A DNA stretch of 64,000 bases from a virus: positions 1 to 64,000 of IMG/VR virus record IMGVR_UViG_3300024301_000013. One strand, given 5' to 3'. Positions 1-64,000 of the stretch are shown one piece after another. The notes beneath the pieces are model-generated. The model was not told the DNA's origin. It ran no database searches and saw only the letters and a list, made by a program, of their open reading frames with translations. Each line of letters opens with the position of its first letter. Positions within the stretch are counted from its first letter, which is position 1. The position numbers and the translations under genes are program-made.

Positions 1-1
1 T

Positions 2-184
2 GTAGGTAAAGATGAAGAGCAAGAAACGTCTGGTACAGCAAATGTGAACTTTTGGAAAAACCGTTTGGGACAAGGGCGATTGAAATTTGAAAGCTGTATA
101 TTTAATAATGCTAAAGTGAGAATTAAAATCGAAGACTTTAACATTACTAGTTCAATGGAATCTAATAAAAAAAATAAAAACTAA
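2..184 (+). CDS. C-terminal end of an upstream gene (partial)
   Basis: Only the last 60 codons are in the window; the frame is open from base 2 to a TAA at 182-184. The tail contains the stretch FWKNRLGQG followed by RLKFES and a Lys/Asn-rich end. A KNR-x-G pattern near a C-terminus recalls DnaB-type replicative helicases, which would suit the ribonucleotide reductase genes just downstream, but the fragment is too short to name. It ends 8 bases before nrdB, so co-transcription is likely. Confidence 0.55.
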   Translation, partial: VGKDEEQETSGTANVNFWKNRLGQGRLKFESCIFNNAKVRIKIEDFNITSSMESNKKNKN

Positions 185-192
185 TAACATAT

Positions 193-1197
193 ATGAGTAA
201 ACTATTCACAGACAGGATTCATTATAAACCCTTTGAATACCCCGAATATTATAATGAGGGTTGGTTGAAACAAATGCAAGCCTTTTGGCTTCACACTGAA
301 ATTCCGATGCAAAGTGATATCAAAGATTGGAATGAAAAACTTAAAAGTCACGAAAAACATTTAGTTGGTAATATCCTTTTAGGTTTTGCTCAAACTGAAT
401 GTGCGGTATCAGATTATTGGACTGGTATGGTAACAAAATGGTTTCCAAAACATGAAATACGTCAAATGGCAATGGCTTTTGGATCTCAAGAAACAATTCA
501 CGCTGTTGCATATTCGTATTTGAATGAAACTTTGGGTTTAGAAGATTTCCAAGCATTTCTACATGAACCAGCTACAAAAGCACGTTTTGAATTGTTAACT
601 GAAGTAAGTGCAGATTATTCTCCTTCAGATATAATCAATAACCCACAAGCAAGAATTGAGGTTGGTCGTAGTTTAGCTATTTTTTCTGCTTTTGCTGAAG
701 GTGTGGCTTTGTATTCTTCCTTTGCTGTTCTATATTCTTTCCAAATGCGTGATACTAATATGCTTAAAGGAATAGGTCAACAAATGAAATGGAGTGTTAG
801 GGATGAATCATTGCACTCAAAAATGGGGTGTGCCTTGTTCCGACACATGTGTGAAGAATTCCCTGATCTGAAAGATGCAGCTCAAGAAACAATTTATGAA
901 GCTGCTGGTTTAATTATCAAATTAGAGCATAATTTTATTGATAAGATGTTTGAGCAAGGGGATTTAGATAATCTAAAGAAAGAAGACCTTAAACACTTTA
1001 TCACAAAAAGAACGAATGAAAAATTGATAGAATTAGGATATAAAGCTAAGTTTAATTTTGATGCAGAAAAGGCATCTGAACTAGATTGGTTCTATCATTT
1101 AACTGGTGGTTTAACTCATACTGACTTTTTTGCTCTTAGACCAACTGATTACAGTAAGGCAAATGAAGGTGAAGATTGGGAAACTGGATTGTGGTAA
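193..1197 (+). CDS. nrdB: Ribonucleoside-diphosphate reductase, beta (radical) subunit, class Ia-like
   Basis: The 334-residue protein is the di-iron/tyrosyl-radical subunit that pairs with NrdA to make dNDPs for phage DNA synthesis. Visible metal ligands include E69 (QTEC), E100 and H103 (QETIH), a later Glu in FAEGVALY, and Glu/His in DESLHSKMG. The radical tyrosine is present as Y107, four residues after H103, as in class Ia enzymes. Length is close to the usual 320-390. The C-terminus ends in an acidic/Trp tail (EGEDWETGLW), the kind of tail that docks on the alpha subunit. nrdA follows after 51 bases. Confidence 0.95.
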   Translation: MSKLFTDRIHYKPFEYPEYYNEGWLKQMQAFWLHTEIPMQSDIKDWNEKLKSHEKHLVGNILLGFAQTECAVSDYWTGMVTKWFPKHEIRQMAMAFGSQETIHAVAYSYLNETLGLEDFQAFLHEPATKARFELLTEVSADYSPSDIINNPQARIEVGRSLAIFSAFAEGVALYSSFAVLYSFQMRDTNMLKGIGQQMKWSVRDESLHSKMGCALFRHMCEEFPDLKDAAQETIYEAAGLIIKLEHNFIDKMFEQGDLDNLKKEDLKHFITKRTNEKLIELGYKAKFNFDAEKASELDWFYHLTGGLTHTDFFALRPTDYSKANEGEDWETGLW

Positions 1198-1248
1198 TTT
1201 TTTTAAACTATTGACTAATTATTTTAACTAAAAAAAATATATTTTAAT

Positions 1249-3030
1249 ATGATTAATTACGGAGAAGAACTAGGATGGGAAGTCGGTGTTGACTTCCCAG
1301 AATGGGGTAATACAGAAGTCTATATAAAGACTATCTCAAAAGAATACCTTTTAAAAGGAGAAAAACCAAAAGATGCTTATTGGAGAGTTTCAACAACTGT
1401 TGCTAAACGTTTGAATAAACCAGAGTATGCAACTAAATTCTTTGATTACATTTGGAGAGGATGGTTGAATTTGGCAACCCCTGTTTTAGCAAATACAGGT
1501 ACGGATAGGGGGCTACCTATTAGTTGCTTTGGTATTGATGTTGGAGATAGCATTTATGATATTGGTGCTAAGAACCTAGAGTTAATGGTTCTAGCAAAGA
1601 ATGGTGGTGGTGTAGGTATCAATGTTAATATGATTAGACCAGCAGGTGCAAAGATTACAAATAATGGTACATCAGATGGTGTTGTTCCATTTTGTAAGAT
1701 TTATGATTCAACTATATTGGCTACTAACCAAGGATCAGTTAGAAGAGGTGCTGCATCAGTAAATATAAAAATTGATCACCCAGATTTTGAAGATTGGTTG
1801 GAAATTCGTGAGCCTAAAGGTGATGTTAATAGACAATCACTTAATTTACACCAATGTGTTGTAGTAAGTGATAAATTTATGAGAAAGTTAGAAGAAGGTG
1901 ATGTTGAAGCTAGAAGAAAGTGGGGTAAATTGTTGCAAAAAAGAAAAGCAACTGGAGAACCATATATTATGTTTAAAGGGAACGTCAATAAAGCTAACCC
2001 TGAAATGTATAAAAAGAATGGTTTGAAAGTTCACATGACAAATATTTGCTCTGAAATTGCTTTGCATACTGACGAGCAACACTCTTTTGTATGTTGTCTA
2101 AGCTCTTTGAATTTAGCAAAATATGATGAATGGAAAGACACTGATTTGATTTATACTGCTACTGTTTTTTTGGACGGCGTTTTGGAAGAATTTATTCAAA
2201 AAGCAAAAAATATGAAAGGGTTTGAAAATTCAGTTAGGTCAGCAGAGAAGGGAAGAGCTTTGGGGCTAGGGTGTTTAGGCTTCCACACGTATCTTCAACA
2301 AAAAGGTATCCCATTCGAAGGTCTAAGAGCACAATTTGAAACTCGTAAAATTTTCTCTCAAATAAAAATTGAGTCTGAAAAAGCAAGTAGAGATTTGGCT
2401 TTAGAATACGGAGAACCGCTTTGGTGTAAAGAAAGTGGCTTTAGGAATACACACCTTAGAGCTATTGCTCCAACGGTCTCTAACTCGAAATTAAGCGGTA
2501 ATGTGAGTGCTGGTATTGAACCTTGGGCTTCTAACTTATTTACAGAACAATCCTTGAAAGGTACCTTTATTAGAAAGAATAATGAACTAGAAAAAGTACT
2601 TGACGTAATAGGTAAAAATACAAAAGAAGTTTGGGACCAAATTCTTCAAGACGGTGGTTCAGTACAAGGACTAGACTTTTTAGATGAATGGTGTTATTAT
2701 AATGAAAAATTAACAAGAGTCTCTGAAGTTCCACCTGAAGACATTGATGTTAAAACTTACACTGTAAAAGATGTATTTAAGACTTTCAAGGAAATTAATC
2801 AGTTGGATTTGGTAAAACAAGCAGGTGTAAGACAACAATATATAGATCAGGCAGTATCTTTGAATTTAGCGTTTCCAGCACAAGCTGATCCAAAATTCAT
2901 CAATACAGTACATTTGGAGGCATGGAAACAAGGTGTTAAAACACTTTATTACATGAGAACCGAATCTGTTTTAAGAGGAGATATTGCAGCTAAAGCTACT
3001 GATTTATCTTGCTTGTCTTGTGACGGATAA
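1249..3030 (+). CDS. nrdA: Ribonucleoside-diphosphate reductase, alpha (catalytic) subunit
   Basis: The catalytic subunit reduces ribonucleotides with NrdB. Active-site features are in order: a redox Cys in PISCFG (about residue 92), the N-x-C-x-E triad in NICSEIAL (about 265-269), the second redox Cys in SFVCCLSS (about 282), the radical-transfer Tyr pair in TLYYMRT (about 565) and a C-terminal CLSC thioredoxin-accessible pair. At 593 residues it is shorter than the usual 700-800; the N-terminus starts almost directly in the catalytic region, so an ATP-cone allosteric domain seems to be missing. One copy of the GGACGGCG repeat lies at 2172. Confidence 0.95.
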   Translation: MINYGEELGWEVGVDFPEWGNTEVYIKTISKEYLLKGEKPKDAYWRVSTTVAKRLNKPEYATKFFDYIWRGWLNLATPVLANTGTDRGLPISCFGIDVGDSIYDIGAKNLELMVLAKNGGGVGINVNMIRPAGAKITNNGTSDGVVPFCKIYDSTILATNQGSVRRGAASVNIKIDHPDFEDWLEIREPKGDVNRQSLNLHQCVVVSDKFMRKLEEGDVEARRKWGKLLQKRKATGEPYIMFKGNVNKANPEMYKKNGLKVHMTNICSEIALHTDEQHSFVCCLSSLNLAKYDEWKDTDLIYTATVFLDGVLEEFIQKAKNMKGFENSVRSAEKGRALGLGCLGFHTYLQQKGIPFEGLRAQFETRKIFSQIKIESEKASRDLALEYGEPLWCKESGFRNTHLRAIAPTVSNSKLSGNVSAGIEPWASNLFTEQSLKGTFIRKNNELEKVLDVIGKNTKEVWDQILQDGGSVQGLDFLDEWCYYNEKLTRVSEVPPEDIDVKTYTVKDVFKTFKEINQLDLVKQAGVRQQYIDQAVSLNLAFPAQADPKFINTVHLEAWKQGVKTLYYMRTESVLRGDIAAKATDLSCLSCDG

Positions 3031-3091
3031 AAAAATAGTAATGCTCTTTTTTTGACTTAATATTTATATTTGTATAAAATGGTTTATCCAC

Positions 3092-3466
3092 ATGAGCAAC
3101 TATGTATTGTCAATTAAGACAAAAGAGGGCAGTTATTACGGTGGTTCGATAAAAGCAGCTAACGTCGATGATGCGGACGAAGCTGCTTTTTCTATTTACA
3201 CCAGTTTACAAAGGGAAGGCTTTAAAGTAATACAAGACATTGAAGCTATTGATTATTTTAATCTAAACGGTAGTTTGCCTATCCCAGACAACATTGATTT
3301 ATTTTATTATGTAACCTATCATAGGTTAAATGTAGATGAAAATATTGAACCTATATTGATAGATAATTTAATAAAATATTTTGAAAAAAAAGAGGAATAT
3401 GAGAAATGTTCTTTTTTATTAAAAATGAAAAACTCTAAAATTTTAGAACCAGAATTATATGACTAA
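3092..3466 (+). CDS. Small protein with UVR-like C-terminal helix, unknown function
   Basis: Not recognised as a family. The 124-residue protein starts with a beta-rich segment (YVLSIKTKEGSYYGGSI), and ends in an alpha-helical stretch, LIKYFEKKEEYEKCSFLLKMK, whose spacing (acidic, E-x-Y-E, then L-L-x-x-K) resembles the UVR motif of UvrB/UvrC and McsA. That likeness is by eye only. Its stop overlaps the start of the Nudix gene by 8 bases, so the two are probably translated together. Confidence 0.65.
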   Translation: MSNYVLSIKTKEGSYYGGSIKAANVDDADEAAFSIYTSLQREGFKVIQDIEAIDYFNLNGSLPIPDNIDLFYYVTYHRLNVDENIEPILIDNLIKYFEKKEEYEKCSFLLKMKNSKILEPELYD

Positions 3467-3920
3467 ATTAGTTAATATTGTAGAAAAAAAATATGCTGCT
3501 GGAGTTCTACCTGTGTGTTTAAATACGGGTAGAATTCTTCTTGGGAAAAGAGGTCCGAAGCTAGATAAAGAGCCTAATAAATGGTGTGATTTTGGTGGTA
3601 AGTCCAATAATTACGAAACACCTTATGAAACTGCTATTAGAGAATTTTATGAAGAGACAGGTAAAATTATGGCTGTAAAATTAATTCCTTCCTTCGTTAA
3701 TACGACTGGTGATATGGATTACTATAATTTTATAGGTATAGTTGAGGAAGAATTTAAACCATTGATTAACGTACCAACGGTAGACTATGAAATCGAAGTA
3801 GCTGATTTCAAATGGCTTACAGTTGATCAGTTCTTTAAATTTGAGAAATCAAAATTACATTGGGGAATGGACCTGCTTAGAAAGAAAGCTGAAAAGCAGA
3901 TCAAAGATTTATTTAGTTAA
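3459..3920 (+). CDS. Nudix hydrolase
   Basis: A 153-residue pyrophosphohydrolase of the Nudix superfamily. A full Nudix box is present: G-x5-E-x7-REFYEETG within FGGKSNNYETPYETAIREF and the residues after it (roughly 47-70), providing the Glu ligands for Mg2+. Such phage enzymes remove damaged or excess nucleotides, or decap RNA; the substrate cannot be told from sequence. It overlaps the upstream gene and converges with the next minus-strand gene by 8 bases. Confidence 0.88.
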   Translation: MTKLVNIVEKKYAAGVLPVCLNTGRILLGKRGPKLDKEPNKWCDFGGKSNNYETPYETAIREFYEETGKIMAVKLIPSFVNTTGDMDYYNFIGIVEEEFKPLINVPTVDYEIEVADFKWLTVDQFFKFEKSKLHWGMDLLRKKAEKQIKDLFS

Positions 3921-4536
3921 AAAAGCCGTCTTCATAATGTTTTTTGAAGATTTGCCTTAACTTAAATATCTTAGACTCCATTTCCAATTTCAAATGAATG
4001 TCTTCTTCAAGATTTACATTTTGTTTTGTAGCTATTTGGATGAAGAAAATAAATTCTTTTGTTTGATGTAAATTATAGATTTTTGAATATCTAAAGCCCT
4101 CGGAAATGAATATTTTTTTCAATAATCCATCTTCCATTTTAGGGACATTGAAATTCATCATCTTATTTTGCATCAATGTCAAAAGAATAGTGATATAATT
4201 TGAATCTGGGATGATACTTTCGTATAATTTAAGTGAAGAAAAATCAGGCTCTTCTTTATGTGCCTCAAAAATACATTTTAGATAATAATCTTTTCCAACT
4301 CTAGGTACAGAACCTCCATTTCCACCTCTAAAAATTAATACATTATCTACTATTGGGTTCTCTGAAAGCTCGGTTATGATATGAATTACTTCTCTGGTAT
4401 CATTAAAAAAGTCTTCAGCTTTGGTTTTATTAAAGGTTTTTAGGTAAAATTCTACAACTTTTACACCTGCGCCACCAGATAACAAAGCGGAAAATATAAC
4501 AACAAGATTATCAATTATATAATTAGTCATATACAA
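3913..4536 (-). CDS. Putative membrane-anchored protein, unknown function
   Basis: Not recognised. The 207-residue protein begins with one likely transmembrane segment (IIDNLVVIFSALLSGGAG, about residues 6-24), followed by a soluble, charged, mostly helical domain with an FFIQIATKQN stretch. ATG codons at 4536 and 4530 are both possible starts. It is a single gene read against its neighbours and its end overlaps the Nudix gene, so it probably has its own promoter in the A/T-rich 48-base gap before gp25. Confidence 0.6.
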   Translation of the reverse strand: MYMTNYIIDNLVVIFSALLSGGAGVKVVEFYLKTFNKTKAEDFFNDTREVIHIITELSENPIVDNVLIFRGGNGGSVPRVGKDYYLKCIFEAHKEEPDFSSLKLYESIIPDSNYITILLTLMQNKMMNFNVPKMEDGLLKKIFISEGFRYSKIYNLHQTKEFIFFIQIATKQNVNLEEDIHLKLEMESKIFKLRQIFKKHYEDGFFN

Positions 4537-4584
4537 TAAGGAGTTGGACTTATATATATATTATGAAAACTAAAAAAATATAAA

Positions 4585-4962
4585 ATGAGTATAGCAAACT
4601 TCTTGGGAATAAGATTCCCTTTAAAAAATAGTACAAAAGGGTTTTATTTTGATTTGACAACTACTACAAAGGATCAAGTTAGATCAAACCTAATTCATTT
4701 ATTATTAACAAAAAAAGGTAGTAGATTATATAGACCTGACTTTGGATGTAATATTTTAGAATATTTGTTTGAGCCAGCAGATAATCAGACCTTTGAATTA
4801 ATAAAAACAGAAATAATAGATACAGTGCGAACTAATATGCAAGGTATTAATATAGATTCTGTTACCGTTGAATATGAAGATCACACTGTATCTTTGAATG
4901 TACTGTATAGTTTTAATAACGGTGCATTCTTAGTAAAAGATGTGTTAAACTTAAAGATTTAG
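4585..4962 (+). CDS. gp25: Baseplate wedge protein, GPW/gp25 family
   Basis: A 125-residue protein with the classic gp25/W layout: an N-terminal strand, then DQVRSNLIHLLLTKKGSRLYRPDFGCNILEYLF, then helices and a C-terminal beta-hairpin with an acidic D-H-T-V-S turn. The G-x-R-x-x-x-P-x-F-G-C core is the family signature. In contractile tails gp25 joins the wedge to the first sheath ring. It lies far from the main baseplate operon (31-46 kb). Its end overlaps the convergent endolysin gene by 4 bases. Confidence 0.9.
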   Translation: MSIANFLGIRFPLKNSTKGFYFDLTTTTKDQVRSNLIHLLLTKKGSRLYRPDFGCNILEYLFEPADNQTFELIKTEIIDTVRTNMQGINIDSVTVEYEDHTVSLNVLYSFNNGAFLVKDVLNLKI

Positions 4963-5474
4963 ATATCCCCTAAGTCTGTTAAATGCAAACCCAAGCCTCT
5001 TGCGCTGCTAACACCTATTTTTAGGAATTGCATTCTTGTGCCGTAACCAATATGCACCCATCTTGGTTCTTTACTTGTACCGTACTCCCAAATTAATTGT
5101 TGGTACTGCATGTTTGTTCTTACCCAATTAAGAATATCTGCATTCTTAACCCCATTTTTACCTCTAACATCAATAGCAAGTGCAAAGACATGTTGTGAAG
5201 TAGAAGAGCCTTTAACTTTAGTATTTAACGCTGGGCAACGGTAAGCAGAATTCAATACAATATTACCATTAAATCTTTCATAAATTCTATCATACATTTC
5301 TGCTATTTTTTTAGCATTAGGTAGTAGATTTTCTGGTAGTCGATTGTTTATTTTATTTCTTTCTGCTGTTTCAGATTTAATGAAATCTTCAACCTTCAAA
5401 TATTTTGAAAGTTGAAGGTCATTATCCACGTATTTAATACTCCTTGTGGAATATTCTGGTGTTGGTCTTCTCAT
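4959..5474 (-). CDS. Endolysin-type peptidase, M15A (D-Ala-D-Ala carboxypeptidase-like)
   Basis: The 171-residue protein has the M15A zinc-peptidase signature: NSAYRCPALNTKV, then S-x-x-S-x-H-x-x-x-x-A-x-D (STSQHVFALAID) and a C-terminal W-V-H motif (RWVHIGYG), which supply the two His and one Asp zinc ligands and the catalytic Glu region. It would cut peptidoglycan cross-links at lysis, or locally at entry if virion-borne. No signal peptide is visible, so release would need the holin at 21.6 kb. Confidence 0.88.
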   Translation of the reverse strand: MRRPTPEYSTRSIKYVDNDLQLSKYLKVEDFIKSETAERNKINNRLPENLLPNAKKIAEMYDRIYERFNGNIVLNSAYRCPALNTKVKGSSTSQHVFALAIDVRGKNGVKNADILNWVRTNMQYQQLIWEYGTSKEPRWVHIGYGTRMQFLKIGVSSARGLGLHLTDLGDI

Positions 5475-5499
5475 ATTTAAAATTATGTTTTATTTAATA

Positions 5500-5507
5500 T
5501 ATTTATA
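5500..5507 (-). promoter_or_regulatory. Possible T4-like late promoter element for the endolysin gene
   Basis: The minus strand reads TATAAATA here, 25 bases before the endolysin ATG, matching the T4 late promoter core used by gp55-type sigma factors. A gp55-like protein is encoded at 26 kb. In DNA this A/T-rich the word should occur about a dozen times per strand by chance, so only its position supports it. Confidence 0.3.
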
Positions 5508-5525
5508 TGGAAATATAAGAAAATT

Positions 5526-5702
5526 ATGGGAAAAATTTTAAAAGTCGATTTAAAGGAGTTTAATGAAATATTAGCTGAATTCGACAAATCAGTGATGGAT
5601 AAGATGATTAAGCAATATGGTGAAAAGAGAGGTAAGGCTGTTTACTATGCTACAGCTAATAAGCAGGGTCGGGACCCTGAAACATTTGAAAAGAAAGATT
5701 AG
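5526..5702 (+). CDS. Small conserved-looking phage protein (58 aa)
   Basis: Starts at ATG 5526 and ends at TAG 5700-5702. The 58-residue product has an amphipathic helix (LKEFNEILAEFDKSVMDKMI) and a C-terminal GKAVYYATANKQGRDPETF segment that looks like a short folded tail found at the ends of several phage proteins; this is recall, not a database result. It ends on top of the convergent metallophosphatase gene by 4 bases. Function unknown. Confidence 0.65.
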   Translation: MGKILKVDLKEFNEILAEFDKSVMDKMIKQYGEKRGKAVYYATANKQGRDPETFEKKD

Positions 5703-6454
5703 AGCTTGTATAATTTTTTTATTAAATCGCTTTGATAATATTCGTGAGTATTTAGATCCATTAAAGTCAATCTTCCTACACTTCCCGAACCTGTATCTAT
5801 GTTTATTATGTTAGATAATATCTCTGGTTTATGAGATGTTGTTGGTGTATGCCCTATAATTACTTTTTGAAAATCAAATGGCACATTATTAAAATTGAAT
5901 TTTAATTTTTTATTTTGGCTGTCTGCTACAAGTGCTTTTTGCCATAAAGATCTATTGATAGCAAAATTTATTTCTTTTTGGGATATTACTGATTTGCGTG
6001 TATCAAATCCAGCATGACATAAGAAGTATTCTTTATAATTAAACCAATATTTTACTTTTGTGAAGTATTGGTTTAATAATTCTAAGTGGTTATCTTTTTT
6101 TTGCAGGCTATCTATTGTAACTGCTCCACCAGCTTTTAGCCAAGATTTATTGATTCTATTATTAGTTATCCATTCTTTAACCCACAAATCATGATTACCC
6201 ATACAGGCGTGTAGATTTGTTATTTTTGATAATTCATTTAAGCATTCATAACTATCTTTTGCTGAACCTTCGAATAAGTCTCCTATAAAATATAAAGTAT
6301 CGTATTTAGGATTAAAATTAACTTTTTCAAACAGCTGCATAAGACCTTTATAGTTATTATGCAAATCCCCCAGAACATAAGCCTTTTGCAACAAGTTATT
6401 AAATTTTATATTTATAAATATATTTATCTCTATGAGTTTATCAGGAAAAAACAA
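5699..6454 (-). CDS. Calcineurin-like metallophosphoesterase
   Basis: The protein carries the ordered metal-binding motifs of PPP-type metallophosphatases: GDLHNN (D-x-H), FIGDLFEGS (GD), MGNHD (GNHD), a His in CHAGFD, and IGHTP. Phage relatives act as Ser/Thr phosphatases or dinucleoside polyphosphate hydrolases. The usual GDxVDRG is here GDLFEGS, so the Arg is missing and a nucleotide or RNA substrate is possible. The first ATG (6454) overlaps the divergent gene start at 6432; a TTG at 6394 or 6391, giving a protein that begins just before the first strand, may be the true start. Confidence 0.85.
   Translation of the reverse strand: MFFPDKLIEINIFINIKFNNLLQKAYVLGDLHNNYKGLMQLFEKVNFNPKYDTLYFIGDLFEGSAKDSYECLNELSKITNLHACMGNHDLWVKEWITNNRINKSWLKAGGAVTIDSLQKKDNHLELLNQYFTKVKYWFNYKEYFLCHAGFDTRKSVISQKEINFAINRSLWQKALVADSQNKKLKFNFNNVPFDFQKVIIGHTPTTSHKPEILSNIINIDTGSGSVGRLTLMDLNTHEYYQSDLIKKLYKL
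6409..6420. promoter_or_regulatory. Palindromic TATTTATAAATA between divergent genes
   Basis: A perfect 12-base palindrome that contains TATAAATA on both strands, lying between the divergent metallophosphatase and zincin genes. It could act as a pair of back-to-back T4-like late promoter cores. The word is common by chance in A/T-rich DNA, so this is a positional argument. Confidence 0.3.
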
Positions 6455-6815
6455 AAAACAATTAATTATTGATTTCTGTGAATTTTGTTATAATGAGTTA
6501 GGTTTAGAGAGTAAGCCTACTATTATAATAAAGAATAATAGAGATGGTTTAAAAACCTTTGCTAATTTCAGCTTTGATAAGTCTAGTAATTATAAAGCTA
6601 AGATTATGGTTTATGGTAAGAGTAGAATGTTAGGTGATATAATGAGGAGTTTAGCTCATGAGTTAGTTCACTATAAGCAATATATTGATGGTTTGTTGGA
6701 TGTGGACGGCGAAATACAAGATGCAGGAGGGGAAATAGAAGACGCTGCAAATGCCAAAGCAGGCGAACTTGTTAAGAAGTTCGGTTATAAAAATAAAAAT
6801 ATATATGAAGAATAG
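6432..6815 (+). CDS. Zincin-like (HExxH) metallopeptidase-fold protein
   Basis: The 127-residue protein contains a zinc-binding HELVH motif (about residues 76-80, SLAHELVHYKQY) with a downstream GEIEDAANAKAGE helix that can give the third ligand. This layout resembles small SprT- or ImmA-like metalloproteins of phages. Substrate unknown. A copy of the GGACGGCG repeat at 6704 encodes VDGE between the two motifs. The next gene overlaps its end by 11 bases. Confidence 0.7.
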   Translation: MSLSGKNKKQLIIDFCEFCYNELGLESKPTIIIKNNRDGLKTFANFSFDKSSNYKAKIMVYGKSRMLGDIMRSLAHELVHYKQYIDGLLDVDGEIQDAGGEIEDAANAKAGELVKKFGYKNKNIYEE

Positions 6816-7518
6816 GATGCAACTACATAAAATTGTAAAAAATATTTTATATGAACATTTGAATGAAGATAAACAACTAACTCTTGAAAGTTGGTTTCAT
6901 GGAACTCCAGATGCAAGAGAAATCGAAAAAGAAGGTGGTTTTACTCATAGTATAATTGAAGTAGAATATGTTAAGGATCCAAATGGATTTAAAGAGTTAC
7001 GAGATAAAATTAATAAAGCTAAAGTTGAAAACAATGAAGAGTTGTATTGGAAATTATTAGATAAAGTAGCTACGTTAAAAAGCACTTTTAAATATAAAAA
7101 ACCTTTGTTTTTAACTGATGAGTATTCTGTTGCTAAAACTTATGCTGACCCAAGAAGAGCCTTTGATTATCAGAGTGCTGTTGATAAAGTTTATGAGGTA
7201 GATGTTAATTGTAATAATATAGTTAAAATAATTGCAATAGGAGACAGATTTAGGTTTATTAGTGAAGATAAAGTTAAGAAAGGATTTATTGAAGCGGGTA
7301 TATCAGATGAAGAAATTAGTAAAGTGATTGCAATGTTCAATTTTTATGTATCAGATAATAAAGGTATTAAAACAGATACTATTGCAGCTCTTGGTAATTG
7401 GTTTAATTTTGATTGTATTGATGTTATTGGAGTTTTAGATTCATATCATGGTGGAACAAAAAAATCAACTGTAAGAATGGTTTTAGATCCAACTAATGTT
7501 AAAATTAAAAATATATAA
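6805..7518 (+). CDS. Putative ADP-ribosyltransferase-fold protein
   Basis: The ATG at 6805 (237 aa), overlapping the upstream gene end, is preferred over 6751. After an N-terminal helix (LHKIVKNILYEHLNED) comes SWFHGTPDAREIEKEGGF, resembling the first motif (H-G-T) of PARP/ART-type folds. PLFLTDEYSVAKTYAD follows, like the second 'T/S-x-x-x-x-A-x-x-Y' motif, and then VYEVDVN. Phage ADP-ribosyltransferases often modify host RNA polymerase or ribosomal proteins, but members of this fold may also be structural. No clear catalytic R-S-E or Q/E-x-E set is obvious, so the function is uncertain. A strong terminator follows. Confidence 0.55.
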   Translation: MKNRMQLHKIVKNILYEHLNEDKQLTLESWFHGTPDAREIEKEGGFTHSIIEVEYVKDPNGFKELRDKINKAKVENNEELYWKLLDKVATLKSTFKYKKPLFLTDEYSVAKTYADPRRAFDYQSAVDKVYEVDVNCNNIVKIIAIGDRFRFISEDKVKKGFIEAGISDEEISKVIAMFNFYVSDNKGIKTDTIAALGNWFNFDCIDVIGVLDSYHGGTKKSTVRMVLDPTNVKIKNI

Positions 7519-7520
7519 AA

Positions 7521-7550
7521 AAAAGCGGTTGAACTTAATCAACCGCTTTT
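7521..7550. terminator. Bidirectional rho-independent terminator
   Basis: A 12-bp perfect stem, AAAAGCGGTTGA / TCAACCGCTTTT, with a 6-base loop (7533-7538) and T- or A-runs on both sides. It separates the plus-strand gene ending at 7518 from the minus-strand polymerase gene ending at 7555. Confidence 0.9.
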
Positions 7551-7554
7551 TTAT

Positions 7555-10500
7555 TTACTTACGTTCTATTACAAAATCTTCAGGATCAATATTAACTGTA
7601 TCCCAATATTCCATTTCTTCAGGTGTAATAGTCATAACTTCTTCGTATGTAGATTGGTTATGTGCCTGTTCACTAAAAGGAACCCCATTTATCAATTCTA
7701 AGTCACTTTCTAATAAGAACGGTTTGTGATCATAAGAATTAATCATTAATCTGTCACGTATCTCTGGTTTAAAGCAAACGAAGAGTGGGTGGACGGCGGA
7801 ATTAAACTTGTTAATGTATAAATCCGTGTTATAATTAATCCCTTGGCTGTCTTGGTAATTATCGACTATAGAACAGTTAATAACATATTCAACTTTTATA
7901 AAGTCAACAAAAATCCCCTTTTTTAAATTTCTAACCTTTGTCTTAATATTCTTCCATTGTTCAATATCATCCAGAATGGCAAATATATCGCCGTCCAACA
8001 CCTTCTGATTAACTGTAAGCAAACTTTTACTATCAAGCCCTAAAAGAAAGTTTTTAATAAGGGTTTTATTCCTTGTTTTCATCACGTTGTTAATCTTAGA
8101 CATATCAACTTCACCGATTTCACAAGTAGCAAAAGTAGTTGTAGGACTTAAACTATCTTTATCGTCTTTAGACTTACCTGTATTAACATAATAAACAGTA
8201 TCACCTAATTCAATATCCAAGTTATTATTAATTAACAATTCCATGTGTACTTGTCTATTCAGTGGAGCACCGTTTTTATTTGTGCCTTGAATATGTTGCA
8301 AATATTCTGCTTTTGTCTTTTTAATCTTTGCCTTGGATGCTATCAATTTAAGATCAATTCTTTTCTCTTCAATCTTCCGAATATAATCCCAATAAGCGTT
8401 AATAAAGTCTAAAGGTTTATTTTGCATCAACTTCACTACTTCTTTTTCAACAAATTGAGTAATATATTCAGATTGTGTTTTCTTAATAATTGCTCCACCG
8501 ATGATTTCCACTTTATTAGTTACTTCACCTGTCTTTTTATCTTTAGCTTCTTTAAGATAAATGTAATTACCTTTAGAGAAATTAATTACAGATTCTACAA
8601 TCTCATCAATATCTAAACCCATAATACCTTTCATATACAAATCATTATATTCAGCTACGTGAGCTGCAATACCTGTATATTCTTTCCCTTTAGTTACCAA
8701 CCAGTTAATACCTTTTCCTATATATTGATATTCTAAGTCAGCTGTATTAATTGAAAAGAATACACCGTCAGTGTGGGCAATAGTAGCGATATAACCTTTC
8801 TTAGTAAACCATTTTATCAAATGCCTCAAGTGTTGTCTTCCAGTACAAGTAATACCTTGAGCCACAACCAAATCAGCAAAAGGAGTTACACCAGCAGCAC
8901 CCATCATACCATAGAAACTATTGATAAGGATTTTAATAGGTAACTGTCTTACTTCATACTTTTTACTTAAAGACATTTCACCTTTTTCTTTATGCTCATT
9001 CATCAACTTCTTATACTTAATCCTAGTGGACCAACCATAATACATAAACAGTTTATAAACGCCGTACAAATCAATTTTAGGGGAATCAACGTGTACATAG
9101 AACTCCGCTGGATACAGTGATGAGAAGTCAGCTTTAAAAGACTTACCGTGGTATCCAGCTGATAACATAGCTACAAGACCACCTGTAAATTCTCTTGGTT
9201 CATCATAATCAGGTACAGCTAAACCATATTGATATGAGTAAGCTGAAAGCAATAGTTTCCAAACAGATGCACCACCCATAGTTGCAGATCTTTGATAAGA
9301 AGTAGGCAACCATTTAGAAATCAAAAAAGTAGCTTGACTATAAAATTCATCTAATTTATTTGTTTCCCATAAATCATCAATCAAATACCTTTTAATGATA
9401 TCTTCACCCGTTGTAATAATGTATTCATTCAAATCCTTTTCAGGGTAGAATAAGTTAACATTATTAAGGTTAGACCTCAAATCTTTCAGCTTATTATAAA
9501 CTTTCTGATAAGTTACAATATCTTCTTTTTCTAACCATTTACCTACAAACTCATTTTTTCTAAAGCAAAGTTTATCGTAATCTTTAAACTTACTATAAAC
9601 ATTATTAAAGAAACCATCAATATCATCAGGTGTAAACTTCAAAGTATTTACACAAGATTCCATAAACATTTTATCATATTCTTCATCCCAAAGATATAAG
9701 GTATCTTCATTACCATATACTTGAGTATGTAAAGATTTTCTCTTTACCTTACTTTGCTCATAAGTATCATTTTCAAATACAATCTCTTTATGGTATTTGA
9801 ACCAGTCGCCATTATTTACATTCAAATAAAAATCAGCTTTTGAATTCTCAATGTCCCCGATTTTATTACCTTCTACATAAACACGATTAGGTTTAGCTAA
9901 TTTGGCGAACTTAATGTTATCTTTAAGTTTGAAGTTAGGGATTGCTTTATTAATAGCAGCAGCCCTTTTTACCGCAAACATAGTATCACACATATTAATA
10001 CCTAAGATACTTGTTTGAGTATAACTTTCACTGCTACCACCTACTTTAAGATTACCAGCCCTCCGATTAAACATTTGATTTTTCGAAATGTAAATTTCTT
10101 CGGGGTTTACGTAATATTCTTTCAATAAATCCCTGATACCATTGTAAGTTTGGTATTCATCTTGGAAATTCTTTAGAATTTCGTAACGTTTAACTATGAA
10201 AGGAAAATCAAAGCCTTCGCCGTTATATGTTAAGAACAGGTCAGGGTTTAATTCCATTGTCAACTTAAAGAATTCTTCAATTATCTGAAGCTCTTCTTCT
10301 TGGTTAGTGGCATTTAATACTTTTTCAAAACCGTTATTACAGTACATACCGATTTTAAAAATCATACCCATAGTGGGATGAAGAGCAGCATCTTTTCTAT
10401 GAGAAAATTCAGGTAAACCTTTTGTTTCTATATCCATTGTTAGACTTTTTAACTCTGGATATTCTTCGAATCCTTTGAATAATCTTTTTCCACTCTGAAT

Positions 10501-11658
10501 CATATATTGTTCAATTGTGGAAATTTTATAAAAGAGACGGTCTTCACCTACAAACAAATCAATACCATTTTCTATAAACAAGGCGTTAAGATTTGCAAAT
10601 CCTTTTTTAGAATCAAAGGAGAATCCATCTTGAATCATCATCATTAACTTTGTATCGTCAATTTTAAGTTTAAGATGTTTTGCAAATTTATCTGCATGTT
10701 GCACCAAGAAATCTAAATCATTGTTTCTAATTTTCTTTTCGTAGAAGTCAAATATTTTAGATGCCCTTACATTTTCATTAAAAATGGTAAAGGTTAAATG
10801 AATTAATTCTTCGTAATCTATCTCGCTGCTTATTTTAAGAATATCTTGGTCAAGATATTGGTTGTCTTCATTATTAGCATCAATGAAAGAAAAGAGAAAT
10901 GGTTTAGCTGGAAAACCAAAGAAAAAGAGTAATTTTTGGAAATTAGTTGAAGTTTTCCAAAACTCTTTTAGTTTTTCAGAATCTAAAAATACACCTGACC
11001 TTTTCCATATATCTAAACCACCTTCACGGAAAAAATCAATAAGGTTATTGAAGCTACCGTTGATTTTTTTTAATTCACCTCTTTTATTATAACAGAATAG
11101 GGGGTTATCGTAATTAGTTTCTTTTTCAGGTGCATTAATATGCACAAGATATTTAAACCCGTTTTCCATCCGATCGTATTTATCGGACTCGTTGATATGG
11201 GTTATCTGTTCTGTTATTTCAATATTGTATTGCTTCATTTTATTGAAGCAAAGCCTTCTTCTATCTTTAACATCAGATAGAAAGCGTCTTACAATATATT
11301 CGTTTTCATCTTGAGATTTGCTTACTATTTCTAATTGATCTTTAATAAGTTCTTGTGACTTATTTTCATAAAAGATAGAATTAGTTTCTTCATTGTAATC
11401 GGTGTGGTGGACGGCGAAATATTCCCAAAGAAAATCTCTATCAAAATCAAAACCCTTAAACCACATAAAAGGTCTAAAAGTATCTTTCTTGATCGTAACA
11501 TCTTCATCATTTTGTTTACGGACGAATATTTTTACTTCATTCGAAAAATTATTAGAATCAATGTAACGTATGCCTTCTTCAGGGTCAAACCCGTGTAGTA
11601 ACGATTCAATATCTTCGATTTTTAATCTTTTTAAATCTCCTTTCATAACATAATACAA
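7555..11658 (-). CDS. DNA polymerase, family B, with 3'-5' exonuclease
   Basis: The phage replicase, 1367 residues, is clearly larger than T4 gp43 (about 900). Exonuclease motifs are TMDIETKGL (about 406) and LTYNGEGFDFPF. Polymerase motif A is KADFSSLYPAEFY (about 844), motif B KILINSFYGMMG (about 907) and motif C IAHTDGVFFS (about 961). Motif C usually reads DTDS; here the first Asp is His and the Ser is Gly, while the second, catalytic Asp is kept. The extra length lies in the N-terminal 400 residues and after the palm. Three GGACGGCG repeats fall inside (7791, 7989, 11409). A host-type promoter sits just upstream. Confidence 0.95.
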   Translation of the reverse strand: MYYVMKGDLKRLKIEDIESLLHGFDPEEGIRYIDSNNFSNEVKIFVRKQNDEDVTIKKDTFRPFMWFKGFDFDRDFLWEYFAVHHTDYNEETNSIFYENKSQELIKDQLEIVSKSQDENEYIVRRFLSDVKDRRRLCFNKMKQYNIEITEQITHINESDKYDRMENGFKYLVHINAPEKETNYDNPLFCYNKRGELKKINGSFNNLIDFFREGGLDIWKRSGVFLDSEKLKEFWKTSTNFQKLLFFFGFPAKPFLFSFIDANNEDNQYLDQDILKISSEIDYEELIHLTFTIFNENVRASKIFDFYEKKIRNNDLDFLVQHADKFAKHLKLKIDDTKLMMMIQDGFSFDSKKGFANLNALFIENGIDLFVGEDRLFYKISTIEQYMIQSGKRLFKGFEEYPELKSLTMDIETKGLPEFSHRKDAALHPTMGMIFKIGMYCNNGFEKVLNATNQEEELQIIEEFFKLTMELNPDLFLTYNGEGFDFPFIVKRYEILKNFQDEYQTYNGIRDLLKEYYVNPEEIYISKNQMFNRRAGNLKVGGSSESYTQTSILGINMCDTMFAVKRAAAINKAIPNFKLKDNIKFAKLAKPNRVYVEGNKIGDIENSKADFYLNVNNGDWFKYHKEIVFENDTYEQSKVKRKSLHTQVYGNEDTLYLWDEEYDKMFMESCVNTLKFTPDDIDGFFNNVYSKFKDYDKLCFRKNEFVGKWLEKEDIVTYQKVYNKLKDLRSNLNNVNLFYPEKDLNEYIITTGEDIIKRYLIDDLWETNKLDEFYSQATFLISKWLPTSYQRSATMGGASVWKLLLSAYSYQYGLAVPDYDEPREFTGGLVAMLSAGYHGKSFKADFSSLYPAEFYVHVDSPKIDLYGVYKLFMYYGWSTRIKYKKLMNEHKEKGEMSLSKKYEVRQLPIKILINSFYGMMGAAGVTPFADLVVAQGITCTGRQHLRHLIKWFTKKGYIATIAHTDGVFFSINTADLEYQYIGKGINWLVTKGKEYTGIAAHVAEYNDLYMKGIMGLDIDEIVESVINFSKGNYIYLKEAKDKKTGEVTNKVEIIGGAIIKKTQSEYITQFVEKEVVKLMQNKPLDFINAYWDYIRKIEEKRIDLKLIASKAKIKKTKAEYLQHIQGTNKNGAPLNRQVHMELLINNNLDIELGDTVYYVNTGKSKDDKDSLSPTTTFATCEIGEVDMSKINNVMKTRNKTLIKNFLLGLDSKSLLTVNQKVLDGDIFAILDDIEQWKNIKTKVRNLKKGIFVDFIKVEYVINCSIVDNYQDSQGINYNTDLYINKFNSAVHPLFVCFKPEIRDRLMINSYDHKPFLLESDLELINGVPFSEQAHNQSTYEEVMTITPEEMEYWDTVNIDPEDFVIERK

Positions 11659-11665
11659 TTTGTCA

Positions 11666-11696
11666 CAAAGGTACGATAAAAAATCAAATAGTCAAA
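11666..11696 (-). promoter_or_regulatory. Bacteroidota-type promoter for DNA polymerase
   Basis: On the minus strand TTTG (11696-11693), 19 bases, then TACCTTTG (11673-11666), a perfect match to the -33/-7 elements used by the primary sigma factor of Bacteroidota. It ends 7 bases before the polymerase ATG, so the transcript would have a very short leader. It suggests early expression by unmodified host RNA polymerase. Confidence 0.75.
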
Positions 11697-11701
11697 CTAT
11701 T

Positions 11702-12055
11702 TTACAAAATAGTTATGTTGAGGGGTTCTCTGATTGGAGCTATTAAAGTAGTTTGGTCATCATTGAAGGTTATTTCAAACCATCCTTTGTATTTACCTTT
11801 TTTCATATTATCTTCACTTGTCCACTTGTATTGTATATAGACTTTTTCGTGACAAGTGCTACACTCTTGTTCTACTAAAATACAACAAGGAGCACATTGT
11901 ATAAACGGAATACAACTACCAACCTCTTCCATGTGAAAAGTAATAACAGCGTTCTGTAAACGCTCATTCATGCTTTTATTAGAAGTAATGCCGTTTTGTA
12001 TCAACTCCATAGTTAATACAGGTAAATTAGAATGTTGTTTTATATAAAAATTCAT
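11702..12055 (-). CDS. Cys-rich small protein, possible baseplate/virion component
   Basis: The 117-residue product starts FYIKQHSNLPVLTMELIQNG and ends in a KGKYKGWFEITFNDD...TLIAPIREPLNI strand pattern. This order (short beta, insertion, G-x-Y-x-G-x-F-x-I, then L-I-x-P-I-R) resembles N-terminal Ig-like domains of phage baseplate proteins such as the BppU type; the likeness is from memory. A CCILVEQECSTCHEKVY insertion adds Cys pairs that could bind zinc. It lies 11 bases after the larger virion-type gene upstream. Confidence 0.55.
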   Translation of the reverse strand: MNFYIKQHSNLPVLTMELIQNGITSNKSMNERLQNAVITFHMEEVGSCIPFIQCAPCCILVEQECSTCHEKVYIQYKWTSEDNMKKGKYKGWFEITFNDDQTTLIAPIREPLNITIL

Positions 12056-12066
12056 TTCAAGTTCTT

Positions 12067-13713
12067 TTAAGAGTTGTATATATCGTAATTACATTTTATT
12101 ACTTGATAATCCAAAGGGACATCATAAAGACAGAAAGATTTTATCTTCCCAATAAAAGTACCAGCAAAATTTTCTTCTAAAACACCACAAATATTGTTAT
12201 CTGTTACAAATTTAAAACAGTTAGTTTTATGTAAGGAGTTTTGAGAATAATCAGGTAAATTAGGGTTACAACAACCCCCTGTTATATCTTCATCAATATC
12301 AACAGAATAATATACTTTCTCAAAATCATCTAATACAAATCTATTTGTAAATTCAACGTAATGTGAAGTTTCCTTTGTTTGAATTGAAATAAATCTATCA
12401 TCTAAGAGTGAGCTATAAAAAGATATTATTTCATCTTTTTGTGTGAAATCAAAATCAGTAACAGTAAAATAATCAACCCCATTAATTCTAACCCCTTTAA
12501 AGAATTGATTTTTCTTTAGATAAAATTGATAATCACAAACTTCATATTCAGTTGGTACATCAGTTGGCATTTCTAATAAACCTTGAGTTCCGCCACCAAT
12601 ACTGATATTGTAAGGCACACCTAATTGTTTAGAAGGTAAATCATCAAAAGGTTCAGGTACAATGTTAGGGAAATTATATTCCCTCAATTTCAAAAAGCCA
12701 TCAACGTATATGCTTAATGTACCAAAAGATTGTTCTTTGGGTTTACATATATGTGGGTTATCGCTTTGAAATTTAATTGTAACTAAATGATAATTTTCGT
12801 CTGTAAATATATTTTCAGTACTATATTTTTCAAATATTAATAAGTCTTCTTCAAATTTACCATCAACACAAGTACCTGAAGTTGCAAGGTATCTATATCC
12901 TATTTTACCTTCATCTGTTATTCTAAAGGCTAAGGCGTTGTATTTTAAGTTATCACAACAATCAGGAAGTGTAAAAGTTACTCCAGTTGCATTCAAATAG
13001 AAATCACTTAGACTAGGGCAATTAAAAAATAAAAAAGGTGAAGTATCGCTTGGTGGCTTTATATGTGAAGTTTCTTCTATAATAGAGTTTAAGAATGTTA
13101 CACCGCTAGATACTTCGTAGGATAAGATATGTTCTTTAAGGGAGCAGAACTTATTTTCAGCTCTTGTTCCATAGTAATAGAATATACCTTCGTTATTAGG
13201 ATAAGTTTCATTTAGAGTGGGTAATTCAGAGTCACAAGTACATCCGCTTTTAGCCAAATAGAATTCAGCAGTCCAACCGTCCACAAAATGCTCTGGGAGC
13301 GTTTGGTACTCATAACCTTCTAACTTATAGAAGCCCTGATAGAAACCCCCGCACAACTGAACTGTGGAGCCACTAAGCACATCGTAGCAAAAGTTTTCGC
13401 CGTCCACCTGCTTAACAAAAAATCTCTTTTCGCCGTCCAACCCCCAATCAGAATCAATACTATCAGAAAATCTATTATCATAACCTGTAATACCAAAATT
13501 AGGTATGGTAACACCACTAGCAGATATAGCACCAATCCATTCATTATCGACATATACAGTCCCCAATGAATTGAAGTTCATACAAATAATTGGTTCTACT
13601 ACATCATTACAATTACAAATAGCATCATATTCAGATACCTGTATGTCGTAATAATCTTTATTAGATAACTTCAAATCTAATAATGTCGCGTATTTTCTAT
13701 TGATATATGCCAA
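12067..13713 (-). CDS. Virion protein with concanavalin/LamG-like lectin domain (tail fibre or decoration)
   Basis: A Cys- and aromatic-rich protein with several beta-sandwich-like segments. One region (GTLSIYVDGFLKLREYNFPNI...YNISIGGGTQGLLE and the closing GKIKSFCLYDVPLD) has the typical pattern of laminin-G/concanavalin-like domains common in Bacteroidota phage tails, suggesting glycan binding. The longest frame opens at 13827, but that would overlap the divergent gene. A TTG at 13713 (548 aa, starting AYINRKYATLLDLK) keeps the two genes apart and is preferred. Two GGACGGCG repeats lie only 33 bases apart (13398, 13431), encoding VDGE and LDGE. Confidence 0.65.
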   Translation of the reverse strand: MAYINRKYATLLDLKLSNKDYYDIQVSEYDAICNCNDVVEPIICMNFNSLGTVYVDNEWIGAISASGVTIPNFGITGYDNRFSDSIDSDWGLDGEKRFFVKQVDGENFCYDVLSGSTVQLCGGFYQGFYKLEGYEYQTLPEHFVDGWTAEFYLAKSGCTCDSELPTLNETYPNNEGIFYYYGTRAENKFCSLKEHILSYEVSSGVTFLNSIIEETSHIKPPSDTSPFLFFNCPSLSDFYLNATGVTFTLPDCCDNLKYNALAFRITDEGKIGYRYLATSGTCVDGKFEEDLLIFEKYSTENIFTDENYHLVTIKFQSDNPHICKPKEQSFGTLSIYVDGFLKLREYNFPNIVPEPFDDLPSKQLGVPYNISIGGGTQGLLEMPTDVPTEYEVCDYQFYLKKNQFFKGVRINGVDYFTVTDFDFTQKDEIISFYSSLLDDRFISIQTKETSHYVEFTNRFVLDDFEKVYYSVDIDEDITGGCCNPNLPDYSQNSLHKTNCFKFVTDNNICGVLEENFAGTFIGKIKSFCLYDVPLDYQVIKCNYDIYNS

Positions 13714-13747
13714 GTCATTATATTTATTACATATAAATAAACGGAAA

Positions 13748-14197
13748 ATGAAAATTATTGTATCTGAAATTTTATTGAATGAAATTATAAATGCAGATCT
13801 ATCTATTATAGGAGGAGATATGCCCACATCTAATAAAGAAGTAAAGCTGTCAAGAATAAGAAAGACACCACAACCTACTTCAGATGATTTCGTGACTCAA
13901 GCAAGTCAATTTACACAAACATACCCTAACGGTTGGTTTGTAAGAGAACAAGAAGAAAATGAAGAAGAACAAGAAACAAGACCAACAGATAAAATCAGTG
14001 AACTTAATATCCTAGACCTATTAAATGAAAAGGGATTGAAACAAGCTACTTTAACTTTCAAGACTAATCTATTTAATGTAAAAGACGATAACTTAAATGA
14101 AGTGATAGCTATTGTTTTAAACGATATTTTTAAAGAAGTTGATTGGAATGAAATGCCTGAAAATTATAAAAAAGAACTAGCTCAATACCTTAAATAA
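13748..14197 (+). CDS. Unknown small phage protein with N-terminal VSEILL tag
   Basis: The 149-residue protein is not recognised. The ATG at 13748 gives the N-terminus KIIVSEILLNEII, similar to terminal segments of several other proteins here (6805, 14306, 15076, 54740). An alternative ATG at 13820 has a GGAGGAG ribosome-binding-like sequence before it, unusual in this window, and would remove the tag. The middle is polar and E-rich (EENEEEQE); the C-terminus is helical. Confidence 0.6.
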   Translation: MKIIVSEILLNEIINADLSIIGGDMPTSNKEVKLSRIRKTPQPTSDDFVTQASQFTQTYPNGWFVREQEENEEEQETRPTDKISELNILDLLNEKGLKQATLTFKTNLFNVKDDNLNEVIAIVLNDIFKEVDWNEMPENYKKELAQYLK

Positions 14198-14305
14198 AAT
14201 ATATAAAAGTACAAACTTTAGATATATTATTATATAAGAATAGTGAAAAACCAAAAGTTTAAAAAAACATACCTTAACAACTTATTAATCAATTAATTAT
14301 ATATT

Positions 14306-14737
14306 ATGGCAAATAGTAAATTAATCGGAAAAAACGTTCCATTTCCTGAAAATTTACTTCCTTCTATGAGAAGAAATTTAGGGGATAATTTAGAGTTTGC
14401 AACCCAGATAAATAACTTCATTGAGGATAGGAATGTTAGTTACGATGATTTAAGGAATATAGTTAAAAATTACCATACATATTCTACAGAAGAAAAGTTA
14501 CAACACGGTGGAGATCTTTTTTATAGATGGGCTGTTGCTACTTTAAATCGTTTAACTAGGGTTGTAAAAAGAAGTAAAGAAAATTTATCTTTAGCTGGAA
14601 AGAATAATGCTTATATAAAGCAACATGAAAAGAATGTTACGGGTAAGGCTAATACTGAAAAACCCTTATATGAATCACCTAAAAAAATAAAGAAAATATA
14701 TATATCTGAAACAATCTTTAAAAAATTAAAAAAATAA
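14306..14737 (+). CDS. Unknown basic phage protein
   Basis: The 143-residue product is Lys/Asn-rich, with an N-terminal NVPFPENLLPSMRRNLGDN segment and a C-terminus IYISETIFKKLKK that ends in a basic tail. It is the first of five closely spaced plus-strand genes (14306-16312) with no recognised family. The 108-base gap before it is A/T-rich and holds no clear promoter. Confidence 0.6.
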   Translation: MANSKLIGKNVPFPENLLPSMRRNLGDNLEFATQINNFIEDRNVSYDDLRNIVKNYHTYSTEEKLQHGGDLFYRWAVATLNRLTRVVKRSKENLSLAGKNNAYIKQHEKNVTGKANTEKPLYESPKKIKKIYISETIFKKLKK

Positions 14738-14742
14738 ATATT

Positions 14743-15054
14743 ATGTCAACTTGTTCAAGATTAGAAGAAATAGCAAAGGCAACTAGAGAAGACCTTTTAA
14801 TTAAAAATGTTTACCAAGACCAATCAGGTTTGAAATACGATCAGACACATAGAAATGCTACACAAGCAATGGGTGGCGTAGATGATCCAAATAATTTCAA
14901 GGGAAAGGGTACTGGTGGATCTTTTGACACTAGCAATGGCGGTAGTATCGTTGATATTAACGGTTTACCATCTGTTATTGGAAGTGGTAGAAACGCCATT
15001 TTTAGTGTTAATCAGTATAACCCAGATAACAAATACGATTGTTTTGCGCAATAA
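14743..15054 (+). CDS. Unknown small Gly/Asn-rich protein
   Basis: The 103-residue protein starts with a short helix (CSRLEEIAKATREDLL) followed by a low-complexity Gly/Ser/Asn stretch (GKGTGGSFDTSNGGSIVDI) and ends NKYDCFAQ. It could be a minor virion or internal protein; no family recognised. The start lies 5 bases after the previous stop. Confidence 0.6.
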   Translation: MSTCSRLEEIAKATREDLLIKNVYQDQSGLKYDQTHRNATQAMGGVDDPNNFKGKGTGGSFDTSNGGSIVDINGLPSVIGSGRNAIFSVNQYNPDNKYDCFAQ

Positions 15055-15075
15055 TTTAAAAAAATACCTATATTT

Positions 15076-15510
15076 GTGAAAAGTTTTAAAGACACTGTAA
15101 GTGAAATCTTACTTGAAGCCCCTAGAGTCGGTGAAGTTGTAGACACAATATTTGGGCGTAAATTAGTCAAAATAAACTATCTGGGTGATGAAAATGAACC
15201 AGAGGGTGAAAGATTAATTGAACCTTATTTGATTGGTAGAACTGTCACTGGAAAGTTGGCTATTAGGGCTTATCAAAGAAATGGTTTCACTAAAACAGAT
15301 CAACCAGATTGGAAGATATTTGTTATAGATAAAATAACAAGGTGGGAACCACAAAAAGAAAGTTTTGATGTCAGAACAGATTATAATCGTAATGGAGATA
15401 AAATGTTCAGATTAATAGATAAGAAAGTTCCTCTAAATAAGAGCGCTTTTATAGGCAAATACTCTTCAATGGTCAAAGATCTTTATAATAAGATAAAATC
15501 TAAATTTTAA
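15076..15510 (+). CDS. WYL-like domain protein
   Basis: A GTG start at 15076 gives a 144-residue protein with an N-terminal VSEILLEAPRVG tag. The core, ERLIEPYLIGRTVTGKLAIRAYQ...PDWKIFVIDKITRWE, has the R-x-x-E-P-Y ... G ... x-R-A-Y-Q ... W-x-x-F-x-x-D-x-I pattern of WYL domains, which often bind nucleic acid ligands. It has no DNA-binding partner domain. Role unknown. Confidence 0.6.
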   Translation: MKSFKDTVSEILLEAPRVGEVVDTIFGRKLVKINYLGDENEPEGERLIEPYLIGRTVTGKLAIRAYQRNGFTKTDQPDWKIFVIDKITRWEPQKESFDVRTDYNRNGDKMFRLIDKKVPLNKSAFIGKYSSMVKDLYNKIKSKF

Positions 15511-15511
15511 T

Positions 15512-15847
15512 ATGGGTATTAAAAAAAATATCAGCGATTTTGAAAATAGTGACTTATATGAAGATGAGGAAGATGATTTAGAATTATTAGAGAACGACGA
15601 TTTTAAAGACATTAATGATGTTAATATAGACGAGAATTATATTACATCATTAACTGATAAAATATCTAATAACGAACTGTTAACAGCTTTTTTAATTCAA
15701 GATCGAATGGAGGGTGCTATAAGTTCAAATAAAAAAAGTCAATCACATCCTATTGATAGTTATTTAAGGGATTTAATATTGGATGTTCTAGTAAAAGATT
15801 TCATGCCTTTATTGGAAAAAAAATTAAATTCAGTAAATAAAAAATAA
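15512..15847 (+). CDS. Unknown acidic small protein
   Basis: The 111-residue protein has a very acidic N-terminal third (DLYEDEEDDLELLENDDFKD) and a helical C-terminus with KKSQSHPIDSYLRDLIL. It begins one base after the WYL-like gene's stop codon. No family recognised. Confidence 0.55.
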   Translation: MGIKKNISDFENSDLYEDEEDDLELLENDDFKDINDVNIDENYITSLTDKISNNELLTAFLIQDRMEGAISSNKKSQSHPIDSYLRDLILDVLVKDFMPLLEKKLNSVNKK

Positions 15848-15865
15848 TATAAAAAACAATAGACT

Positions 15866-16312
15866 ATGAGTAACATAGATAATTTTCTAGCTAGTATTTC
15901 ACAAGAAGTTAATATTGATCAAAACGAAAAAATTAACGAGAGTAAGAGTGTTAAAACAACTAAGCAGAAGAGTAAAAAAAAGAAAGTAGATGAAGAGATT
16001 TCTTTTGATACTAATGATCTTTTTGGAGAAAATAATTATGATAATCCATTACCTATATGGTCTACTGTAACTGAAAATAATGAAATAATTAATGAAACAG
16101 TAGTTACCACTAATGAATCGGTCATTCAAAATGATAATACAGTAGGTGTAGATATAAAAACAATAAGAGAGGTTATCAGGGAGGAATTAGATGATTATTT
16201 TAAACAGAAAATGGTTTTAGAAGAGTCATCTGCTGGTAATGCTCAAATAATATTTTTAAAAGTAGGTAATAGTTTATTTAAGGGGAATATGGAGTTTGTA
16301 AAAAGTGTTTAA
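15866..16312 (+). CDS. Unknown protein with Lys-rich linker
   Basis: The 148-residue protein has a polar N-terminus with a KQKSKKKK tract, an Asn-rich middle, a helix (TIREVIREELDDYFKQKMVLE) and a compact C-terminal strand region (NAQIIFLKVGNSLFKGNMEFVKSV). No family recognised. The last 35 bases overlap the convergent GIY-YIG-type gene. Confidence 0.55.
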   Translation: MSNIDNFLASISQEVNIDQNEKINESKSVKTTKQKSKKKKVDEEISFDTNDLFGENNYDNPLPIWSTVTENNEIINETVVTTNESVIQNDNTVGVDIKTIREVIREELDDYFKQKMVLEESSAGNAQIIFLKVGNSLFKGNMEFVKSV

Positions 16313-16838
16313 TATCCGTAACATCTGATTCTAATAGGTCATACCATTCTCCATTTATTTTTTTGAGTTTAAAAATCGAGTGAAACAATCTTTCTAATTT
16401 TTTTGAGTCATCTACTGGAAATATATCTACAAAATACCAATCAAAAGGCAATTTAACATTAAAGATAGCATTTCTATTATCAATATTATTTGTTCTACCT
16501 ATTTTGTAACCTAGATTTGACTTTATAATATACAGGAATTCTTTTTCCTTGTTTGATATATTAATATTAAGATTTAAGTTGTTAATCTCTTCTTGATATT
16601 TTAATTTATACAATTGGTTGTCGGATATAAAAATCCAGCAGCCAATTGTTTTAAACGCCAAAACTTCCTTTTCTATTTCGCCGTCCAACTCAAAATCAAA
16701 CTCACTATAGGAATACTTAAACATTGCATTCCAAAGTACAGTGAATTCACCTATACAATTTTTACTAAAATTTCTTTTACTAAAATACTGATAAGTAAAG
16801 CCGTTTGATAATAGAAATTTTTGAGTTATATTTTGCAA
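16278..16838 (-). CDS. GIY-YIG-superfamily protein (T5orf172/MUG113-like)
   Basis: The C-terminal half reads FLYIIKSN-LGYKIGRT, then a basic RN turn, LERLFHSIFK and GEWYDL. This is the order of the T5orf172-type GIY-YIG nuclease fold (Y-I-I, Y-K-I-G-R-T, Arg, E-x-x-x-H, N/E-W-Y/F). The N-terminal 85 residues are unlike the family and may bind DNA. It starts with TTG (16838), is a lone minus-strand gene, and holds the repeat copy at 16679 (LDGE). Such genes are often mobile intruders in phages. Confidence 0.7.
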   Translation of the reverse strand: MQNITQKFLLSNGFTYQYFSKRNFSKNCIGEFTVLWNAMFKYSYSEFDFELDGEIEKEVLAFKTIGCWIFISDNQLYKLKYQEEINNLNLNINISNKEKEFLYIIKSNLGYKIGRTNNIDNRNAIFNVKLPFDWYFVDIFPVDDSKKLERLFHSIFKLKKINGEWYDLLESDVTDIKHFLQTPYSP

Positions 16839-16868
16839 TTTTTACTATATTTGATAAAAATATATTGT

Positions 16869-18008
16869 ATGTCAGGAAATATAAAGAAAATTTTAGTATT
16901 ACTTCTAAACGATCCTAGTTCAGGTATTAACAAATATAGAATATCTGATCCACACATTAAGTTACAGAGCCTTTTTAAAGACGAGTTTTATATTGAAATA
17001 GCTGAAGATAGGGAACTTCTAAATATAGAAAGAGTAAAAAAATTTGACGCTATTTTTTACCATTCTGTTATTGAACAGATTGATGTGATAGCGAATCAAA
17101 CAGCTTTGATAAAAAGCATGGGTATAAAATTAATTGTTGATATTGACGATTATTTTGAATATCATGCTTTACATCCTTACTATAGAATAGCCAAGCAAAT
17201 TAATTTGAGGGACAAGACTTTGAATGCTATTAGAAAAGCTGATTTAGTAACTACCACTTCCGAATTTTTCGTTGAAGTATTAAAGAAATTCAATAAAAAT
17301 GTAGTTTCAATCCCCAATTCTATAAACTTTAAAGAAAAACAGAATCAAATCAATAACATTCCACATGAAACGGTAAATATTGGTTATGTGGCTGGGTCTT
17401 CGCATTTAGAGGATATTAAATTATTGAGGGGAGTTATGTCTTCGACCTTAAATAAGAATACACAAATGCACTTATGTGGATTTAACAGTGCTAAGGAAAC
17501 TGCTTTAAATTCTGTATGGCATAAGATGGAAATTGAATTTACAGATAATTACGCTTTTAAAGATAACAGGTTTATTGAATATCTACATGAATTTACCCAA
17601 GAACCTTATCCATATCAAAGTCAAATGAAGTATAAGCGTGTATGGACTAAACCTATCAATTCATATTGTCAATCTTATGATGAAATTGATATTGCTTTGG
17701 CACCATTACAAGATAATAAGTTTAATTACTATAAAAGTAATTTAAAGATGCTTGAAGCGGGTGTTAAGAAAAAACCCATTATTGTTAGTGGGGTTCAGCC
17801 TTATTTGGACGGCGAACATGGAAAAAATTGTTTAATGGTGGATCCAAAAAAGGAGCATAAAAATTGGATGAAGTATATAAAACAGTTGGTTGATTCAGAA
17901 CAAATGAGGATTGATTTAGGTGAAAACTTACATGAACACGTCTTCAATAACTTCAACTTAGAAACAACAACTAAATTACGTGCAGAAATTTATAGAAATA
18001 TTTTGTAG
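16869..18008 (+). CDS. Glycosyltransferase, GT-B fold
   Basis: The start at 16869 (379 aa, SGNIKKILVLLLND) is preferred over 16821 because it places the first Rossmann strand at the N-terminus. Typical GT-B elements are DADLVTTTSEFF-like (KADLVTTTSEFFVE), NSINF, the IGYVAGSSHLEDIKLL strand, and the sugar-nucleotide end NLKMLEAGVKKKPIIVSGVQPY...NCLMVDP. It probably adds sugars to virion proteins, phage DNA or host glycans. A weak host-type -7 element, TATATTTG (16846-16853), lies just upstream. A GGACGGCG copy is at 17807. Confidence 0.8.
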   Translation: MSGNIKKILVLLLNDPSSGINKYRISDPHIKLQSLFKDEFYIEIAEDRELLNIERVKKFDAIFYHSVIEQIDVIANQTALIKSMGIKLIVDIDDYFEYHALHPYYRIAKQINLRDKTLNAIRKADLVTTTSEFFVEVLKKFNKNVVSIPNSINFKEKQNQINNIPHETVNIGYVAGSSHLEDIKLLRGVMSSTLNKNTQMHLCGFNSAKETALNSVWHKMEIEFTDNYAFKDNRFIEYLHEFTQEPYPYQSQMKYKRVWTKPINSYCQSYDEIDIALAPLQDNKFNYYKSNLKMLEAGVKKKPIIVSGVQPYLDGEHGKNCLMVDPKKEHKNWMKYIKQLVDSEQMRIDLGENLHEHVFNNFNLETTTKLRAEIYRNIL

Positions 18009-18032
18009 TATCATAAAAGGGTTTTACCTTTG
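18002..18032 (+). promoter_or_regulatory. Bacteroidota-type promoter for exonuclease-dUTPase operon
   Basis: TTTG (18002-18005), 19 bases, TACCTTTG (18025-18032), followed by CAG and the ATG at 18050. It has the same extended TTTTACCTTTG(C/T)AG sequence as the promoter at 47.4 kb. It likely drives the exonuclease, dUTPase and two downstream genes early. Confidence 0.78.
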
Positions 18033-18049
18033 CAGAAAATTAATAAGAT

Positions 18050-18949
18050 ATGATATACAAAAACAAAAGTGTCTCTGAATTATCCAATTCTACTGAAGTA
18101 AGGGGTTTCTTTGTTGATCAGAAAAAGTATCAACCTATTAAACCTGAAGAATGTATCTTTTTAGACATTGAAACTGTTGCTAATTATTCCAGTTACGAAC
18201 AATTATCTCCAGAGCTTCAAAAGAGGTTTGAGATTAAACTAAATAGATGGATTAATTACGATGATTCTGCAAAGAGTAAAATTATTGATGCTTTCTTTCA
18301 GGAGTTAGAAAAGGAAACTAATTTGATGAATGTGTTGGACGGCGAATCGCTTCTAAAAATTTATAAAAATCAAAAAGCAATTTCGCCTTCCAAGCGCTAC
18401 ATAGAAGTTGCAGGTCTATACCCAGAGTATGGAAAAATCATTTGTATCAGTATGGGCTTTATGAAAAACGGTGAATTCCAAACCATTTCTTTTGTAGGCA
18501 ATGAATTAAAACTTCTAATGAATTTCCAATTCGGTATCACTAAACTGTATGAACGAATTTCAAAAGAAAACGATGGAAATGTTTGGGTAGTAGGTCACAA
18601 TATTAATTTCTTTGATGTTCCTTTTATCACAAAGAGAATGTCTTTGAATGGACTGTTAACCCCTGCATTCTTACACCAACCTTTCCAACAGCCTTGGAAT
18701 AAGAGAATTATTGATACTGCAAGTGAATGGAGAGCTGGTAATGCAACTGGTGATGCTACTTTAGAAACAATCTCCTTGAGCTTAGGATTTGAAAGTTCAA
18801 AATCAGGCAAAGTAAATGGAGAATCTATGGGACAATATTATTATTCCAAAGATTTCGACGTTAATGAATTAGTCACTTATTGTGAAAGCGATGTTGTAAA
18901 CGTTTACAAACTTTTCACTTATCTACAAAACTTAAAACAAGTAAAATAA
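18050..18949 (+). CDS. DEDD-type 3'-5' exonuclease (PolB exonuclease-like)
   Basis: The 299-residue protein has the three exonuclease motifs of the DnaQ/PolB superfamily: FLDIETV (about 40), VGHNINFFDVPFI (about 185), and YCESDVVNVYKLF near the C-terminus. The last has the Y-x-x-x-D form of the DEDDy type. It matches the stand-alone 'exonuclease related to PolB' group and may proofread or process DNA. A repeat copy at 18337 encodes LDGE; a one-mismatch copy (CGCCTTCC) follows near 18384. dUTPase starts at the next base after its stop. Confidence 0.85.
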   Translation: MIYKNKSVSELSNSTEVRGFFVDQKKYQPIKPEECIFLDIETVANYSSYEQLSPELQKRFEIKLNRWINYDDSAKSKIIDAFFQELEKETNLMNVLDGESLLKIYKNQKAISPSKRYIEVAGLYPEYGKIICISMGFMKNGEFQTISFVGNELKLLMNFQFGITKLYERISKENDGNVWVVGHNINFFDVPFITKRMSLNGLLTPAFLHQPFQQPWNKRIIDTASEWRAGNATGDATLETISLSLGFESSKSGKVNGESMGQYYYSKDFDVNELVTYCESDVVNVYKLFTYLQNLKQVK

Positions 18950-19408
18950 ATGCAAATTAAAGTAAGAAAATTATATCCAGATTCTATTCTGCCTACAAAA
19001 GCTAATTTGATGGACGTTGGCTTCGATGTTTACGCTCATTCTTTCGAAACCCAAGACGGCTCTCTTGTAATTTATTTGGGAATAGCAGTTGAACCACCTG
19101 AAGGATATTATTTTGAATTAGCCCCTAGATCATCAATTAGTAAAACACCTTGGGTATTTGCTAATTCAATTGGAATAATTGATCCGAATTATAGAGGTGA
19201 GTTACAAGTTAGAATGAAACCTGTTCATGAGATTGATGGTAATACTATTAAATATCGGAGAATCATTGATCATGGTTTCATGCGAGGAGATAGAGTCGGA
19301 CAATTAATACTTCGGAAACACGAAGGGCAAAATTTTGAAATAGTAGAAACAGATAACCTTTCTCTGACACAAAGAGGTGAAGGTGGTTTTGGTAGTACAG
19401 GAAAATGA
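18950..19408 (+). CDS. dut: dUTP diphosphatase
   Basis: The 152-residue trimeric-type dUTPase converts dUTP to dUMP, limiting uracil in phage DNA and feeding dTTP synthesis. Conserved motifs are MDVGFDVYA (I), APRSSISKT (II), GIIDPNYRGE (III), RGDRVGQLIL (IV) and the C-terminal arm RGEGGFGSTGK (V). All five motifs are intact. It abuts the exonuclease gene upstream and overlaps the following start by 4 bases. Confidence 0.95.
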   Translation: MQIKVRKLYPDSILPTKANLMDVGFDVYAHSFETQDGSLVIYLGIAVEPPEGYYFELAPRSSISKTPWVFANSIGIIDPNYRGELQVRMKPVHEIDGNTIKYRRIIDHGFMRGDRVGQLILRKHEGQNFEIVETDNLSLTQRGEGGFGSTGK

Positions 19409-20034
19409 TTATAGAACTATCTAAAATATCAGAGTTTATATCTTCCTCAAAAGAAGATTTGTTAATAATAGGCCAACCAAAAGGCATAGGATTAACAACA
19501 GAGATTGTCACATTCTTTTGTGATGCCCTCTTCTTTGAGGAAGATTGCTCTATATTAATTCTTTGTGATGACACTAAATCTAAAAGCTATATTATTAATT
19601 TAGCTAAAGATATTTTAAGTTTAAATTATAGTTATGATGCAACATACGATTATAACAATAACTTTATGAAAGTGTATAATAATGTACTTTCAGTTATAGC
19701 TTATAAAAAGTATGATAAGTCTAATTTCACAACAGATAAAGTAGATTTTAAATTCAAATATTCTTATGTTGATAAAGACGATAATAATGATCTTTTAAAC
19801 TATTATATTAGTGTTTATTTACCTCCTATAAGTAAACAGATGATTGTAGCTACTTATGATACACCAACTAGTCTTTATTATATAGGTGATTTTGAAGGGA
19901 AAATTAAGAAAGTTATAGTCAACTCTGAAAACCAAAAAGAAAATATTTCAAAGATGTATGACAATGAAGTTTATACATTAGAATACGAAACTATCTTAAA
20001 AGGAAAATTTAACAATGAAATTCACAATAAATAA
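19405..20034 (+). CDS. Unknown protein with degenerate P-loop-like N-terminus
   Basis: The 209-residue protein begins with ISSSKEDLLIIGQPKGIGLTTEIVTFF and then SILILCDDTKSK. The strand, G-x-P-x-G-x-G-x-T-T, helix, strand, DD pattern resembles a small ATPase or helicase core, but the Walker A Lys is replaced by Leu. The rest is Asp/Asn/Tyr-rich. It overlaps dut (4 bases) and the next gene (20 bases), so it is part of that operon. No family recognised. Confidence 0.55.
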   Translation: MIIELSKISEFISSSKEDLLIIGQPKGIGLTTEIVTFFCDALFFEEDCSILILCDDTKSKSYIINLAKDILSLNYSYDATYDYNNNFMKVYNNVLSVIAYKKYDKSNFTTDKVDFKFKYSYVDKDDNNDLLNYYISVYLPPISKQMIVATYDTPTSLYYIGDFEGKIKKVIVNSENQKENISKMYDNEVYTLEYETILKGKFNNEIHNK

Positions 20035-20902
20035 GGATTCGAGCATTATCAAATATAAGTTATCAGATGTAGTTAAGGCTGTTAAAAAGGATACCTTTGA
20101 AAACCCCCAATTCGACTTTGATAGCAACTACACTCTTATGATGTTTTTTAGTTATTTTATTGATTTAGCTGAAAAAGAGAATGATGAACAAAGTGTAAAT
20201 ATTTTAAAAAGTTATATACTAAACCAAGTATCAAAATTACCAGTAGAATATGAAAAAATTGTTGATAAATGTTTAGATTTGTTGGAGTACGACAAAGACT
20301 TGGAACAGATGTTTAAAAGTTCTTCAGTTGAAGTAATAACAGCATTCTTTTATCATCCTTTTTCTAGTTTTATCTACGACGAGTTGTTTTTATTCTACGA
20401 TAAAGCACCTATCACTGAAGTTCTAAAGGAGAAATTTAAGACAGATAATTTTTCACAAATTACTTATGAATTGAATTTGGATGTATCCAAAAAAATTAAA
20501 GAAAAGTTAGGGGAAGAAAAATATAAAAGTGTGATAACAGACGAGGAAATAAAAGAATATGAAGAAGCTCTAAAAGAGCAAAAGAAGTCGAAATCAGAGT
20601 TAGTAATTAATCGTAACCCTAACGACTTAAATGAAGCAGTGGAAGTTTTAATTGATATGTTTGATAATAACGATTCTTTAAAACAGGTGGATATTAATTT
20701 GGAGGAATCAACTGAAGTCTTTACTAGCATGTTATTTTTCCATATTTACGATGTTTTACTATTTAGCTTTAAATTATATGATCCGAAAACAAAACTAGTC
20801 AAATATTTTAAAAAGGAAAAAAACATTGAAGATCCATACACAATGATTTTTATAATGTTGAAAACCTTTGTTAATTATGTAAAATTGAAAAAATCAATTT
20901 AA
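20015..20902 (+). CDS. Unknown helical, acidic/Lys-rich protein
   Basis: The 295-residue protein is mainly helical with a charged central coiled-coil-like stretch (EEIKEYEEALKEQKKSKSE, about 170-190). It overlaps the upstream gene by 20 bases and is followed by a terminator, so it is the last gene of the exonuclease-dUTPase operon. No family recognised. Confidence 0.6.
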   Translation: MKFTINKDSSIIKYKLSDVVKAVKKDTFENPQFDFDSNYTLMMFFSYFIDLAEKENDEQSVNILKSYILNQVSKLPVEYEKIVDKCLDLLEYDKDLEQMFKSSSVEVITAFFYHPFSSFIYDELFLFYDKAPITEVLKEKFKTDNFSQITYELNLDVSKKIKEKLGEEKYKSVITDEEIKEYEEALKEQKKSKSELVINRNPNDLNEAVEVLIDMFDNNDSLKQVDINLEESTEVFTSMLFFHIYDVLLFSFKLYDPKTKLVKYFKKEKNIEDPYTMIFIMLKTFVNYVKLKKSI

Positions 20903-20905
20903 CTG

Positions 20906-20932
20906 AAAACCGCCACTTTTAATGGCGGTTTT
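20906..20932 (+). terminator. Rho-independent terminator
   Basis: A 10-bp stem, AAAACCGCCA / TGGCGGTTTT, with a 7-base loop (20916-20922), followed by further T/A-rich bases. It lies 4 bases after the stop at 20902. Confidence 0.88.
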
Positions 20933-20974
20933 TATTTATTATCACTATATTTAAAACGAAAAAGTTTTGTTAAT

Positions 20975-21583
20975 ATGACTTATATCTTAGATGAAAAAAA
21001 TACCAATACTACGTATGATAGCTATTTTAGCGTCGTAGGTAAAAAAAATATGCCTACAAATCAACTAGACGAAATTCAATTATTAGATGTTTCAGAATCG
21101 TTTCAAAAATTGAAAAAGTATTTTTCAAAAGTTACTTACGAATACTTTTCGATTAATGAACGTAAAACAATATTAGAATATCTTATTTCTAATTATGCTT
21201 CTAAACAATTAAATGTTTTTGCTGAATACAGGGATTTAGATTATAAAATAACAGATAAGAAAGAACTACTAAAATACTTTTGTTATCATTTGATTATTTT
21301 ATATTCCGATTACAAATATCAAGAAGATGAGAGCTACAATCCTTTAAAAGTTATTAATGAATTGGAAACAGCATTTCTTTCTGATAAAGAGAATGGGTAT
21401 AAGATGGCTGATTTTTATTTGCAGTCAAAAAAGATTTTTTCAAACTTACCTATGTCTGAAATAGTAAAGATAAGATTGGAAGATTCATTGATATTAATAT
21501 CTTTAAAAGAGGATCTTAAGATTCAATTTAATTTAGTAATATATTATTTGATTTTACTAAATAATTTTGACCCCTTTTTGTAA
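20975..21583 (+). CDS. Unknown helical protein
   Basis: The 202-residue protein is rich in Tyr, Leu and Lys (YFSINERKTILEYLISNY; KYFCYHLIILYSDYKYQ) and probably all-helical. No motifs seen. It is a single gene between two terminators. A weak host-like -7 (TATATTTA, 20946-20953) lies upstream without a good -33. Confidence 0.55.
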   Translation: MTYILDEKNTNTTYDSYFSVVGKKNMPTNQLDEIQLLDVSESFQKLKKYFSKVTYEYFSINERKTILEYLISNYASKQLNVFAEYRDLDYKITDKKELLKYFCYHLIILYSDYKYQEDESYNPLKVINELETAFLSDKENGYKMADFYLQSKKIFSNLPMSEIVKIRLEDSLILISLKEDLKIQFNLVIYYLILLNNFDPFL

Positions 21584-21584
21584 A

Positions 21585-21620
21585 AAAAAGCCGCAACATA
21601 ATAATATGCTGCGGCTTTTT
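21585..21620. terminator. Bidirectional rho-independent terminator
   Basis: The stem AAAAAGCCGCA / TGCGGCTTTTT encloses a CATAATAATATG inner hairpin. It separates the plus gene ending at 21583 from the minus-strand holin gene ending at 21636. Confidence 0.88.
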
Positions 21621-21635
21621 CATTTTTGTCAAATT

Positions 21636-21869
21636 TTATTTCTTAGAAGTAGGCTTTAATTCTTTAAAACTTCTAACTTCCTCCTTCAAACTTCTAACTT
21701 CTTCTTGTACGGCGCTGTGATCAAAAAGTTGCCATACAGCACCAGCTACCGACATAAGAATACCGATTAGCATATTTACTGATTCTTGGTCTTTCCAACC
21801 CATACCTACTGCGATAGCACCAGCTACCATTAAAATTTGACGCAAAATGTCAAGTGTGAACCATTTCAT
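21636..21869 (-). CDS. Putative holin (two-TM, Pam3 gp28-like)
   Basis: The 77-residue protein has two hydrophobic helices (about 12-29, ILMVAGAIAVGMG; and 33-50, MLIGILMSVAGAVWQLF) joined by a short WKDQES turn. A charged coiled-coil tail carries two near-identical units (EEVRSLK and EEVRSFK). Size and topology fit small phage holins of the Pam3 gp28 type, which open the inner membrane for the endolysin at 5 kb. It stands alone on the minus strand. Confidence 0.72.
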   Translation of the reverse strand: MKWFTLDILRQILMVAGAIAVGMGWKDQESVNMLIGILMSVAGAVWQLFDHSAVQEEVRSLKEEVRSFKELKPTSKK

Positions 21870-21934
21870 AGTTAAAAAAAAATTTTTTGATTATATTTGT
21901 GTGAGAACTTCATATAGATTACTCGTATATAAAT

Positions 21935-23461
21935 ATGCTATACTTTTACAGTACAAGAAAAAAATCAGAAGAAAATAGAAAAAAAATTTTCCATTCTCTA
22001 AAATCAGATGTAAAAATCGTTGAATTTGAAAATAACGGTCAATATTCTTTAACACAGGCTTATAATAAGGCATTAGATATGTGTGAAGAAGATGAGATAT
22101 TAGTTTTAGCTCATGATGATATAAATTTACCCTCTGGCTGGGATTTAAAAATAAGAGAATTATTTGAAACAACAGATTATGGTATTATAGGTATGGCTGG
22201 TTCAGCTTCTTTACCTAAGAGCGGTGTTTGGTGGGAGAACAGATCAGACTTAGCTGGTATTGTTTCACATGAAAGAGTAGTAAATGGTAAATTAGTAAAG
22301 TACGATTCTGAATTTTCTAGTAACCATGATTTTGTTATGAATGTTTGTGTGTTGGACGGCGTTTTTATTGCTCTAAAAAAAGATAGGATAAAAAAACGCT
22401 TTAATGAAGACATTAAAGGATTTCATTATTACGATGTTAGTTTTACAGTTGATAATTTCTTAGAAGGTGTTAAAATAGGTGTTACAACTGCCTTTAAAAT
22501 TCACCACAAAAGTGTAGGTGAGGTTAACAATTCTTGGCATTATAATAGAAACGTGTTTACTCAAATGTATGCAGATAAACTACCAATAGAAACTAAACCT
22601 ATTTTGTCAGAAATAGTAAAAGTAAATCCCGTACAAGTTGCAGCTATATCTGTTGGTGTAATCATCTTAACAAAAGATAAAATCAATTATCTTACTAAAT
22701 GTATTGATTCTTTAATAAAGAAAACTAATAAAAATATTTCTTTGAATATCGTTGTTGGGGATACAGGTTCTTCTGAAGAATCCTTAAAGTCCTTAGATGA
22801 GTATTTTAAAACAATAGAAGAAGAGCAACATAAAAATGTTAAATTAACTCTACATAAATTAGAGTTTTACAATTTTGCCAAAAATAATAATGAAATAGTA
22901 AAAAAATATTTTACAGACGAAGAACTTCTCTTATTTTGCAATAATGATATTCAATTAATAAATAATGCCTTAGATTTGATGGTATTAACTTACCAGAAAA
23001 ATAAGCAGAGATGCGGTACAATTGGGTGTAGATTGCTTTATCCTAATTTGAAAGTTCAACATGGAGGTATTATTTTGTATGTAGACAAAAATAAACGTTT
23101 AGGGGCATCACATTATGGTTTGAAGAGTTATTATTCTTTTAATAGTAGATTATCTTCTAATATGGTTGGATGTACAGGTGCTTTTTTACTAATGAATAAA
23201 AAGTCTTTTGAAAAAGTTAATGGTTTTAATGAAAACACCGTGGAATGTTTTGAAGACGTTGTTTTAAATATAGACGCAATAGCTAAACTAGACAAAACAA
23301 ACTTTTATCAAGGCGACGCTGTTTGTTATCACTATGAATCTTTAACTAGAGATGAATCCCCAGATAAATTTGAAAGGATAGGTAAAGATTTTATAAATGT
23401 TTTACAGCCAAAAATTTTAGAAAATAAAAATAAATTAAAAAATTATATCGTGATACTATGA
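21935..23461 (+). CDS. Two-domain glycosyltransferase, GT-A/family 2-like
   Basis: The 508-residue protein appears to hold two GT-A modules. The first (about 1-205) has YNKALDMCEEDEILVLAHDDINLPSGW, with HDD as a DxD-type metal site. The second (about 225-480) has VGVIILTKDKINYLTKCIDSL, FCNNDIQL and a CTGAFLLMNKKSFEKVNGFNE acceptor region. It is likely to modify a phage or host surface component. The repeat copy at 22354 encodes LDGV. Its stop overlaps the next start. Confidence 0.82.
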   Translation: MLYFYSTRKKSEENRKKIFHSLKSDVKIVEFENNGQYSLTQAYNKALDMCEEDEILVLAHDDINLPSGWDLKIRELFETTDYGIIGMAGSASLPKSGVWWENRSDLAGIVSHERVVNGKLVKYDSEFSSNHDFVMNVCVLDGVFIALKKDRIKKRFNEDIKGFHYYDVSFTVDNFLEGVKIGVTTAFKIHHKSVGEVNNSWHYNRNVFTQMYADKLPIETKPILSEIVKVNPVQVAAISVGVIILTKDKINYLTKCIDSLIKKTNKNISLNIVVGDTGSSEESLKSLDEYFKTIEEEQHKNVKLTLHKLEFYNFAKNNNEIVKKYFTDEELLLFCNNDIQLINNALDLMVLTYQKNKQRCGTIGCRLLYPNLKVQHGGIILYVDKNKRLGASHYGLKSYYSFNSRLSSNMVGCTGAFLLMNKKSFEKVNGFNENTVECFEDVVLNIDAIAKLDKTNFYQGDAVCYHYESLTRDESPDKFERIGKDFINVLQPKILENKNKLKNYIVIL

Positions 23462-24135
23462 AAAAAAAGGTAGCAATAACAATAAATGATGTTATTAGAA
23501 GATATTATGATACTTTTAAAGAGGTTTATAATGTTTATTTAGATGAAGAGGATCAATTTAATGATGAAAAGATTGAAAGAAAAGAAGACTTTGAGTTTGG
23601 AATTTTAGATGATGAAGGTGATATTCAAGAAATTACGGAAAATAAAATCGAAAAAAAAATCCTAAATTTGGAAGGTAAGGTTGATCCGATGTATATAACA
23701 TCTAAAATCGAGTTTGAGTCAAAGGACTTTTTTCTTAGATTTTTATATGAGCAGATGAGTTTTGAAATAGGTGCTAAAACTAATGTAACTTACAAAGATG
23801 TCATTAACGACTTTCATGAACTGCAAAATCATTTTAATTCAAAAGGCATAGTTTTGGATTTGGTTTCGATGGAAGTGGGTAATAGTAAACCAGCTACTTT
23901 ATTCTTTTTATCGAGAGAAAAATGCAAATTAAATAATTTGAGGTTTGTTAGTTCTTATGAAGAAATTTGGGAAGATTATAAAATGATTATTACAGCTGAT
24001 AATTTTATAATTGAGAAAAAACCTAAAAATAAAAAACTCCTTAGAATAGAAACTGAAAATAATAAAGAATTAAAACAAGGAAAAAAATTCAATAATTTAA
24101 AAGAAATAGTAAACTATTTAAAAAATGGAAAATAA
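23458..24135 (+). CDS. Unknown charged protein between glycosyltransferases
   Basis: The 225-residue, Lys/Glu-rich protein overlaps both neighbours (4 and 11 bases) and so is translationally coupled to the glycosyltransferase genes. The N-terminus (KVAITINDVIRRYYDTFKEVYN) is helical, and the middle has FRSLYEQMSFEIGAKTNVT-like hydrophobic packing (FLRFLYEQMSFEIGAKTN). No family recognised; a partner or acceptor of the glycosyltransferases is possible. Confidence 0.6.
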   Translation: MKKKVAITINDVIRRYYDTFKEVYNVYLDEEDQFNDEKIERKEDFEFGILDDEGDIQEITENKIEKKILNLEGKVDPMYITSKIEFESKDFFLRFLYEQMSFEIGAKTNVTYKDVINDFHELQNHFNSKGIVLDLVSMEVGNSKPATLFFLSREKCKLNNLRFVSSYEEIWEDYKMIITADNFIIEKKPKNKKLLRIETENNKELKQGKKFNNLKEIVNYLKNGK

Positions 24136-25228
24136 AGAAATAATAGAAAAATTGGTGGAATTAAAAGGTAAAATCCTAGACAAGAAAGGTAGGTTATTTT
24201 TCTTTGTTGCTGACACCAACGGCACACCAATGGCTTCAATTGAATATATCTATAGAGTAGCTGGTATCATGAGTGATGAGGGTTACGATGTAATTATGTT
24301 ACACGAAAAAGAAAAATTCATCGGGGTTCAAAATTGGATGGGTGAAAAGTATTCAGGTTTGAAACATATTTCACTTGAAACTATGAATCAAAACCCAGAG
24401 TACCAAATAAACGGTGCAGATACTTTTTTCATTCCTGAACTGTACGCGGATTTGATTAAAAAACTATGGGAAACTAAATTACCATCTGATACAGTTGTTA
24501 TTTGTCAATCACATAGTTTCATTTTTAAATATATGAATGCTGGGGAAAGTTGGAATTTTTACGGTGTGGATCATGCGATAACTACATCAAATAAAATGAA
24601 GACTTTTTTGAAGGAGTACCAACCAGTAAAAAATATTCATGTTATAAATCCCTTTATATCTGATGTTTTTTCGCCGTCCACCACCCCCCAAAAACCTATT
24701 ATTTCAATTATTAGTAGAAATCAAGAGGACATAGAAAGAGTAGCTAAATTATTTTATCAAAAATATCCAATGTATTCTTGGATATCATTTAGAACTCTCG
24801 GTAATATGCCTAAAGAAGACTTTGCTAATACTTTAAAGGAAACATGTTTATCTATTTGGTTAGACGATTATGCTACTTTTGGTACGTTTCCTCTTGAGTC
24901 AATGAAATCTGGTGTACCAGTTCTAATTAAAATTCCTGATCTAATACCTGAATGGGCTGAATCAATAGAAGAAGATAGAATCAAATTAAGTGATAATGCT
25001 ATCTATGTTTCAAATATATTATCAATCCCAGATTATATTGCCCGTTTCATGGAAACTTGGTTGTTAGGTGAAGTTCCTCAAAAGATGTATGATAACATGC
25101 AGTCAACTGTTGAACCTTACACTGAAACTAATTTTATAGAACAAACAAAAGCAGTATTTGGAACTATCTTTCAAAGCAAATTAGAAAAAGTAAATCAAAC
25201 AATTAAAAAATACGAAGATGAGCAATAA
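24125..25228 (+). CDS. Glycosyltransferase, GT-B fold
   Basis: The 367-residue protein has a GT4-like layout. The N-terminal domain holds FFVADTNGTPMASIEYIYRVAGIMSDEGYDVIML. The C-terminal domain has PIISIISRNQEDI, then FRTLGNMPKEDFANTLKETCLSIWLDDYATFGTFPLESMKSGVPVLI, the E-x7-E-type sugar-nucleotide region. A GGACGGCG copy (24672, antisense, SPST) falls exactly between the two domains. It overlaps both neighbouring genes. Confidence 0.82.
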   Translation: MENKEIIEKLVELKGKILDKKGRLFFFVADTNGTPMASIEYIYRVAGIMSDEGYDVIMLHEKEKFIGVQNWMGEKYSGLKHISLETMNQNPEYQINGADTFFIPELYADLIKKLWETKLPSDTVVICQSHSFIFKYMNAGESWNFYGVDHAITTSNKMKTFLKEYQPVKNIHVINPFISDVFSPSTTPQKPIISIISRNQEDIERVAKLFYQKYPMYSWISFRTLGNMPKEDFANTLKETCLSIWLDDYATFGTFPLESMKSGVPVLIKIPDLIPEWAESIEEDRIKLSDNAIYVSNILSIPDYIARFMETWLLGEVPQKMYDNMQSTVEPYTETNFIEQTKAVFGTIFQSKLEKVNQTIKKYEDEQ

Positions 25229-25997
25229 ATTAACAGTAATAATACCAATACATAAAGTAGACATAGATGAAAGCTATTTGATTAGTATGTTTGAATCTTT
25301 GTCTGTGCAGGACAATAAAAACTTTGATGTTTTAATTGCTACATTTCCTGATTTACAAAGTCAGATTAATTTAGCTAATAAATTCGATGTTAAATTGTCT
25401 TTTTTGGATTTACCAGAGGAATTGAAAGATATTTACCCCAATTATACAGAGGTAATTAATTTCGCCGTCCACTCCGTAAATACAGAGTACTTCACAATAT
25501 TACAATACGATAATGTATTAAATAATACGTTCGTTCATTTCGTAGAAGAATACTCAACAGCATATCCAACAGTTTCAGTTTTTATGCCTATCACACTAGA
25601 ATTCGACGGAGAAACCTTTGTGAGAACTGCAAACGAAGTAGCTTGGACCGTCAATTACACCGAAAAGCAAGGGTATTTAGATTTTGAAACCCTTAAAAAA
25701 TTACCTATATTCTCTTTTGTTTCTGCTATATACAAGACTGAAACGTTCCTTGAAAATAACGGCTATAAACATAGCATAAAAAAGTATTTTGAATACGAAT
25801 ATTTTTTGAGAATACTTAATCAGCTAGCAGAAGTAATGGTTATTCCTAGGTTTATGGTGAGACATACCGTTAACAGACAAAATAGCTTATCTACTTATTA
25901 TGATGATCAAGATAAACTTGAAATGAAGTTTTATCAAGATCTAGCAAAAAAAGAATATTTCTTCCCTGAAGATAGACAAATTACATACGAAGGTTAA
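25218..25997 (+). CDS. Glycosyltransferase, family 2-like (GT-A)
   Basis: The 259-residue protein starts with LTVIIPIHKVDIDESYLISMFESLSVQDNKNFDVLIAT, the usual GT2 nucleotide-binding start. It then has FTILQYDNVLN in place of a DxD loop (a single Asp in YDN), and SAIYKTETFLENNGY. It is the last gene of the glycosyltransferase group and overlaps the preceding gene by 11 bases. The repeat copy at 25463 encodes FAVH. Confidence 0.8.
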   Translation: MSNKLTVIIPIHKVDIDESYLISMFESLSVQDNKNFDVLIATFPDLQSQINLANKFDVKLSFLDLPEELKDIYPNYTEVINFAVHSVNTEYFTILQYDNVLNNTFVHFVEEYSTAYPTVSVFMPITLEFDGETFVRTANEVAWTVNYTEKQGYLDFETLKKLPIFSFVSAIYKTETFLENNGYKHSIKKYFEYEYFLRILNQLAEVMVIPRFMVRHTVNRQNSLSTYYDDQDKLEMKFYQDLAKKEYFFPEDRQITYEG

Positions 25998-26024
25998 CTC
26001 CTTTTATTTTTTAATCTAAATTAA

Positions 26025-26798
26025 ATGGCAAAAAGAGGACGTAAACCGAAAAACGAAAATGTAGAAGCAAATCCACTTTCAGGGTACTTTTCAACCGAAC
26101 AAGAACAGGCTGTTGTAAGATATTTAAAGTCTACTTCAGAGGAAGAAAAGAATCAAATTTATAACGATTTATTAAAGAAACCTTTAGAAAAAATGACGGA
26201 ATCAATAATAAATCGTTATAAATTGTATAGCGCTAAAATGTCATACAAAGATTTATTTGATGATACTTTATCGTTTTTACACATGAAGATACACATGTTT
26301 GATCCTGATAGAGGTAAAAAATCATTTTCGTATTTCGGAACAATAATAAAAAGACGGCTCCAAAATAATCGTAAAAAAGAAACGAAAGATAAAAAGAAAG
26401 TTATTCTTTATGATGATGTTTATAGGACCGTTTCAGAGGGTCAAGATATCGTAGATGAAGAATACACTGAAGATTCTTTGATGCACCAATTTTTTAACCT
26501 AATAGTTATTGAAATAGAAACATTGCTTGAAACAACTACTTTAGATGTTAATATTGAAAAGTATGGTTTGAAAGAATCAGATATAAAGGTTGGTATAGCT
26601 ATAATAGAGATAACAAAGAGTTGGGATAAAATCTACTTAGACGATACAAAGAAATTCAAAAAGAATTTCATTTTGGAATGTATCAGAAACATGACGTTAT
26701 TAAATACAACACAAATTAGTCAAAGTTTAAAATTTTATAAAAACTTCTATAATAAAAAGAAAAAGAAATTTCTAAAAGAGTTGGAAGATGATTTGTGA
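26025..26798 (+). CDS. Late-type sigma factor, gp55-like (sigma region 2)
   Basis: The 257-residue protein begins with an AT-hook-like KRGRKPKN. Residues about 60-125 resemble sigma region 2 as seen in T4-type late sigma factors: ESIINRYKLYSAKMSYKDLFDDTLSFLHMKIHMFDPDRGKKSFSYFGTIIKRRL. The 'x-F-D-P-x-x-G-x-x-x-F-x-Y-F' core and following basic helix are the key likeness. No region 4 is evident. It may direct host RNA polymerase to the structural genes that follow. The identification is by motif pattern only. Confidence 0.65.
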   Translation: MAKRGRKPKNENVEANPLSGYFSTEQEQAVVRYLKSTSEEEKNQIYNDLLKKPLEKMTESIINRYKLYSAKMSYKDLFDDTLSFLHMKIHMFDPDRGKKSFSYFGTIIKRRLQNNRKKETKDKKKVILYDDVYRTVSEGQDIVDEEYTEDSLMHQFFNLIVIEIETLLETTTLDVNIEKYGLKESDIKVGIAIIEITKSWDKIYLDDTKKFKKNFILECIRNMTLLNTTQISQSLKFYKNFYNKKKKKFLKELEDDL

Positions 26799-26819
26799 TA
26801 TTTATAAAAAAACAATACT

Positions 26820-27212
26820 ATGAAAAGCAAGGTACCTGCAACACTAGATGGTTTACTGGAAAGAATCCAGCTTACTTTCAATGATCTGGAAAGACAAGAA
26901 AAAAGAGCTTTAAGTATGCTAAGGAAAAGAGAAGAAGAAATCCTTGCTAAGAAAGAAGCTGAAGATTCTTCTGATTTATCAAGATCCTTGAAAGAAATTG
27001 AAATTTTAGATTCACTTTCCAATAAAACCCTTGATATTATCAACACCAACAATAAAAATAAAATTGATTTGGTGAAGTTTTACGGTAATGCTATTCTCAA
27101 CCGAAATGATGAAGTTAAATCAAAAGCTGAAGATTCAGAAAATGAAAATGAAGCAATCTTAACTGATAAGGAAATAGAAAGCATTCGTAACAACTTAAAA
27201 TTAAAAATCTAA
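26820..27212 (+). CDS. Coiled-coil protein, unknown
   Basis: The 130-residue, highly charged protein is a near-continuous helix (LERIQLTFNDLERQEKRALSMLRKREEEILAKKEAE) likely to form a coiled coil. It lies between the sigma factor and the hub-region genes and could be an internal tail or chaperone protein. No family recognised. Confidence 0.6.
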   Translation: MKSKVPATLDGLLERIQLTFNDLERQEKRALSMLRKREEEILAKKEAEDSSDLSRSLKEIEILDSLSNKTLDIINTNNKNKIDLVKFYGNAILNRNDEVKSKAEDSENENEAILTDKEIESIRNNLKLKI

Positions 27213-27242
27213 ATAATCAATAGAAATTATCTTTGAGTTAAA

Positions 27243-28559
27243 ATGCCCATAAATTTAAAAAAGGATTTACTTCAAAAAATAGAAAATCTGAAAGCAACTA
27301 ATGAGGCTTTCTCTAAGATAATTTCTTTTGATTCTTTGTCTTCTGTATCCAAAGAAAACTCTTTGAGTTTTGTTATGGATTTATTTGTATCTATGTACGG
27401 TGGTAAAAAAATGAAATCAGAATTTATAAAATTCTTGGTTTCAGAACTTAAAAGTTTAGGTGATGACTTGTTTAAATATTTTAAGGAAAATATTGTTAAA
27501 TACTATCAATGTAAAACAGATACTATATTACCAGCAGCTTTTTTTGAATTTAAGACTTATAAGGTTAAAGAGTTAGATTTCTTTGGTTTACTTAAAATAA
27601 ATCCAGATAGTGATTTAGGTAAAAATTTTTATGTTAATCACATTTATAATTTAGATAAAGTACTTTACCAAGCAATTAATGATGAAGGTATTGAATATAA
27701 TTGGCAATCAATTTTAATTGTCAAATATGTTAACCAAGAATTATATGTCAAATTGCACCCATCACTACAAGGTAAAACAATTTACGATTTTGTAAATGCT
27801 TATCTTAGTAACACCGTTTTCTTTGACGACATTAAAATAATTTCAGATATAACTGATAGCATCTTTGGCGTTGTTACTTCTAAACTAAAAGATACAATTT
27901 CTAATTTTTCTAAAAAGAATTTATCTAATCAAATTGAGTTAGAATTAATATTGGATAATATTTTAGATAACTTAACTGTAGATGATTCTTTCTTCACTTT
28001 TGATACGGAAGATATAAATGATAGAATTGAAAAAAGAAAAAGTGGTTTTTATGAATTTGTGGATTGTGATATAAATTATGTCAAATACGATTATAATTTA
28101 TTACAATCTTTTATTAGTGATTTATCTAACGTTTCACAGTATAATGAAGAGATTTATACTGTTAATTTTGATTATATGATAAATCAAACTTCAGGTACGG
28201 TTTTACCTTCTGATAAGCAAGCCTATTCAGATAACTTATTTAAGACGTTCTTTAAGACACTTATTAAATCGGTATCTGGAAGTATATTGAGCCCTAAAAC
28301 AATTTTATTTATTAGATTGTTTGCTAATATGTCTACGAGTGTCACCTTATCACCTGACTTTAAGGAATTTTTTAAAGAACATAAAAATTTCTTAATAGAA
28401 ATAATTAAAAAACATATAATTCAAGCGGTTATTAAATATTTGATATTCATTATTATTAGAGAAATAAATGAATTAATCAGAGAAAATAATTTAAAAAAAG
28501 AACAAGAACAGCTTAGATTATATATCTTACAAATTAGATCACTATTATCAATATTATAA
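27243..28559 (+). CDS. Unknown protein of the baseplate-region operon
   Basis: The 438-residue protein is Phe/Ile/Asn-rich and mostly helical at both ends, with a hydrophobic C-terminal helix (IIKKHIIQAVIKYLIFIIIREINELI). It is coupled by a one-base stop/start overlap to the next gene and lies upstream of the OB-fold hub protein, which suggests a structural or assembly role. No family recognised. Confidence 0.6.
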   Translation: MPINLKKDLLQKIENLKATNEAFSKIISFDSLSSVSKENSLSFVMDLFVSMYGGKKMKSEFIKFLVSELKSLGDDLFKYFKENIVKYYQCKTDTILPAAFFEFKTYKVKELDFFGLLKINPDSDLGKNFYVNHIYNLDKVLYQAINDEGIEYNWQSILIVKYVNQELYVKLHPSLQGKTIYDFVNAYLSNTVFFDDIKIISDITDSIFGVVTSKLKDTISNFSKKNLSNQIELELILDNILDNLTVDDSFFTFDTEDINDRIEKRKSGFYEFVDCDINYVKYDYNLLQSFISDLSNVSQYNEEIYTVNFDYMINQTSGTVLPSDKQAYSDNLFKTFFKTLIKSVSGSILSPKTILFIRLFANMSTSVTLSPDFKEFFKEHKNFLIEIIKKHIIQAVIKYLIFIIIREINELIRENNLKKEQEQLRLYILQIRSLLSIL

Positions 28560-28966
28560 TGGAGAACATTGATTTTACAGATATAGAACAACTATTAGCA
28601 TATCTAAATTCATTTTTAGATAAAGGTATTAGTAAACCCGCTAATGTACCTCCACCTTTAATATTATTAGGTGCGGAGAATAAAAAGGGATTGTCTGTTA
28701 GAGATATTACTAAGGAAATATTAAATAAAAGGCAAAAGCTAGGCTTACCTGTTAGTTTATTACCAGATGGAAGTGAATCTTTAGCAGATAAGGGGTTGTA
28801 CGTTATTGTTGAAACTATTGTTGAACATATTATAAAAAATGCCAAAGTAACAGTTGTTATACCTGCTGGCGTTCCAGTAACAAGTAATGGCTTTGCTGGT
28901 GCTATCCCTGTAGTTACCCAAGGTATAACTACCACTTATGCAATAGGAAAAGGAATAATTCAATAA
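28559..28966 (+). CDS. Unknown small protein of the baseplate-region operon
   Basis: The 135-residue protein has an N-terminal FTDIEQLLAYLNSFLDKGIS helix, a KKGLSVRDITKEILNKRQKLGLPVS segment and a Val/Gly/Thr-rich hydrophobic C-terminus (VIPAGVPVTSNGFAGAIPV). It is translationally coupled to the gene before it. Possible minor virion protein; no family recognised. Confidence 0.6.
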   Translation: MENIDFTDIEQLLAYLNSFLDKGISKPANVPPPLILLGAENKKGLSVRDITKEILNKRQKLGLPVSLLPDGSESLADKGLYVIVETIVEHIIKNAKVTVVIPAGVPVTSNGFAGAIPVVTQGITTTYAIGKGIIQ

Positions 28967-28980
28967 ACATATTTATCAAT

Positions 28981-29454
28981 ATGAAAAGAATAATATTACC
29001 AGAAGCCTTTGCCACTTTCCACTTTGATGAAAGATATTTGGAAAGAGTTGTAGGTAAGAGATTACCTGAATCTTTATCTCAAGCCATTGTTAACAGGGTT
29101 GATATGTTAAAAGCACTTATTTTACCTAAAGGCGACTTTATAATTAGTATATTTTATTTCAGAAAAGATCAAAAACATTTAACTGTTATTGTAAGAAATT
29201 ATGTTATGATAACAACATATTTCAAGGAAAAAGTTAAATCTGATGGATGTTTTAGTGTTTCTGATTTTATGAAATTTAAAAAAACATTACAATATCTTAG
29301 ATTTTCACCTGAAGTTCCTAAAAAAGGTTCTTTTTATTATAAGTACGATGATTATAATGCACCCTTTTGTATTTTAGTTAAAGACAGAAAGCTAGAAAAA
29401 GCTGTTAGTATAGAGGATGTTGATAATTACCCTGAATACAAACCTTTAAATTAA
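28981..29454 (+). CDS. Unknown protein of the baseplate-region operon
   Basis: The 157-residue protein has FHFDERYLERVVGKRLPESL at the start and a beta-rich middle (DFIISIFYFRKDQKHLTVIVRNYVMITTYF). The pattern suggests a small alpha/beta fold. It sits immediately before the gp5-like gene. No family recognised. Confidence 0.55.
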   Translation: MKRIILPEAFATFHFDERYLERVVGKRLPESLSQAIVNRVDMLKALILPKGDFIISIFYFRKDQKHLTVIVRNYVMITTYFKEKVKSDGCFSVSDFMKFKKTLQYLRFSPEVPKKGSFYYKYDDYNAPFCILVKDRKLEKAVSIEDVDNYPEYKPLN

Positions 29455-29462
29455 AAAAAAAT

Positions 29463-30677
29463 ATGCTTGCGTCTGAATTTAGTAGTAGCAGGAATGACAT
29501 TATCTACAGTAAGAATATCTTTGAAGGAGAGGTTGTTGATTTGTTGGACGGCGAAGAGAATGGAATAATTAGGGTGAGAATACCCGAATTAGATAAAACT
29601 GTTGATGATAAAGACTTGCCACTGTGTTTCCCTTTATTTAATTTTTCTTTTTTTAGGTTGTTACCTAAAAAAGGGGAAAGGGTGACATTAATGTTCAGAA
29701 ACATTTACAACACGGCTAATAGTAACAGTAAAGATATCAGGTATTGGATTAGTGTAATACATTCAGATGTATCGAGGATTGATTTTGAAAAGTATTATTA
29801 TGAGAGTAATAGACATTACCCAGATTCTCCTTTAGCAGCTTCAAGTAAGTTATCAGCTAAAGCTGAAAGTAAAGGTATCTTTGCTAAGAAAGATGAAATT
29901 TCTATTAACGGTAGAAATAATGTAAATATATTTTTAAAAAACAGACAGTTGTTATTAAGGGTTGGTGGACATCAAAATAACGAACCTTTAAAATTTAATA
30001 AAGTAAATCCCTCTTATGTTTTATTATCTTTTCCTGAACAGAAAGATAAGAAGTTAGGTCGTAAAACGGTAAACACAAAAACTTTTAAAGAGCCAACCCA
30101 CGAATTCGCCGTCCAATTCACCACTGATCTAATAGCTATAATTACAGTTAGGGATATTGCTAATAATAAGGTATTATCATCTACAAGAATCGTAAGATCA
30201 ACTAAAGATGCTGTAGTCTTAGATATAAAAACTCAATTGTTATCTTTACAGTCAACGTTCCCTTTGTGGAGACTTACAGCTACAGATAGCTCCTTAGCCG
30301 CTCTCCCAAAAATATATCCTAGTACCCTATTGAATACGAGTATTCAAGAAACAGTATTAGTGGAAAAGTCTTTGGATTTTTCAAGTTCTCTTACGGTAGC
30401 TGATAAAATATTTTTAGTTAGTCACTTAAACAATGAATTTTCTTTAAAAAAACAACCTGATTTGGTTACAGATGAAAATTTAGTTGAATTAAGTGAGAAA
30501 GCTCATCCAGTGCCTTATGGTGACAGGCTTGTCGAACTTTTGAGCTTGATGCGTGATGTTTTATCTACACACGTTCATCCTGAACACGCTATGGAAGCAG
30601 TTAAAGAAGAAAAGCTACTGAAGCTATTAAATTTTGATTTACAGCGTCTTTTAAATAAAAATGTATTAACTGGGTAG
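29463..30677 (+). CDS. Baseplate hub/spike protein with gp5-like OB fold
   Basis: The 404-residue protein has an N-terminal OB-fold pattern (FEGEVVDLLDGEENGIIRVRIPELDK...LPLCFPLF...LPKKGERVTLMFRN), as in gp5/VgrG-type hub proteins. It ends with a helix containing HVHPEHAMEAV. A central IFAKKDEISINGRNNVNIFLKN resembles spike-region repeats. The lysozyme domain of T4 gp5 is absent. Repeat copies at 29546 (LDGE, sense) and 30107 (FAVQ, antisense) lie in the same gene. Confidence 0.6.
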   Translation: MLASEFSSSRNDIIYSKNIFEGEVVDLLDGEENGIIRVRIPELDKTVDDKDLPLCFPLFNFSFFRLLPKKGERVTLMFRNIYNTANSNSKDIRYWISVIHSDVSRIDFEKYYYESNRHYPDSPLAASSKLSAKAESKGIFAKKDEISINGRNNVNIFLKNRQLLLRVGGHQNNEPLKFNKVNPSYVLLSFPEQKDKKLGRKTVNTKTFKEPTHEFAVQFTTDLIAIITVRDIANNKVLSSTRIVRSTKDAVVLDIKTQLLSLQSTFPLWRLTATDSSLAALPKIYPSTLLNTSIQETVLVEKSLDFSSSLTVADKIFLVSHLNNEFSLKKQPDLVTDENLVELSEKAHPVPYGDRLVELLSLMRDVLSTHVHPEHAMEAVKEEKLLKLLNFDLQRLLNKNVLTG

Positions 30678-31157
30678 GTCTTTAGGTAAAGTCATTCTAG
30701 TGGGCCAATCTGGGTGATTTAGCTCTACTAGCATAATAACGTCTTTTCTACCTAATCTTTGATAAGGTTGGTACATTTCAACTTCGGTATTTGATTCGAG
30801 TATTTTTAATTCTTTATCTTTTGAACTTTCTTTGAATAAATTATAAGCGTCTTTTCTGCTTTTAATTAACCAACAATTTTTAGATTCAATAATAAAGAAA
30901 TCTAAATTCTTTTTACAAATAGATCCTTTGTTCCCCTGTACGTTCTTGTACTCAATCCACATTTTATCGTAGGATACATTTGGATCTTTTCTTCTAATTT
31001 TCCTTGCCTTTTTTACATCAAATGTTAAATTTAGTGTTAAATCGACTCCATTTATATTTTCATTAAAACTTGAAAATAAAAAACGTTGAAACAAGGCTTG
31101 AAACTTTTCTTCTACATCCCTACCCATTAGTAGGAAATCACCATAATCAAATGCCAT
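30666..31157 (-). CDS. Putative PD-(D/E)XK nuclease-like protein
   Basis: The 163-residue protein is read against the surrounding structural operon and overlaps the hub gene end by 12 bases. The layout DLTLNLTFDVKKARKI ... KMWIEYKNVQGNKGSI ... KNLDFFIIES resembles the PD-(D/E)XK core (D, then E-x-K, then a Lys/aromatic strand). It has its own host-type promoter. A moron-like or homing-type nuclease is possible; catalytic residues are assigned by eye only. Confidence 0.5.
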   Translation of the reverse strand: MAFDYGDFLLMGRDVEEKFQALFQRFLFSSFNENINGVDLTLNLTFDVKKARKIRRKDPNVSYDKMWIEYKNVQGNKGSICKKNLDFFIIESKNCWLIKSRKDAYNLFKESSKDKELKILESNTEVEMYQPYQRLGRKDVIMLVELNHPDWPTRMTLPKDLPS

Positions 31158-31181
31158 ATATTAAAGATATAATTTAGAGTG

Positions 31182-31212
31182 CAAATATATGGAATATTTT
31201 CAAACGAACAAA
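31182..31212 (-). promoter_or_regulatory. Bacteroidota-type promoter for the lone nuclease gene
   Basis: On the minus strand TTTG (31212-31209), 19 bases, TATATTTG (31189-31182), 25 bases before the ATG at 31157. It indicates transcription of this gene independent of the plus-strand structural operon that starts at 31255. Confidence 0.65.
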
Positions 31213-31254
31213 AAAAATCATAATTTTTGATATTTATTTTAATATTTGTAAAAA

Positions 31255-33072
31255 ATGGAAAAGAAGATAAACTATTATAGCAGAGACTTTCGCTCAATTA
31301 GGTCAGAACTAGTAACATTTGTAAAGAATAATTACCCAGATTATTATGTAGATTTTAATGATGCTAGCATAGGTATGATGCTAATAGAGTTAAATGCTGC
31401 CGTAGGTGATATGTTATCTTTTAATACAGATAGAGCTTATCAGGAGAATAATATAGATTATGCCCAAGAAAGAAGGTCTCTTTATGCTATGGCTAGAACT
31501 CTGGGATTAAAGATACCATCCAGAGCTCCATCAGTAACAATTTGTGATATATCTGTAGATCTACCTGTAAGCGGAAACAGTTTTGATTTACAGTATTGTC
31601 CTTTGATTGTTAGGGGTGCTCAAATTTCAGGTGCTAACTTAATATTTGAAACTTTAAACGATATTGATTTCGCATCACCTTTTTCTCAAACTGGTGTGCC
31701 AAACAGAACTGTTGTACCTAATATAGATAATACGGGTAATATAGTTTCATATACATTAACAAAAAGAGAGATTGTTAGTAACGGTGTTACTAAATTTTAT
31801 AAGAAGGTAATTACTTCATCTGATACAACACCTTTCCTAGAAATTATCTTACCAGATAATGATGTGTTATCTGTTGATAGGATTATCACTTTGGATGGAA
31901 CAGATTACGCTAGACTTCCAACACTAGTTGAATGGGAGACTGAAGCTAATAAATGGTATCAGGTAGATAGTTTAGCTGAAAAGCAAGTGTTTATGGAAAT
32001 GCCTCAAACTTTATCGGACAATAGTGCTATTAAAGTAGGAGAATGGAAGACTGTGTATAACAAATATATGACAGAATTCACTGATAAGGGTTATTGTATT
32101 GTTAGATTTGGTAATGGTAATCAAGATACTTCTTTCTTTTCAGATTATACTTCCGACACTGATTTGTTATTTAAGCAGTTGGACGGCGAAATAAATAATC
32201 TTAGTTTAGGGGCTATCCCTAGAACAAATACTACTATGTTTATTCAATATAGAACAGGTGGTGGTTTAAGAACTAATATTGGAGCAAATGTATTAAACAC
32301 TGTTAACAACATTAATATTATAGTTAATGGACCTAATCAGACTAAAAATGCTTTAGTTAAAACATCTGTTTCTGTTAATAACCCGTTACCTGCTTTAGGT
32401 GGTAGGGATCAGCTTTCTATCGAAGAACTTAGAAACTTAATTAAATTTAATTTTTCGGCTCAAAATAGATGTATTACTTTGGAGGATTATTATAACAGAA
32501 TCAATTTAATGTCAGGTAATTTCGGTGCTCCTTATAGAACTTCTGTTGCGAAGAGAGATAACAAAATAGAAGTGGTTATTTGTGGGATTGATCAGAGTTC
32601 TAAATTGACAAATGAATCAACAACAACATTAAAACAAAACATAGCCGACTATCTATCAAAATATAAATCCTTGAATGATTATATATTGGTTAGAGATGGT
32701 AAAATAATCAATATCGGTTTGGAGTTTACTTTATATGTGACAAAACTATCAGATAAGGTAGAAATCCTAAGAAACGCCGTCCAACAAATAACATCCTACT
32801 TCTCAACCCAAAACTATTTTGGTAATAACATATATCTTTCAGATTTAATCGAGTCATTAAATAATATAGCTAATGTATTAAATGTTACTCAAATTAAAAT
32901 CTTCAATAAGGTAGGTGGTAATTATTCTTTGAATCAAACTACTATGCCTTTTGCTGATTCAATAACAAAAGAAATTGATTTAAGTCAACACCAAACTTTG
33001 TTTGTTGAATACGATGAGATATATGAAATAAAGTTCCCAGATATGGATATTAAGATTAATTTTGCCTTTTAA
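31255..33072 (+). CDS. Baseplate wedge protein, gp6/baseplate J-like
   Basis: The 605-residue protein starts with the signature RSIRSELVTFVKNNYPDYYVDF and then MMLIELNAAVGDMLSFNTDRAYQE, the conserved N-terminal motif of gp6-like wedge proteins. A later block, SIEELRNLIKFNFSAQNRCIT followed by the L-x-D-Y-x-x-x-I helix, matches the baseplate J-type core. Gp6 forms the inner baseplate ring of contractile tails. It opens the main tail operon. Repeat copies at 32181 (LDGE) and 32775 (NAVQ). Confidence 0.85.
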   Translation: MEKKINYYSRDFRSIRSELVTFVKNNYPDYYVDFNDASIGMMLIELNAAVGDMLSFNTDRAYQENNIDYAQERRSLYAMARTLGLKIPSRAPSVTICDISVDLPVSGNSFDLQYCPLIVRGAQISGANLIFETLNDIDFASPFSQTGVPNRTVVPNIDNTGNIVSYTLTKREIVSNGVTKFYKKVITSSDTTPFLEIILPDNDVLSVDRIITLDGTDYARLPTLVEWETEANKWYQVDSLAEKQVFMEMPQTLSDNSAIKVGEWKTVYNKYMTEFTDKGYCIVRFGNGNQDTSFFSDYTSDTDLLFKQLDGEINNLSLGAIPRTNTTMFIQYRTGGGLRTNIGANVLNTVNNINIIVNGPNQTKNALVKTSVSVNNPLPALGGRDQLSIEELRNLIKFNFSAQNRCITLEDYYNRINLMSGNFGAPYRTSVAKRDNKIEVVICGIDQSSKLTNESTTTLKQNIADYLSKYKSLNDYILVRDGKIINIGLEFTLYVTKLSDKVEILRNAVQQITSYFSTQNYFGNNIYLSDLIESLNNIANVLNVTQIKIFNKVGGNYSLNQTTMPFADSITKEIDLSQHQTLFVEYDEIYEIKFPDMDIKINFAF

Positions 33073-33110
33073 CAATAAAAAAGATTTCCTTTTTCATATA
33101 TTTAAGATAT

Positions 33111-35545
33111 ATGGATAAATCTATTAGAGTTAAGGCGGATCTTAATGCGAACAGTGCTAATTTAGTTGTAAATCTATCGCAAAATTTTGATTTCTTAGAA
33201 GTTCTGTCTTTGAGATTAAATTCAGATGAGGTGTATAGACTTCATAATTCTAACTATGGAGTTCTTGTTGGTAGAGTCAGCACTAATGTGGCTTCGGTAT
33301 TCCTAATGCAAAAATATCCGTCTTTATCCCTATAACAGATGAAGATGATTCAAATATCTATCTTAAATCTTTTTATAATTTTAAAACCCCTTACGATAAA
33401 GGGGTGGACGGCGTTAGATACAATCTTCTACCAAAAGAAAAACAAAGTACTTGTCACACACCAGTAGGGACATTCCCCGACAAGATAGAAATTTTAGATA
33501 ATGAAATATGGGTAGAAGTTTACGAAAAGTATTACAAGTATAACACTGTTACAAATACTAGCGGGGATTATATGATTGTAGGAATCCCCGTTGGTTCTCA
33601 AAATATACACTTAGACGTTGATTTGAGTGATATAGGCTTTGTATCATTAAGACCTTATGACCTTATAGCTCAAGGAACACCTCCCAGCTATTTTAACTCT
33701 TTCAATAAATTCAAACAAGGTAAAGATTTAGATGCTTTACCACAAATTCAAAGTGTTAACCAAGGTATTAATATTATACCTTTTTGGGGTGATAAAACAA
33801 TCAATGAAATAGGTATCACTCAATTAAATTTTAATTTACCTTTAGACATAACACCACACGCTACTTTCTTTGGTGCTATTTTTACAGATGATGAAGGAAA
33901 AAGAATAAATAGGAGATGTAGGCCCAATCAAAGGGTTGGAGACAATTGTTCTTTGAAACCTAGTAAAGGTAACATAGAAATGATCAGAAAGGTTTCAGAT
34001 ACAATTGATGGTATCGAATATTTCCCTATAAACAGTGAAATAGATGAAAACGGTAATTTTACAACTCTTATCCCAATGAATTTGAAAAGAGTTGTAACTG
34101 ATGAGTTAGGTAACATAGTTCTTAGTTCTGACCCTAATAAAGGATTACCGACTAGCTCAAAGGTTAGGTTTAGAATTAGCAGCGATAACTTTAATTATAA
34201 ATTTTTTAAAGGAGTATCAAGAGCTGGTTCTTTTTTAGTTCCTAATTTATATAATCGTTTTCAATTCGGAGCAGAAACGCATGATGACGATTTCTTTGAG
34301 GTTTTTTGGAAAAAAATATATACTGTATCACAATATATACCTAATTATGCTAGAGGTAATTTTAATAACCTATCAATTAAAAATGTTGAACAGTGCGATT
34401 CTAATTACCCTTTCCCTTACAATAGGGTAGAATTAAGACAGTCGCCCCTATTTACTATTCTTTCAGCTTTTGTGAGTATTTTTTCAGGTGTGGTTACTTT
34501 TCTTAATTTACTTATAGCTAATGATATTACTTTAGTTTGTAACGGTGAAGAATTAGACCCTGAAACTTGGTCTGATTGTCAAAAGAATAATTTGGCAAAT
34601 GCTTTAGGGTTAGTGAATTATTCTTTTTTCAATGATTGGGTATCTGGTTGTTTATATGCACCTGCATTTGCTTATAAGGTTAAAAACACTAACGGCGATA
34701 AAAAATGGGAAAAGTATTGTGATTTTGATTGTGATGGTCAGAGTAGTGACAATCCTCTAAACAATAAAAACAAATGTAGAAATGCTGTTATATTAGAATC
34801 AACGTCTTTTAAAAATTCAGGTAAAATAGATGATTTAGATTTAGGTTTAATATTCAAATACGATGAGTTTTTTTATTATGCTGCAAGACATGATATTGCA
34901 GCTAACTTGGAAGATTCAGTTGAACTAACTCCTTCTGAAAAGAGGAAGTTGCTGTTGGCAACAAATTTAATGGAATTAGGATCTATGGTTTCTTGTGATC
35001 TTGATAATGTACCTTACATAATAAAAGATTTTTCTCCTACGACATACGACGAAAATGATGCTGGGGATTTGTTGTTTAATGTTGAAGGGGTTGGACCGCG
35101 AAATGTTAATAGGAATGCTCTTCAATTAAAAAGTCAAATTTCTACTGAAGAATATTCTAGTTTTAACAATTATGAGTTACAAGGTAACTTTAGTTCTTTC
35201 CCTGAATACGATAGTAACACAAACGGTAACACTGAACCTGTAGGTTACAATAGATTGAATATTGAATTAAGAAGGTATTTGTGTGAAAATTGGAAATACT
35301 TCGATAATATTTTAGAATATAATAATTACATAAACAACGACTTAGACTTGTCTTATTTTAGAGAATTCGATGATGAAACAGGTGATTTAGAAGATGTAGC
35401 TGAATTTAACTACGATGAATGTATTCCTTGCACACAGAATGAACAACACAAGAAAATTCACCCTTATTATTTTTACTTTGGTTTAGTCAGAGGTAGTAAT
35501 GCCTTAGATAACCTTTTAAAAAAATATTTTAACGACTGCGATTAA
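33111..35545 (+). CDS. Large baseplate/tail protein, interrupted by an apparent -1 frameshift
   Basis: Two frames make one protein. The first (33111-33335) runs to YGVLVGRVSTNVASV and then stops. From about 33290 the other frame reads GFGIPNAKISVFIPITDED and continues without a stop to 35545. Joining them at the Val codon 33288-33290 gives VSTN-V-GFGIPNAK, a natural 'carboxypeptidase-regulatory-like' strand pattern; later YKYNTVTNTSGDYMIVGIPVG repeats that fold. A lost G in GTGGGC would explain it. Downstream is a Cys-rich structural region. The GTG at 33404 is inside a repeat copy and is not a real start. The protein would be about 810 residues. Confidence 0.72.
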
Positions 35546-37062
35546 TGGAAAATAAAATATTATTACCTTCAAAAAGGTTTCTTTTAGCATCTGATGAGGA
35601 TGTTTTCTTGGATGTTAATTTGGAACAGAACCATAAATTAATGCCTATAGATACGTTACAAAAAACAGTATCTAGTTATGAAGTTTATTTGGATGAAAGA
35701 AGTAAATCATTTAACTATAGGGTTTACGGAAATATTTTTCTTGTAGGTACTAATATTTTGTGTGATTTTGATGGCATAAATGGTTATGAATCAGTCGTTG
35801 AAGCACAATATTATGATCCAGAAACAGAGTTATATAGATTTACTTTGGATCAAGTCTTAATCAATGATAACGGTTGGTATTTTTATAAGGATAATGTTTT
35901 ACCTTGCAATAGAACTGAATTAGAACCAAAGAAGGAAAGATTTGATTTAATCAAGAAAGATGAATGGAGTCTATTTGTAACCTACGCTGCTGAAAAAAAT
36001 GTGCAACCGTTATTATTTAATGGTATAGACATAAAAGATGGCATAGCTTTAATGGGTGCTGCTGATGCAGAGGTAGACGGTAAAGTTCTTTCTTTCTTTG
36101 CTTGCCCTTTAACTCATAACTTAGCTGCTGGTGATAGTGTGAACATTTATAACCAAAATGGTTTTGTAAAGAAGTGTACTGTATATCAGGTTGGGACAGC
36201 AGATAACGGTTATAAAAAGAATGTGTTTTTTGTAGATGAAAAATTAGACTTCATCTCAAACGTTATGATTGACAAATATAGGTTTAAGAAAGTAGTCGGA
36301 GAGGTTGAATCAGAGTATTATTCAAGATGGTATAAAAAATTAACCTCCTTGGATGACTACGATGCCTTCAGAACGTCTTTTTCTAAAAACATATACAATG
36401 ACACCAATGTTTCTTTTGTTTACCCTGAAGGAGTGGATATAGAAGGACTGGTGGATAATTTGAATAGACCTTTAACAGAATTATTTGTAACGGTAGTTAA
36501 AAACAAGTCAAGTGATTTCTGGGGTGAAACATTGAGTGCTATTAATGTTTCCATATCAGATATTAATTACGATTTTAATAAGGTATATCAAGGAGGTATT
36601 TTAAACCCTGTTGAAACATTAACCGCAACTCAAGATTTATTCTTTGGGGATATAGTTGAATACAATAAAATAGATATGTTAGAAGTGGAGCTTAATTTCG
36701 CCGTCCACCTCTTCAACACCCAAAACAGATTGGATAATACACTATACGAATCATATTATTATAAACCACATTATAGATATCAAATAAAAGATTTATCTGA
36801 AATAATATTTAAAGAAGATGGTCTATTAACCCCACCAGATTACGCGGAAACAATTAATCTTATTAAACAGTGGAGGGCAATTACAAATACTGATGGATAC
36901 CCTTATTTGAATAAACATCATTATGTATATTGTAATTTTAATGTATTCATAAAAAGACAAGATCCCTGTGATAGATACGATATTGGAAGTAATGCTTTGA
37001 TTGCAGGTAAATGTATAGATTTAACACCTAGCAAGATAACTAATATTGAAAAGATATGCTAA
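35545..37062 (+). CDS. Structural protein of the tail/baseplate operon
   Basis: The 505-residue protein is rich in beta-prone Tyr/Val/Asp segments and has no recognised motif. Its start overlaps the previous stop by one base and its end overlaps the next gene by 7 bases, so it belongs to a tightly coupled operon with the gp6-like protein. A wedge or adaptor role is inferred from position. The repeat copy at 36699 encodes FAVH. Confidence 0.65.
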   Translation: MENKILLPSKRFLLASDEDVFLDVNLEQNHKLMPIDTLQKTVSSYEVYLDERSKSFNYRVYGNIFLVGTNILCDFDGINGYESVVEAQYYDPETELYRFTLDQVLINDNGWYFYKDNVLPCNRTELEPKKERFDLIKKDEWSLFVTYAAEKNVQPLLFNGIDIKDGIALMGAADAEVDGKVLSFFACPLTHNLAAGDSVNIYNQNGFVKKCTVYQVGTADNGYKKNVFFVDEKLDFISNVMIDKYRFKKVVGEVESEYYSRWYKKLTSLDDYDAFRTSFSKNIYNDTNVSFVYPEGVDIEGLVDNLNRPLTELFVTVVKNKSSDFWGETLSAINVSISDINYDFNKVYQGGILNPVETLTATQDLFFGDIVEYNKIDMLEVELNFAVHLFNTQNRLDNTLYESYYYKPHYRYQIKDLSEIIFKEDGLLTPPDYAETINLIKQWRAITNTDGYPYLNKHHYVYCNFNVFIKRQDPCDRYDIGSNALIAGKCIDLTPSKITNIEKIC

Positions 37063-37784
37063 AATATAAAATAAAAAGATTAGACAGCGATTTCATCATT
37101 CCTTTAGATTTATCTTTTGATGTAGCAGATAAAGATGAAGCTGTATCGGAGTCTTTTATTCAAGAGCAAGTAATAAAATCTTTACCTCCACAAGAAGATT
37201 ATGAAATTACAAGATATTTCCCTTTAGGTGTAGATGAAATACAGATAGCTTTGTATAAAGAAGAAGGTGTGCCAATGACTTATGCTGATATGGGTTTCAG
37301 TGATGCCGATTTATTTTTCTTTTATAATAGATTAAGATATTCTTTTTTGAATGTTTTTTATTATGATTTTCCAGATAAATTACAACAAAGTCTAAAGTTT
37401 CAGAGTGATTTGTTTGTTCAGAGGGTTAATTTAGTTGATTCAAATGCTTTGTATAAAACAGCTGATGATTGTGAAATTGTCTTCAAGATAAAAAACCCTA
37501 AAACAGCTTTAAATGAAACAGAAGGCTTTTTTATTTATTTGCCTAATAATCAATATAACTCTCCCTTTTCCTTATATGTTACATTTAATTTTAATAATGC
37601 TTTAGATGGTATTTCCTATAAGTTTTACCCACATAAAAATTTAACAAACGCTAATGTTACAAATTTAGATGAATACGTAAAAGTTAACTTTGTTGATAAA
37701 AATTTTGTTTTTGATACAACAGACAATACATTAGTGTATGACACAAACATTTTGAAAATAGATTTATATGCGCTTATTGTATAG
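37056..37784 (+). CDS. Structural protein of the tail/baseplate operon
   Basis: The 242-residue protein has the start KYKIKRLDSDFIIPLDLSFDVADKDEAV, a helix-rich centre (MGFSDADLFFFYNRLRYSFLN) and a beta-rich C-terminus. No family recognised. It overlaps both neighbours (7 and 17 bases). Confidence 0.6.
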   Translation: MLKYKIKRLDSDFIIPLDLSFDVADKDEAVSESFIQEQVIKSLPPQEDYEITRYFPLGVDEIQIALYKEEGVPMTYADMGFSDADLFFFYNRLRYSFLNVFYYDFPDKLQQSLKFQSDLFVQRVNLVDSNALYKTADDCEIVFKIKNPKTALNETEGFFIYLPNNQYNSPFSLYVTFNFNNALDGISYKFYPHKNLTNANVTNLDEYVKVNFVDKNFVFDTTDNTLVYDTNILKIDLYALIV

Positions 37785-38592
37785 AAAAGTTAGCTTAGAA
37801 TCCCTTTTAGATAGAAATGTTGGGGATATAACTCAAGATTTGGATTTAAAGGTGAACCAAACAGAATGTAAACCTGCAACGGATTTACATATTGACGGTA
37901 AATATGTTAAAAACCCTAACTACGGTAGATTTAAAAGTAACTACGTATATTTCACTATACCTTTGACTACGACACATATAGACATAGGTTTATATGATCA
38001 GCAACCTTTTATACAATCTGCTTCGACTTCTAGTGCGGATCCAGATCCGATAGTCAGAAAAAGCGGTGTTCCTTTAGAAAGCTACTTAACTACAAATAAT
38101 TACATTTTATCGGGTCAAACGCTTTCTAGGTTAGATGAGTTAGAATATTACGGTGCTCCACAAGTAAATGTAAATTACTCCACTGATGAAAATAGTTACA
38201 GTGGTATATTACAAAAATCACCTGCTTTTATTAATTATGTAATAAATGCTGCTGATGGAACTCAATATGTTTTAGGTACTGGTGTAAAGTATTTTGAATC
38301 ATTTGTTCAGCAAAGGGTAGTATATGATAAAAAAACAGATTCTTTCATAACTATAAATTTAGTTAATTTTGAAGCTAAGGGTCAGGGATGGACTGAAAAC
38401 AACACTTCTTTAGAAGAATTAGTTAAAGATGATAAGTTGATGGGTATTGCATCTATGACTGAAATTCAAAACGACATAAATATAGATAGAGGGGGTTATG
38501 ATGTTTTCCAAAATCATTACATATTAGGTGAGGTTAATACCTTAGATGATTTAGCAACATACAGAAACAACTATTTTAAATTAACAGTATAA
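37768..38592 (+). CDS. Structural protein of the tail/baseplate operon
   Basis: The 274-residue protein starts RLLYRKVSLESLLDRNVGDI and carries Thr/Tyr-rich beta segments (FKSNYVYFTIPLTTTHIDIGLYDQQPF) and a C-terminal helix. No family recognised. It overlaps the previous gene by 17 bases and the next by one. Confidence 0.6.
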   Translation: MRLLYRKVSLESLLDRNVGDITQDLDLKVNQTECKPATDLHIDGKYVKNPNYGRFKSNYVYFTIPLTTTHIDIGLYDQQPFIQSASTSSADPDPIVRKSGVPLESYLTTNNYILSGQTLSRLDELEYYGAPQVNVNYSTDENSYSGILQKSPAFINYVINAADGTQYVLGTGVKYFESFVQQRVVYDKKTDSFITINLVNFEAKGQGWTENNTSLEELVKDDKLMGIASMTEIQNDINIDRGGYDVFQNHYILGEVNTLDDLATYRNNYFKLTV

Positions 38593-39494
38593 TGGCAACA
38601 GGAACATTTGGAAGTATAAGACCAGCAGATATTAATATTGCAACTGACGTTGAAGCGTATTACACGTATATACCTGATAGGACTGTTGCACCTACGCTTG
38701 TGAATACTTTAAACCCCAATGAAATTTTGTTTAAGTTGGACCATCCAACACAAGCAAATAGAATACTTGGAGGTCTTTATAATTTAAGACTTCCTACTAC
38801 AACTTTTAATCAGTTAGGTATATACACTGTATATATTAGACCTAAAGAGATTAAACTAAGAATATTGGATTGTGGTGTTTTGGCTGCTAAACCTGATATT
38901 AAAGGTATAATAATTGATTTGAATACGGTCCCACCTGAAGATTTGTTTATGTTTGAAAACAACGGTTTAATTGGGCATCGTGTTGAATACATTAATACTT
39001 CTTTGAATATAGCAGAAAAGAAGGTGCAGAATTTATTTAGGATAGTAACTTCTTGTTTCAGAGTTGAACCTATTTCAGATAATTTGAATACGACTACTCA
39101 AAAGTCTATCAAGTATAGATTGAATGATGCTTCTACTTTACTATTTTGCACTGTTACGCCGTCCACCTCATTCAACGTAAAGCCAAGTGCTTTCCCTTTT
39201 ATTGGTGTACCGAATCAGGAAATTATTATTTCTAATACTTATTTTGACCCTATAGCTATGGAGATTGAATTGGTGGAACACGATATTGATACGTTAGCTA
39301 TCGGTATATTTGGAAACCAAGTTAAGAATATTCAAAATGGTACTAGAACATATTATAACAATGATAATGAAATTTATAAGCAATATAACGAATATGTTAT
39401 TAAAGATGACTTCGGTAACGAAAGTTTATATGAAGTTAAAGAAAACAGAACGGATATTGACTTCACACAAGAATTTGATTTAATAACAGGTTAA
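38592..39494 (+). CDS. Structural protein of the tail/baseplate operon
   Basis: The 300-residue beta-rich protein starts ATGTFGSIRPADINIATDVEAYYTYIPDRT. A motif-like GGLYNLRLPTTTFNQLGIYTVYIRPKEI resembles an Ig-like strand set, also seen in wedge-associated proteins of large phages. No named family. The repeat copy at 39157 encodes TPST. Confidence 0.6.
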   Translation: MATGTFGSIRPADINIATDVEAYYTYIPDRTVAPTLVNTLNPNEILFKLDHPTQANRILGGLYNLRLPTTTFNQLGIYTVYIRPKEIKLRILDCGVLAAKPDIKGIIIDLNTVPPEDLFMFENNGLIGHRVEYINTSLNIAEKKVQNLFRIVTSCFRVEPISDNLNTTTQKSIKYRLNDASTLLFCTVTPSTSFNVKPSAFPFIGVPNQEIIISNTYFDPIAMEIELVEHDIDTLAIGIFGNQVKNIQNGTRTYYNNDNEIYKQYNEYVIKDDFGNESLYEVKENRTDIDFTQEFDLITG

Positions 39495-39504
39495 GTGATA
39501 TAAA

Positions 39505-42096
39505 ATGAAATACATTTATATTCCATTCAATGAACACAAGACAAACACTTTAAATCCCTTTGTATCTTATTTAGTACAGCTTGGGGATTTCAGTGTTACG
39601 TCTAATTTGGAATCCACTAAGGTGACTAATTCTTATAACGTTTTTCAAAATGTTATAAGCTACACTTTAGCTGATGTTCAGAATATACCTGTACTTCCAT
39701 CTGTAAATAACGAGAATTTTAAGAATGTAACTCTGCAAATAAACAAAAAGGATATAACGAGCTTTATGAAATATGGCTCTGTTGAAAAAAGTGTTTTGCA
39801 GGCATTAGATTACATTTACTATAATTACCCTGCTGCTATCATTATTGAAGATAATGTTGGTGGTAATACTGGTTTTAATATATTAAATGCTGGATATAAT
39901 CCCATAACTAATAGAACTAGTTTTGTTGTAAATACTAATTACCTTTACAATCCTTTAGATATTAATTATTTGGAGGTTGATTTATTAAACAGGGATAAAT
40001 TTTCTAAGTATAGAAATTTAAAAGATTGGTATGGGGATTATGAGTTTGAGGTGGACGGCGTAAAATACAAAATAACCAATTTTCAAGGGGCACCTAAATT
40101 TAAAAACACCTTTATTTCAATCCAAGTTGAAGGCAAGCCTTTTGAAAATGGCAACCACAGTAAATTATGTTACATTTCGCCGTCCACCACAATAAAAAAA
40201 GCATACACCGATAACGCACCACTATTCGTATCTATACTAACTAGAGATGAAAGAGAAGATGGATTCTATCTGCAATTCAAAGATAGAAAAATAACAGATA
40301 ACAATTATATTCTTAATTATAATCTTACAATAATATTTCCCAAAACAGACAAGTATAATGTAGACTTGAACACTTATAAGTTCAATACATTTAAGGAAAT
40401 ATTATTGGAGTACGCTAAAAAACAAGATGAGTACGAAACAAACCTCATAATAAGAAAATATGTAGAACCAAATCTATTTTTACCTATTTTAGAAGGGTTT
40501 GAAACAACGGAAAATCAAGGAGATAAATTAGAAGTTCTATTATCAATTTATGGTTTTGGCTTTGATGAACAATATAAGTTTGTCAACAGCCTAAAAAATA
40601 TTAACATATTAACCTACGACGGTGAAGATAATATGCCAATAGAATTATTGGACTATTTTATTTCATCTCATGGTATTAACATAAGTGAAAATTTACCATT
40701 AGAGAAAAAGAAACAACTGGGTTTAGTTCTGTCTTGGTTAGTTAAATCCAAAGGTACTAGAGCAGCAGTTGAGTTTGTCTTTGATTTCTTTAATATTCCT
40801 AAAGAGTTAATCAACTTTAAGGAATACGTTAAGAAAATTAATAACCCAATTAATGTTGCTGTTTTAAAACAATATCTTGAAATTATTTACGGTGATAACG
40901 ATATTAGCACTCTTTCAGTAGATAATGAAGGTTATCCAAAATATAATCCTAATTTTATATTTGAAGATTCTAATTATTGGTCACAGTTTTATGTGTTAGA
41001 TGAAAACCTAAACGGTAAATATCAGAGCATAATTAGAAAGTCGGTAACTCAAACTGACCTTTATAATTATGGTTTTGAGGGATCAGGTTCCACTTTCAAT
41101 TACGCCTTACCTTATGATTCTTGTTATCTTACTCAAAGTGGTATAGTTAATGACCCTTTGAAGCAGGTTTTATTTGATGAATGCGGTTGTGAGATAGATT
41201 ATGAAGATAAAGCCTTAGAAATATCTTTGGACCCTAAAGTATTATATTCTGGTTGTACAGCACCTATTTTAGATGTTTGGCAAGAATGTATAGGTGTAGA
41301 TCAAATAAGATTAAACGTAAAAGGGTATGGAGGTATTCAACCCTATACTTTCTATGGTGCCAATGATGGGGATGTGTTTCCAGCAAATCAAAATTATTCT
41401 GTATATATCGTTGATAGTTTAGGTTGTGAGTCAGTAATTTTAACTGGAACAACCTATTGTTACAATGTTAGTTGTGTTGAAAATCCAATTGTGGTTTCTC
41501 TTAACTATGCTTGTAATTACGATTTGAATGGAGATTTAACAGGTGATGCTACAGTATTCTTATCTTATAGTGGAGGAACAGCTCCGTATATTGTTAACGG
41601 TAATGAAAACGGAGATTTATTACCTAACGGAGAAATTATAGCTGTTGAAGTTGTGGATTCTTTAGGCTGTAGTAGTGGCATCATAACTAGATTGATTGAA
41701 TGTAACGAAGCACCTGTAGAATGTGATTTTATTCAATTAGATTCTACTGGAGAATGTGTTTCTAATTTGAATATTGCAAATACAAGAATTAATGTTACTT
41801 ATTCACTGGATAATATTCCTTTTGATGCAACTGTTGAAACAGTTATAATGACTATAACTAAGGCATCTGGTGGAACAGGTATATTAATAGGGGATGTGAT
41901 AACTGAAGCCTTTAACAATGAAAATGGAGTAAAATCAGTATTTGTTGACTTTACACCTAGATTGAATACTATTAACTTAAATGTTGATATTCAAATAATT
42001 TTATCAAATGGATGTGAATACACCGATAATTATATTTTGACAGTAAATTGCACACAAGTAAACGTACCTGATTCTTACAGTAACATATTAACATAA
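39505..42096 (+). CDS. Tail protein with SprB-like C-terminal repeats
   Basis: The 863-residue protein has an N-terminal structural part with a helical block, PLEKKKQLGLVLSWLVKSKG followed by TRAAVEFVFDFFNI, resembling tail protein I-type domains. Its C-terminal third (about 600-770) contains two SprB-like repeats of the form G-G-x-x-P-Y ... Y-x-V-x-V-x-D-x-x-G-C (near 41.32-41.46 and 41.57-41.70 kb). SprB repeats belong to Bacteroidota gliding adhesins, so a host-surface-binding role is likely. Repeat copies at 40053 (VDGV) and 40178 (SPST) are 125 bases apart in opposite orientation. Confidence 0.75.
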   Translation: MKYIYIPFNEHKTNTLNPFVSYLVQLGDFSVTSNLESTKVTNSYNVFQNVISYTLADVQNIPVLPSVNNENFKNVTLQINKKDITSFMKYGSVEKSVLQALDYIYYNYPAAIIIEDNVGGNTGFNILNAGYNPITNRTSFVVNTNYLYNPLDINYLEVDLLNRDKFSKYRNLKDWYGDYEFEVDGVKYKITNFQGAPKFKNTFISIQVEGKPFENGNHSKLCYISPSTTIKKAYTDNAPLFVSILTRDEREDGFYLQFKDRKITDNNYILNYNLTIIFPKTDKYNVDLNTYKFNTFKEILLEYAKKQDEYETNLIIRKYVEPNLFLPILEGFETTENQGDKLEVLLSIYGFGFDEQYKFVNSLKNINILTYDGEDNMPIELLDYFISSHGINISENLPLEKKKQLGLVLSWLVKSKGTRAAVEFVFDFFNIPKELINFKEYVKKINNPINVAVLKQYLEIIYGDNDISTLSVDNEGYPKYNPNFIFEDSNYWSQFYVLDENLNGKYQSIIRKSVTQTDLYNYGFEGSGSTFNYALPYDSCYLTQSGIVNDPLKQVLFDECGCEIDYEDKALEISLDPKVLYSGCTAPILDVWQECIGVDQIRLNVKGYGGIQPYTFYGANDGDVFPANQNYSVYIVDSLGCESVILTGTTYCYNVSCVENPIVVSLNYACNYDLNGDLTGDATVFLSYSGGTAPYIVNGNENGDLLPNGEIIAVEVVDSLGCSSGIITRLIECNEAPVECDFIQLDSTGECVSNLNIANTRINVTYSLDNIPFDATVETVIMTITKASGGTGILIGDVITEAFNNENGVKSVFVDFTPRLNTINLNVDIQIILSNGCEYTDNYILTVNCTQVNVPDSYSNILT

Positions 42097-44609
42097 TGTC
42101 TTGTCCGATAATAAAAATAGATATTTCAAAACAATACGACAATAACGGTGGGGGAATAAATCCTATTTATTCCTACAACTCACAGTTATCTGTTTCTGTT
42201 GTAAGTGGTATATCTTCTACTCCTATAACAGGTTATATGGAATTAGAAGATTCTTCCCAAAATATAACGACTGTACCGATTTATAATCCAACTAATTCAA
42301 CTATTTTAGCTAGTTTTCAATTAAATGGAAACGCCTTTTATGTTAATAATCGAGTTAGAGTAGTAATAGAATTAAATAATGGTACTTGCATTTACGATAA
42401 AACAATTTACCCTAATAATCAGTCAGATTTAACTTGTAGGACAATCAACTATCCAAATCCTTCAGGTGAACCTTCAATTTATGAAAATTGTGTTAATGAG
42501 TTTATAGTTGAATCTTCAGCTGTTTTAGGTTGTACTAACCCTAATTCAGCTAATTATAACCCTGAAGCAACAGTTGACGATGGCTCTTGTAGTTGTGATT
42601 GTAATGTAATAGAGTTAAATGTTCTTAGGGAAGCTAATTATATAGCTGGTATTGTTCGCCCTGTTTTATCTCAAATATCTATTAATCTTGTAGGTGTACA
42701 AAATTTCTTTCCTATTAATGGATATGTTGAACTAACAAATAATTCTGAAATAGTAACTGTATTACCTTTCAGTAATCCTAGCAATGAAACAACTTCTTTA
42801 GATGTTTCATTTACAAGCGGTTATTTTTATAATAACTATAAAGGTAAGTTTGTAATTTTATTAGGAAGTGGTAGTTGTAATTATGAGCAAGAGATTTTCT
42901 TTGAAGATTTACCTTGTGAATACGAATACGATATTGATGGAACTATTTCAAATGAAGTATGCCAAGATACTTTCACAATAGGTGGCGACATTTATGGTTG
43001 CACTGATCCAAATAGTTTAAATTTCAATCCTTGTGCCACAATAGATGACGACTCTTGTGAATATCCTATTTTATCTGGTTGCACTGACCCAAATAGTGTA
43101 AATTATAATCCACTAGCAGTTATTGATGATGGTAGTTGTCAATATGTCCCCGTGTTTACCCCTATTTTGGGTTGCACAAATCCCTTTGCTAGTAACTATA
43201 ATCCTAATGCTAACTTCAACGACGGGAGTTGTATTTTTATTAGTGGATGTACTAATCCCCTAGCCGACAATTACAACCCTAACGCTGTTGTTGACGATGG
43301 CTCTTGTGAATGTAGTGAAGCAGACTTCACCTTTAATTTGAATGGAAATGAAGATTTCTTTTTCTTGAATAGTGGAACGACTGTGTGTGATTACTATTTT
43401 GAGTTCAAATATAGATTGATATTGAGCTGTTCTGATATAATTGAATATTTTAATGATAAAACAGATGCTACAATTTTATCTATTTTAGATAATCTAAATT
43501 TATATAGTCAAATTAAAAATGATACAAGTAACTATCGTCAATTAGAGTTAGATATTAATCCGAGAACAGATAAGTTATATTTTGAATTGTCTGGTTCAAC
43601 TGAAGATTGCTTTACTTTAAAGGAATTGATTAGACTTGAATTAGGAGAGCAATGTCCTGATGATATAAATGACAATTTCGACATTAATTGGAGAACTGCA
43701 AATATTAAAGTGCCTGCTAACTTGTTGAATACAGAGGTTAAGTTAGGTATGTTTATGTCGGGTTTTGGATTTGGTGGAACAAAAATTTTATTAGATGACG
43801 TTAAGTTGTATAAAGTTTGTTATACTGATGTTACTGAATGTGTAATAATTCCTTACAATTTTGGCTTTGATTTAGAATTAATAGAAGACAATATTAAGGC
43901 AACATACGATTTAGATACTAATAAAGATATTCTTAATACTAAAGAATTAACTTTAAGGGTTGATATACCTAATTACGTTAAGACTGATGTTGTTGCGTTC
44001 TTGAAAAAATATGAAGATTTATTCCATAAGATTTTCAAGGGAATGTCTTTAGATAAGATAGAAAAAGAGTTTTTACCTGTAAGAAATTTGCTTACAAGTG
44101 AATCTTATTATTATTATTGTCATCTATATGAATTATATTTGAATAGCTTTGATTATTGTTCAGCTAAGAGTAAGGAATTGGATTATGAATTTATGTTTAA
44201 AGTCCTTTCTAAGGTAAATAATTCTTGGTTAGATTTAATTAAACAAGTAATTCCTGAAACTGTTATATGGAAGGATCATCATAAATTCTACAGTAACTTC
44301 TTGTTTCACCAACAAAAGTTTCAGTATAAGAATTATGTTATTACTTACGGTGCTGATGAAAATGAGGTAATAATAGATTGTGAACCCAAGGCTTTTGATT
44401 TGTGTGATAATCCAATACCTTATGTATCGAAGATAGATCAGTTTTACAGGGATACTACTGGTGATTGTTTAATTGAATCTTTCGCCGTCCCAACAAACAT
44501 AAGTGAATCTAATTATGGTGCAGGTAGATTCTTACAATATGACAAGACTACCAATGAATACACACAACGATATGATTATCCAAATCAAAATTTTGAAATC
44601 TGTATATGA
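42096..44609 (+). CDS. Tail protein with five Cys-framed DDGSC repeats
   Basis: The 837-residue protein has an N-terminal pair of beta-sandwich-like domains and then five copies of a 21-residue unit, GCT(D/N)P ... N(Y/F)NP ... DD(G/D)SC. The first is near 42.53 kb and the others between 42.99 and 43.31 kb. Each starts and ends with Cys and has an acidic turn suited to calcium. The C-terminal half is helical (VVAFLKKYEDLFHKIFKGMS). Such units are widespread in secreted Bacteroidota proteins. Likely a receptor-binding or fibre-attachment protein. It overlaps both neighbours. Confidence 0.75.
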   Translation: MSCPIIKIDISKQYDNNGGGINPIYSYNSQLSVSVVSGISSTPITGYMELEDSSQNITTVPIYNPTNSTILASFQLNGNAFYVNNRVRVVIELNNGTCIYDKTIYPNNQSDLTCRTINYPNPSGEPSIYENCVNEFIVESSAVLGCTNPNSANYNPEATVDDGSCSCDCNVIELNVLREANYIAGIVRPVLSQISINLVGVQNFFPINGYVELTNNSEIVTVLPFSNPSNETTSLDVSFTSGYFYNNYKGKFVILLGSGSCNYEQEIFFEDLPCEYEYDIDGTISNEVCQDTFTIGGDIYGCTDPNSLNFNPCATIDDDSCEYPILSGCTDPNSVNYNPLAVIDDGSCQYVPVFTPILGCTNPFASNYNPNANFNDGSCIFISGCTNPLADNYNPNAVVDDGSCECSEADFTFNLNGNEDFFFLNSGTTVCDYYFEFKYRLILSCSDIIEYFNDKTDATILSILDNLNLYSQIKNDTSNYRQLELDINPRTDKLYFELSGSTEDCFTLKELIRLELGEQCPDDINDNFDINWRTANIKVPANLLNTEVKLGMFMSGFGFGGTKILLDDVKLYKVCYTDVTECVIIPYNFGFDLELIEDNIKATYDLDTNKDILNTKELTLRVDIPNYVKTDVVAFLKKYEDLFHKIFKGMSLDKIEKEFLPVRNLLTSESYYYYCHLYELYLNSFDYCSAKSKELDYEFMFKVLSKVNNSWLDLIKQVIPETVIWKDHHKFYSNFLFHQQKFQYKNYVITYGADENEVIIDCEPKAFDLCDNPIPYVSKIDQFYRDTTGDCLIESFAVPTNISESNYGAGRFLQYDKTTNEYTQRYDYPNQNFEICI
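42530..43310 (+). repeat. Five protein-level DDGSC repeats in the tail gene
   Basis: Five units of about 63 bases encode the same 21-residue pattern. The first stands alone near 42.53-42.59 kb and four follow at roughly 42.99-43.06, 43.08-43.14, 43.17-43.23 and 43.25-43.31 kb. The DNA of the units has diverged while Cys, Asn-Pro and Asp-Asp-Gly are kept, so selection acts on the protein. Confidence 0.85.
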
Positions 44610-46642
44610 GTTTTTTGAATAAAATAAACGTTCCTTTAATAAATTCCAAGATTACAGCTCTTGGACGGCAAAAGATTGCAGAGGGTAACTTGAATTTTAA
44701 GTATTATTCTTTTGGTGACAGTCAAGTTGATTACAACAATACTGGTTCACAGTATGTATTGAAACCAAAGGATAAAAACCCAAATATTAAAACACATCTT
44801 ACTACCGAAGATTGTAATCCTTTTCACTTGTTGGACGGCGTAAAGGTGCTGGAATGCTGTATCCATAACCCAGCTAAAGAAAGAGGTTTCTTTGATGAAA
44901 CAAAAGGGTATTCATTGAAGATGGATAGTAAGTTTGTAAAGAAACAAGGTAATGTTTTCTCACAGCAATTGAATGGTACTAAATTCATTGACCTCCAGAA
45001 CACTGATTTTGAAGATGGAGATATAATCATGTTCAAGATAGCTAATGCTACTACAGGTTATATTGTACCTTCTAGTTCAACTGAACCTATTCTTTATCTT
45101 TTCTTTAAGATTTATAAAACACCTACCTCCACTATAATCGAGTTGGATAGGAATTTACCTTACCTTAACTATAATGATATTCTAATTGAATACTTCATTT
45201 ACGATAAAGATATTGAGTATTATAAATCAACAAACGTAAATACTTTATGGGATTATGAAAACTTGAATTTCAAGTTGGAGTGCTTGAATGAAGATACTTA
45301 TGTTTGGAACTTCAATATTATTTGGGGTGAAAATGTTATTGGAACACAAGCTGATCAGCAGCAATTCAATGAATATTGTTCTTACAATTACATAGGGCAA
45401 AAAGAGTATTTAGGTTTCAATGTTGATTGCCCAGACGAAGTACCAAATCCAAATTGTGAAGATAAATTGTTTGCTATAGATGATGACTTTATTAAATCTA
45501 TTGGGATTATTCACTATAGCAATACAAATAAAACAAATTTATACGGAGAGCATTTTTATATAGCTGAACCAAACGACTTTAAGCTACAATTACAACATGT
45601 AATGTGGCATAGGAGATATGCCTCTGGTGGAACTGGTACGGGAACTGTCTTGGGTATGACCTTTGTTGCAGATACAACTAAGAAGTATGTTGGTAGCGGA
45701 AATACCAATATTGAATATTATGATTTAGTTGAAGATAGCACATTAATTGAGCCTAGCGGATCCCCTTTAGTTGTTGGAAGGATTTATAATACTTTACAGA
45801 CAGTAGTAATACATAATCCCGATTTATTGGCTGCTTTGAGTTACAAATCCAACCGTAATTTTACTTTACCTAAATTAGCGGGAAAAATGATTTCGCCGTC
45901 CACCTCTGGTCAAGGAATATTACCTAAAGGAAAAACAATGTATATGACCTATACATTAGAAGCAGATACAGTAGTTCAACATATATTACCACAACAACAG
46001 TATCTAAAATTCGTTAATACAACTAATTCAAATAAAGACGTTGAGTTCTTCCTTGAAAGAACAGGTTTCTTACCTTATATGCGTCAAAGAGAAGCTGTAG
46101 GATACGATGGATTAGGTTTCAGTTTTCATAGATTTAAAATACTATATCAAATAGTAGATAATGGAGCAAGACCTGTTTCAAGTGATTGGAAAGCTATTGA
46201 TTTCACTAATAATTTCTTGGTTGATTTAATCGGTAACACAATTAACCCCCTTAAATTAGAAGTTCAAAATTCAGCTCAAACAGGTTTTATAGTTAATGCA
46301 GCTAGAATTGCAACTGAAACTCCATATAACTTAAATGTATTGAATGTTCCAGATGTTAATTGCCCTAATGTTATGGGATTTGGATGTGAATATTTTTTGT
46401 ATGGTAATATAGCGGTAGAGATAGGTGCTTGTGTTTACAAATCAATATTTGAATTAGTTTTAGATTCAGATTATATCAATAGATCAGATAACCCTACTTG
46501 GAACACAAACCAGAATTTGAAGTTAACTGAAATAGGTATCTACGATGACAAATATAATTTAGTTATGATTAACTCATTATATGAGCAAATAGAAATACAA
46601 GAAAATACTAAGTCGTTAATAGAGATACAGATGGATTTTTAA
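44606..46642 (+). CDS. Tail fibre/tail-collar-type protein
   Basis: The 678-residue protein starts with VPLINSKITALGRQKIAEGN followed by LNFKYYSFGDSQVDY, the signature that opens many tail fibre or gp34/gp37-adaptor-like proteins (G-R-x-x-I-A-x-G-x-L-x-F ... G-D-S). The remainder is beta-rich with MSPSTSGQG-type loops. It is the last gene of the 31-46.6 kb tail operon. Repeat copies at 44833 (LDGV) and 45894 (SPST); a partial copy, TTGGACGGCA, at 44661. Confidence 0.72.
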   Translation: MSFLNKINVPLINSKITALGRQKIAEGNLNFKYYSFGDSQVDYNNTGSQYVLKPKDKNPNIKTHLTTEDCNPFHLLDGVKVLECCIHNPAKERGFFDETKGYSLKMDSKFVKKQGNVFSQQLNGTKFIDLQNTDFEDGDIIMFKIANATTGYIVPSSSTEPILYLFFKIYKTPTSTIIELDRNLPYLNYNDILIEYFIYDKDIEYYKSTNVNTLWDYENLNFKLECLNEDTYVWNFNIIWGENVIGTQADQQQFNEYCSYNYIGQKEYLGFNVDCPDEVPNPNCEDKLFAIDDDFIKSIGIIHYSNTNKTNLYGEHFYIAEPNDFKLQLQHVMWHRRYASGGTGTGTVLGMTFVADTTKKYVGSGNTNIEYYDLVEDSTLIEPSGSPLVVGRIYNTLQTVVIHNPDLLAALSYKSNRNFTLPKLAGKMISPSTSGQGILPKGKTMYMTYTLEADTVVQHILPQQQYLKFVNTTNSNKDVEFFLERTGFLPYMRQREAVGYDGLGFSFHRFKILYQIVDNGARPVSSDWKAIDFTNNFLVDLIGNTINPLKLEVQNSAQTGFIVNAARIATETPYNLNVLNVPDVNCPNVMGFGCEYFLYGNIAVEIGACVYKSIFELVLDSDYINRSDNPTWNTNQNLKLTEIGIYDDKYNLVMINSLYEQIEIQENTKSLIEIQMDF

Positions 46643-46673
46643 AATCCAAAAAATTTATTTATATTTAATCCTA

Positions 46674-47441
46674 ATGGAGAATAATAATTTAATATTAGGA
46701 TTGGACGTTTCTACTTCTACCGTCGGTATCAGCTTGTTTGCTGCCGACGGTAGACTTTTAGAGTTAAACCACATTTCACCGATAGTCAAAGACGAAACCT
46801 TTTCAAAGGAAGATATTCTTTTGGAGAAATGTAATTTAATTGTAAACTTTTTAGTTGAAAATTATAATATCCCAGACATTGCTGAAGTTATTTTGGAAAC
46901 ACCTTTAATTAGTTCTCAACAAACTGATACAGCAGCGTTATTGAATTATTTTGGTGGAATGATTTATGCCACTTTGAGGATGAATTTCAAATGTAAAATT
47001 AACTATATAACGGTAGATGAAGCTAGACGTTTTGGATTACCTGAATTAGTTGGAGGTAAGACTAGATCTTTGTTTGGAGTTTTTAATGGGGTTTTAGATC
47101 GTAAGATTATTTCAGAATACAAGAAGTTGATTGTGCTTTCCTTAATTGCACAAAGATATCCTTCTATTGTATGGTTAATGAATAATAATTTATCTATTGA
47201 CAAGAAAAACTTTGACAGAGCGGATTCAATCACTGTTGTTTTAGGGTATAAACAAAAGAATGGTGAGTGGGGAGCTAATATTCAAGATATTAATTCTACT
47301 ATTGAATTAATAAAGAAGAACATAGAATACGAAAAATTCTGTAAAAGTTTAACTGGAACAAAAGCTGAAAAAGACAAAGAAAAGTATCATTATTTAAAAA
47401 ATACTTTTGAAATCGAAAAATATATTAACATTGCCCTATAA
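46674..47441 (+). CDS. RuvC-like Holliday-junction resolvase/RNase H-fold nuclease
   Basis: The 255-residue protein starts NNLILGLDVSTSTVGISLF, the first strand with catalytic Asp (D10) of the RuvC/RNase H fold. It continues with EVILETPLISSQQTDTAALL (catalytic Glu), NYITVDEARRFGLPEL and DRADSITVVLGYK (C-terminal Asp pair region). It would cut branched DNA before packaging or in recombination, consistent with the gp46/gp47 genes just downstream. It is longer than bacterial RuvC (about 170). Confidence 0.75.
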   Translation: MENNNLILGLDVSTSTVGISLFAADGRLLELNHISPIVKDETFSKEDILLEKCNLIVNFLVENYNIPDIAEVILETPLISSQQTDTAALLNYFGGMIYATLRMNFKCKINYITVDEARRFGLPELVGGKTRSLFGVFNGVLDRKIISEYKKLIVLSLIAQRYPSIVWLMNNNLSIDKKNFDRADSITVVLGYKQKNGEWGANIQDINSTIELIKKNIEYEKFCKSLTGTKAEKDKEKYHYLKNTFEIEKYINIAL

Positions 47442-47445
47442 TTTA

Positions 47446-47477
47446 TTTGATTATTAGAAAAAAAGTTTTTACCTTTG
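47446..47477 (+). promoter_or_regulatory. Bacteroidota-type promoter for recombination operon
   Basis: TTTG (47446-47449), 20 bases, TACCTTTG (47470-47477), then TAG; the ATG follows at 47499. It shares the extended TTTTACCTTTG(C/T)AG form with the promoter at 18.0 kb. It likely drives the RecB-like nuclease, gp47, gp46 and sigma genes. Confidence 0.78.
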
Positions 47478-47498
47478 TAGAAATTTTTACTAATAATA

Positions 47499-48809
47499 AT
47501 GGATAAAATAAATTTATTTAAGAAGTATTCAGAATCAGAGGTTTATCTTGAAGAAGTAAATCACGTTTATGTTCACAAGAAAACTGGAACACTATATAAC
47601 TCTGTTACGACCGCGTTATCTCTGTTAAAGAGCGATTTTGAAAAAGATGGTATCATTGATGCAATTATTAAACAGTACAATAATTTTGTATCTTGGTATT
47701 TGAAATCTGGTGCAGACAAATCCCTTATGAAGGATTTGCTTTTTGATTATATCATGTATGGTAAGCTAAGACCTTACGAAAGATATAATGATAAAAAGAT
47801 TTATAAGGCTTTAACAAAATATTCCTCACCGAACGAATTAGCTGCTGAATTGAAAATAATTAAAGCAGCTAACCCTAATATTCTACTGAAGGGTTTTTAT
47901 TTGAATGATGATAATACTATCATGAATAAAGAACAAATCCTTCAAATTTGGGAATCTACCAATATGTTGTCACGACATTATGGTCACATGATCCACGAGA
48001 GCATTGAATTGCATTTCTTGGATGTTCAGGGATTTTCTGATCCTTCATTTAAAATGAAAAAAATTAAGGGGATACAAGAAAAGTATGCTGAACTTAATGA
48101 AATCCTTGAACAAGTAGGCAAAGGAAATAACAAAGAATTCTTCTCCATTTATAATATGGATTTATCGCCTATTCAGTTTATGGAATGGATTGTTTATAAG
48201 TTTAACGAAGTTAGACCCTACAAAGGAGAGGTCATTGTTCCAGAAAAAGTAAACTTTTCACCTACCTATGAAATTTGTGGTACAACTGACGTCGAGGTTG
48301 TTTTCGACGATGTTAATTTTGAAATTGAAGACCACAAAACAAATAAGTCTTTTACTTTTGAGAATGAGTATGGGAAGAATTTAAAAGAGCCTTGTGATGA
48401 CATGCCTGAAACTTCTTATTCAACTTATGGTTTACAGTTGAACATATACGGGCATATACAAGAAAAGGAGTTTGGACGGCAATTTAAGGGGGCTAGAATC
48501 ACTTATTTTGATAGGCAGAAGAAGGAATTTGAATTAATTGAATTACCTATTATGTTGGATCGAGCTGAAGCTGTCTTGAAACACTTTTTAGAATTTCAAA
48601 ACACATATAAGGAAAGGTTTTTAACATCGGGTATCTTTGATGGTATCCCTAAAAATCATCATAATGTGTTAACCAAACTTCTTTATGAAGATATTGAAAA
48701 ACGTAGAAAGAGTGGTAAGATAGACTTTGAAGATAAAGAAGCTAATAGACAACATTACAAGGCGTTTGTAAAAAAAATCAGTGATAATTTAAGTCAAGCT
48801 ATTAAATAA
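47499..48809 (+). CDS. PD-(D/E)XK (RecB-like) nuclease
   Basis: The 436-residue protein has the RecB-family nuclease core: a His in GHMIHESIE, an Asp in CGTTDVEVVF, E-x-x-x-K as FEIEDHKTNKSF, and the Q-x-x-x-Y helix in GLQLNIYGHI. Such stand-alone exonucleases process DNA ends in phage recombination. It opens an operon with gp47 and gp46 and has its own host-type promoter. A partial repeat, TTGGACGGCA, lies at 48472. Confidence 0.78.
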   Translation: MDKINLFKKYSESEVYLEEVNHVYVHKKTGTLYNSVTTALSLLKSDFEKDGIIDAIIKQYNNFVSWYLKSGADKSLMKDLLFDYIMYGKLRPYERYNDKKIYKALTKYSSPNELAAELKIIKAANPNILLKGFYLNDDNTIMNKEQILQIWESTNMLSRHYGHMIHESIELHFLDVQGFSDPSFKMKKIKGIQEKYAELNEILEQVGKGNNKEFFSIYNMDLSPIQFMEWIVYKFNEVRPYKGEVIVPEKVNFSPTYEICGTTDVEVVFDDVNFEIEDHKTNKSFTFENEYGKNLKEPCDDMPETSYSTYGLQLNIYGHIQEKEFGRQFKGARITYFDRQKKEFELIELPIMLDRAEAVLKHFLEFQNTYKERFLTSGIFDGIPKNHHNVLTKLLYEDIEKRRKSGKIDFEDKEANRQHYKAFVKKISDNLSQAIK

Positions 48810-48811
48810 TA

Positions 48812-49618
48812 ATGATAAAAAAGATATTTCACACAGCCGATTGGCATTTAAGGAATTTTGATAGGCAAGGTGAATTTATTGAATCTATAGATTTGCTTTT
48901 GGATTCGATAAAGGGATACAATTTGGGATTTGAAGAGGGGATTATCTGTATTACAGGTGATCTCTTCGACACCCAAGAACAAGTATCGAATGAAGCAAAT
49001 TTAATAATGGTTAACACCTTGTATAAGTGTGCTGATATTCACCCTGTGATGATTATATTGGGTAATCACGACTTACCTAAGAACAGAACTAGAATGGATG
49101 CTATAAGCCCTATAATTGCTGCTATGGGTAATCCTAATATATGTTATTCAAAAAAATCAGAAATTATAAAATTTCATGAAATAAATTTTGTGCATTACTG
49201 TTTTTTAGATAACTTTGCGGTGAAATTAGCTGAAGAAGATAAGGGTGGTCAAAAGTTTATTGGTTTATACCATGCTCCTTTAAGGAATTGTAAGAACCCT
49301 TTGAACCCTGTTTTCGAGAAAAAAATGCAAGAATATGATACTACTTCTAATATTTTTGAAAATTGTGATGTGGTATTAATGGGTGATATACATTACCCTC
49401 AAAAGATAAGCCACAAGGATTATGAATGTTACTATTGTGGTTCACTATATCAACAAAACTTTGGGGAATATGTGAATTTTCACGGCTACGGTGTTTTAGA
49501 TTATGAAACCTTGGATTATACTTTTGTAGAATTAAATAATAGTTACGGAAAATATAAAATTAAAGTAAAAAGTTTTAACGAGAACGTTAAAAACATCACT
49601 ATAACAAATTTAAAATAA
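48812..49618 (+). CDS. gp47: Recombination nuclease subunit, gp47/SbcD-like
   Basis: The 268-residue metallophosphoesterase-type nuclease has D-x-H (TADWHLRN), GD (ITGDLFDT), GNHD (ILGNHDLP), H in LYHAPL and GDIHYP motifs in the right order. With gp46 it resects DNA ends in phage recombination-dependent replication. It is shorter than T4 gp47 (339), with a reduced C-terminal capping region. It starts 2 bases after the upstream stop and 4 bases before gp46. Confidence 0.9.
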   Translation: MIKKIFHTADWHLRNFDRQGEFIESIDLLLDSIKGYNLGFEEGIICITGDLFDTQEQVSNEANLIMVNTLYKCADIHPVMIILGNHDLPKNRTRMDAISPIIAAMGNPNICYSKKSEIIKFHEINFVHYCFLDNFAVKLAEEDKGGQKFIGLYHAPLRNCKNPLNPVFEKKMQEYDTTSNIFENCDVVLMGDIHYPQKISHKDYECYYCGSLYQQNFGEYVNFHGYGVLDYETLDYTFVELNNSYGKYKIKVKSFNENVKNITITNLK

Positions 49619-49622
49619 AAAT

Positions 49623-52106
49623 ATGAAACCTTTTTCACAAGTAGTAGTCGAAGTTGAAGATTCAATTTCTGAACTTGAAAAGATTGAATTGGAGAAAAGT
49701 ATTAAGAGTGAATACGGCTCTAATTTAGAAGTTAAAATTAAAGGTCGAAAAATTAAAAACGAAGCCTTTGAAGATGGTAGAGTTAATGTGTTGAATAACA
49801 ATTTAAAATCTGTTTACGAGAATTATTTGACGGAGAATTATCCAGATGTTAATTTGGATTCTTTTTTTGAGTTGGACGGCGAAATATCAAATCTAATCCC
49901 AGATCAAAATGATGGAGCTAAACAATTCAGAGTAAAGCGATTTGCAGGTAAGAACATCTTATCCTTTAATGAGTTTGAAGTAGAATTAGAGAATCGTGGT
50001 ATTCTTAGGATTTTTTCTGAACCTCATAATATGGGTGGTAAATCCAATTTGATTAGGTCTTTGAAGATTCTTCTATTTGGTGAATTCTATCGCTCTAATC
50101 AGGAAAAAACAACCCTATCTACCATTGTTAATAGATTTTCTCCACTAAACATCGCTTATGTTGAAGGAGAAATTGAAATTGAAAACAAAACCTATTTCAT
50201 TAGAAGGGATTTTACAAGAAACAATAATAACAAGGTTTCCCAGCGGGTTACTATTTCTTGTGATGGTGTAATGATTGATGTTGCCCAGTTTGAGAAAATG
50301 ATAGGTAAGATTAAGGATTTCTTATTTATCTCTTTCTTTGACAGTTTTTCCATTGAAAAATGGTTGAATACAAAGCCAACAGAACGCTACAGAATGTTCC
50401 TCAACTACTTTGGCTTGGGTAATATTGAAGAGAAAGCAAAGACAGCTAAAAAGCAATATGATATTTTCTTGAAAAATTCTATTGCGAAAAAGTATGAAGG
50501 TGTAGATATTGATTTTGAAATAGTATCTTTGAAAAATCAAATTAATACCTTAAAGCGTGAAAATGCAAATTATCAGCAAGATTTGAACGCAAAAGTATTA
50601 GCTAAAGATTCTTTGAAAGAAGAAATTAAAAAGCTAAGTAATCTTCTTAAAGGTGTTCCAGATTCTTTGTTAGGTGAAACACCTGAATCCTTGGAGGGCT
50701 TGATTAAACAGAATAAAGCAACAATAGAAACGAACGAGAAAACTATTATAAACCTTGAGAACTCTATTGCTGTTATTAATTCAACTAGCGAGGAGTTAAA
50801 TGCTAAAATAGCTGATCTTCAAAATGAAATTTCTAAAGTTGAAGCTGATAAATCTTTGTTGGATGACTTACAATTGCAGAACTACATGTTGTCTAATTAT
50901 GTTGTTCCTGCTACTCGTCTAAGTGAAAAGGCTTCTATAGAGAAAGAAATAGACAATCTAAGAACTGAATATATTAGTATCACATCAGATAAAAAGAATA
51001 AGGAAGAGTTATTGGAAAACACACCTGACACAGTAGTTTGTAATTTATGTAATGGTGTTAGTGATAATAAGAAAAAGAAAGCTGAAATCACAGAACAAAT
51101 TGCGGCCTTAATTGCTAAAGCTGAAGATGTAAAACAAAAAGGCATACAAGCTAAAAACAATTTGACTGCTTTAGAGAATAATATTAAAGGTGAAGAAATT
51201 GATTATAAGAAGGAGATTAATAAAAAAATTGAAGAGTTAAACACAAAAATTAGAGAGAATAAAAGCGGAAAGATTGAAAAGATTAAATCTGAAATTTTAG
51301 TGTTTCAAAATGATTTATCTAAAATCTTAAACAACGAAAAAATAAAGGCTAATATCAGAATGATTAAGAGCGAAATAAATAGCCTTGTTACTAGGAATTC
51401 AGAGTTAGAGGAACGGTTGAAAAATATTAGCTTGTTTACCAACGATTTAGAAACAAATAAAAAAACTAATGAACAAATATCAATTAAGGAATTAGAAATT
51501 GAAGACATTCAAAATGAAATTAACAATTTTAATGTTAAGATTTCAATTAATAATGATTCTCTTTCAAAATTTCAAGAGCAGATTGATTTCTATTTGGAAA
51601 ATAAAGATTTAATTTCTGATGAATTAAGTAAAGACAAGAACTATAAGATTTACATTGATGTTCATAGTAAAGGTGGTTTGGCAATGAAAATTTTGAGGGA
51701 TTTAGCTGACGATATTAATCAGGACTTGAGAGCTGTACTTTCTGAAGATGACTTTTCGCCGTCCATCAAAATCGAAGATGATGCAATTGAATTCTATTTT
51801 GAAAGAAACGGTATAGAGTTCAATATGTCTGAAGGTAGCGGTTATGAAAAAACAGTTCTTCTATTAGCACTTCACTATCTATTGCTTTCAAAAATGGTTG
51901 TGCCTATCTCAAATATATTCATCCTAGATGAGGTGTTTGTAGCAGTTGCATCACCTTTCTTACCTAGAGTATATCGAGTAGTAGAGAAATTATTAAACAT
52001 CTTTGAAACAGTAGCTCTTATAACCCATAACGAAGAAGTTGCTGAATGGTGTAACGATAACATTAAAATCATTAAAAATAATAATATTTCAAAAATAGTA
52101 GGATAA
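49623..52106 (+). CDS. gp46: Recombination ATPase subunit, gp46/SbcC-like, with N-terminal extension
   Basis: The 827-residue SMC-like ATPase has a Walker A variant (MGGKSNLIRS, about 137), long coiled coils around a zinc hook CNLC (about 472), and a C-terminal GSGYEKTVLLLALHYLLL signature with ILDEVF Walker B (about 766) and an H-loop in LITHNEE. Compared with T4 gp46 (560) it is long, and about 105 residues precede the normal first strand (FRVKRFAGKNILSFNEF). That extension is unknown. Repeat copies at 49874 (LDGE, in the extension) and 51757 (SPSI). The next gene overlaps by one base. Confidence 0.9.
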   Translation: MKPFSQVVVEVEDSISELEKIELEKSIKSEYGSNLEVKIKGRKIKNEAFEDGRVNVLNNNLKSVYENYLTENYPDVNLDSFFELDGEISNLIPDQNDGAKQFRVKRFAGKNILSFNEFEVELENRGILRIFSEPHNMGGKSNLIRSLKILLFGEFYRSNQEKTTLSTIVNRFSPLNIAYVEGEIEIENKTYFIRRDFTRNNNNKVSQRVTISCDGVMIDVAQFEKMIGKIKDFLFISFFDSFSIEKWLNTKPTERYRMFLNYFGLGNIEEKAKTAKKQYDIFLKNSIAKKYEGVDIDFEIVSLKNQINTLKRENANYQQDLNAKVLAKDSLKEEIKKLSNLLKGVPDSLLGETPESLEGLIKQNKATIETNEKTIINLENSIAVINSTSEELNAKIADLQNEISKVEADKSLLDDLQLQNYMLSNYVVPATRLSEKASIEKEIDNLRTEYISITSDKKNKEELLENTPDTVVCNLCNGVSDNKKKKAEITEQIAALIAKAEDVKQKGIQAKNNLTALENNIKGEEIDYKKEINKKIEELNTKIRENKSGKIEKIKSEILVFQNDLSKILNNEKIKANIRMIKSEINSLVTRNSELEERLKNISLFTNDLETNKKTNEQISIKELEIEDIQNEINNFNVKISINNDSLSKFQEQIDFYLENKDLISDELSKDKNYKIYIDVHSKGGLAMKILRDLADDINQDLRAVLSEDDFSPSIKIEDDAIEFYFERNGIEFNMSEGSGYEKTVLLLALHYLLLSKMVVPISNIFILDEVFVAVASPFLPRVYRVVEKLLNIFETVALITHNEEVAEWCNDNIKIIKNNNISKIVG

Positions 52107-53332
52107 TGGCTAACGCAGAAGAATTTACAGGATTTGTAGAGAACAACACTTTTTGGACTCAAATTGTCACAAAAAAAGCTAGAAGGTTAAAGAGAGAGAA
52201 TATTGAAAATCCCTTTCTTTCTCATGATGAAAAATCAAGATTGTTCCTTGATTGGAAAGACAACGGAAATGTGAAGAGTAGGGATAAATTATTAGATACA
52301 CTTTATCCCTTAGCATTACAATTAGTCAATAAGTTAATCTTAAAGACAGGTAGTAATAAAGTAGATGTTAAAGACTTACAGCAAGAGGCAAATTTGGCGT
52401 TAGTTCACGTTTTAGAGGAATCAGATTATAACCCTAGCTTAGGTACTTTACCTACATACTTTAGAAGTAGATTACCTATGTATTTTTATCGAGCGTTAAA
52501 GGATTATGGGAATTTCATAAGAATTCCAGACAATATCTTGAAAGACTTATCAGCTGAATCAAAAGCCTTTGATCAGTTTGTTAAAGAAAACGGTAGATAT
52601 CCTGAAGTAGGGGAAGTGATACACTACAATAAAAAAGAGTTTATATTTGGAGAAAAAAATAGAATAAACCAAGTTTTCTCTGGGAATAATACTGTAGGTG
52701 AAGATGGAGAAGAAACGATTGAGTATTTTGATTTAATCGGTGGAGATGAAGAAATTAACTTTGACTTTGTTAATCAAAACGATGTATTAAATCAAGTTGT
52801 CAATTCTTTAAGCAAAAGAGAAAGAGAAATAGTTTATTATACCTTTTACACAAATATTGATATATCAGAGATTATATATTTGTTGAAACCGTATAATCAG
52901 CAAGACAAAAAAAGGTTATATAAAAGAGCTGAAAATCTTTTGAAGATAGAAACTGACACTGGTACATTTACTTATAGATTTTTTGTACACAGATATGCAA
53001 AGAATAAAAAGTTAACTGAAATAGAAACAGATGTTATTAGACCTATTTCTCATACATTCGTCGAAAATCATCAAACAAATGATACAGTTGAAGTAATTTT
53101 TGGGGCTAAAAATGTAAAAGCTGTCTATTTAGGTAATAAGGATATAACTGGAGAGTTGCAATTAATAGAGAACGAAAGTTTCAATAATTTAAGAACACAA
53201 GATAATCTGTATAAAATAAAAACAGAGTTAAAAGTAGGTACGGTTTATAGCTTTCAAACATATAACAAATTAATTAAAGTAATTAAAGACAAAATCAGAA
53301 AAAAAATTGTAAAGTATGAAATTTTTAAATGA
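52106..53332 (+). CDS. Sigma-70-family RNA polymerase sigma factor
   Basis: The 408-residue protein contains sigma region 2-like sequence (ALQLVNKLILKTGSNKVDVKDLQQEANLALVHVLE ... LPTYFRSRLPMYFYRALKDYGNFIRIP) and a region 4-like helix (VVNSLSKREREIVYYTFYTNIDISEI). A further 130 residues at the C-terminus are not part of known sigma factors. It probably redirects host RNA polymerase to phage genes, and is a second sigma beside the gp55-like protein at 26 kb. Translationally coupled to gp46. Confidence 0.78.
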   Translation: MANAEEFTGFVENNTFWTQIVTKKARRLKRENIENPFLSHDEKSRLFLDWKDNGNVKSRDKLLDTLYPLALQLVNKLILKTGSNKVDVKDLQQEANLALVHVLEESDYNPSLGTLPTYFRSRLPMYFYRALKDYGNFIRIPDNILKDLSAESKAFDQFVKENGRYPEVGEVIHYNKKEFIFGEKNRINQVFSGNNTVGEDGEETIEYFDLIGGDEEINFDFVNQNDVLNQVVNSLSKREREIVYYTFYTNIDISEIIYLLKPYNQQDKKRLYKRAENLLKIETDTGTFTYRFFVHRYAKNKKLTEIETDVIRPISHTFVENHQTNDTVEVIFGAKNVKAVYLGNKDITGELQLIENESFNNLRTQDNLYKIKTELKVGTVYSFQTYNKLIKVIKDKIRKKIVKYEIFK

Positions 53333-53591
53333 ACATTTTAAACTCATCAGCTTGTCTTTACAAGCACTTATTCTTTTACTTGTATTCAGTGTAAAAGTAA
53401 ATTCTTGTCAACTATCAAATGACATGAGAACAACTAAGAAGAATACAAAAACATTGAATGAAAGTATCATTACTAGGGAAGATCTTGAGCAACAAACAAA
53501 AGATATGTTGATTAAGGAAAAAGAATTGGATAAAGTTAAAGATATCCATTCTTATCTTAACGGCACTGATACTACAAAAACAAAAAAATAA
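53316..53591 (+). CDS. Small membrane-anchored protein, unknown
   Basis: The 91-residue protein has one N-terminal membrane helix (LISLSLQALILLLVFSVKV, about 10-28) ahead of a Cys, then a charged helical periplasmic or cytoplasmic tail (LEQQTKDMLIKEKELDKVKD). The topology resembles i-spanins and other small anchored proteins, but no lysis partner is adjacent. It overlaps the sigma gene end by 17 bases. Confidence 0.6.
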   Translation: MKFLNEHFKLISLSLQALILLLVFSVKVNSCQLSNDMRTTKKNTKTLNESIITREDLEQQTKDMLIKEKELDKVKDIHSYLNGTDTTKTKK

Positions 53592-53596
53592 TATAG

Positions 53597-54676
53597 ATGC
53601 AAAATTTTTTATCTTTTTTCAAAAGCATAAAAAGTGAATTTGAAGAGAATCATAAAGTTGCGGACTTTATATTCACAGTCATCATCTTATTTGTTAGCTT
53701 AACGTCCTTTTTTCACGTAATGGAATATTGGACGTTAACCAACAAAGCCCCTTTTTATGTTATCACAGCTATTGCAACTGAACTTTTCATTTTGGGTTCT
53801 ATGTTGGCAATTAGATACACTAGTGTAGCTTGGATCCCCTTCATATTTGGCATATTCGTTCAAGGTATAGGTAACGTATTTTACAGTTATATTAATATTC
53901 AGGTAGATTCAGTTTACTTCTTAGCTTTTCAGGAATTGTTTAAGCCAATGTTTGAAATAGCTTATGGGGATGAACTTGAATTAGCGAATTACAAAAGGGT
54001 ACTTGCATATTCAAACGGTTTATTTTATTTGAGTCCGATTGTGTTTCTTTGGGCAAAACTTTCTTTGAAAAGTCAAACTAAGAAATTAAATTTAAAAACT
54101 CTGAATGATTTACCTATTGAAAAGAGCGGAGGTGATACACCCCCTGAACCAGATGATTTAGGGGATATAAAGCCACTTAAATCTAAGGAGCAAGAAGAAC
54201 CTCTAGCAGAAGAAGTTTCGCCGTCCACCCAACCATCACAACAAATAGATGTAAAAGAAGTACAGGTAGAAACTAATGAAATAGTAGAAGAAGTTCTTAA
54301 GGAAGAAGAACAAGCTATTAAGGAAGTAGAACAAGTTGTTGAGAAAGAAGCAGAAGAAGTTATTAAGGAAGAAAAAGAAATTATTAAGGAAGAAGAAGAG
54401 CAAGAAGAAAAAATACAAAACACTCCAACAAAAAGAGTTTTTAGTTTTAACCCTGCTACTCCTCCATTAATTGAAAAAAAAAAGTTAGAACAAAAACCAG
54501 ACAAAGATGATGGTATTCAAATTTGGACTAACATTTTACACGAAGTAGCTAGAGATAATGATTATGAGCAAGATAATGAAAAGGTCTTAAAAGTTAGAGA
54601 AGTAAAGCGCCCAGTTGGTAATGTGAAAATTACAGACAAATTTACTATTGCAGGTTTAAAACCTGAAAACAAATAA
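53597..54676 (+). CDS. Polytopic membrane protein with long acidic tail
   Basis: The 359-residue protein has about four hydrophobic segments in its first 165 residues (FIFTVIILFVSLTSFF; FYVITAIATELFILGSMLAI; WIPFIFGIFVQGIGNVFY; GLFYLSPIVFLWAKLSL). A 190-residue soluble tail follows, with a Glu/Lys/Val-rich repetitive stretch (about 205-275) that is likely a single charged helix. A repeat copy at 54219 encodes SPST at the start of the acidic stretch. Could be a membrane platform or superinfection-exclusion protein; no family recognised. Confidence 0.65.
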   Translation: MQNFLSFFKSIKSEFEENHKVADFIFTVIILFVSLTSFFHVMEYWTLTNKAPFYVITAIATELFILGSMLAIRYTSVAWIPFIFGIFVQGIGNVFYSYINIQVDSVYFLAFQELFKPMFEIAYGDELELANYKRVLAYSNGLFYLSPIVFLWAKLSLKSQTKKLNLKTLNDLPIEKSGGDTPPEPDDLGDIKPLKSKEQEEPLAEEVSPSTQPSQQIDVKEVQVETNEIVEEVLKEEEQAIKEVEQVVEKEAEEVIKEEKEIIKEEEEQEEKIQNTPTKRVFSFNPATPPLIEKKKLEQKPDKDDGIQIWTNILHEVARDNDYEQDNEKVLKVREVKRPVGNVKITDKFTIAGLKPENK

Positions 54677-54679
54677 AAA

Positions 54680-54725
54680 ATATCGCTAACAGCTGAAATA
54701 TGTTGTTAGCGATATATTTATATAA
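54680..54725 (+). terminator. Stem-loop terminator
   Basis: The 12-bp stem ATATCGCTAACA (54680-54691) / TGTTAGCGATAT (54714-54725), with a 22-base loop, lies 4 bases after the membrane protein gene and is followed by TTTATATAA. The loop is long and the T-run short, so it may be an RNA-processing hairpin instead. Confidence 0.6.
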
Positions 54726-54739
54726 TAAATTAAAAATCT

Positions 54740-55156
54740 ATGTTAGATAGTGTATCTAGGAATATATTGAATAGTATAAGAAACGGCTTGTTGCTTGAAC
54801 AAGAAGAAGAAGTTACTGAAAAAACAAGTGACGAAAAACAAACCTTAAAAAGTGGTGATGAGCAATACGATACTTTCAAACAAGAGTTATCTTCTAAGTT
54901 ACTTAACACACCTTTAAAAATAGAATATTTTAATTTCACTAAAGATTCAGATAAAAACCTTACTATTGTTGAAGTAGCAGGTACAATTGAAGAATCTATA
55001 AATTTCGTTTACAAGTACGGTGGTGGCTCTGGTGTATTTATTAGTGCTAGCAACTTTGAAATGAAAGAAAATACAGCAGAATCTTTAAGAGTGTTATATG
55101 TATATTATAATACTGGATTCCAAAAAATTTGCAAAAACTTATCTGAAGGAAAATAA
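54740..55156 (+). CDS. Unknown protein with N-terminal LLLE tag
   Basis: The 138-residue protein starts LDSVSRNILNSIRNGLLLEQEEEV, an amphipathic helix followed by an acidic stretch, then a compact alpha/beta domain (LKIEYFNFTKDSDKNLTIVEVAGTIEESINFVYKYGGG). The terminal helix recalls those at 6.8, 13.7 and 15.1 kb. No family recognised. Confidence 0.6.
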   Translation: MLDSVSRNILNSIRNGLLLEQEEEVTEKTSDEKQTLKSGDEQYDTFKQELSSKLLNTPLKIEYFNFTKDSDKNLTIVEVAGTIEESINFVYKYGGGSGVFISASNFEMKENTAESLRVLYVYYNTGFQKICKNLSEGK

Positions 55157-55157
55157 A

Positions 55158-56579
55158 ATGAATAAGAAACAATTAAATAGAGTTACGTTTATTGGAGAGA
55201 GTAAGATGGTGGTGGACGGCGAACATACAGTATCAGTTGAAAGAAATGCAGCTGGTAAGACATACGTCTATGAAAAGAAAGATGGATCAAAGAGAAAATT
55301 CGATGATGAAAATCTCCTCTTTGATTACCTAGATGAAATGACAAGCACAGGAAGTGTTGGTGGAGGTATGGAATTACCATTAGCTACCCCAAAAAACAAA
55401 GGTGCTTTTATGCGTAGAACAATCAGCCCTTATACTGATGTTGTTGATGTAAACGACTTGGAACTTATGAGTGAAGAGTTAAAAAAGCTGACTACAGAGC
55501 TTTTGAAAGAAGAAGCTAAAGCACACCCTAACTATAACCTTATCGAACGTTATAGAAAGACAAACGGTGAAGGTAGTAAGAAGAACGTCAAAGAAGTTGA
55601 AGATAAAATTAATATTGTTTATCAAGATATACTTAAAGCAGCAGAACCTAATTACTACAATGATAATAACGATTATAATGGTGATGGTATACCGAATCAA
55701 TTTAAAGAAAATAACACTAATTTAGATTTGATGTATGACGGTATTACTGATGAGTTTAAAGAAAGAATTACAAAAGAACTTTCAAAAGATCCAACTGGTG
55801 TTAAGTTAATGCAAGCCGCATTGGCGAAAGCAAAAGTTAAAGAACAGAATCCAACAAATACCAATTTATTCCAATTAGGTTCAGATATTGAAACTCTAAA
55901 AGTAGGTATCAAGGATGCAGATGTAATTAAAAACCCTAAAGGACACGCTAGACATGGTGTAGCAGCTCTTGGATTTAAAATAAATGAAGGTAAAATGGTA
56001 AGATTTAACTTTAATTCAGAAAAATACGATTTTGAACATAATAAAAAACAATTGGAAGAGTCTATTCCAAACAAAGTAAAAAACGAAGGTACTCGTTTTG
56101 AAATGAAAGATAGCAAAGGTAATTTGTATCTGCTTGAATGGAACAACGGTGAACCAACAATCCTTGAACATAGAAACTTGATTGCTGAAGAAAAAGCCAA
56201 TCAAAAATTGAATATGTTATTTGAATATAAGAATTGGGATAAACCTGTAAAATCTAAAAAAATAGAATTTGATTTCTTCACGAAAAAATCTTTAAATGAA
56301 GAAGTTGAAGAGGATGATATGGTTGAATACTTGGTTCCAGAATGGTCTTTGTCTGCTCTAGTAAATGGTGATTTCTCTGGATTGTCTGATGAAGATGAAG
56401 CTAAAATTGAAAAGTTTATAAAAGAAGTAACTAGCCATTATGGTAATGCACATTTCATGGTAGGTGATTTGGAAGGCGAAGATAACTTAGGTTTCAAATA
56501 TAGAAACGATATTGATAATCTAGGGAGCAATGTTTATAGATTGTATATCAAACCTCTGAAATCGAAAATGGAACAATAA
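55158..56579 (+). CDS. Unknown large protein, possible virion/core protein
   Basis: The ATG at 55158, one base after the previous gene's stop, gives 473 residues and is preferred over 55098, which would overlap. The N-terminus is a small beta domain (VTFIGESKMVVDGEHTVSVERNAAGKTYVYEKKDGS). The middle is helical and Asn/Lys-rich with a DNNDYNGDGIPNQF calcium-like loop. A second beta segment (RFEMKDSKGNLYLLEWNNGEP) and an acidic C-terminal domain follow. The repeat copy at 55214 encodes VDGE. No family recognised. Confidence 0.6.
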   Translation: MNKKQLNRVTFIGESKMVVDGEHTVSVERNAAGKTYVYEKKDGSKRKFDDENLLFDYLDEMTSTGSVGGGMELPLATPKNKGAFMRRTISPYTDVVDVNDLELMSEELKKLTTELLKEEAKAHPNYNLIERYRKTNGEGSKKNVKEVEDKINIVYQDILKAAEPNYYNDNNDYNGDGIPNQFKENNTNLDLMYDGITDEFKERITKELSKDPTGVKLMQAALAKAKVKEQNPTNTNLFQLGSDIETLKVGIKDADVIKNPKGHARHGVAALGFKINEGKMVRFNFNSEKYDFEHNKKQLEESIPNKVKNEGTRFEMKDSKGNLYLLEWNNGEPTILEHRNLIAEEKANQKLNMLFEYKNWDKPVKSKKIEFDFFTKKSLNEEVEEDDMVEYLVPEWSLSALVNGDFSGLSDEDEAKIEKFIKEVTSHYGNAHFMVGDLEGEDNLGFKYRNDIDNLGSNVYRLYIKPLKSKMEQ

Positions 56580-56601
56580 ATTTTAAACCTCTTTAAATAA
56601 A

Positions 56602-56862
56602 ATGAAAATACAATCTTATAATAGCAACCGATATATCCACGTTACAGAAGGTAGAAATGTAGACTTCTGGTGGGATAATTTATTACAGCAAATCGTACAG
56701 AGAAACGTTATTCAACAAATGGTATTAGTTGAAGATGGTTTGCAATTAGAATGTGCAACTGTTTGTGTAGGAAGCCCTATAAACTGTTGTGATGACAATT
56801 TATTGGCAAACAACCTCGACTGTTTGTTCTCAAACGATTATGTTTGCTTGACCTCAAACTAA
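56602..56862 (+). CDS. Small Cys-rich protein, unknown
   Basis: The 86-residue protein has a WWDNLLQQIVQRNVIQQMVLVEDG segment and six Cys residues in its second half, including INCCDD. The Cys spacing could bind metal or form disulfides in the virion. Its stop lies 13 bases before the convergent gene. No family recognised. Confidence 0.55.
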   Translation: MKIQSYNSNRYIHVTEGRNVDFWWDNLLQQIVQRNVIQQMVLVEDGLQLECATVCVGSPINCCDDNLLANNLDCLFSNDYVCLTSN

Positions 56863-56875
56863 AAACAGTTAAATA

Positions 56876-57292
56876 TTATTTTTGATTATCCGTTAGGATT
56901 TGCTTTGCAATTTCTAACGGATTTTCTATTATTAATTCGTTTTTTAATTCGATTTGGGTTGTCTTGGCATCAAGATTAGAAATCAACAAATGAATGATCC
57001 AATTAATACCTGAAGAAAAGCTACCATGAATCAAAAACAAAAAAGCAACTTTAACGTTTGTATTTTGAATAAAAAAATCACTTAAATCTGATATTTGTAG
57101 TATAGGGAAAAAGAGAGAGATAAATAAACCAACCCAAAACCCCATGCAAGTAGGACAGGTAACTAGAACACCCCAGAAATCAGGAGAGTAGTTTGTAACT
57201 TTATTTCTTATTCTCTCGAATATAGTAGTCCCTGTAATTATATGTGTCATTCCAATAGAAGACATTATCCAAAATAGAATAGTAAAAATCAT
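56876..57292 (-). CDS. Small membrane protein, DUF1360-like
   Basis: The ATG at 57292 (138 aa, IFTILFWIMSSIGMTHIITG) leaves a 10-base gap to the divergent gene; the longer frame from 57379 would overlap it. Three hydrophobic helices surround a LVTCPTCMGFWVGLFISL motif, the Cys-x-x-Cys-containing helix typical of DUF1360 membrane proteins found in several large phages. Function unknown. Confidence 0.65.
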   Translation of the reverse strand: MIFTILFWIMSSIGMTHIITGTTIFERIRNKVTNYSPDFWGVLVTCPTCMGFWVGLFISLFFPILQISDLSDFFIQNTNVKVAFLFLIHGSFSSGINWIIHLLISNLDAKTTQIELKNELIIENPLEIAKQILTDNQK

Positions 57293-57302
57293 AGTTAATA
57301 TT

Positions 57303-57533
57303 ATGTTAGATAACAAATATAAGGAACTTGAAGAACAATTAGCAAGTGTAGAGGAAGATGTTAAATCAAACGCATCCATACTAGAAGTTCAAAAGAAAAA
57401 AGATTTTCAAGAACTTATAAAATACAGAGATGAAATTAAAACTAAAAAAAGACACCATAAGGTATCTTTTAGTGGTTACGGATATAAAATAAAAATGTTT
57501 TTTTGGAGGATCCTGTGGTGGTTGTATAATTAA
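57303..57533 (+). CDS. Small coiled-coil protein with basic tail
   Basis: The 76-residue protein is helical and charged in its first 50 residues (LEEQLASVEEDVKSNASILEVQKKKDFQEL), then basic, and ends with an aromatic segment (MFFWRILWWLYN) that could be a membrane tail. The C-terminal overlap with the convergent gene is 4 bases. No family recognised. Confidence 0.5.
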   Translation: MLDNKYKELEEQLASVEEDVKSNASILEVQKKKDFQELIKYRDEIKTKKRHHKVSFSGYGYKIKMFFWRILWWLYN

Positions 57534-58141
57534 TGTCTTGTTTTATTCCTTCTAAATTGGAAATGAGATAACCCAGTTAGTTTAACTAGCTTGTCTATTA
57601 ACTCTCTTTTTATTTCTGTTGGAGTATCAGGTACTTTACCTAAGAATAGAAAGGAGATTATTTTTCTGGATTTAAAGGCTGAATTGAGGTAAGTATATAG
57701 TCTTTTACACTCATATAAATTTTTAGTTAATATACATTCAATTTTATCACCTGATTCAAATACAATTTTATTTTTAAACATTCTAACTGTTGTAAAATGT
57801 TCGTAGAATTGTGGAACGATTTGTTCGAATATTTCTGCTACAGTTAATCTTTTTTTTGATCCGTAAAGATAGAATTTTTCTTCTACCAAATATTCTTCTT
57901 GTTTAAGGATTTCCTTGTTGCCATTTTTATCTTCCTTAATCAAAACTAAAAAATATCTTTCTAAGGTAACATCTACTTTGTTAGATTTATATCTTAACTG
58001 ATATATTGTGTTTTTTTTATTTTCTTCTATTTCTTCTTTAAAAAAATTCAAAGTTTCCCTATATTTGCCTGAAACAAATAACGGCCTCTTTTTCAATCTG
58101 TTATTAACAGTTTTATACACACTAAATACAAAATTACTCAT
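57530..58141 (-). CDS. Unknown protein
   Basis: The 203-residue Lys/Phe/Glu-rich protein has a beta-strand-rich centre (VTLERYFLVLIKEDKNGNKEILKQEEYL) and a basic C-terminus (FQFRRNKTRH). No recognised motif. A lone minus-strand gene in this stretch. Confidence 0.55.
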   Translation of the reverse strand: MSNFVFSVYKTVNNRLKKRPLFVSGKYRETLNFFKEEIEENKKNTIYQLRYKSNKVDVTLERYFLVLIKEDKNGNKEILKQEEYLVEEKFYLYGSKKRLTVAEIFEQIVPQFYEHFTTVRMFKNKIVFESGDKIECILTKNLYECKRLYTYLNSAFKSRKIISFLFLGKVPDTPTEIKRELIDKLVKLTGLSHFQFRRNKTRH

Positions 58142-58164
58142 AACTTAAATTTAATTATAACTAT

Positions 58165-58461
58165 ATGCAATGGATAAAAAAAATATTGGAAACTAATCCT
58201 AAAAATAGAAAAAAGCACGTGATCAGAGGGATAGCTTTAATTGGAGAAAAATACTACTATTTGGATTATATTGTTTTCACTGGGTTTAATTGGTGGGCGG
58301 CACTTGAAGTTGAAAATATTGATAATTATGACGTTAATAAATTAAAAAAACAAAAATGTGAATTATTTTATGAATCAAATGAAAATAAGTTCGTATCTTT
58401 GCAGCAGTTACCAGAAAATATACTGAATAACTTTATAAATTATAAAAACGTCGAACTTTAA
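58165..58461 (+). CDS. Unknown small protein
   Basis: The 98-residue basic protein (QWIKKILETNPKNRKKHVIRG; FTGFNWWAALEVENI) has no recognised family. A host-type -7 element for the next gene lies inside its 3' end at 58394. Confidence 0.5.
   Translation: MQWIKKILETNPKNRKKHVIRGIALIGEKYYYLDYIVFTGFNWWAALEVENIDNYDVNKLKKQKCELFYESNENKFVSLQQLPENILNNFINYKNVEL
58394..58401 (+). promoter_or_regulatory. Possible Bacteroidota-type -7 element
   Basis: TATCTTTG followed by CAG has the same extended form as the promoters at 18.0, 47.5 and 62.3 kb. It lies 79 bases before the ATG at 58481. The -33 region reads TTTTA instead of TTTG and is poorly spaced, so the call is weak. Confidence 0.4.
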
Positions 58462-58480
58462 CAATTAAAATTTTCAAATT

Positions 58481-58960
58481 ATGGAATTAACAAAAGTATC
58501 CGAATTCACTGAAGCACTATTCGAAAACCGTTTTGGGAAAACCTCTCTTCACCAAGTTTGTACGTATTCATTGCTACATAACCCAAAGATGAAATTTAAT
58601 CCAACTGGATTATGTGGTAAAGTTTACAAAACAAGTGAAATTGTAAAACAAGCTGCTTATGAAACGAATTCAAAAGTACCTGACTTTATTGTTGTAATTA
58701 ATGATGATATATTCAATATGATTCAAGATCAAGAATTGCAAGAAATTGTCATTGACAAATTGTTTGCTCAAATGAGCTTCGATTTTGAAAAAGATACAAC
58801 AGAAATAGTTAAACCTAATGTTCAGGAATTTAGTGGTATTTTGCTGAAGTATGAATTTAGCAAGCTAGAGGCTTTGAACTTGCACGTTGAAGGTTTATAT
58901 GAGGCGCTTGATGAAATGAATGCAGCTCCTAAAAAGAAAGTAAAAATGTCAAGTAATTAA
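58481..58960 (+). CDS. Unknown protein
   Basis: The 159-residue protein has an alpha/beta pattern (TSLHQVCTYSLLHNPKMKFNPTGLCGK; KVPDFIVVINDDIFNMI; EIVIDKLFAQMSFDFEKDT) and a Lys-rich tail (APKKKVKMSSN). The 'x-H-x-L-x-x-x-P-x-x-x-x-N' start and the conserved-looking ALDEMNAAP end suggest a widespread phage protein, but I cannot name it. A strong terminator follows. Confidence 0.6.
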   Translation: MELTKVSEFTEALFENRFGKTSLHQVCTYSLLHNPKMKFNPTGLCGKVYKTSEIVKQAAYETNSKVPDFIVVINDDIFNMIQDQELQEIVIDKLFAQMSFDFEKDTTEIVKPNVQEFSGILLKYEFSKLEALNLHVEGLYEALDEMNAAPKKKVKMSSN

Positions 58961-58966
58961 ATTAGA

Positions 58967-58998
58967 AAACGGAAAGCAAAACTATTTGCTTTCCGTTT
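58967..58998. terminator. Bidirectional rho-independent terminator
   Basis: A perfect 14-bp stem, AAACGGAAAGCAAA / TTTGCTTTCCGTTT, with a 4-base loop, followed by CTTTT. It ends both the plus gene at 58960 and the minus gene at 59002. Confidence 0.9.
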
Positions 58999-59001
58999 CT
59001 T

Positions 59002-59163
59002 TTACCTTGTGGCATTCGCAATTCTGCGTCTTAGTTCAGCCAAAAGTTCCTCTCTTGTTTTTTTAACATTATTGTTAGATGCACTAACTGTATTATTAGC
59101 TACAAAAGATTTTTGGTTGTTATTCAAGGATTTTATATTTTTGTTTTTATTACAGCTACACAT
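59002..59163 (-). CDS. Small unknown protein (53 aa)
   Basis: The ATG at 59163 gives CSCNKNKNIKSLNNNQKS, a polar middle and a basic helix (TREELLAELRRRIANATR). The longer frame from 59277 adds a low-complexity sequence and runs across a likely promoter, so the short form is preferred. Function unknown. Confidence 0.55.
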   Translation of the reverse strand: MCSCNKNKNIKSLNNNQKSFVANNTVSASNNNVKKTREELLAELRRRIANATR

Positions 59164-59181
59164 AATCTTATGTTTTTTATA

Positions 59182-59213
59182 TAAATATAATAAAACCTTA
59201 AAAAAACAGCAAA
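59182..59213 (-). promoter_or_regulatory. Likely Bacteroidota-type promoter for the 53-aa gene
   Basis: On the minus strand TTTG (59213-59210), 20 bases, TATATTTA (59189-59182), one mismatch in the -7 box, ending 18 bases before the ATG at 59163. Confidence 0.45.
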
Positions 59214-59310
59214 TGTCATTTTGTCTTAATAAATTTATAAATTTGGAAAAAATGTCAGAAAAATAATATTGGAACAAGAATTGATGATTTATTTAAAAAA
59301 ATAAAGACTT

Positions 59311-59748
59311 ATGAACAGCGTATTTGAACAAATTTTGAAGTATTTAGAACAGATGGAAAACAACAGTAGTACAAGCAGACGTAACTTGTATACGTCGCCT
59401 TATTATTTTGCATACGTTACTACTTATTCTTCAAATCCAGATGAAGATTTTAAAAAATCTGAAGGTACTTTATCATTAGAGAAACAAATTTCAGAAAAGA
59501 AAATTGAAATGAAAAAGTTAGCTGAACAGGAGAAATTTGAAGAGGCTATTGTGTTACAAAAGGAAATTGCTGGATTAAAAGCTGAATTAGAAATAGCTAT
59601 CGAAACTGATAAAGAGAACCATGAAAAGAACAAAACTGCTCAAGAAATGTTAACAGATTTAAGCGTTAAACTTAAAGAAGCTGTTGACAATGAAAATTAT
59701 GAGGAAGCAGCGAAGCTAAGGGACCAGATTAAAGCTATCTCTAAGTAG
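59311..59748 (+). CDS. Protein with two UVR motifs
   Basis: The 145-residue protein has a short N-terminal region and two UVR-type helical hairpins: KKIEMKKLAEQEKFEEAIVLQKEIAGLKAEL and LSVKLKEAVDNENYEEAAKLRDQIKAI. The second is a textbook UVR motif (N-Y-E-E-A-A-x-L-R-D-x-I). UVR motifs mediate protein contacts in UvrB-UvrC and McsA-ClpC/McsB systems. Without a nuclease or kinase domain it may act as an adaptor. The remains of its terminator flank the IS element. Confidence 0.75.
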   Translation: MNSVFEQILKYLEQMENNSSTSRRNLYTSPYYFAYVTTYSSNPDEDFKKSEGTLSLEKQISEKKIEMKKLAEQEKFEEAIVLQKEIAGLKAELEIAIETDKENHEKNKTAQEMLTDLSVKLKEAVDNENYEEAAKLRDQIKAISK

Positions 59749-59852
59749 GAATGTAAGCGGGGGAAATGAAACAGTTACAATTTATTTAAACTTTAATTTA
59801 CATATTTAAACATTTTTATTAATTTTTTTATAAGTTGTGTATATTTATATAT

Positions 59853-60452
59853 ATGGTAACAATAAAAGAAGCTAGTAAATTACTCGGTGTAACTCAAAAA
59901 ACATTAAGACTTTGGGAAAAAGAAGGTAAAATCACCTCAAAAAGAACAGAAGGTGGGCACAGAAGATATGAAATATCTGATTTATTAAAAAACAATAAAG
60001 GTAAAGAATTAACTATTGTATATGCTAGAGTGAGTTCAATAGATCAAAAAGACGATCTAAAAAGACAAGAACTCGTGCTAGAAAGTTATTGTGCAAGTAA
60101 AGGCTATCAATATGAATTAATATCTGATTTAGGATCAGGTTTAAATTATAAAAAAAAGGGACTATTAAGATTAATAAAATTAATTTGTAGTCATGAAGTC
60201 GATAGACTAGTTCTAACCCACAAAGACAGATTATTAAGATTTGGTAGCGAGCTTATTTTTTCACTTTGTGAGCATTTTGGAGTTGAAGTTGTAATCATAA
60301 ATAGAAGTGAAGATTCTTCATTTGAAGAAGATTTAACAAAAGATATTATGGATATAATAACTGTATTTTCAGCTAGAATGTATGGTAGTAGAAGCCATAA
60401 AAATAAACAGATTGTAGAGCAATTAAAAAACATAGCTAATAATGCAATATAA
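59853..60452 (+). CDS. tnpA: IS607 serine recombinase (transposase TnpA)
   Basis: The 199-residue protein has an N-terminal MerR-type helix-turn-helix (IKEASKLLGVTQKTLRLWEKEGK, then TEGGHRRYEI, about 3-41). A small serine resolvase catalytic domain follows, with the nucleophile in YARVSSIDQKDDL (S61 or S62) and the arginine cluster in THKDRLLRFG. The ATG at 59853 matches the usual IS607 N-terminus (MVTIKEASK) and is chosen over 59835. It overlaps tnpB by 11 bases. Confidence 0.93.
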   Translation: MVTIKEASKLLGVTQKTLRLWEKEGKITSKRTEGGHRRYEISDLLKNNKGKELTIVYARVSSIDQKDDLKRQELVLESYCASKGYQYELISDLGSGLNYKKKGLLRLIKLICSHEVDRLVLTHKDRLLRFGSELIFSLCEHFGVEVVIINRSEDSSFEEDLTKDIMDIITVFSARMYGSRSHKNKQIVEQLKNIANNAI

Positions 60453-61665
60453 ATCATATAAAATAAGATTGGAACCAAATAATAAACAAGAAACCTTGTT
60501 TAATAAACATGCGGGCGTTGCCCGCCATGCTTATAATGTTGGTTTGGCTTATTCGAATGATTATTATGAATTGAATAAAAAAACACCAAGTGCAATAGAT
60601 CTTCATAAATGGTTGGTCGCAACCATAAAAAAAGATAACCCTTGGTATTACGAGGTTTCAAAGTGTGCTCCGCAAAAGGCTTTAATAGACTTGGAGACCG
60701 CTTTTAAAAACTTCTATCGCTTGCAAAAGAAAAACAGTTACAAATTAAAAGATAAAAAAGGTCGCTTGCAAGGATTACCGAAATTCAAAAAGAAAGGGAT
60801 TAGAGATAAATTTTATCTTGAAGGAAGTGTAAGAATCCAAAACAACAAAATAAAATTACCAAGAATTGGTTGGGTTAAATTATCTGAAAACACACCTGCA
60901 ACAGCAATAAAAAATTGCACCGTTAGTAGAGTAGCAAACGAATGGTTCGTATCATTCAAAACAGAATACACCACAAAAACAACCCCTAAAAAATTCAAAT
61001 CGGTTGGTGTGGATTTGGGGGTTAAAACACTTGCAACATTAAGCAATGGTGAAACATTTCAAAACTTAACCCCATACAAAAAAGCAAAGAGTAAATTAAG
61101 AAAGCAACAGAAAGAAGTTAGTAGAAGATTTGTAAGAGGTGCCAAAAACCAAAGCAACAATTACAAAAAGTCTGTACTAAAACTTGCAAAAATACATGCC
61201 AAGGTAGCAAATGTAAGGAAAGACTCCTTGCATAAACTAACCTCATATTTGTCAAAGAACTTTGAAACAGTTGTCATCGAAGATTTGAAACCAAAAAATA
61301 TGGCTAAAAATCATAATTTGGCTTCAGCAATTCTCGATGGGGGATTTTTTGAGTTCAAGAGACAACTGTTATACAAAAAACAGTGGTATGGTGGTTCGAT
61401 TATAATTGCAAACACCTTTTACCCAAGTTCAAAACTTTGTTCTTGTTGCGGAAACAAAAAAGAAAAGTTAAAACTTTCTGAAAGAGAATACACTTGTTAC
61501 AATTGCGCTGTCACTTTAGACAGAGACTTAAACGCAAGTGTTAACCTAAATAATTTGGCGGTGAGCTTCACCGCAACAGCCTTTGGAGATGAGAGTACAA
61601 ACCCTTTAGGGTTTCAGCTTGTCGATGAATTAGGAATCAAACATCAAATGTTTACATTTGTATAA
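60442..61665 (+). CDS. tnpB: TnpB RNA-guided nuclease
   Basis: The 407-residue TnpB carries the split RuvC triad: D190 in GVDLGVKTLATL, E280 in VIEDLKPKNM and D362 in LDRDLNASVNL. A zinc finger is present in between (CSCCG at about 333 and CYNC at about 352). An N-terminal wedge-like start (YKSYKIRLEPNNKQETLFNKHAG) is also present. All catalytic residues are intact. TnpB proteins are guided by omega RNA from the element's right end to cut empty target sites and preserve the transposon. Confidence 0.95.
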   Translation: MQYKSYKIRLEPNNKQETLFNKHAGVARHAYNVGLAYSNDYYELNKKTPSAIDLHKWLVATIKKDNPWYYEVSKCAPQKALIDLETAFKNFYRLQKKNSYKLKDKKGRLQGLPKFKKKGIRDKFYLEGSVRIQNNKIKLPRIGWVKLSENTPATAIKNCTVSRVANEWFVSFKTEYTTKTTPKKFKSVGVDLGVKTLATLSNGETFQNLTPYKKAKSKLRKQQKEVSRRFVRGAKNQSNNYKKSVLKLAKIHAKVANVRKDSLHKLTSYLSKNFETVVIEDLKPKNMAKNHNLASAILDGGFFEFKRQLLYKKQWYGGSIIIANTFYPSSKLCSCCGNKKEKLKLSEREYTCYNCAVTLDRDLNASVNLNNLAVSFTATAFGDESTNPLGFQLVDELGIKHQMFTFV

Positions 61666-61688
61666 GTTTTGAAGAGCGGATATTTGAA
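61550..61688 (+). ncRNA. Probable omega RNA region at the 3' end of tnpB
   Basis: The 3' end of tnpB and the short tail contain two hairpins: GCGGTGA (61558-61564) / TCACCGC (61568-61574), and AAACCC (61599-61604) / GGGTTT (61609-61614) with loop TTTA. The element then ends near ATTTGAA, similar to the TTCAA end of known omega RNA scaffolds. A guide would start in the right flank (CCCCCGCTTATTTATT). Limits are approximate and inferred from the family. Confidence 0.45.
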
Positions 61689-61708
61689 CCCCCGCTTATT
61701 TATTAATA

Positions 61709-61972
61709 ATGAAACAAACAAAAATTAAGTCACAAATTCTACGAATTTTCACTCCCAACGCTTTAATATATTATTATGAAAACTGTATTAATGATCAGGT
61801 TTGTGCGTTGTTAGGAGCTATTTACATAACATTTAAAGAAAACAAAAAAAATGGTAAAAAAACTAGCAGGCTTATTAGCCACGATTTTATTAGTAGGTTG
61901 CTTTTCGCCGTCCACCCCAAAAACAGAAAATCCCTCCTTAGTAAACTTCAAAGGTCAGGTTTACTCAAGTAG
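61709..61972 (+). CDS. Doubtful small protein overlapping the lipoprotein gene
   Basis: An open frame of 87 codons begins just after the IS right flank. Its last 122 bases overlap the lipoprotein gene in another frame. The first half (KQTKIKSQILRIFTPNALIYYYENCINDQVCALLGAIYITFKENKK) looks protein-like; the overlapping half is Lys/Arg/Leu-rich and less convincing. It may be a real short gene with a long overlap, or chance. Confidence 0.3.
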   Translation: MKQTKIKSQILRIFTPNALIYYYENCINDQVCALLGAIYITFKENKKNGKKTSRLISHDFISRLLFAVHPKNRKSLLSKLQRSGLLK

Positions 61973-62300
61973 CCAAGGGTTAAAAAAATATGGTGATGAT
62001 GTTCAACATATAGATGAAGCAGAAAGCCTAATTTATGTTTCAGATTCTACTATATATGTCAAACTACCATATAATCTGTTAGCCTTTTCAAGTTTAAATA
62101 AAGAAGAATATGAAGGCTTGGTTGTAAAGCAGCAACTATACAAAATAGATAGTTTAAGCGATATAACAGAAAAGGTTTATCGTAATAATGCTTATCTGTT
62201 AATATCTGAAAAAGGTCATTCGACCCCTAACCCAAATACTACAATTTCTTTGTCTATCCCAGATACAACCTATTTCTTTTACGATTGCGTAAAAAAATAA
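61851..62300 (+). CDS. Putative lipoprotein
   Basis: The 149-residue protein has a type II signal peptide: basic start (VKKLAG), hydrophobic core (LLATILLVG) and lipobox ending at C17 (ILLVGC). The mature part is Ser/Thr/Tyr-rich with no named domain. Phage lipoproteins placed in the host envelope often block superinfection; that role is only a possibility here. A GGACGGCG copy (61906, antisense, SPST) lies right after the lipidated Cys. Confidence 0.75.
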   Translation: MVKKLAGLLATILLVGCFSPSTPKTENPSLVNFKGQVYSSSQGLKKYGDDVQHIDEAESLIYVSDSTIYVKLPYNLLAFSSLNKEEYEGLVVKQQLYKIDSLSDITEKVYRNNAYLLISEKGHSTPNPNTTISLSIPDTTYFFYDCVKK

Positions 62301-62309
62301 CAAAAAAGT

Positions 62310-62341
62310 TTTGATAAATGTAAATAAAAGCCGTATCTTTG
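62310..62341 (+). promoter_or_regulatory. Bacteroidota-type promoter
   Basis: TTTG (62310-62313), 20 bases, TATCTTTG (62334-62341), then TAG; the likely ATG follows at 62353. A perfect -33/-7 match placed between two genes. Confidence 0.75.
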
Positions 62342-62352
62342 TAGCAAAAGAT

Positions 62353-62886
62353 ATGGCTTTTATGTTAGATTATATTTTATTATTTATATTGATATTATTT
62401 TTTTTATTATTCGTATTACAGAATGAGTTTAAATTAAAACTGTTTGATACTTTAGTTGATAATATTAAAGTATCTATATTTCCTCCTTCTTTTGTATCTG
62501 AAGATAATCTTTATTTTTATAAAGGTTATTTTCATTTAATTTATGAAAGGGATATATCTTCTAAAAACAGAACTAGGTCTTTAATTTTATATTTTAGTAA
62601 TAAAAAATATCAACCAGATAACTTAGTAAAATGCCTTAGTTTTCATCAAAGTTTAAACAGCGTTACTTTAGCTTGTTTCGAAAATGATAAATTAGATCAC
62701 TTAGATCTGCTTCTTTGTATAGATGAATTAAAGAAATGGATGGAGAACAACAAATATGAAGATGCGTTTATTTATATACCGTTAAATGAATCCTTCGAAC
62801 CATCTCACATAACAGACGAAGCAAAAGAAATTATTTATTCAGAATTTAAACGAAATTTTACAAATAAAATCCACATTATCAATTAA
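62353..62886 (+). CDS. Membrane-anchored protein, unknown
   Basis: The start is placed at ATG 62353 (177 aa, AFMLDYILLFILILFFLLFVLQ) because the longer frame from 62311 would run through the promoter. One N-terminal membrane helix is followed by a soluble alpha/beta domain with SLILYFSNKKYQPDNLVKCLSFHQSL and EDAFIYIPLN. No family recognised. Confidence 0.6.
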   Translation: MAFMLDYILLFILILFFLLFVLQNEFKLKLFDTLVDNIKVSIFPPSFVSEDNLYFYKGYFHLIYERDISSKNRTRSLILYFSNKKYQPDNLVKCLSFHQSLNSVTLACFENDKLDHLDLLLCIDELKKWMENNKYEDAFIYIPLNESFEPSHITDEAKEIIYSEFKRNFTNKIHIIN

Positions 62887-62890
62887 TATT

Positions 62891-63232
62891 ATGAAAGTAT
62901 TTAATTTATTGTTAGCCATTGGCTTTGCTTATATGTTTTTATCTGAATGGAATGATTTGGATATGCGTTTCAAAAAAGAGCAAGAATTAAAATATGAAAT
63001 AGTATCAGTCTCTAAAGCTGAAGGTGATTTAGCTAAATTGACTATAAAAGATTTAAAAACGAAAAAAGAATATGACTTGAGAGTGGATTATTCTTATAAG
63101 GATATTAAGAAAATGAATCTTTCAAATAAGAATATTAAAGTGGTAAATTCCTTATACGCTAACAACTACGGTAAGAAAGAATTAAAGTTTCAGTACGTTG
63201 TAATTAAAGATAAAAAAGTAGATGTTTTATAA
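62891..63232 (+). CDS. Small protein with signal anchor, unknown
   Basis: The 113-residue protein starts KVFNLLLAIGFAYMFLSEW, a signal or anchor helix, followed by a beta-rich domain (YEIVSVSKAEGDLAKLTIKDLKTKKEYDLRVDYSY). It starts 4 bases after the previous membrane gene and likely shares its promoter. No family recognised. Confidence 0.55.
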   Translation: MKVFNLLLAIGFAYMFLSEWNDLDMRFKKEQELKYEIVSVSKAEGDLAKLTIKDLKTKKEYDLRVDYSYKDIKKMNLSNKNIKVVNSLYANNYGKKELKFQYVVIKDKKVDVL

Positions 63233-63265
63233 TTTGGAATATTTATCAAAAAAGCTATTTTTTTA

Positions 63266-64000
63266 ATGAAATTACCAGATAACTACGAGGATTTAATAAA
63301 ATCAATGCCTTTAGACCTGAAGGAATTGTTATTTAAGCAATGGGGTGCAAAACAGAATCCAAAATACCATCCAGAGGGTAACACCTTGAAACATATAATC
63401 TATGTTTTAAGAAGGGCTTACAGGGATTACCCTGATGAGCCCAATGTTATTTTAGCTGCATTATTCCACGACTTAGGTAAAATGGATACCTACGAAATTA
63501 GTCCTAAAACAGGTCAACCAACGGCTTACAAACATGAAAAGGTTTCAGCTGAAATAGTTGATAAATTTGCTTCTTGGATTAATTCTTTTGAGGATACCGA
63601 TGCGGATGAAGTAAACTATTTGGTTCGTAACCACATGTTAATGAAGCCTGAAACTTGGGGCCAAATGAAGGACAAGAAAAAGAAAGTGGTAACAGATGAT
63701 CCAGCGTTTTCTAAGTTAGAAAAATTTGCTAAGATTGATAAGGGAGGTGTTGATGAGAGCATGCACTTTTCGCCGTCCAAAGAAATAACCCTCACAGAAC
63801 GCTCTGTAATAGAGAATTTAATTGAGTATTGTAATATGATGCAAGATGAGGTAGAAGTCCTCACAGAAGCAGAATATAAAGGAAAGAAGGTATCTCTAAA
63901 CAAACCTATGAGAGGAGATGTAAAGAAATACAAGGTTTATGTGAAGAACCCTAAAACAGGAAAGATTATCAAGGTTAATTTCGGGGATAAAAATATGGAA
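63266..64000 (+). CDS. HD-domain phosphohydrolase-like protein (partial, cut by window end)
   Basis: The ATG at 63266 opens a frame that continues past base 64000 (245 codons seen). The N-terminal part is an HD domain: H in YHPEGNTLKHI, HD in AALFHDLGKMDT, then H-E-K-V-S-A and a later RNHM. HD proteins of phages hydrolyse nucleotides or cyclic nucleotides. After about residue 210 comes KYKVYVKNPKTGKIIKVNFG, the start of a short basic domain that I recall as a common tail module in phage proteins. A repeat copy at 63771 encodes SPSK between the two parts. Confidence 0.75.
   Translation, partial: MKLPDNYEDLIKSMPLDLKELLFKQWGAKQNPKYHPEGNTLKHIIYVLRRAYRDYPDEPNVILAALFHDLGKMDTYEISPKTGQPTAYKHEKVSAEIVDKFASWINSFEDTDADEVNYLVRNHMLMKPETWGQMKDKKKKVVTDDPAFSKLEKFAKIDKGGVDESMHFSPSKEITLTERSVIENLIEYCNMMQDEVEVLTEAEYKGKKVSLNKPMRGDVKKYKVYVKNPKTGKIIKVNFGDKNME

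Follow-up and report, generated by a model that had tools for sequence, protein, structure and literature searches.

Abundance and positions of the word

The window, the stretch of 64,000 nucleotides analyzed here (G+C content of 30% by base counts), is part of the viral record G000, a partial genome of 72 kb (71,757 bp). It contains 31 exact copies of the 8-mer GGACGGCG, 14 on the plus strand and 17 on the minus strand, in agreement with the number, the positions and the use of both orientations given in a preliminary description of this DNA. Only 0.022 copies are expected under a second-order Markov model, and GGACGGCG is the top enriched 8-mer of the window. Leaving aside its shifted copies, the next 8-mer in the enrichment list occurred 5 times (0.195 expected), and no unrelated G+C-rich word of comparable enrichment was found in the window. 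The whole record holds 35 copies of GGACGGCG and 32 of the extended pattern TGGACGGCGWW, while the reversed control of this pattern was absent. A HIP1-like word was rejected, as HIP1 is a palindrome and GGACGGCG differs from its reverse complement. Among the literature matches listed, none reported the word, by title, in phages or Bacteroidota.

The flanks described previously were constrained as well: T directly precedes the word in 30 of 31 copies, and two A/T bases follow it in 30 of 31. The preference for G or T one base further 5' was real, although its count was 30 of 31 and not 29. The word is also given here in its nine-letter form, TGGACGGCG.

The sites are given here as the word plus 12 nt of its 5' tract, with the peptide at the site in brackets. 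On the plus strand, the word lies in sense orientation at 2159..2179 (LDGV), 6691..6711 (VDGE), 17794..17814 (LDGE), 18324..18344 (LDGE), 22341..22361 (LDGV), 29533..29553 (LDGE), 32168..32188 (LDGE), 33393..33413 (VDGV, at the very start of a called open reading frame), 40040..40060 (VDGV, convergent with the site at 40178), 44820..44840 (LDGV), 49861..49881 (LDGE) and 55201..55221 (VDGE), and in antisense orientation at 7778..7798 (SAVH, followed by G) and 11396..11416 (FAVH). On the minus strand, sense sites are found at 7989..8009 (LDGD), 13398..13418 (VDGE), 13431..13451 (LDGE, 33 bp from the preceding site and on the same strand) and 16679..16699 (LDGE). Antisense sites on this strand are located at 24672..24692 (SPST), 25463..25483 (FAVH), 30107..30127 (FAVQ), 32775..32795 (NAVQ), 36699..36719 (FAVH), 39157..39177 (TPST), 40178..40198 (SPST, convergent with the site at 40053), 45894..45914 (SPST), 51757..51777 (SPSI), 54219..54239 (SPST), 61906..61926 (SPST) and 63771..63791 (SPSK). 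The minus-strand antisense site at 44483..44503 (FAVP) consists of the variant GGGACGGCG and its 5' flank; the word at this site was lost in the relative G001 with the amino acids unchanged.

Relatives and bacterial genomes

Beyond the window, the word continued through the remainder of the record and recurred in the nearest relatives, with 67 copies of GGACGGCG in G001 (136 kb), 29 in G002 (39.7 kb) and 49 copies of TGGACGGCG in G433. Of 18 other relatives scanned whole, 17 had zero copies of GGACGGCG, and the word was also missing from the relatives next closest to the clade (≤49% identity). The word is thus specific to a clade of T4-like phages, in which it occurs about once per 1 to 3 kb. 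Copies were retained at homologous places far above background: between G000 and G001 (76% identity), 26 of 32 were kept, compared with a background retention of 0.179 for 8-mers overall and 0.274 for those rich in G+C, and between G000 and G433, 8 of 15 were kept against a background of 0.044. The enrichment, the relatives and this conservation lend good support to the earlier proposal of a DNA signal that is spread over the genome and balanced between the two orientations. That somewhat remoter relatives are without the word had been missed, as had the one-sided 5' G/T tract and the reading-frame pattern described below.

A host-wide signal of the Chi, uptake or HIP1 type, which had also been considered, received no support. 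No Bacteroidota genome came near the word density of the phage, either in two draws of 395 that overlapped in part or in a family of 6 followed up from there. The pattern TGGACGGCGWA occurred at most 29 times in a 2.8-Mb Bacteroidota genome, compared with 27 times in the 72-kb record. A pair-pattern scan of genome contigs returned at least 119 stretches; among the 80 matches listed, the six genomes that were followed had either the word at background level or repeats clustered locally. Bacteroidota are a plausible host group. A simple pattern search found no Shine-Dalgarno-like motif before any of the 69 called genes, and the nearest isolates include Flavobacterium phages (26.5% identity) and a Microcystis phage (26.7%). 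The TnpB of the window was uninformative as a host tracer (best match, 41%).

The polar G/T tract and the reading frames

The site is larger than first reported, and it is polar. Read on one strand, the full site is 5'-[G/T-rich, about 12 to 24 nt]-G-[G/T]-TGGACGGCG-AAA-3', and its copies lie on both strands throughout the genome. The extent of the tract was followed at third codon positions, scored on the word strand and pooled over five partly orthologous contigs. The G/T share in successive 6-nt bins 5' of the word was 0.94, 0.87, 0.79, 0.68, 0.62 and 0.62, i.e., it fell from 94% at −6 to −1 to background near −37 (0.57 at −42 to −37). Third codon positions on the 3' side showed no such bias in the five contigs. 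The bias was alike in sense and antisense copies. A dispersed long repeat was rejected, because the flanks are alike in composition and not in sequence.

The tract depends on the word and is present mostly only where the word is. At four-fold degenerate sites in the 12 nt 5' of the word, the partner genome carried G or T at 26 of 29 sites when the word was shared and at 3 of 10 when it was not (G000 to G001). The corresponding counts were 13/15 and 14/28 for G433 to G001, 8/9 and 14/22 for G021 to G001, 12/12 and 3/4 for G000 to G433, and 16/16 and 2/2 for G001 to G433.

Nearly all words of the T4-like clade lie within genes, in sense and antisense and in different frames (e.g., LDGE, FAVH and SPST). 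The peptide [LV]DG[EV] occurred 7.3, 6.2, 8.9 and 11.8 times per 10,000 amino acids in G000, G001, G433 and G021, respectively, and 1.0 time in the word-less relative G005; it is thus 6 to 12 times more common in these four larger word-bearing contigs. DG alone was not more common in them (35 to 45 per 10,000 amino acids, against 48 in G005), and the word was present in 79 of the 84 [LV]DG[EV] peptides of five contigs. The selection that maintains the word is strong enough to have altered the phage proteins. Codon usage was rejected as the cause, given the use of sense and antisense in different frames and the scarcity of the peptides in G005.

The spacing of words was near random (coefficient of variation of 0.74 to 1.10 in the T4-like contigs), and evenly spaced priming sites were not found. 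The spacing on the same strand was 2.0 to 4.7 kb in G000, G001, G433 and G021. A KOPS-like signal of the replication strand was unsupported, since the order of orientations is random. Close pairs (<150 bp), some of which are orthologous, were convergent in 11 cases and divergent in none. This arrangement suggests a fit with divergent primers, but opposing G/T tracts would clash at short distance anyway, and it is given no weight here.

Primase type and possible roles of the word

The presence of the word coincided with a different type of primase. A DnaG-type primase (PF08275) was found in none of the 6 word-bearing contigs and in 6 of the 14 word-less ones, whereas a primase-helicase of the BT4734-like archaeo-eukaryotic primase (AEP) type (PF08800) was found in 3 of 6 (G001, G021 and G433) and in none of 14. 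These contigs are fragments; neither primase was found in 8 of the 14 word-less contigs, and no AEP primase-helicase was seen in the partial records G000, G002 and G025. Because the association lies within one clade, it represents one evolutionary event. Compared with G005, a UvrD-like helicase (G001, 109129-110607) and several proteins of no assigned function are also specific to the clade.

The primase, a protein of 1,367 amino acids, consists of a BT4734-like primase part fused to a DEAD-type helicase part. It matched PF08800 with 43 bits (cutoff, 22.4), and its relatives matched with 36.4 and 36.5 bits; BT4734-like proteins are described as an AEP family (PMC8065100, PMC5862659). By eye, AEP motif I (hhhDhD/E) is present as IYMDVD and there is a candidate for motif III (hD/E), while motif II (sxH) was not evident. 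The AlphaFold model of residues 1 to 635 was unusable (pLDDT of 43), and sequence searches of the PDB gave nothing useful. Close relatives were found at four loci of the viral set, namely, those in G001, G021 and G433 and that in a further contig, where the copy matches the one in G001 at 100% identity. The G021 and G433 proteins are nearly identical, which leaves two distinct lineages in all. One weak match (28%, E value of 7e-4) was obtained among annotated phages and none among plasmids.

The polar G/T tract and the replacement of the primase together point to replication priming, a role outside those listed in the preliminary description. Among the roles listed there, nuclease steering, packaging or partition, DNA modification and template switching are regarded as less likely. 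With about an even chance, in our estimation, the word may be the site that the phage's own AEP-type primase recognizes, with the tract as template for a primer of A and C only. The site is strand polar with a candidate primer-template tract on its 5' side, as a primase site requires. From the sequences, we infer that the primase would bind to the word when the template is single stranded and begin the primer with A opposite the near-invariant T at the 5' edge of the word (34 of 35 copies in G000). This T suits a purine start; the start base itself is assumed. The G/T tract would then be copied into a primer of A and C, and lagging-strand or origin priming could take place in both fork directions. 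Priming would favor phage DNA because the sampled bacteria carry no dense array of the word. A fuller scenario, which we regard as possible but on balance somewhat doubtful, is that the lineage swapped a DnaG-type primase for an AEP primase needing a nine-base word and a G/T template tract and wrote the word into its genome about once per 1 to 2 kb on both strands, altering its proteins; priming would then be largely private to phage DNA, as cellular DNA is without the dense array.

Known primases resemble this site in part. The gene 4 primase of T7 recognizes 5'-(G/T)2GTC-3' and makes A/C-only primers starting with A (PMC12839067). As here, a fixed one-strand motif has G/T on its 5' side, and the T7 Okazaki fragments of 1 to 6 kb (PMC12839067) compare with the same-strand spacing of the word. 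In T7, binding and primer length are reported to increase when the flanks are G/T rich, but a counter-report cited in the same source found no effect on binding of the sequence 5' of the pentanucleotide (PMC12839067). The T7 enzyme differs in being DnaG type, with a fixed part of 3 nt instead of 9, and special enrichment is unneeded given the abundance of its trinucleotide, which occurs 504 times in the lagging-strand region (PMC12839067). The PrimPol of phage NrS-1, a phage enzyme of the AEP superfamily, recognizes the 8-nt sequence 5'-TTTGGTTA-3' and begins synthesis at the base immediately 5' of it (PMC8718748). It belongs to another AEP family and is more efficient on a second, short site, 5'-GTG-3', and its long site was suggested by the authors as a specific start and not as a genome-wide array (PMC8718748). 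The nine fixed bases of the word exceed the primase sites of these studies (3 to 8).

The word was also found outside the clade. The 8.3-kb contig G022 has 10 words with an almost C-free 5' flank, but no gene in common with the T4-like clade and no PF08800 match, which counts against the reading of the word as a primase site. Its words form convergent intergenic pairs, and its promoters are of the Bacteroidota type by reading and pattern counts. Two scans of viral contigs for relatives of G022 returned only G022 itself. Two of its proteins have distant homologs in 481 and 113 phage records from many hosts, by which G022 could not be placed.

The main rival of the priming reading is a Chi-like hot spot, at which a helicase-nuclease or the phage recombination machinery would read the word and the 5' G/T tract would become 3'-ended single-stranded DNA preferred by RecA/UvsX. 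The polarity is right for this, as the tract would lie in the strand that is kept 5' of a Chi signal. Chi is frequent in its host genome, and no enriched host was found among the Bacteroidota genomes sampled. E. coli Chi (GCTGGTGG) is likewise G rich, asymmetric and nonpalindromic; TGG repeats give the most stable RecA filaments, and the DNA around Chi is TG rich (PMC3763553). However, that context extends over thousands of bases, while the bias here is over within about 36 nt, and titles cited in the same source argue that codon usage explains the TG-rich context of Chi (PMC3763553). The clade encodes a RecA-like protein (PF00154) and, as annotated by eye, candidates for the Rad50/Mre11-like gp46/gp47, but these genes were also matched in word-less G005 and do not track the word. 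We consider this role unlikely, and we give no more weight to a site for another clade-specific phage protein, acting in genome compaction, partition, packaging or host/self discrimination. Such a protein would agree with a word that is dense, conserved, clade restricted and on both strands, and several clade-specific proteins have no family match; a duplex-binding protein, however, poorly explains why ~24 nt on one side of the word should be biased in composition and yet contain no fixed letters.

Less probable still is the mimicry by the phages of a Chi- or uptake-type signal of an unsampled host. The uptake sequences of Neisseria and Pasteurellaceae are about 9 to 12 bp, dense and on both strands, and form convergent pairs at terminators, a feature of naturally competent bacterial chromosomes. 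The pairs in G022 resemble these, whereas nearly all words of the T4-like clade lie inside genes. The lack of enrichment in the two Bacteroidota draws and the word-less next relatives of the clade also argue against mimicry. A mutational footprint, in which strand-specific deamination (A to G, C to T) acted beside a protein-bound word, is very improbable. The third-position purine share of 0.43 to 0.48 from −60 to −7 in most bins, with A and C falling toward the word, would agree with it, but two-fold codons force transitions anyway. Deamination also leaves the conserved 9-mer and the altered peptides unexplained, and the tract is mostly gone where the word is lost.

The primases of the cited studies have either short sites that occur often or one long site, and a long site repeated genome-wide differs from both. 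If the word is a priming signal, it would show the coevolution of a replication enzyme with a whole genome, including an altered proteome. It would also provide a self/nonself rule for priming and make primer starts predictable along an uncultured phage. Even with another protein as the reader, the bipartite site, in which a silent G/T tract flanks the word on one side, offers a precise and testable handle, and the polarity of silent sites around an enriched word is a method that can be used on other phages.

The word and its distribution

The word GGACGGCG was found 31 times in the window (64,000 bases, 30% G+C, part of a 71,757-base phage record), against 0.022 copies expected from the trinucleotide content, and is by far the most enriched 8-mer there. 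The next 8-mer listed that is not a shifted copy of it has only 5 copies against 0.195 expected. Four more copies lie outside the window, giving 35 in the whole record (G000). The 31-fold repeat with a large excess claimed in the preliminary description is thus confirmed, and the excess is neither matched by unrelated words nor confined to the window. The extended form TGGACGGCGWW occurs 32 times in the whole record, and its reversed control does not occur. In five word-bearing contigs, single-mismatch forms of the 9-base word are rare compared with the 205 full words; the ninth base tolerates more change (TGGACGGCA, 14 copies; TGGACGGCC, 11), and the next variant, TCGACGGCG, has 5.

Word retention was measured on codon alignments of reciprocal best genes. 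From G000 to its 136-kb relative G001 (76.4% nucleotide identity), 26/32 words were kept, compared with a kept fraction of 0.179 for 8-mers overall and 0.274 for those containing six or more G+C; the reverse figure was 26/30. From G000 to the more distant G433 (61.7% identity), 8/15 words were kept versus 0.044 of all and 0.134 of G+C-rich 8-mers. The words persist at homologous places, as the preliminary description had proposed to check. Between G001 and G433, retention was 15/22 in one direction and 15/45 from G433 to G001, and against the word-less 161-kb relative G005 it was 0/11 and 0/18. These figures indicate that words are kept, and that with distance some are gained and others lost. 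The signal is real and strongly conserved. Literature searches on the word found no report of this signal among the papers listed, and it is new as far as we know. Other words are enriched in G005: CGCCAACGCC with 16 copies and CTAGAACGCC with 10, against 0.01-0.05 expected.

Relatives were collected with the baseplate wedge protein, and the best 80 of 108 loci were kept. Word copies number 11 and 12 in the two closest of these (identity 90% and 75%, respectively); of the remaining 78 (≤49% identity), one has a single copy and the others have none. In 20 whole records, the word occurs 67 times in G001, 29 times in the 39.7-kb G002 and once in G007; the other 17, including G005, have no copy. 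All viral contigs were also scanned for close word pairs (80 of 89 stretches listed in one of three scans, all in the other two), and words were then counted in the matches, an approach that detects some word-rich contigs only. Among the matches listed, it added G021, G023, G024, G025 and G433, which have genes in common with the G000 clade, and the 8.3-kb G022, for which the gene comparison found no gene shared with the clade. G022 may come from elsewhere in a phage of this kind, or be an element of another sort. It has four convergent, hairpin-capable word pairs in intergenic positions after genes (63-104, 537-573, 4716-4748 and 5950-5995), and a further copy (1008) was placed by eye in the loop of a hairpin that resembles a terminator, with T's after it.

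Visual inspection of the genes, together with family searches, identifies the phage as a T4-like myovirus. G001 encodes a Gp23 capsid protein, Gp20 portal and S77 prohead protease, as well as RecA-like, DnaB-like and SNF2-type proteins (the last labeled UvsW-like by us) and a 5'-3' exonuclease; G433 has a tail-sheath-type protein. The baseplate protein places a Microcystis phage and Flavobacterium phages closest among isolates (26.5-26.7% identity), and an uncultured phage reaches 28.2%. With a simple pattern search, none of 69 called genes had a Shine-Dalgarno-like motif upstream, which is the expectation for Bacteroidota. At 47499-48809 of the window, a nuclease that is RecB/Cas4-like by eye directly precedes a Mre11/Rad50-like gp47/gp46 pair; the nuclease's ortholog in G001 matches no Pfam family. 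We read a serine-recombinase-like ORF and the TnpB-like ORF after it (59835-61665) as an IS607-type element that the phage carries. Homologs of the TnpB were found in 22/395 Bacteroidota genomes (best, 41%), and relatives also in G005 and G001. The nrdA-like frame of G001 (74639-78026) is split by a 344-aa ORF (75817-76851), we guess an intein- or intron-type insertion, and a DnaB-like helicase of G005 (42248-44692) carries intein and homing-endonuclease domains. The ribonucleotide reductase pair of G433 (29331-32752) differs from nrdA/nrdB of G000 and G001: it is close to the G005 pair (57-71%) and resembles the G001 pair at only 25-28%; this region looks exchanged.

Anatomy of the site

The word is preceded by a G/T-rich tract. 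For 205 words in G000, G001, G433, G021 and G025, partly orthologous, the G/T share at third codon positions on the word strand, in six-base steps from -6..-1 outward to -36..-31, was 0.94, 0.87, 0.79, 0.68, 0.62 and 0.62; it was 0.57 at -42..-37 and stayed at 0.57-0.58 beyond that. Downstream of the word, an A-rich triplet at +9..+11 is the sole departure from background. The bias is alike in sense and antisense copies. At four-fold sites of the partner genome, in the 12 nt 5' of homologous places, G/T was found at 26/29, 16/16, 13/15, 12/12 and 8/9 sites where the word was common to both (G000 to G001, G001 to G433, G433 to G001, G000 to G433 and G021 to G001) and, in the same order, at 3/10, 2/2, 14/28, 3/4 and 14/22 where the partner lacked it, 2/2 and 3/4 being too small to weigh. 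By this sequence comparison, the tract is a property of the site and not of the gene. At the 10 words of G022 the tract is shorter, with 1% C and 76% G+T in the 12 nt 5' of the word and no base bias at -24..-13.

Candidate readers of the word

The word may be the recognition site of the phage's own primase, a reading to which we give about an even chance from sequence. Instead of a DnaG-type primase, G001, G021 and G433 encode a protein of 1367-1402 aa. Its N-terminal domain is BT4734-like, and BT4734-like proteins form one family of the archaeo-eukaryotic primases (AEP) (PMC8065100, PMC5862659). The protein also has a DEAD-type helicase part, for which the Pfam score is weak and under the cut-off; Walker-type and DEQH motifs were recognized by eye. 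In another AEP family, fusions to an SF2 helicase are described that have relatives in T4-like phages (PMC5862659). G005 encodes a 320-aa DnaG-type primase (PF08275), which had no match in the word-bearing contigs in a single-sequence search. PF08275 was found in 6/14 word-less and 0/6 word-bearing contigs, and PF08800 (BT4734-like) in 0/14 word-less contigs and not in G022. Neither type was seen in the partial records G000, G002 and G025.

Judging from the site anatomy, a primase, which reads its template 3' to 5', would meet the word first, start the primer opposite the T at its 5' edge (34/35 G000 copies) and use the G/T tract as template for a primer of A and C. T7 primase follows the same scheme at (G/T)2GTC, where G/T-rich flanks are reported to increase binding and primer length; a contrary report cited there found the sequence 5' of the pentanucleotide to be without effect (PMC12839067). 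NrS-1 PrimPol is a phage AEP enzyme with an 8-nt site and a start at the adjoining base (PMC8718748). GP55 of phage 1706 has a loose 5-nt site, and its primers of 2-22 nt would fit the decay of the tract (PMC12205980). In the four larger contigs, words on the same strand lie 2.0-4.7 kb apart, and in the small G025 the figures are 7.1 and 4.5 kb; this spacing is about the order of T7 Okazaki fragments (PMC12839067).

Against the primase reading, the spacing is near random, AEP motif II is not evident in the 1367-1402-aa protein, and 8/14 word-less contigs have neither primase family. The link is one clade and one primase replacement, and the clade is set apart from G005 just as much by a UvrD-like helicase and other unknown proteins. 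The main rival is a Chi-like role, which has the same polarity; a G/T preference of RecA is known (PMC3763553). The host is not obviously the reader. The occurrence in Bacteroidota genomes that the preliminary description had suggested looking for was not borne out: TGGACGGCGWA, with 27 copies in the 72-kb phage record, was at background in all three samples: a draw of 395 genomes (top, 25 copies in 3.0 Mb), 395 genomes drawn from the order to which a Sinomicrobium genome belongs, some of them also in the first draw (top, 9 among the matches listed), and the 6-member family of the richest genome (top, 29 in 2.8 Mb). An unsampled host with the signal is possible, because the genome-contig scan covers only the matches listed, and a host signal would gain weight if G022 is a different element.

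Probable effect on phage proteins

G000 has 19 sense copies, 18 of them in one frame that gives an [LV]DG[EVD]-type peptide, 15 antisense copies (FAV-, NAV-, SAV-, SPS- or TPS-type peptides) and one intergenic copy. The peptide [LV]DG[EV] occurs 7.3, 6.2, 8.9, 11.8 and 9.7 times per 10,000 residues in G000, G001, G433, G021 and G002, respectively, versus 1.0 in G005, the single word-less relative compared; in the small contigs G022-G025 it ranges from 0 to 4.7. DG alone is similar (35-45 in G000, G001, G433 and G021 versus 48 in G005). The word lies inside 79/84 [LV]DG[EV] peptides of five word-bearing contigs. Judged against this one word-less relative, the DNA signal has most likely altered the amino acids of the phage proteins.
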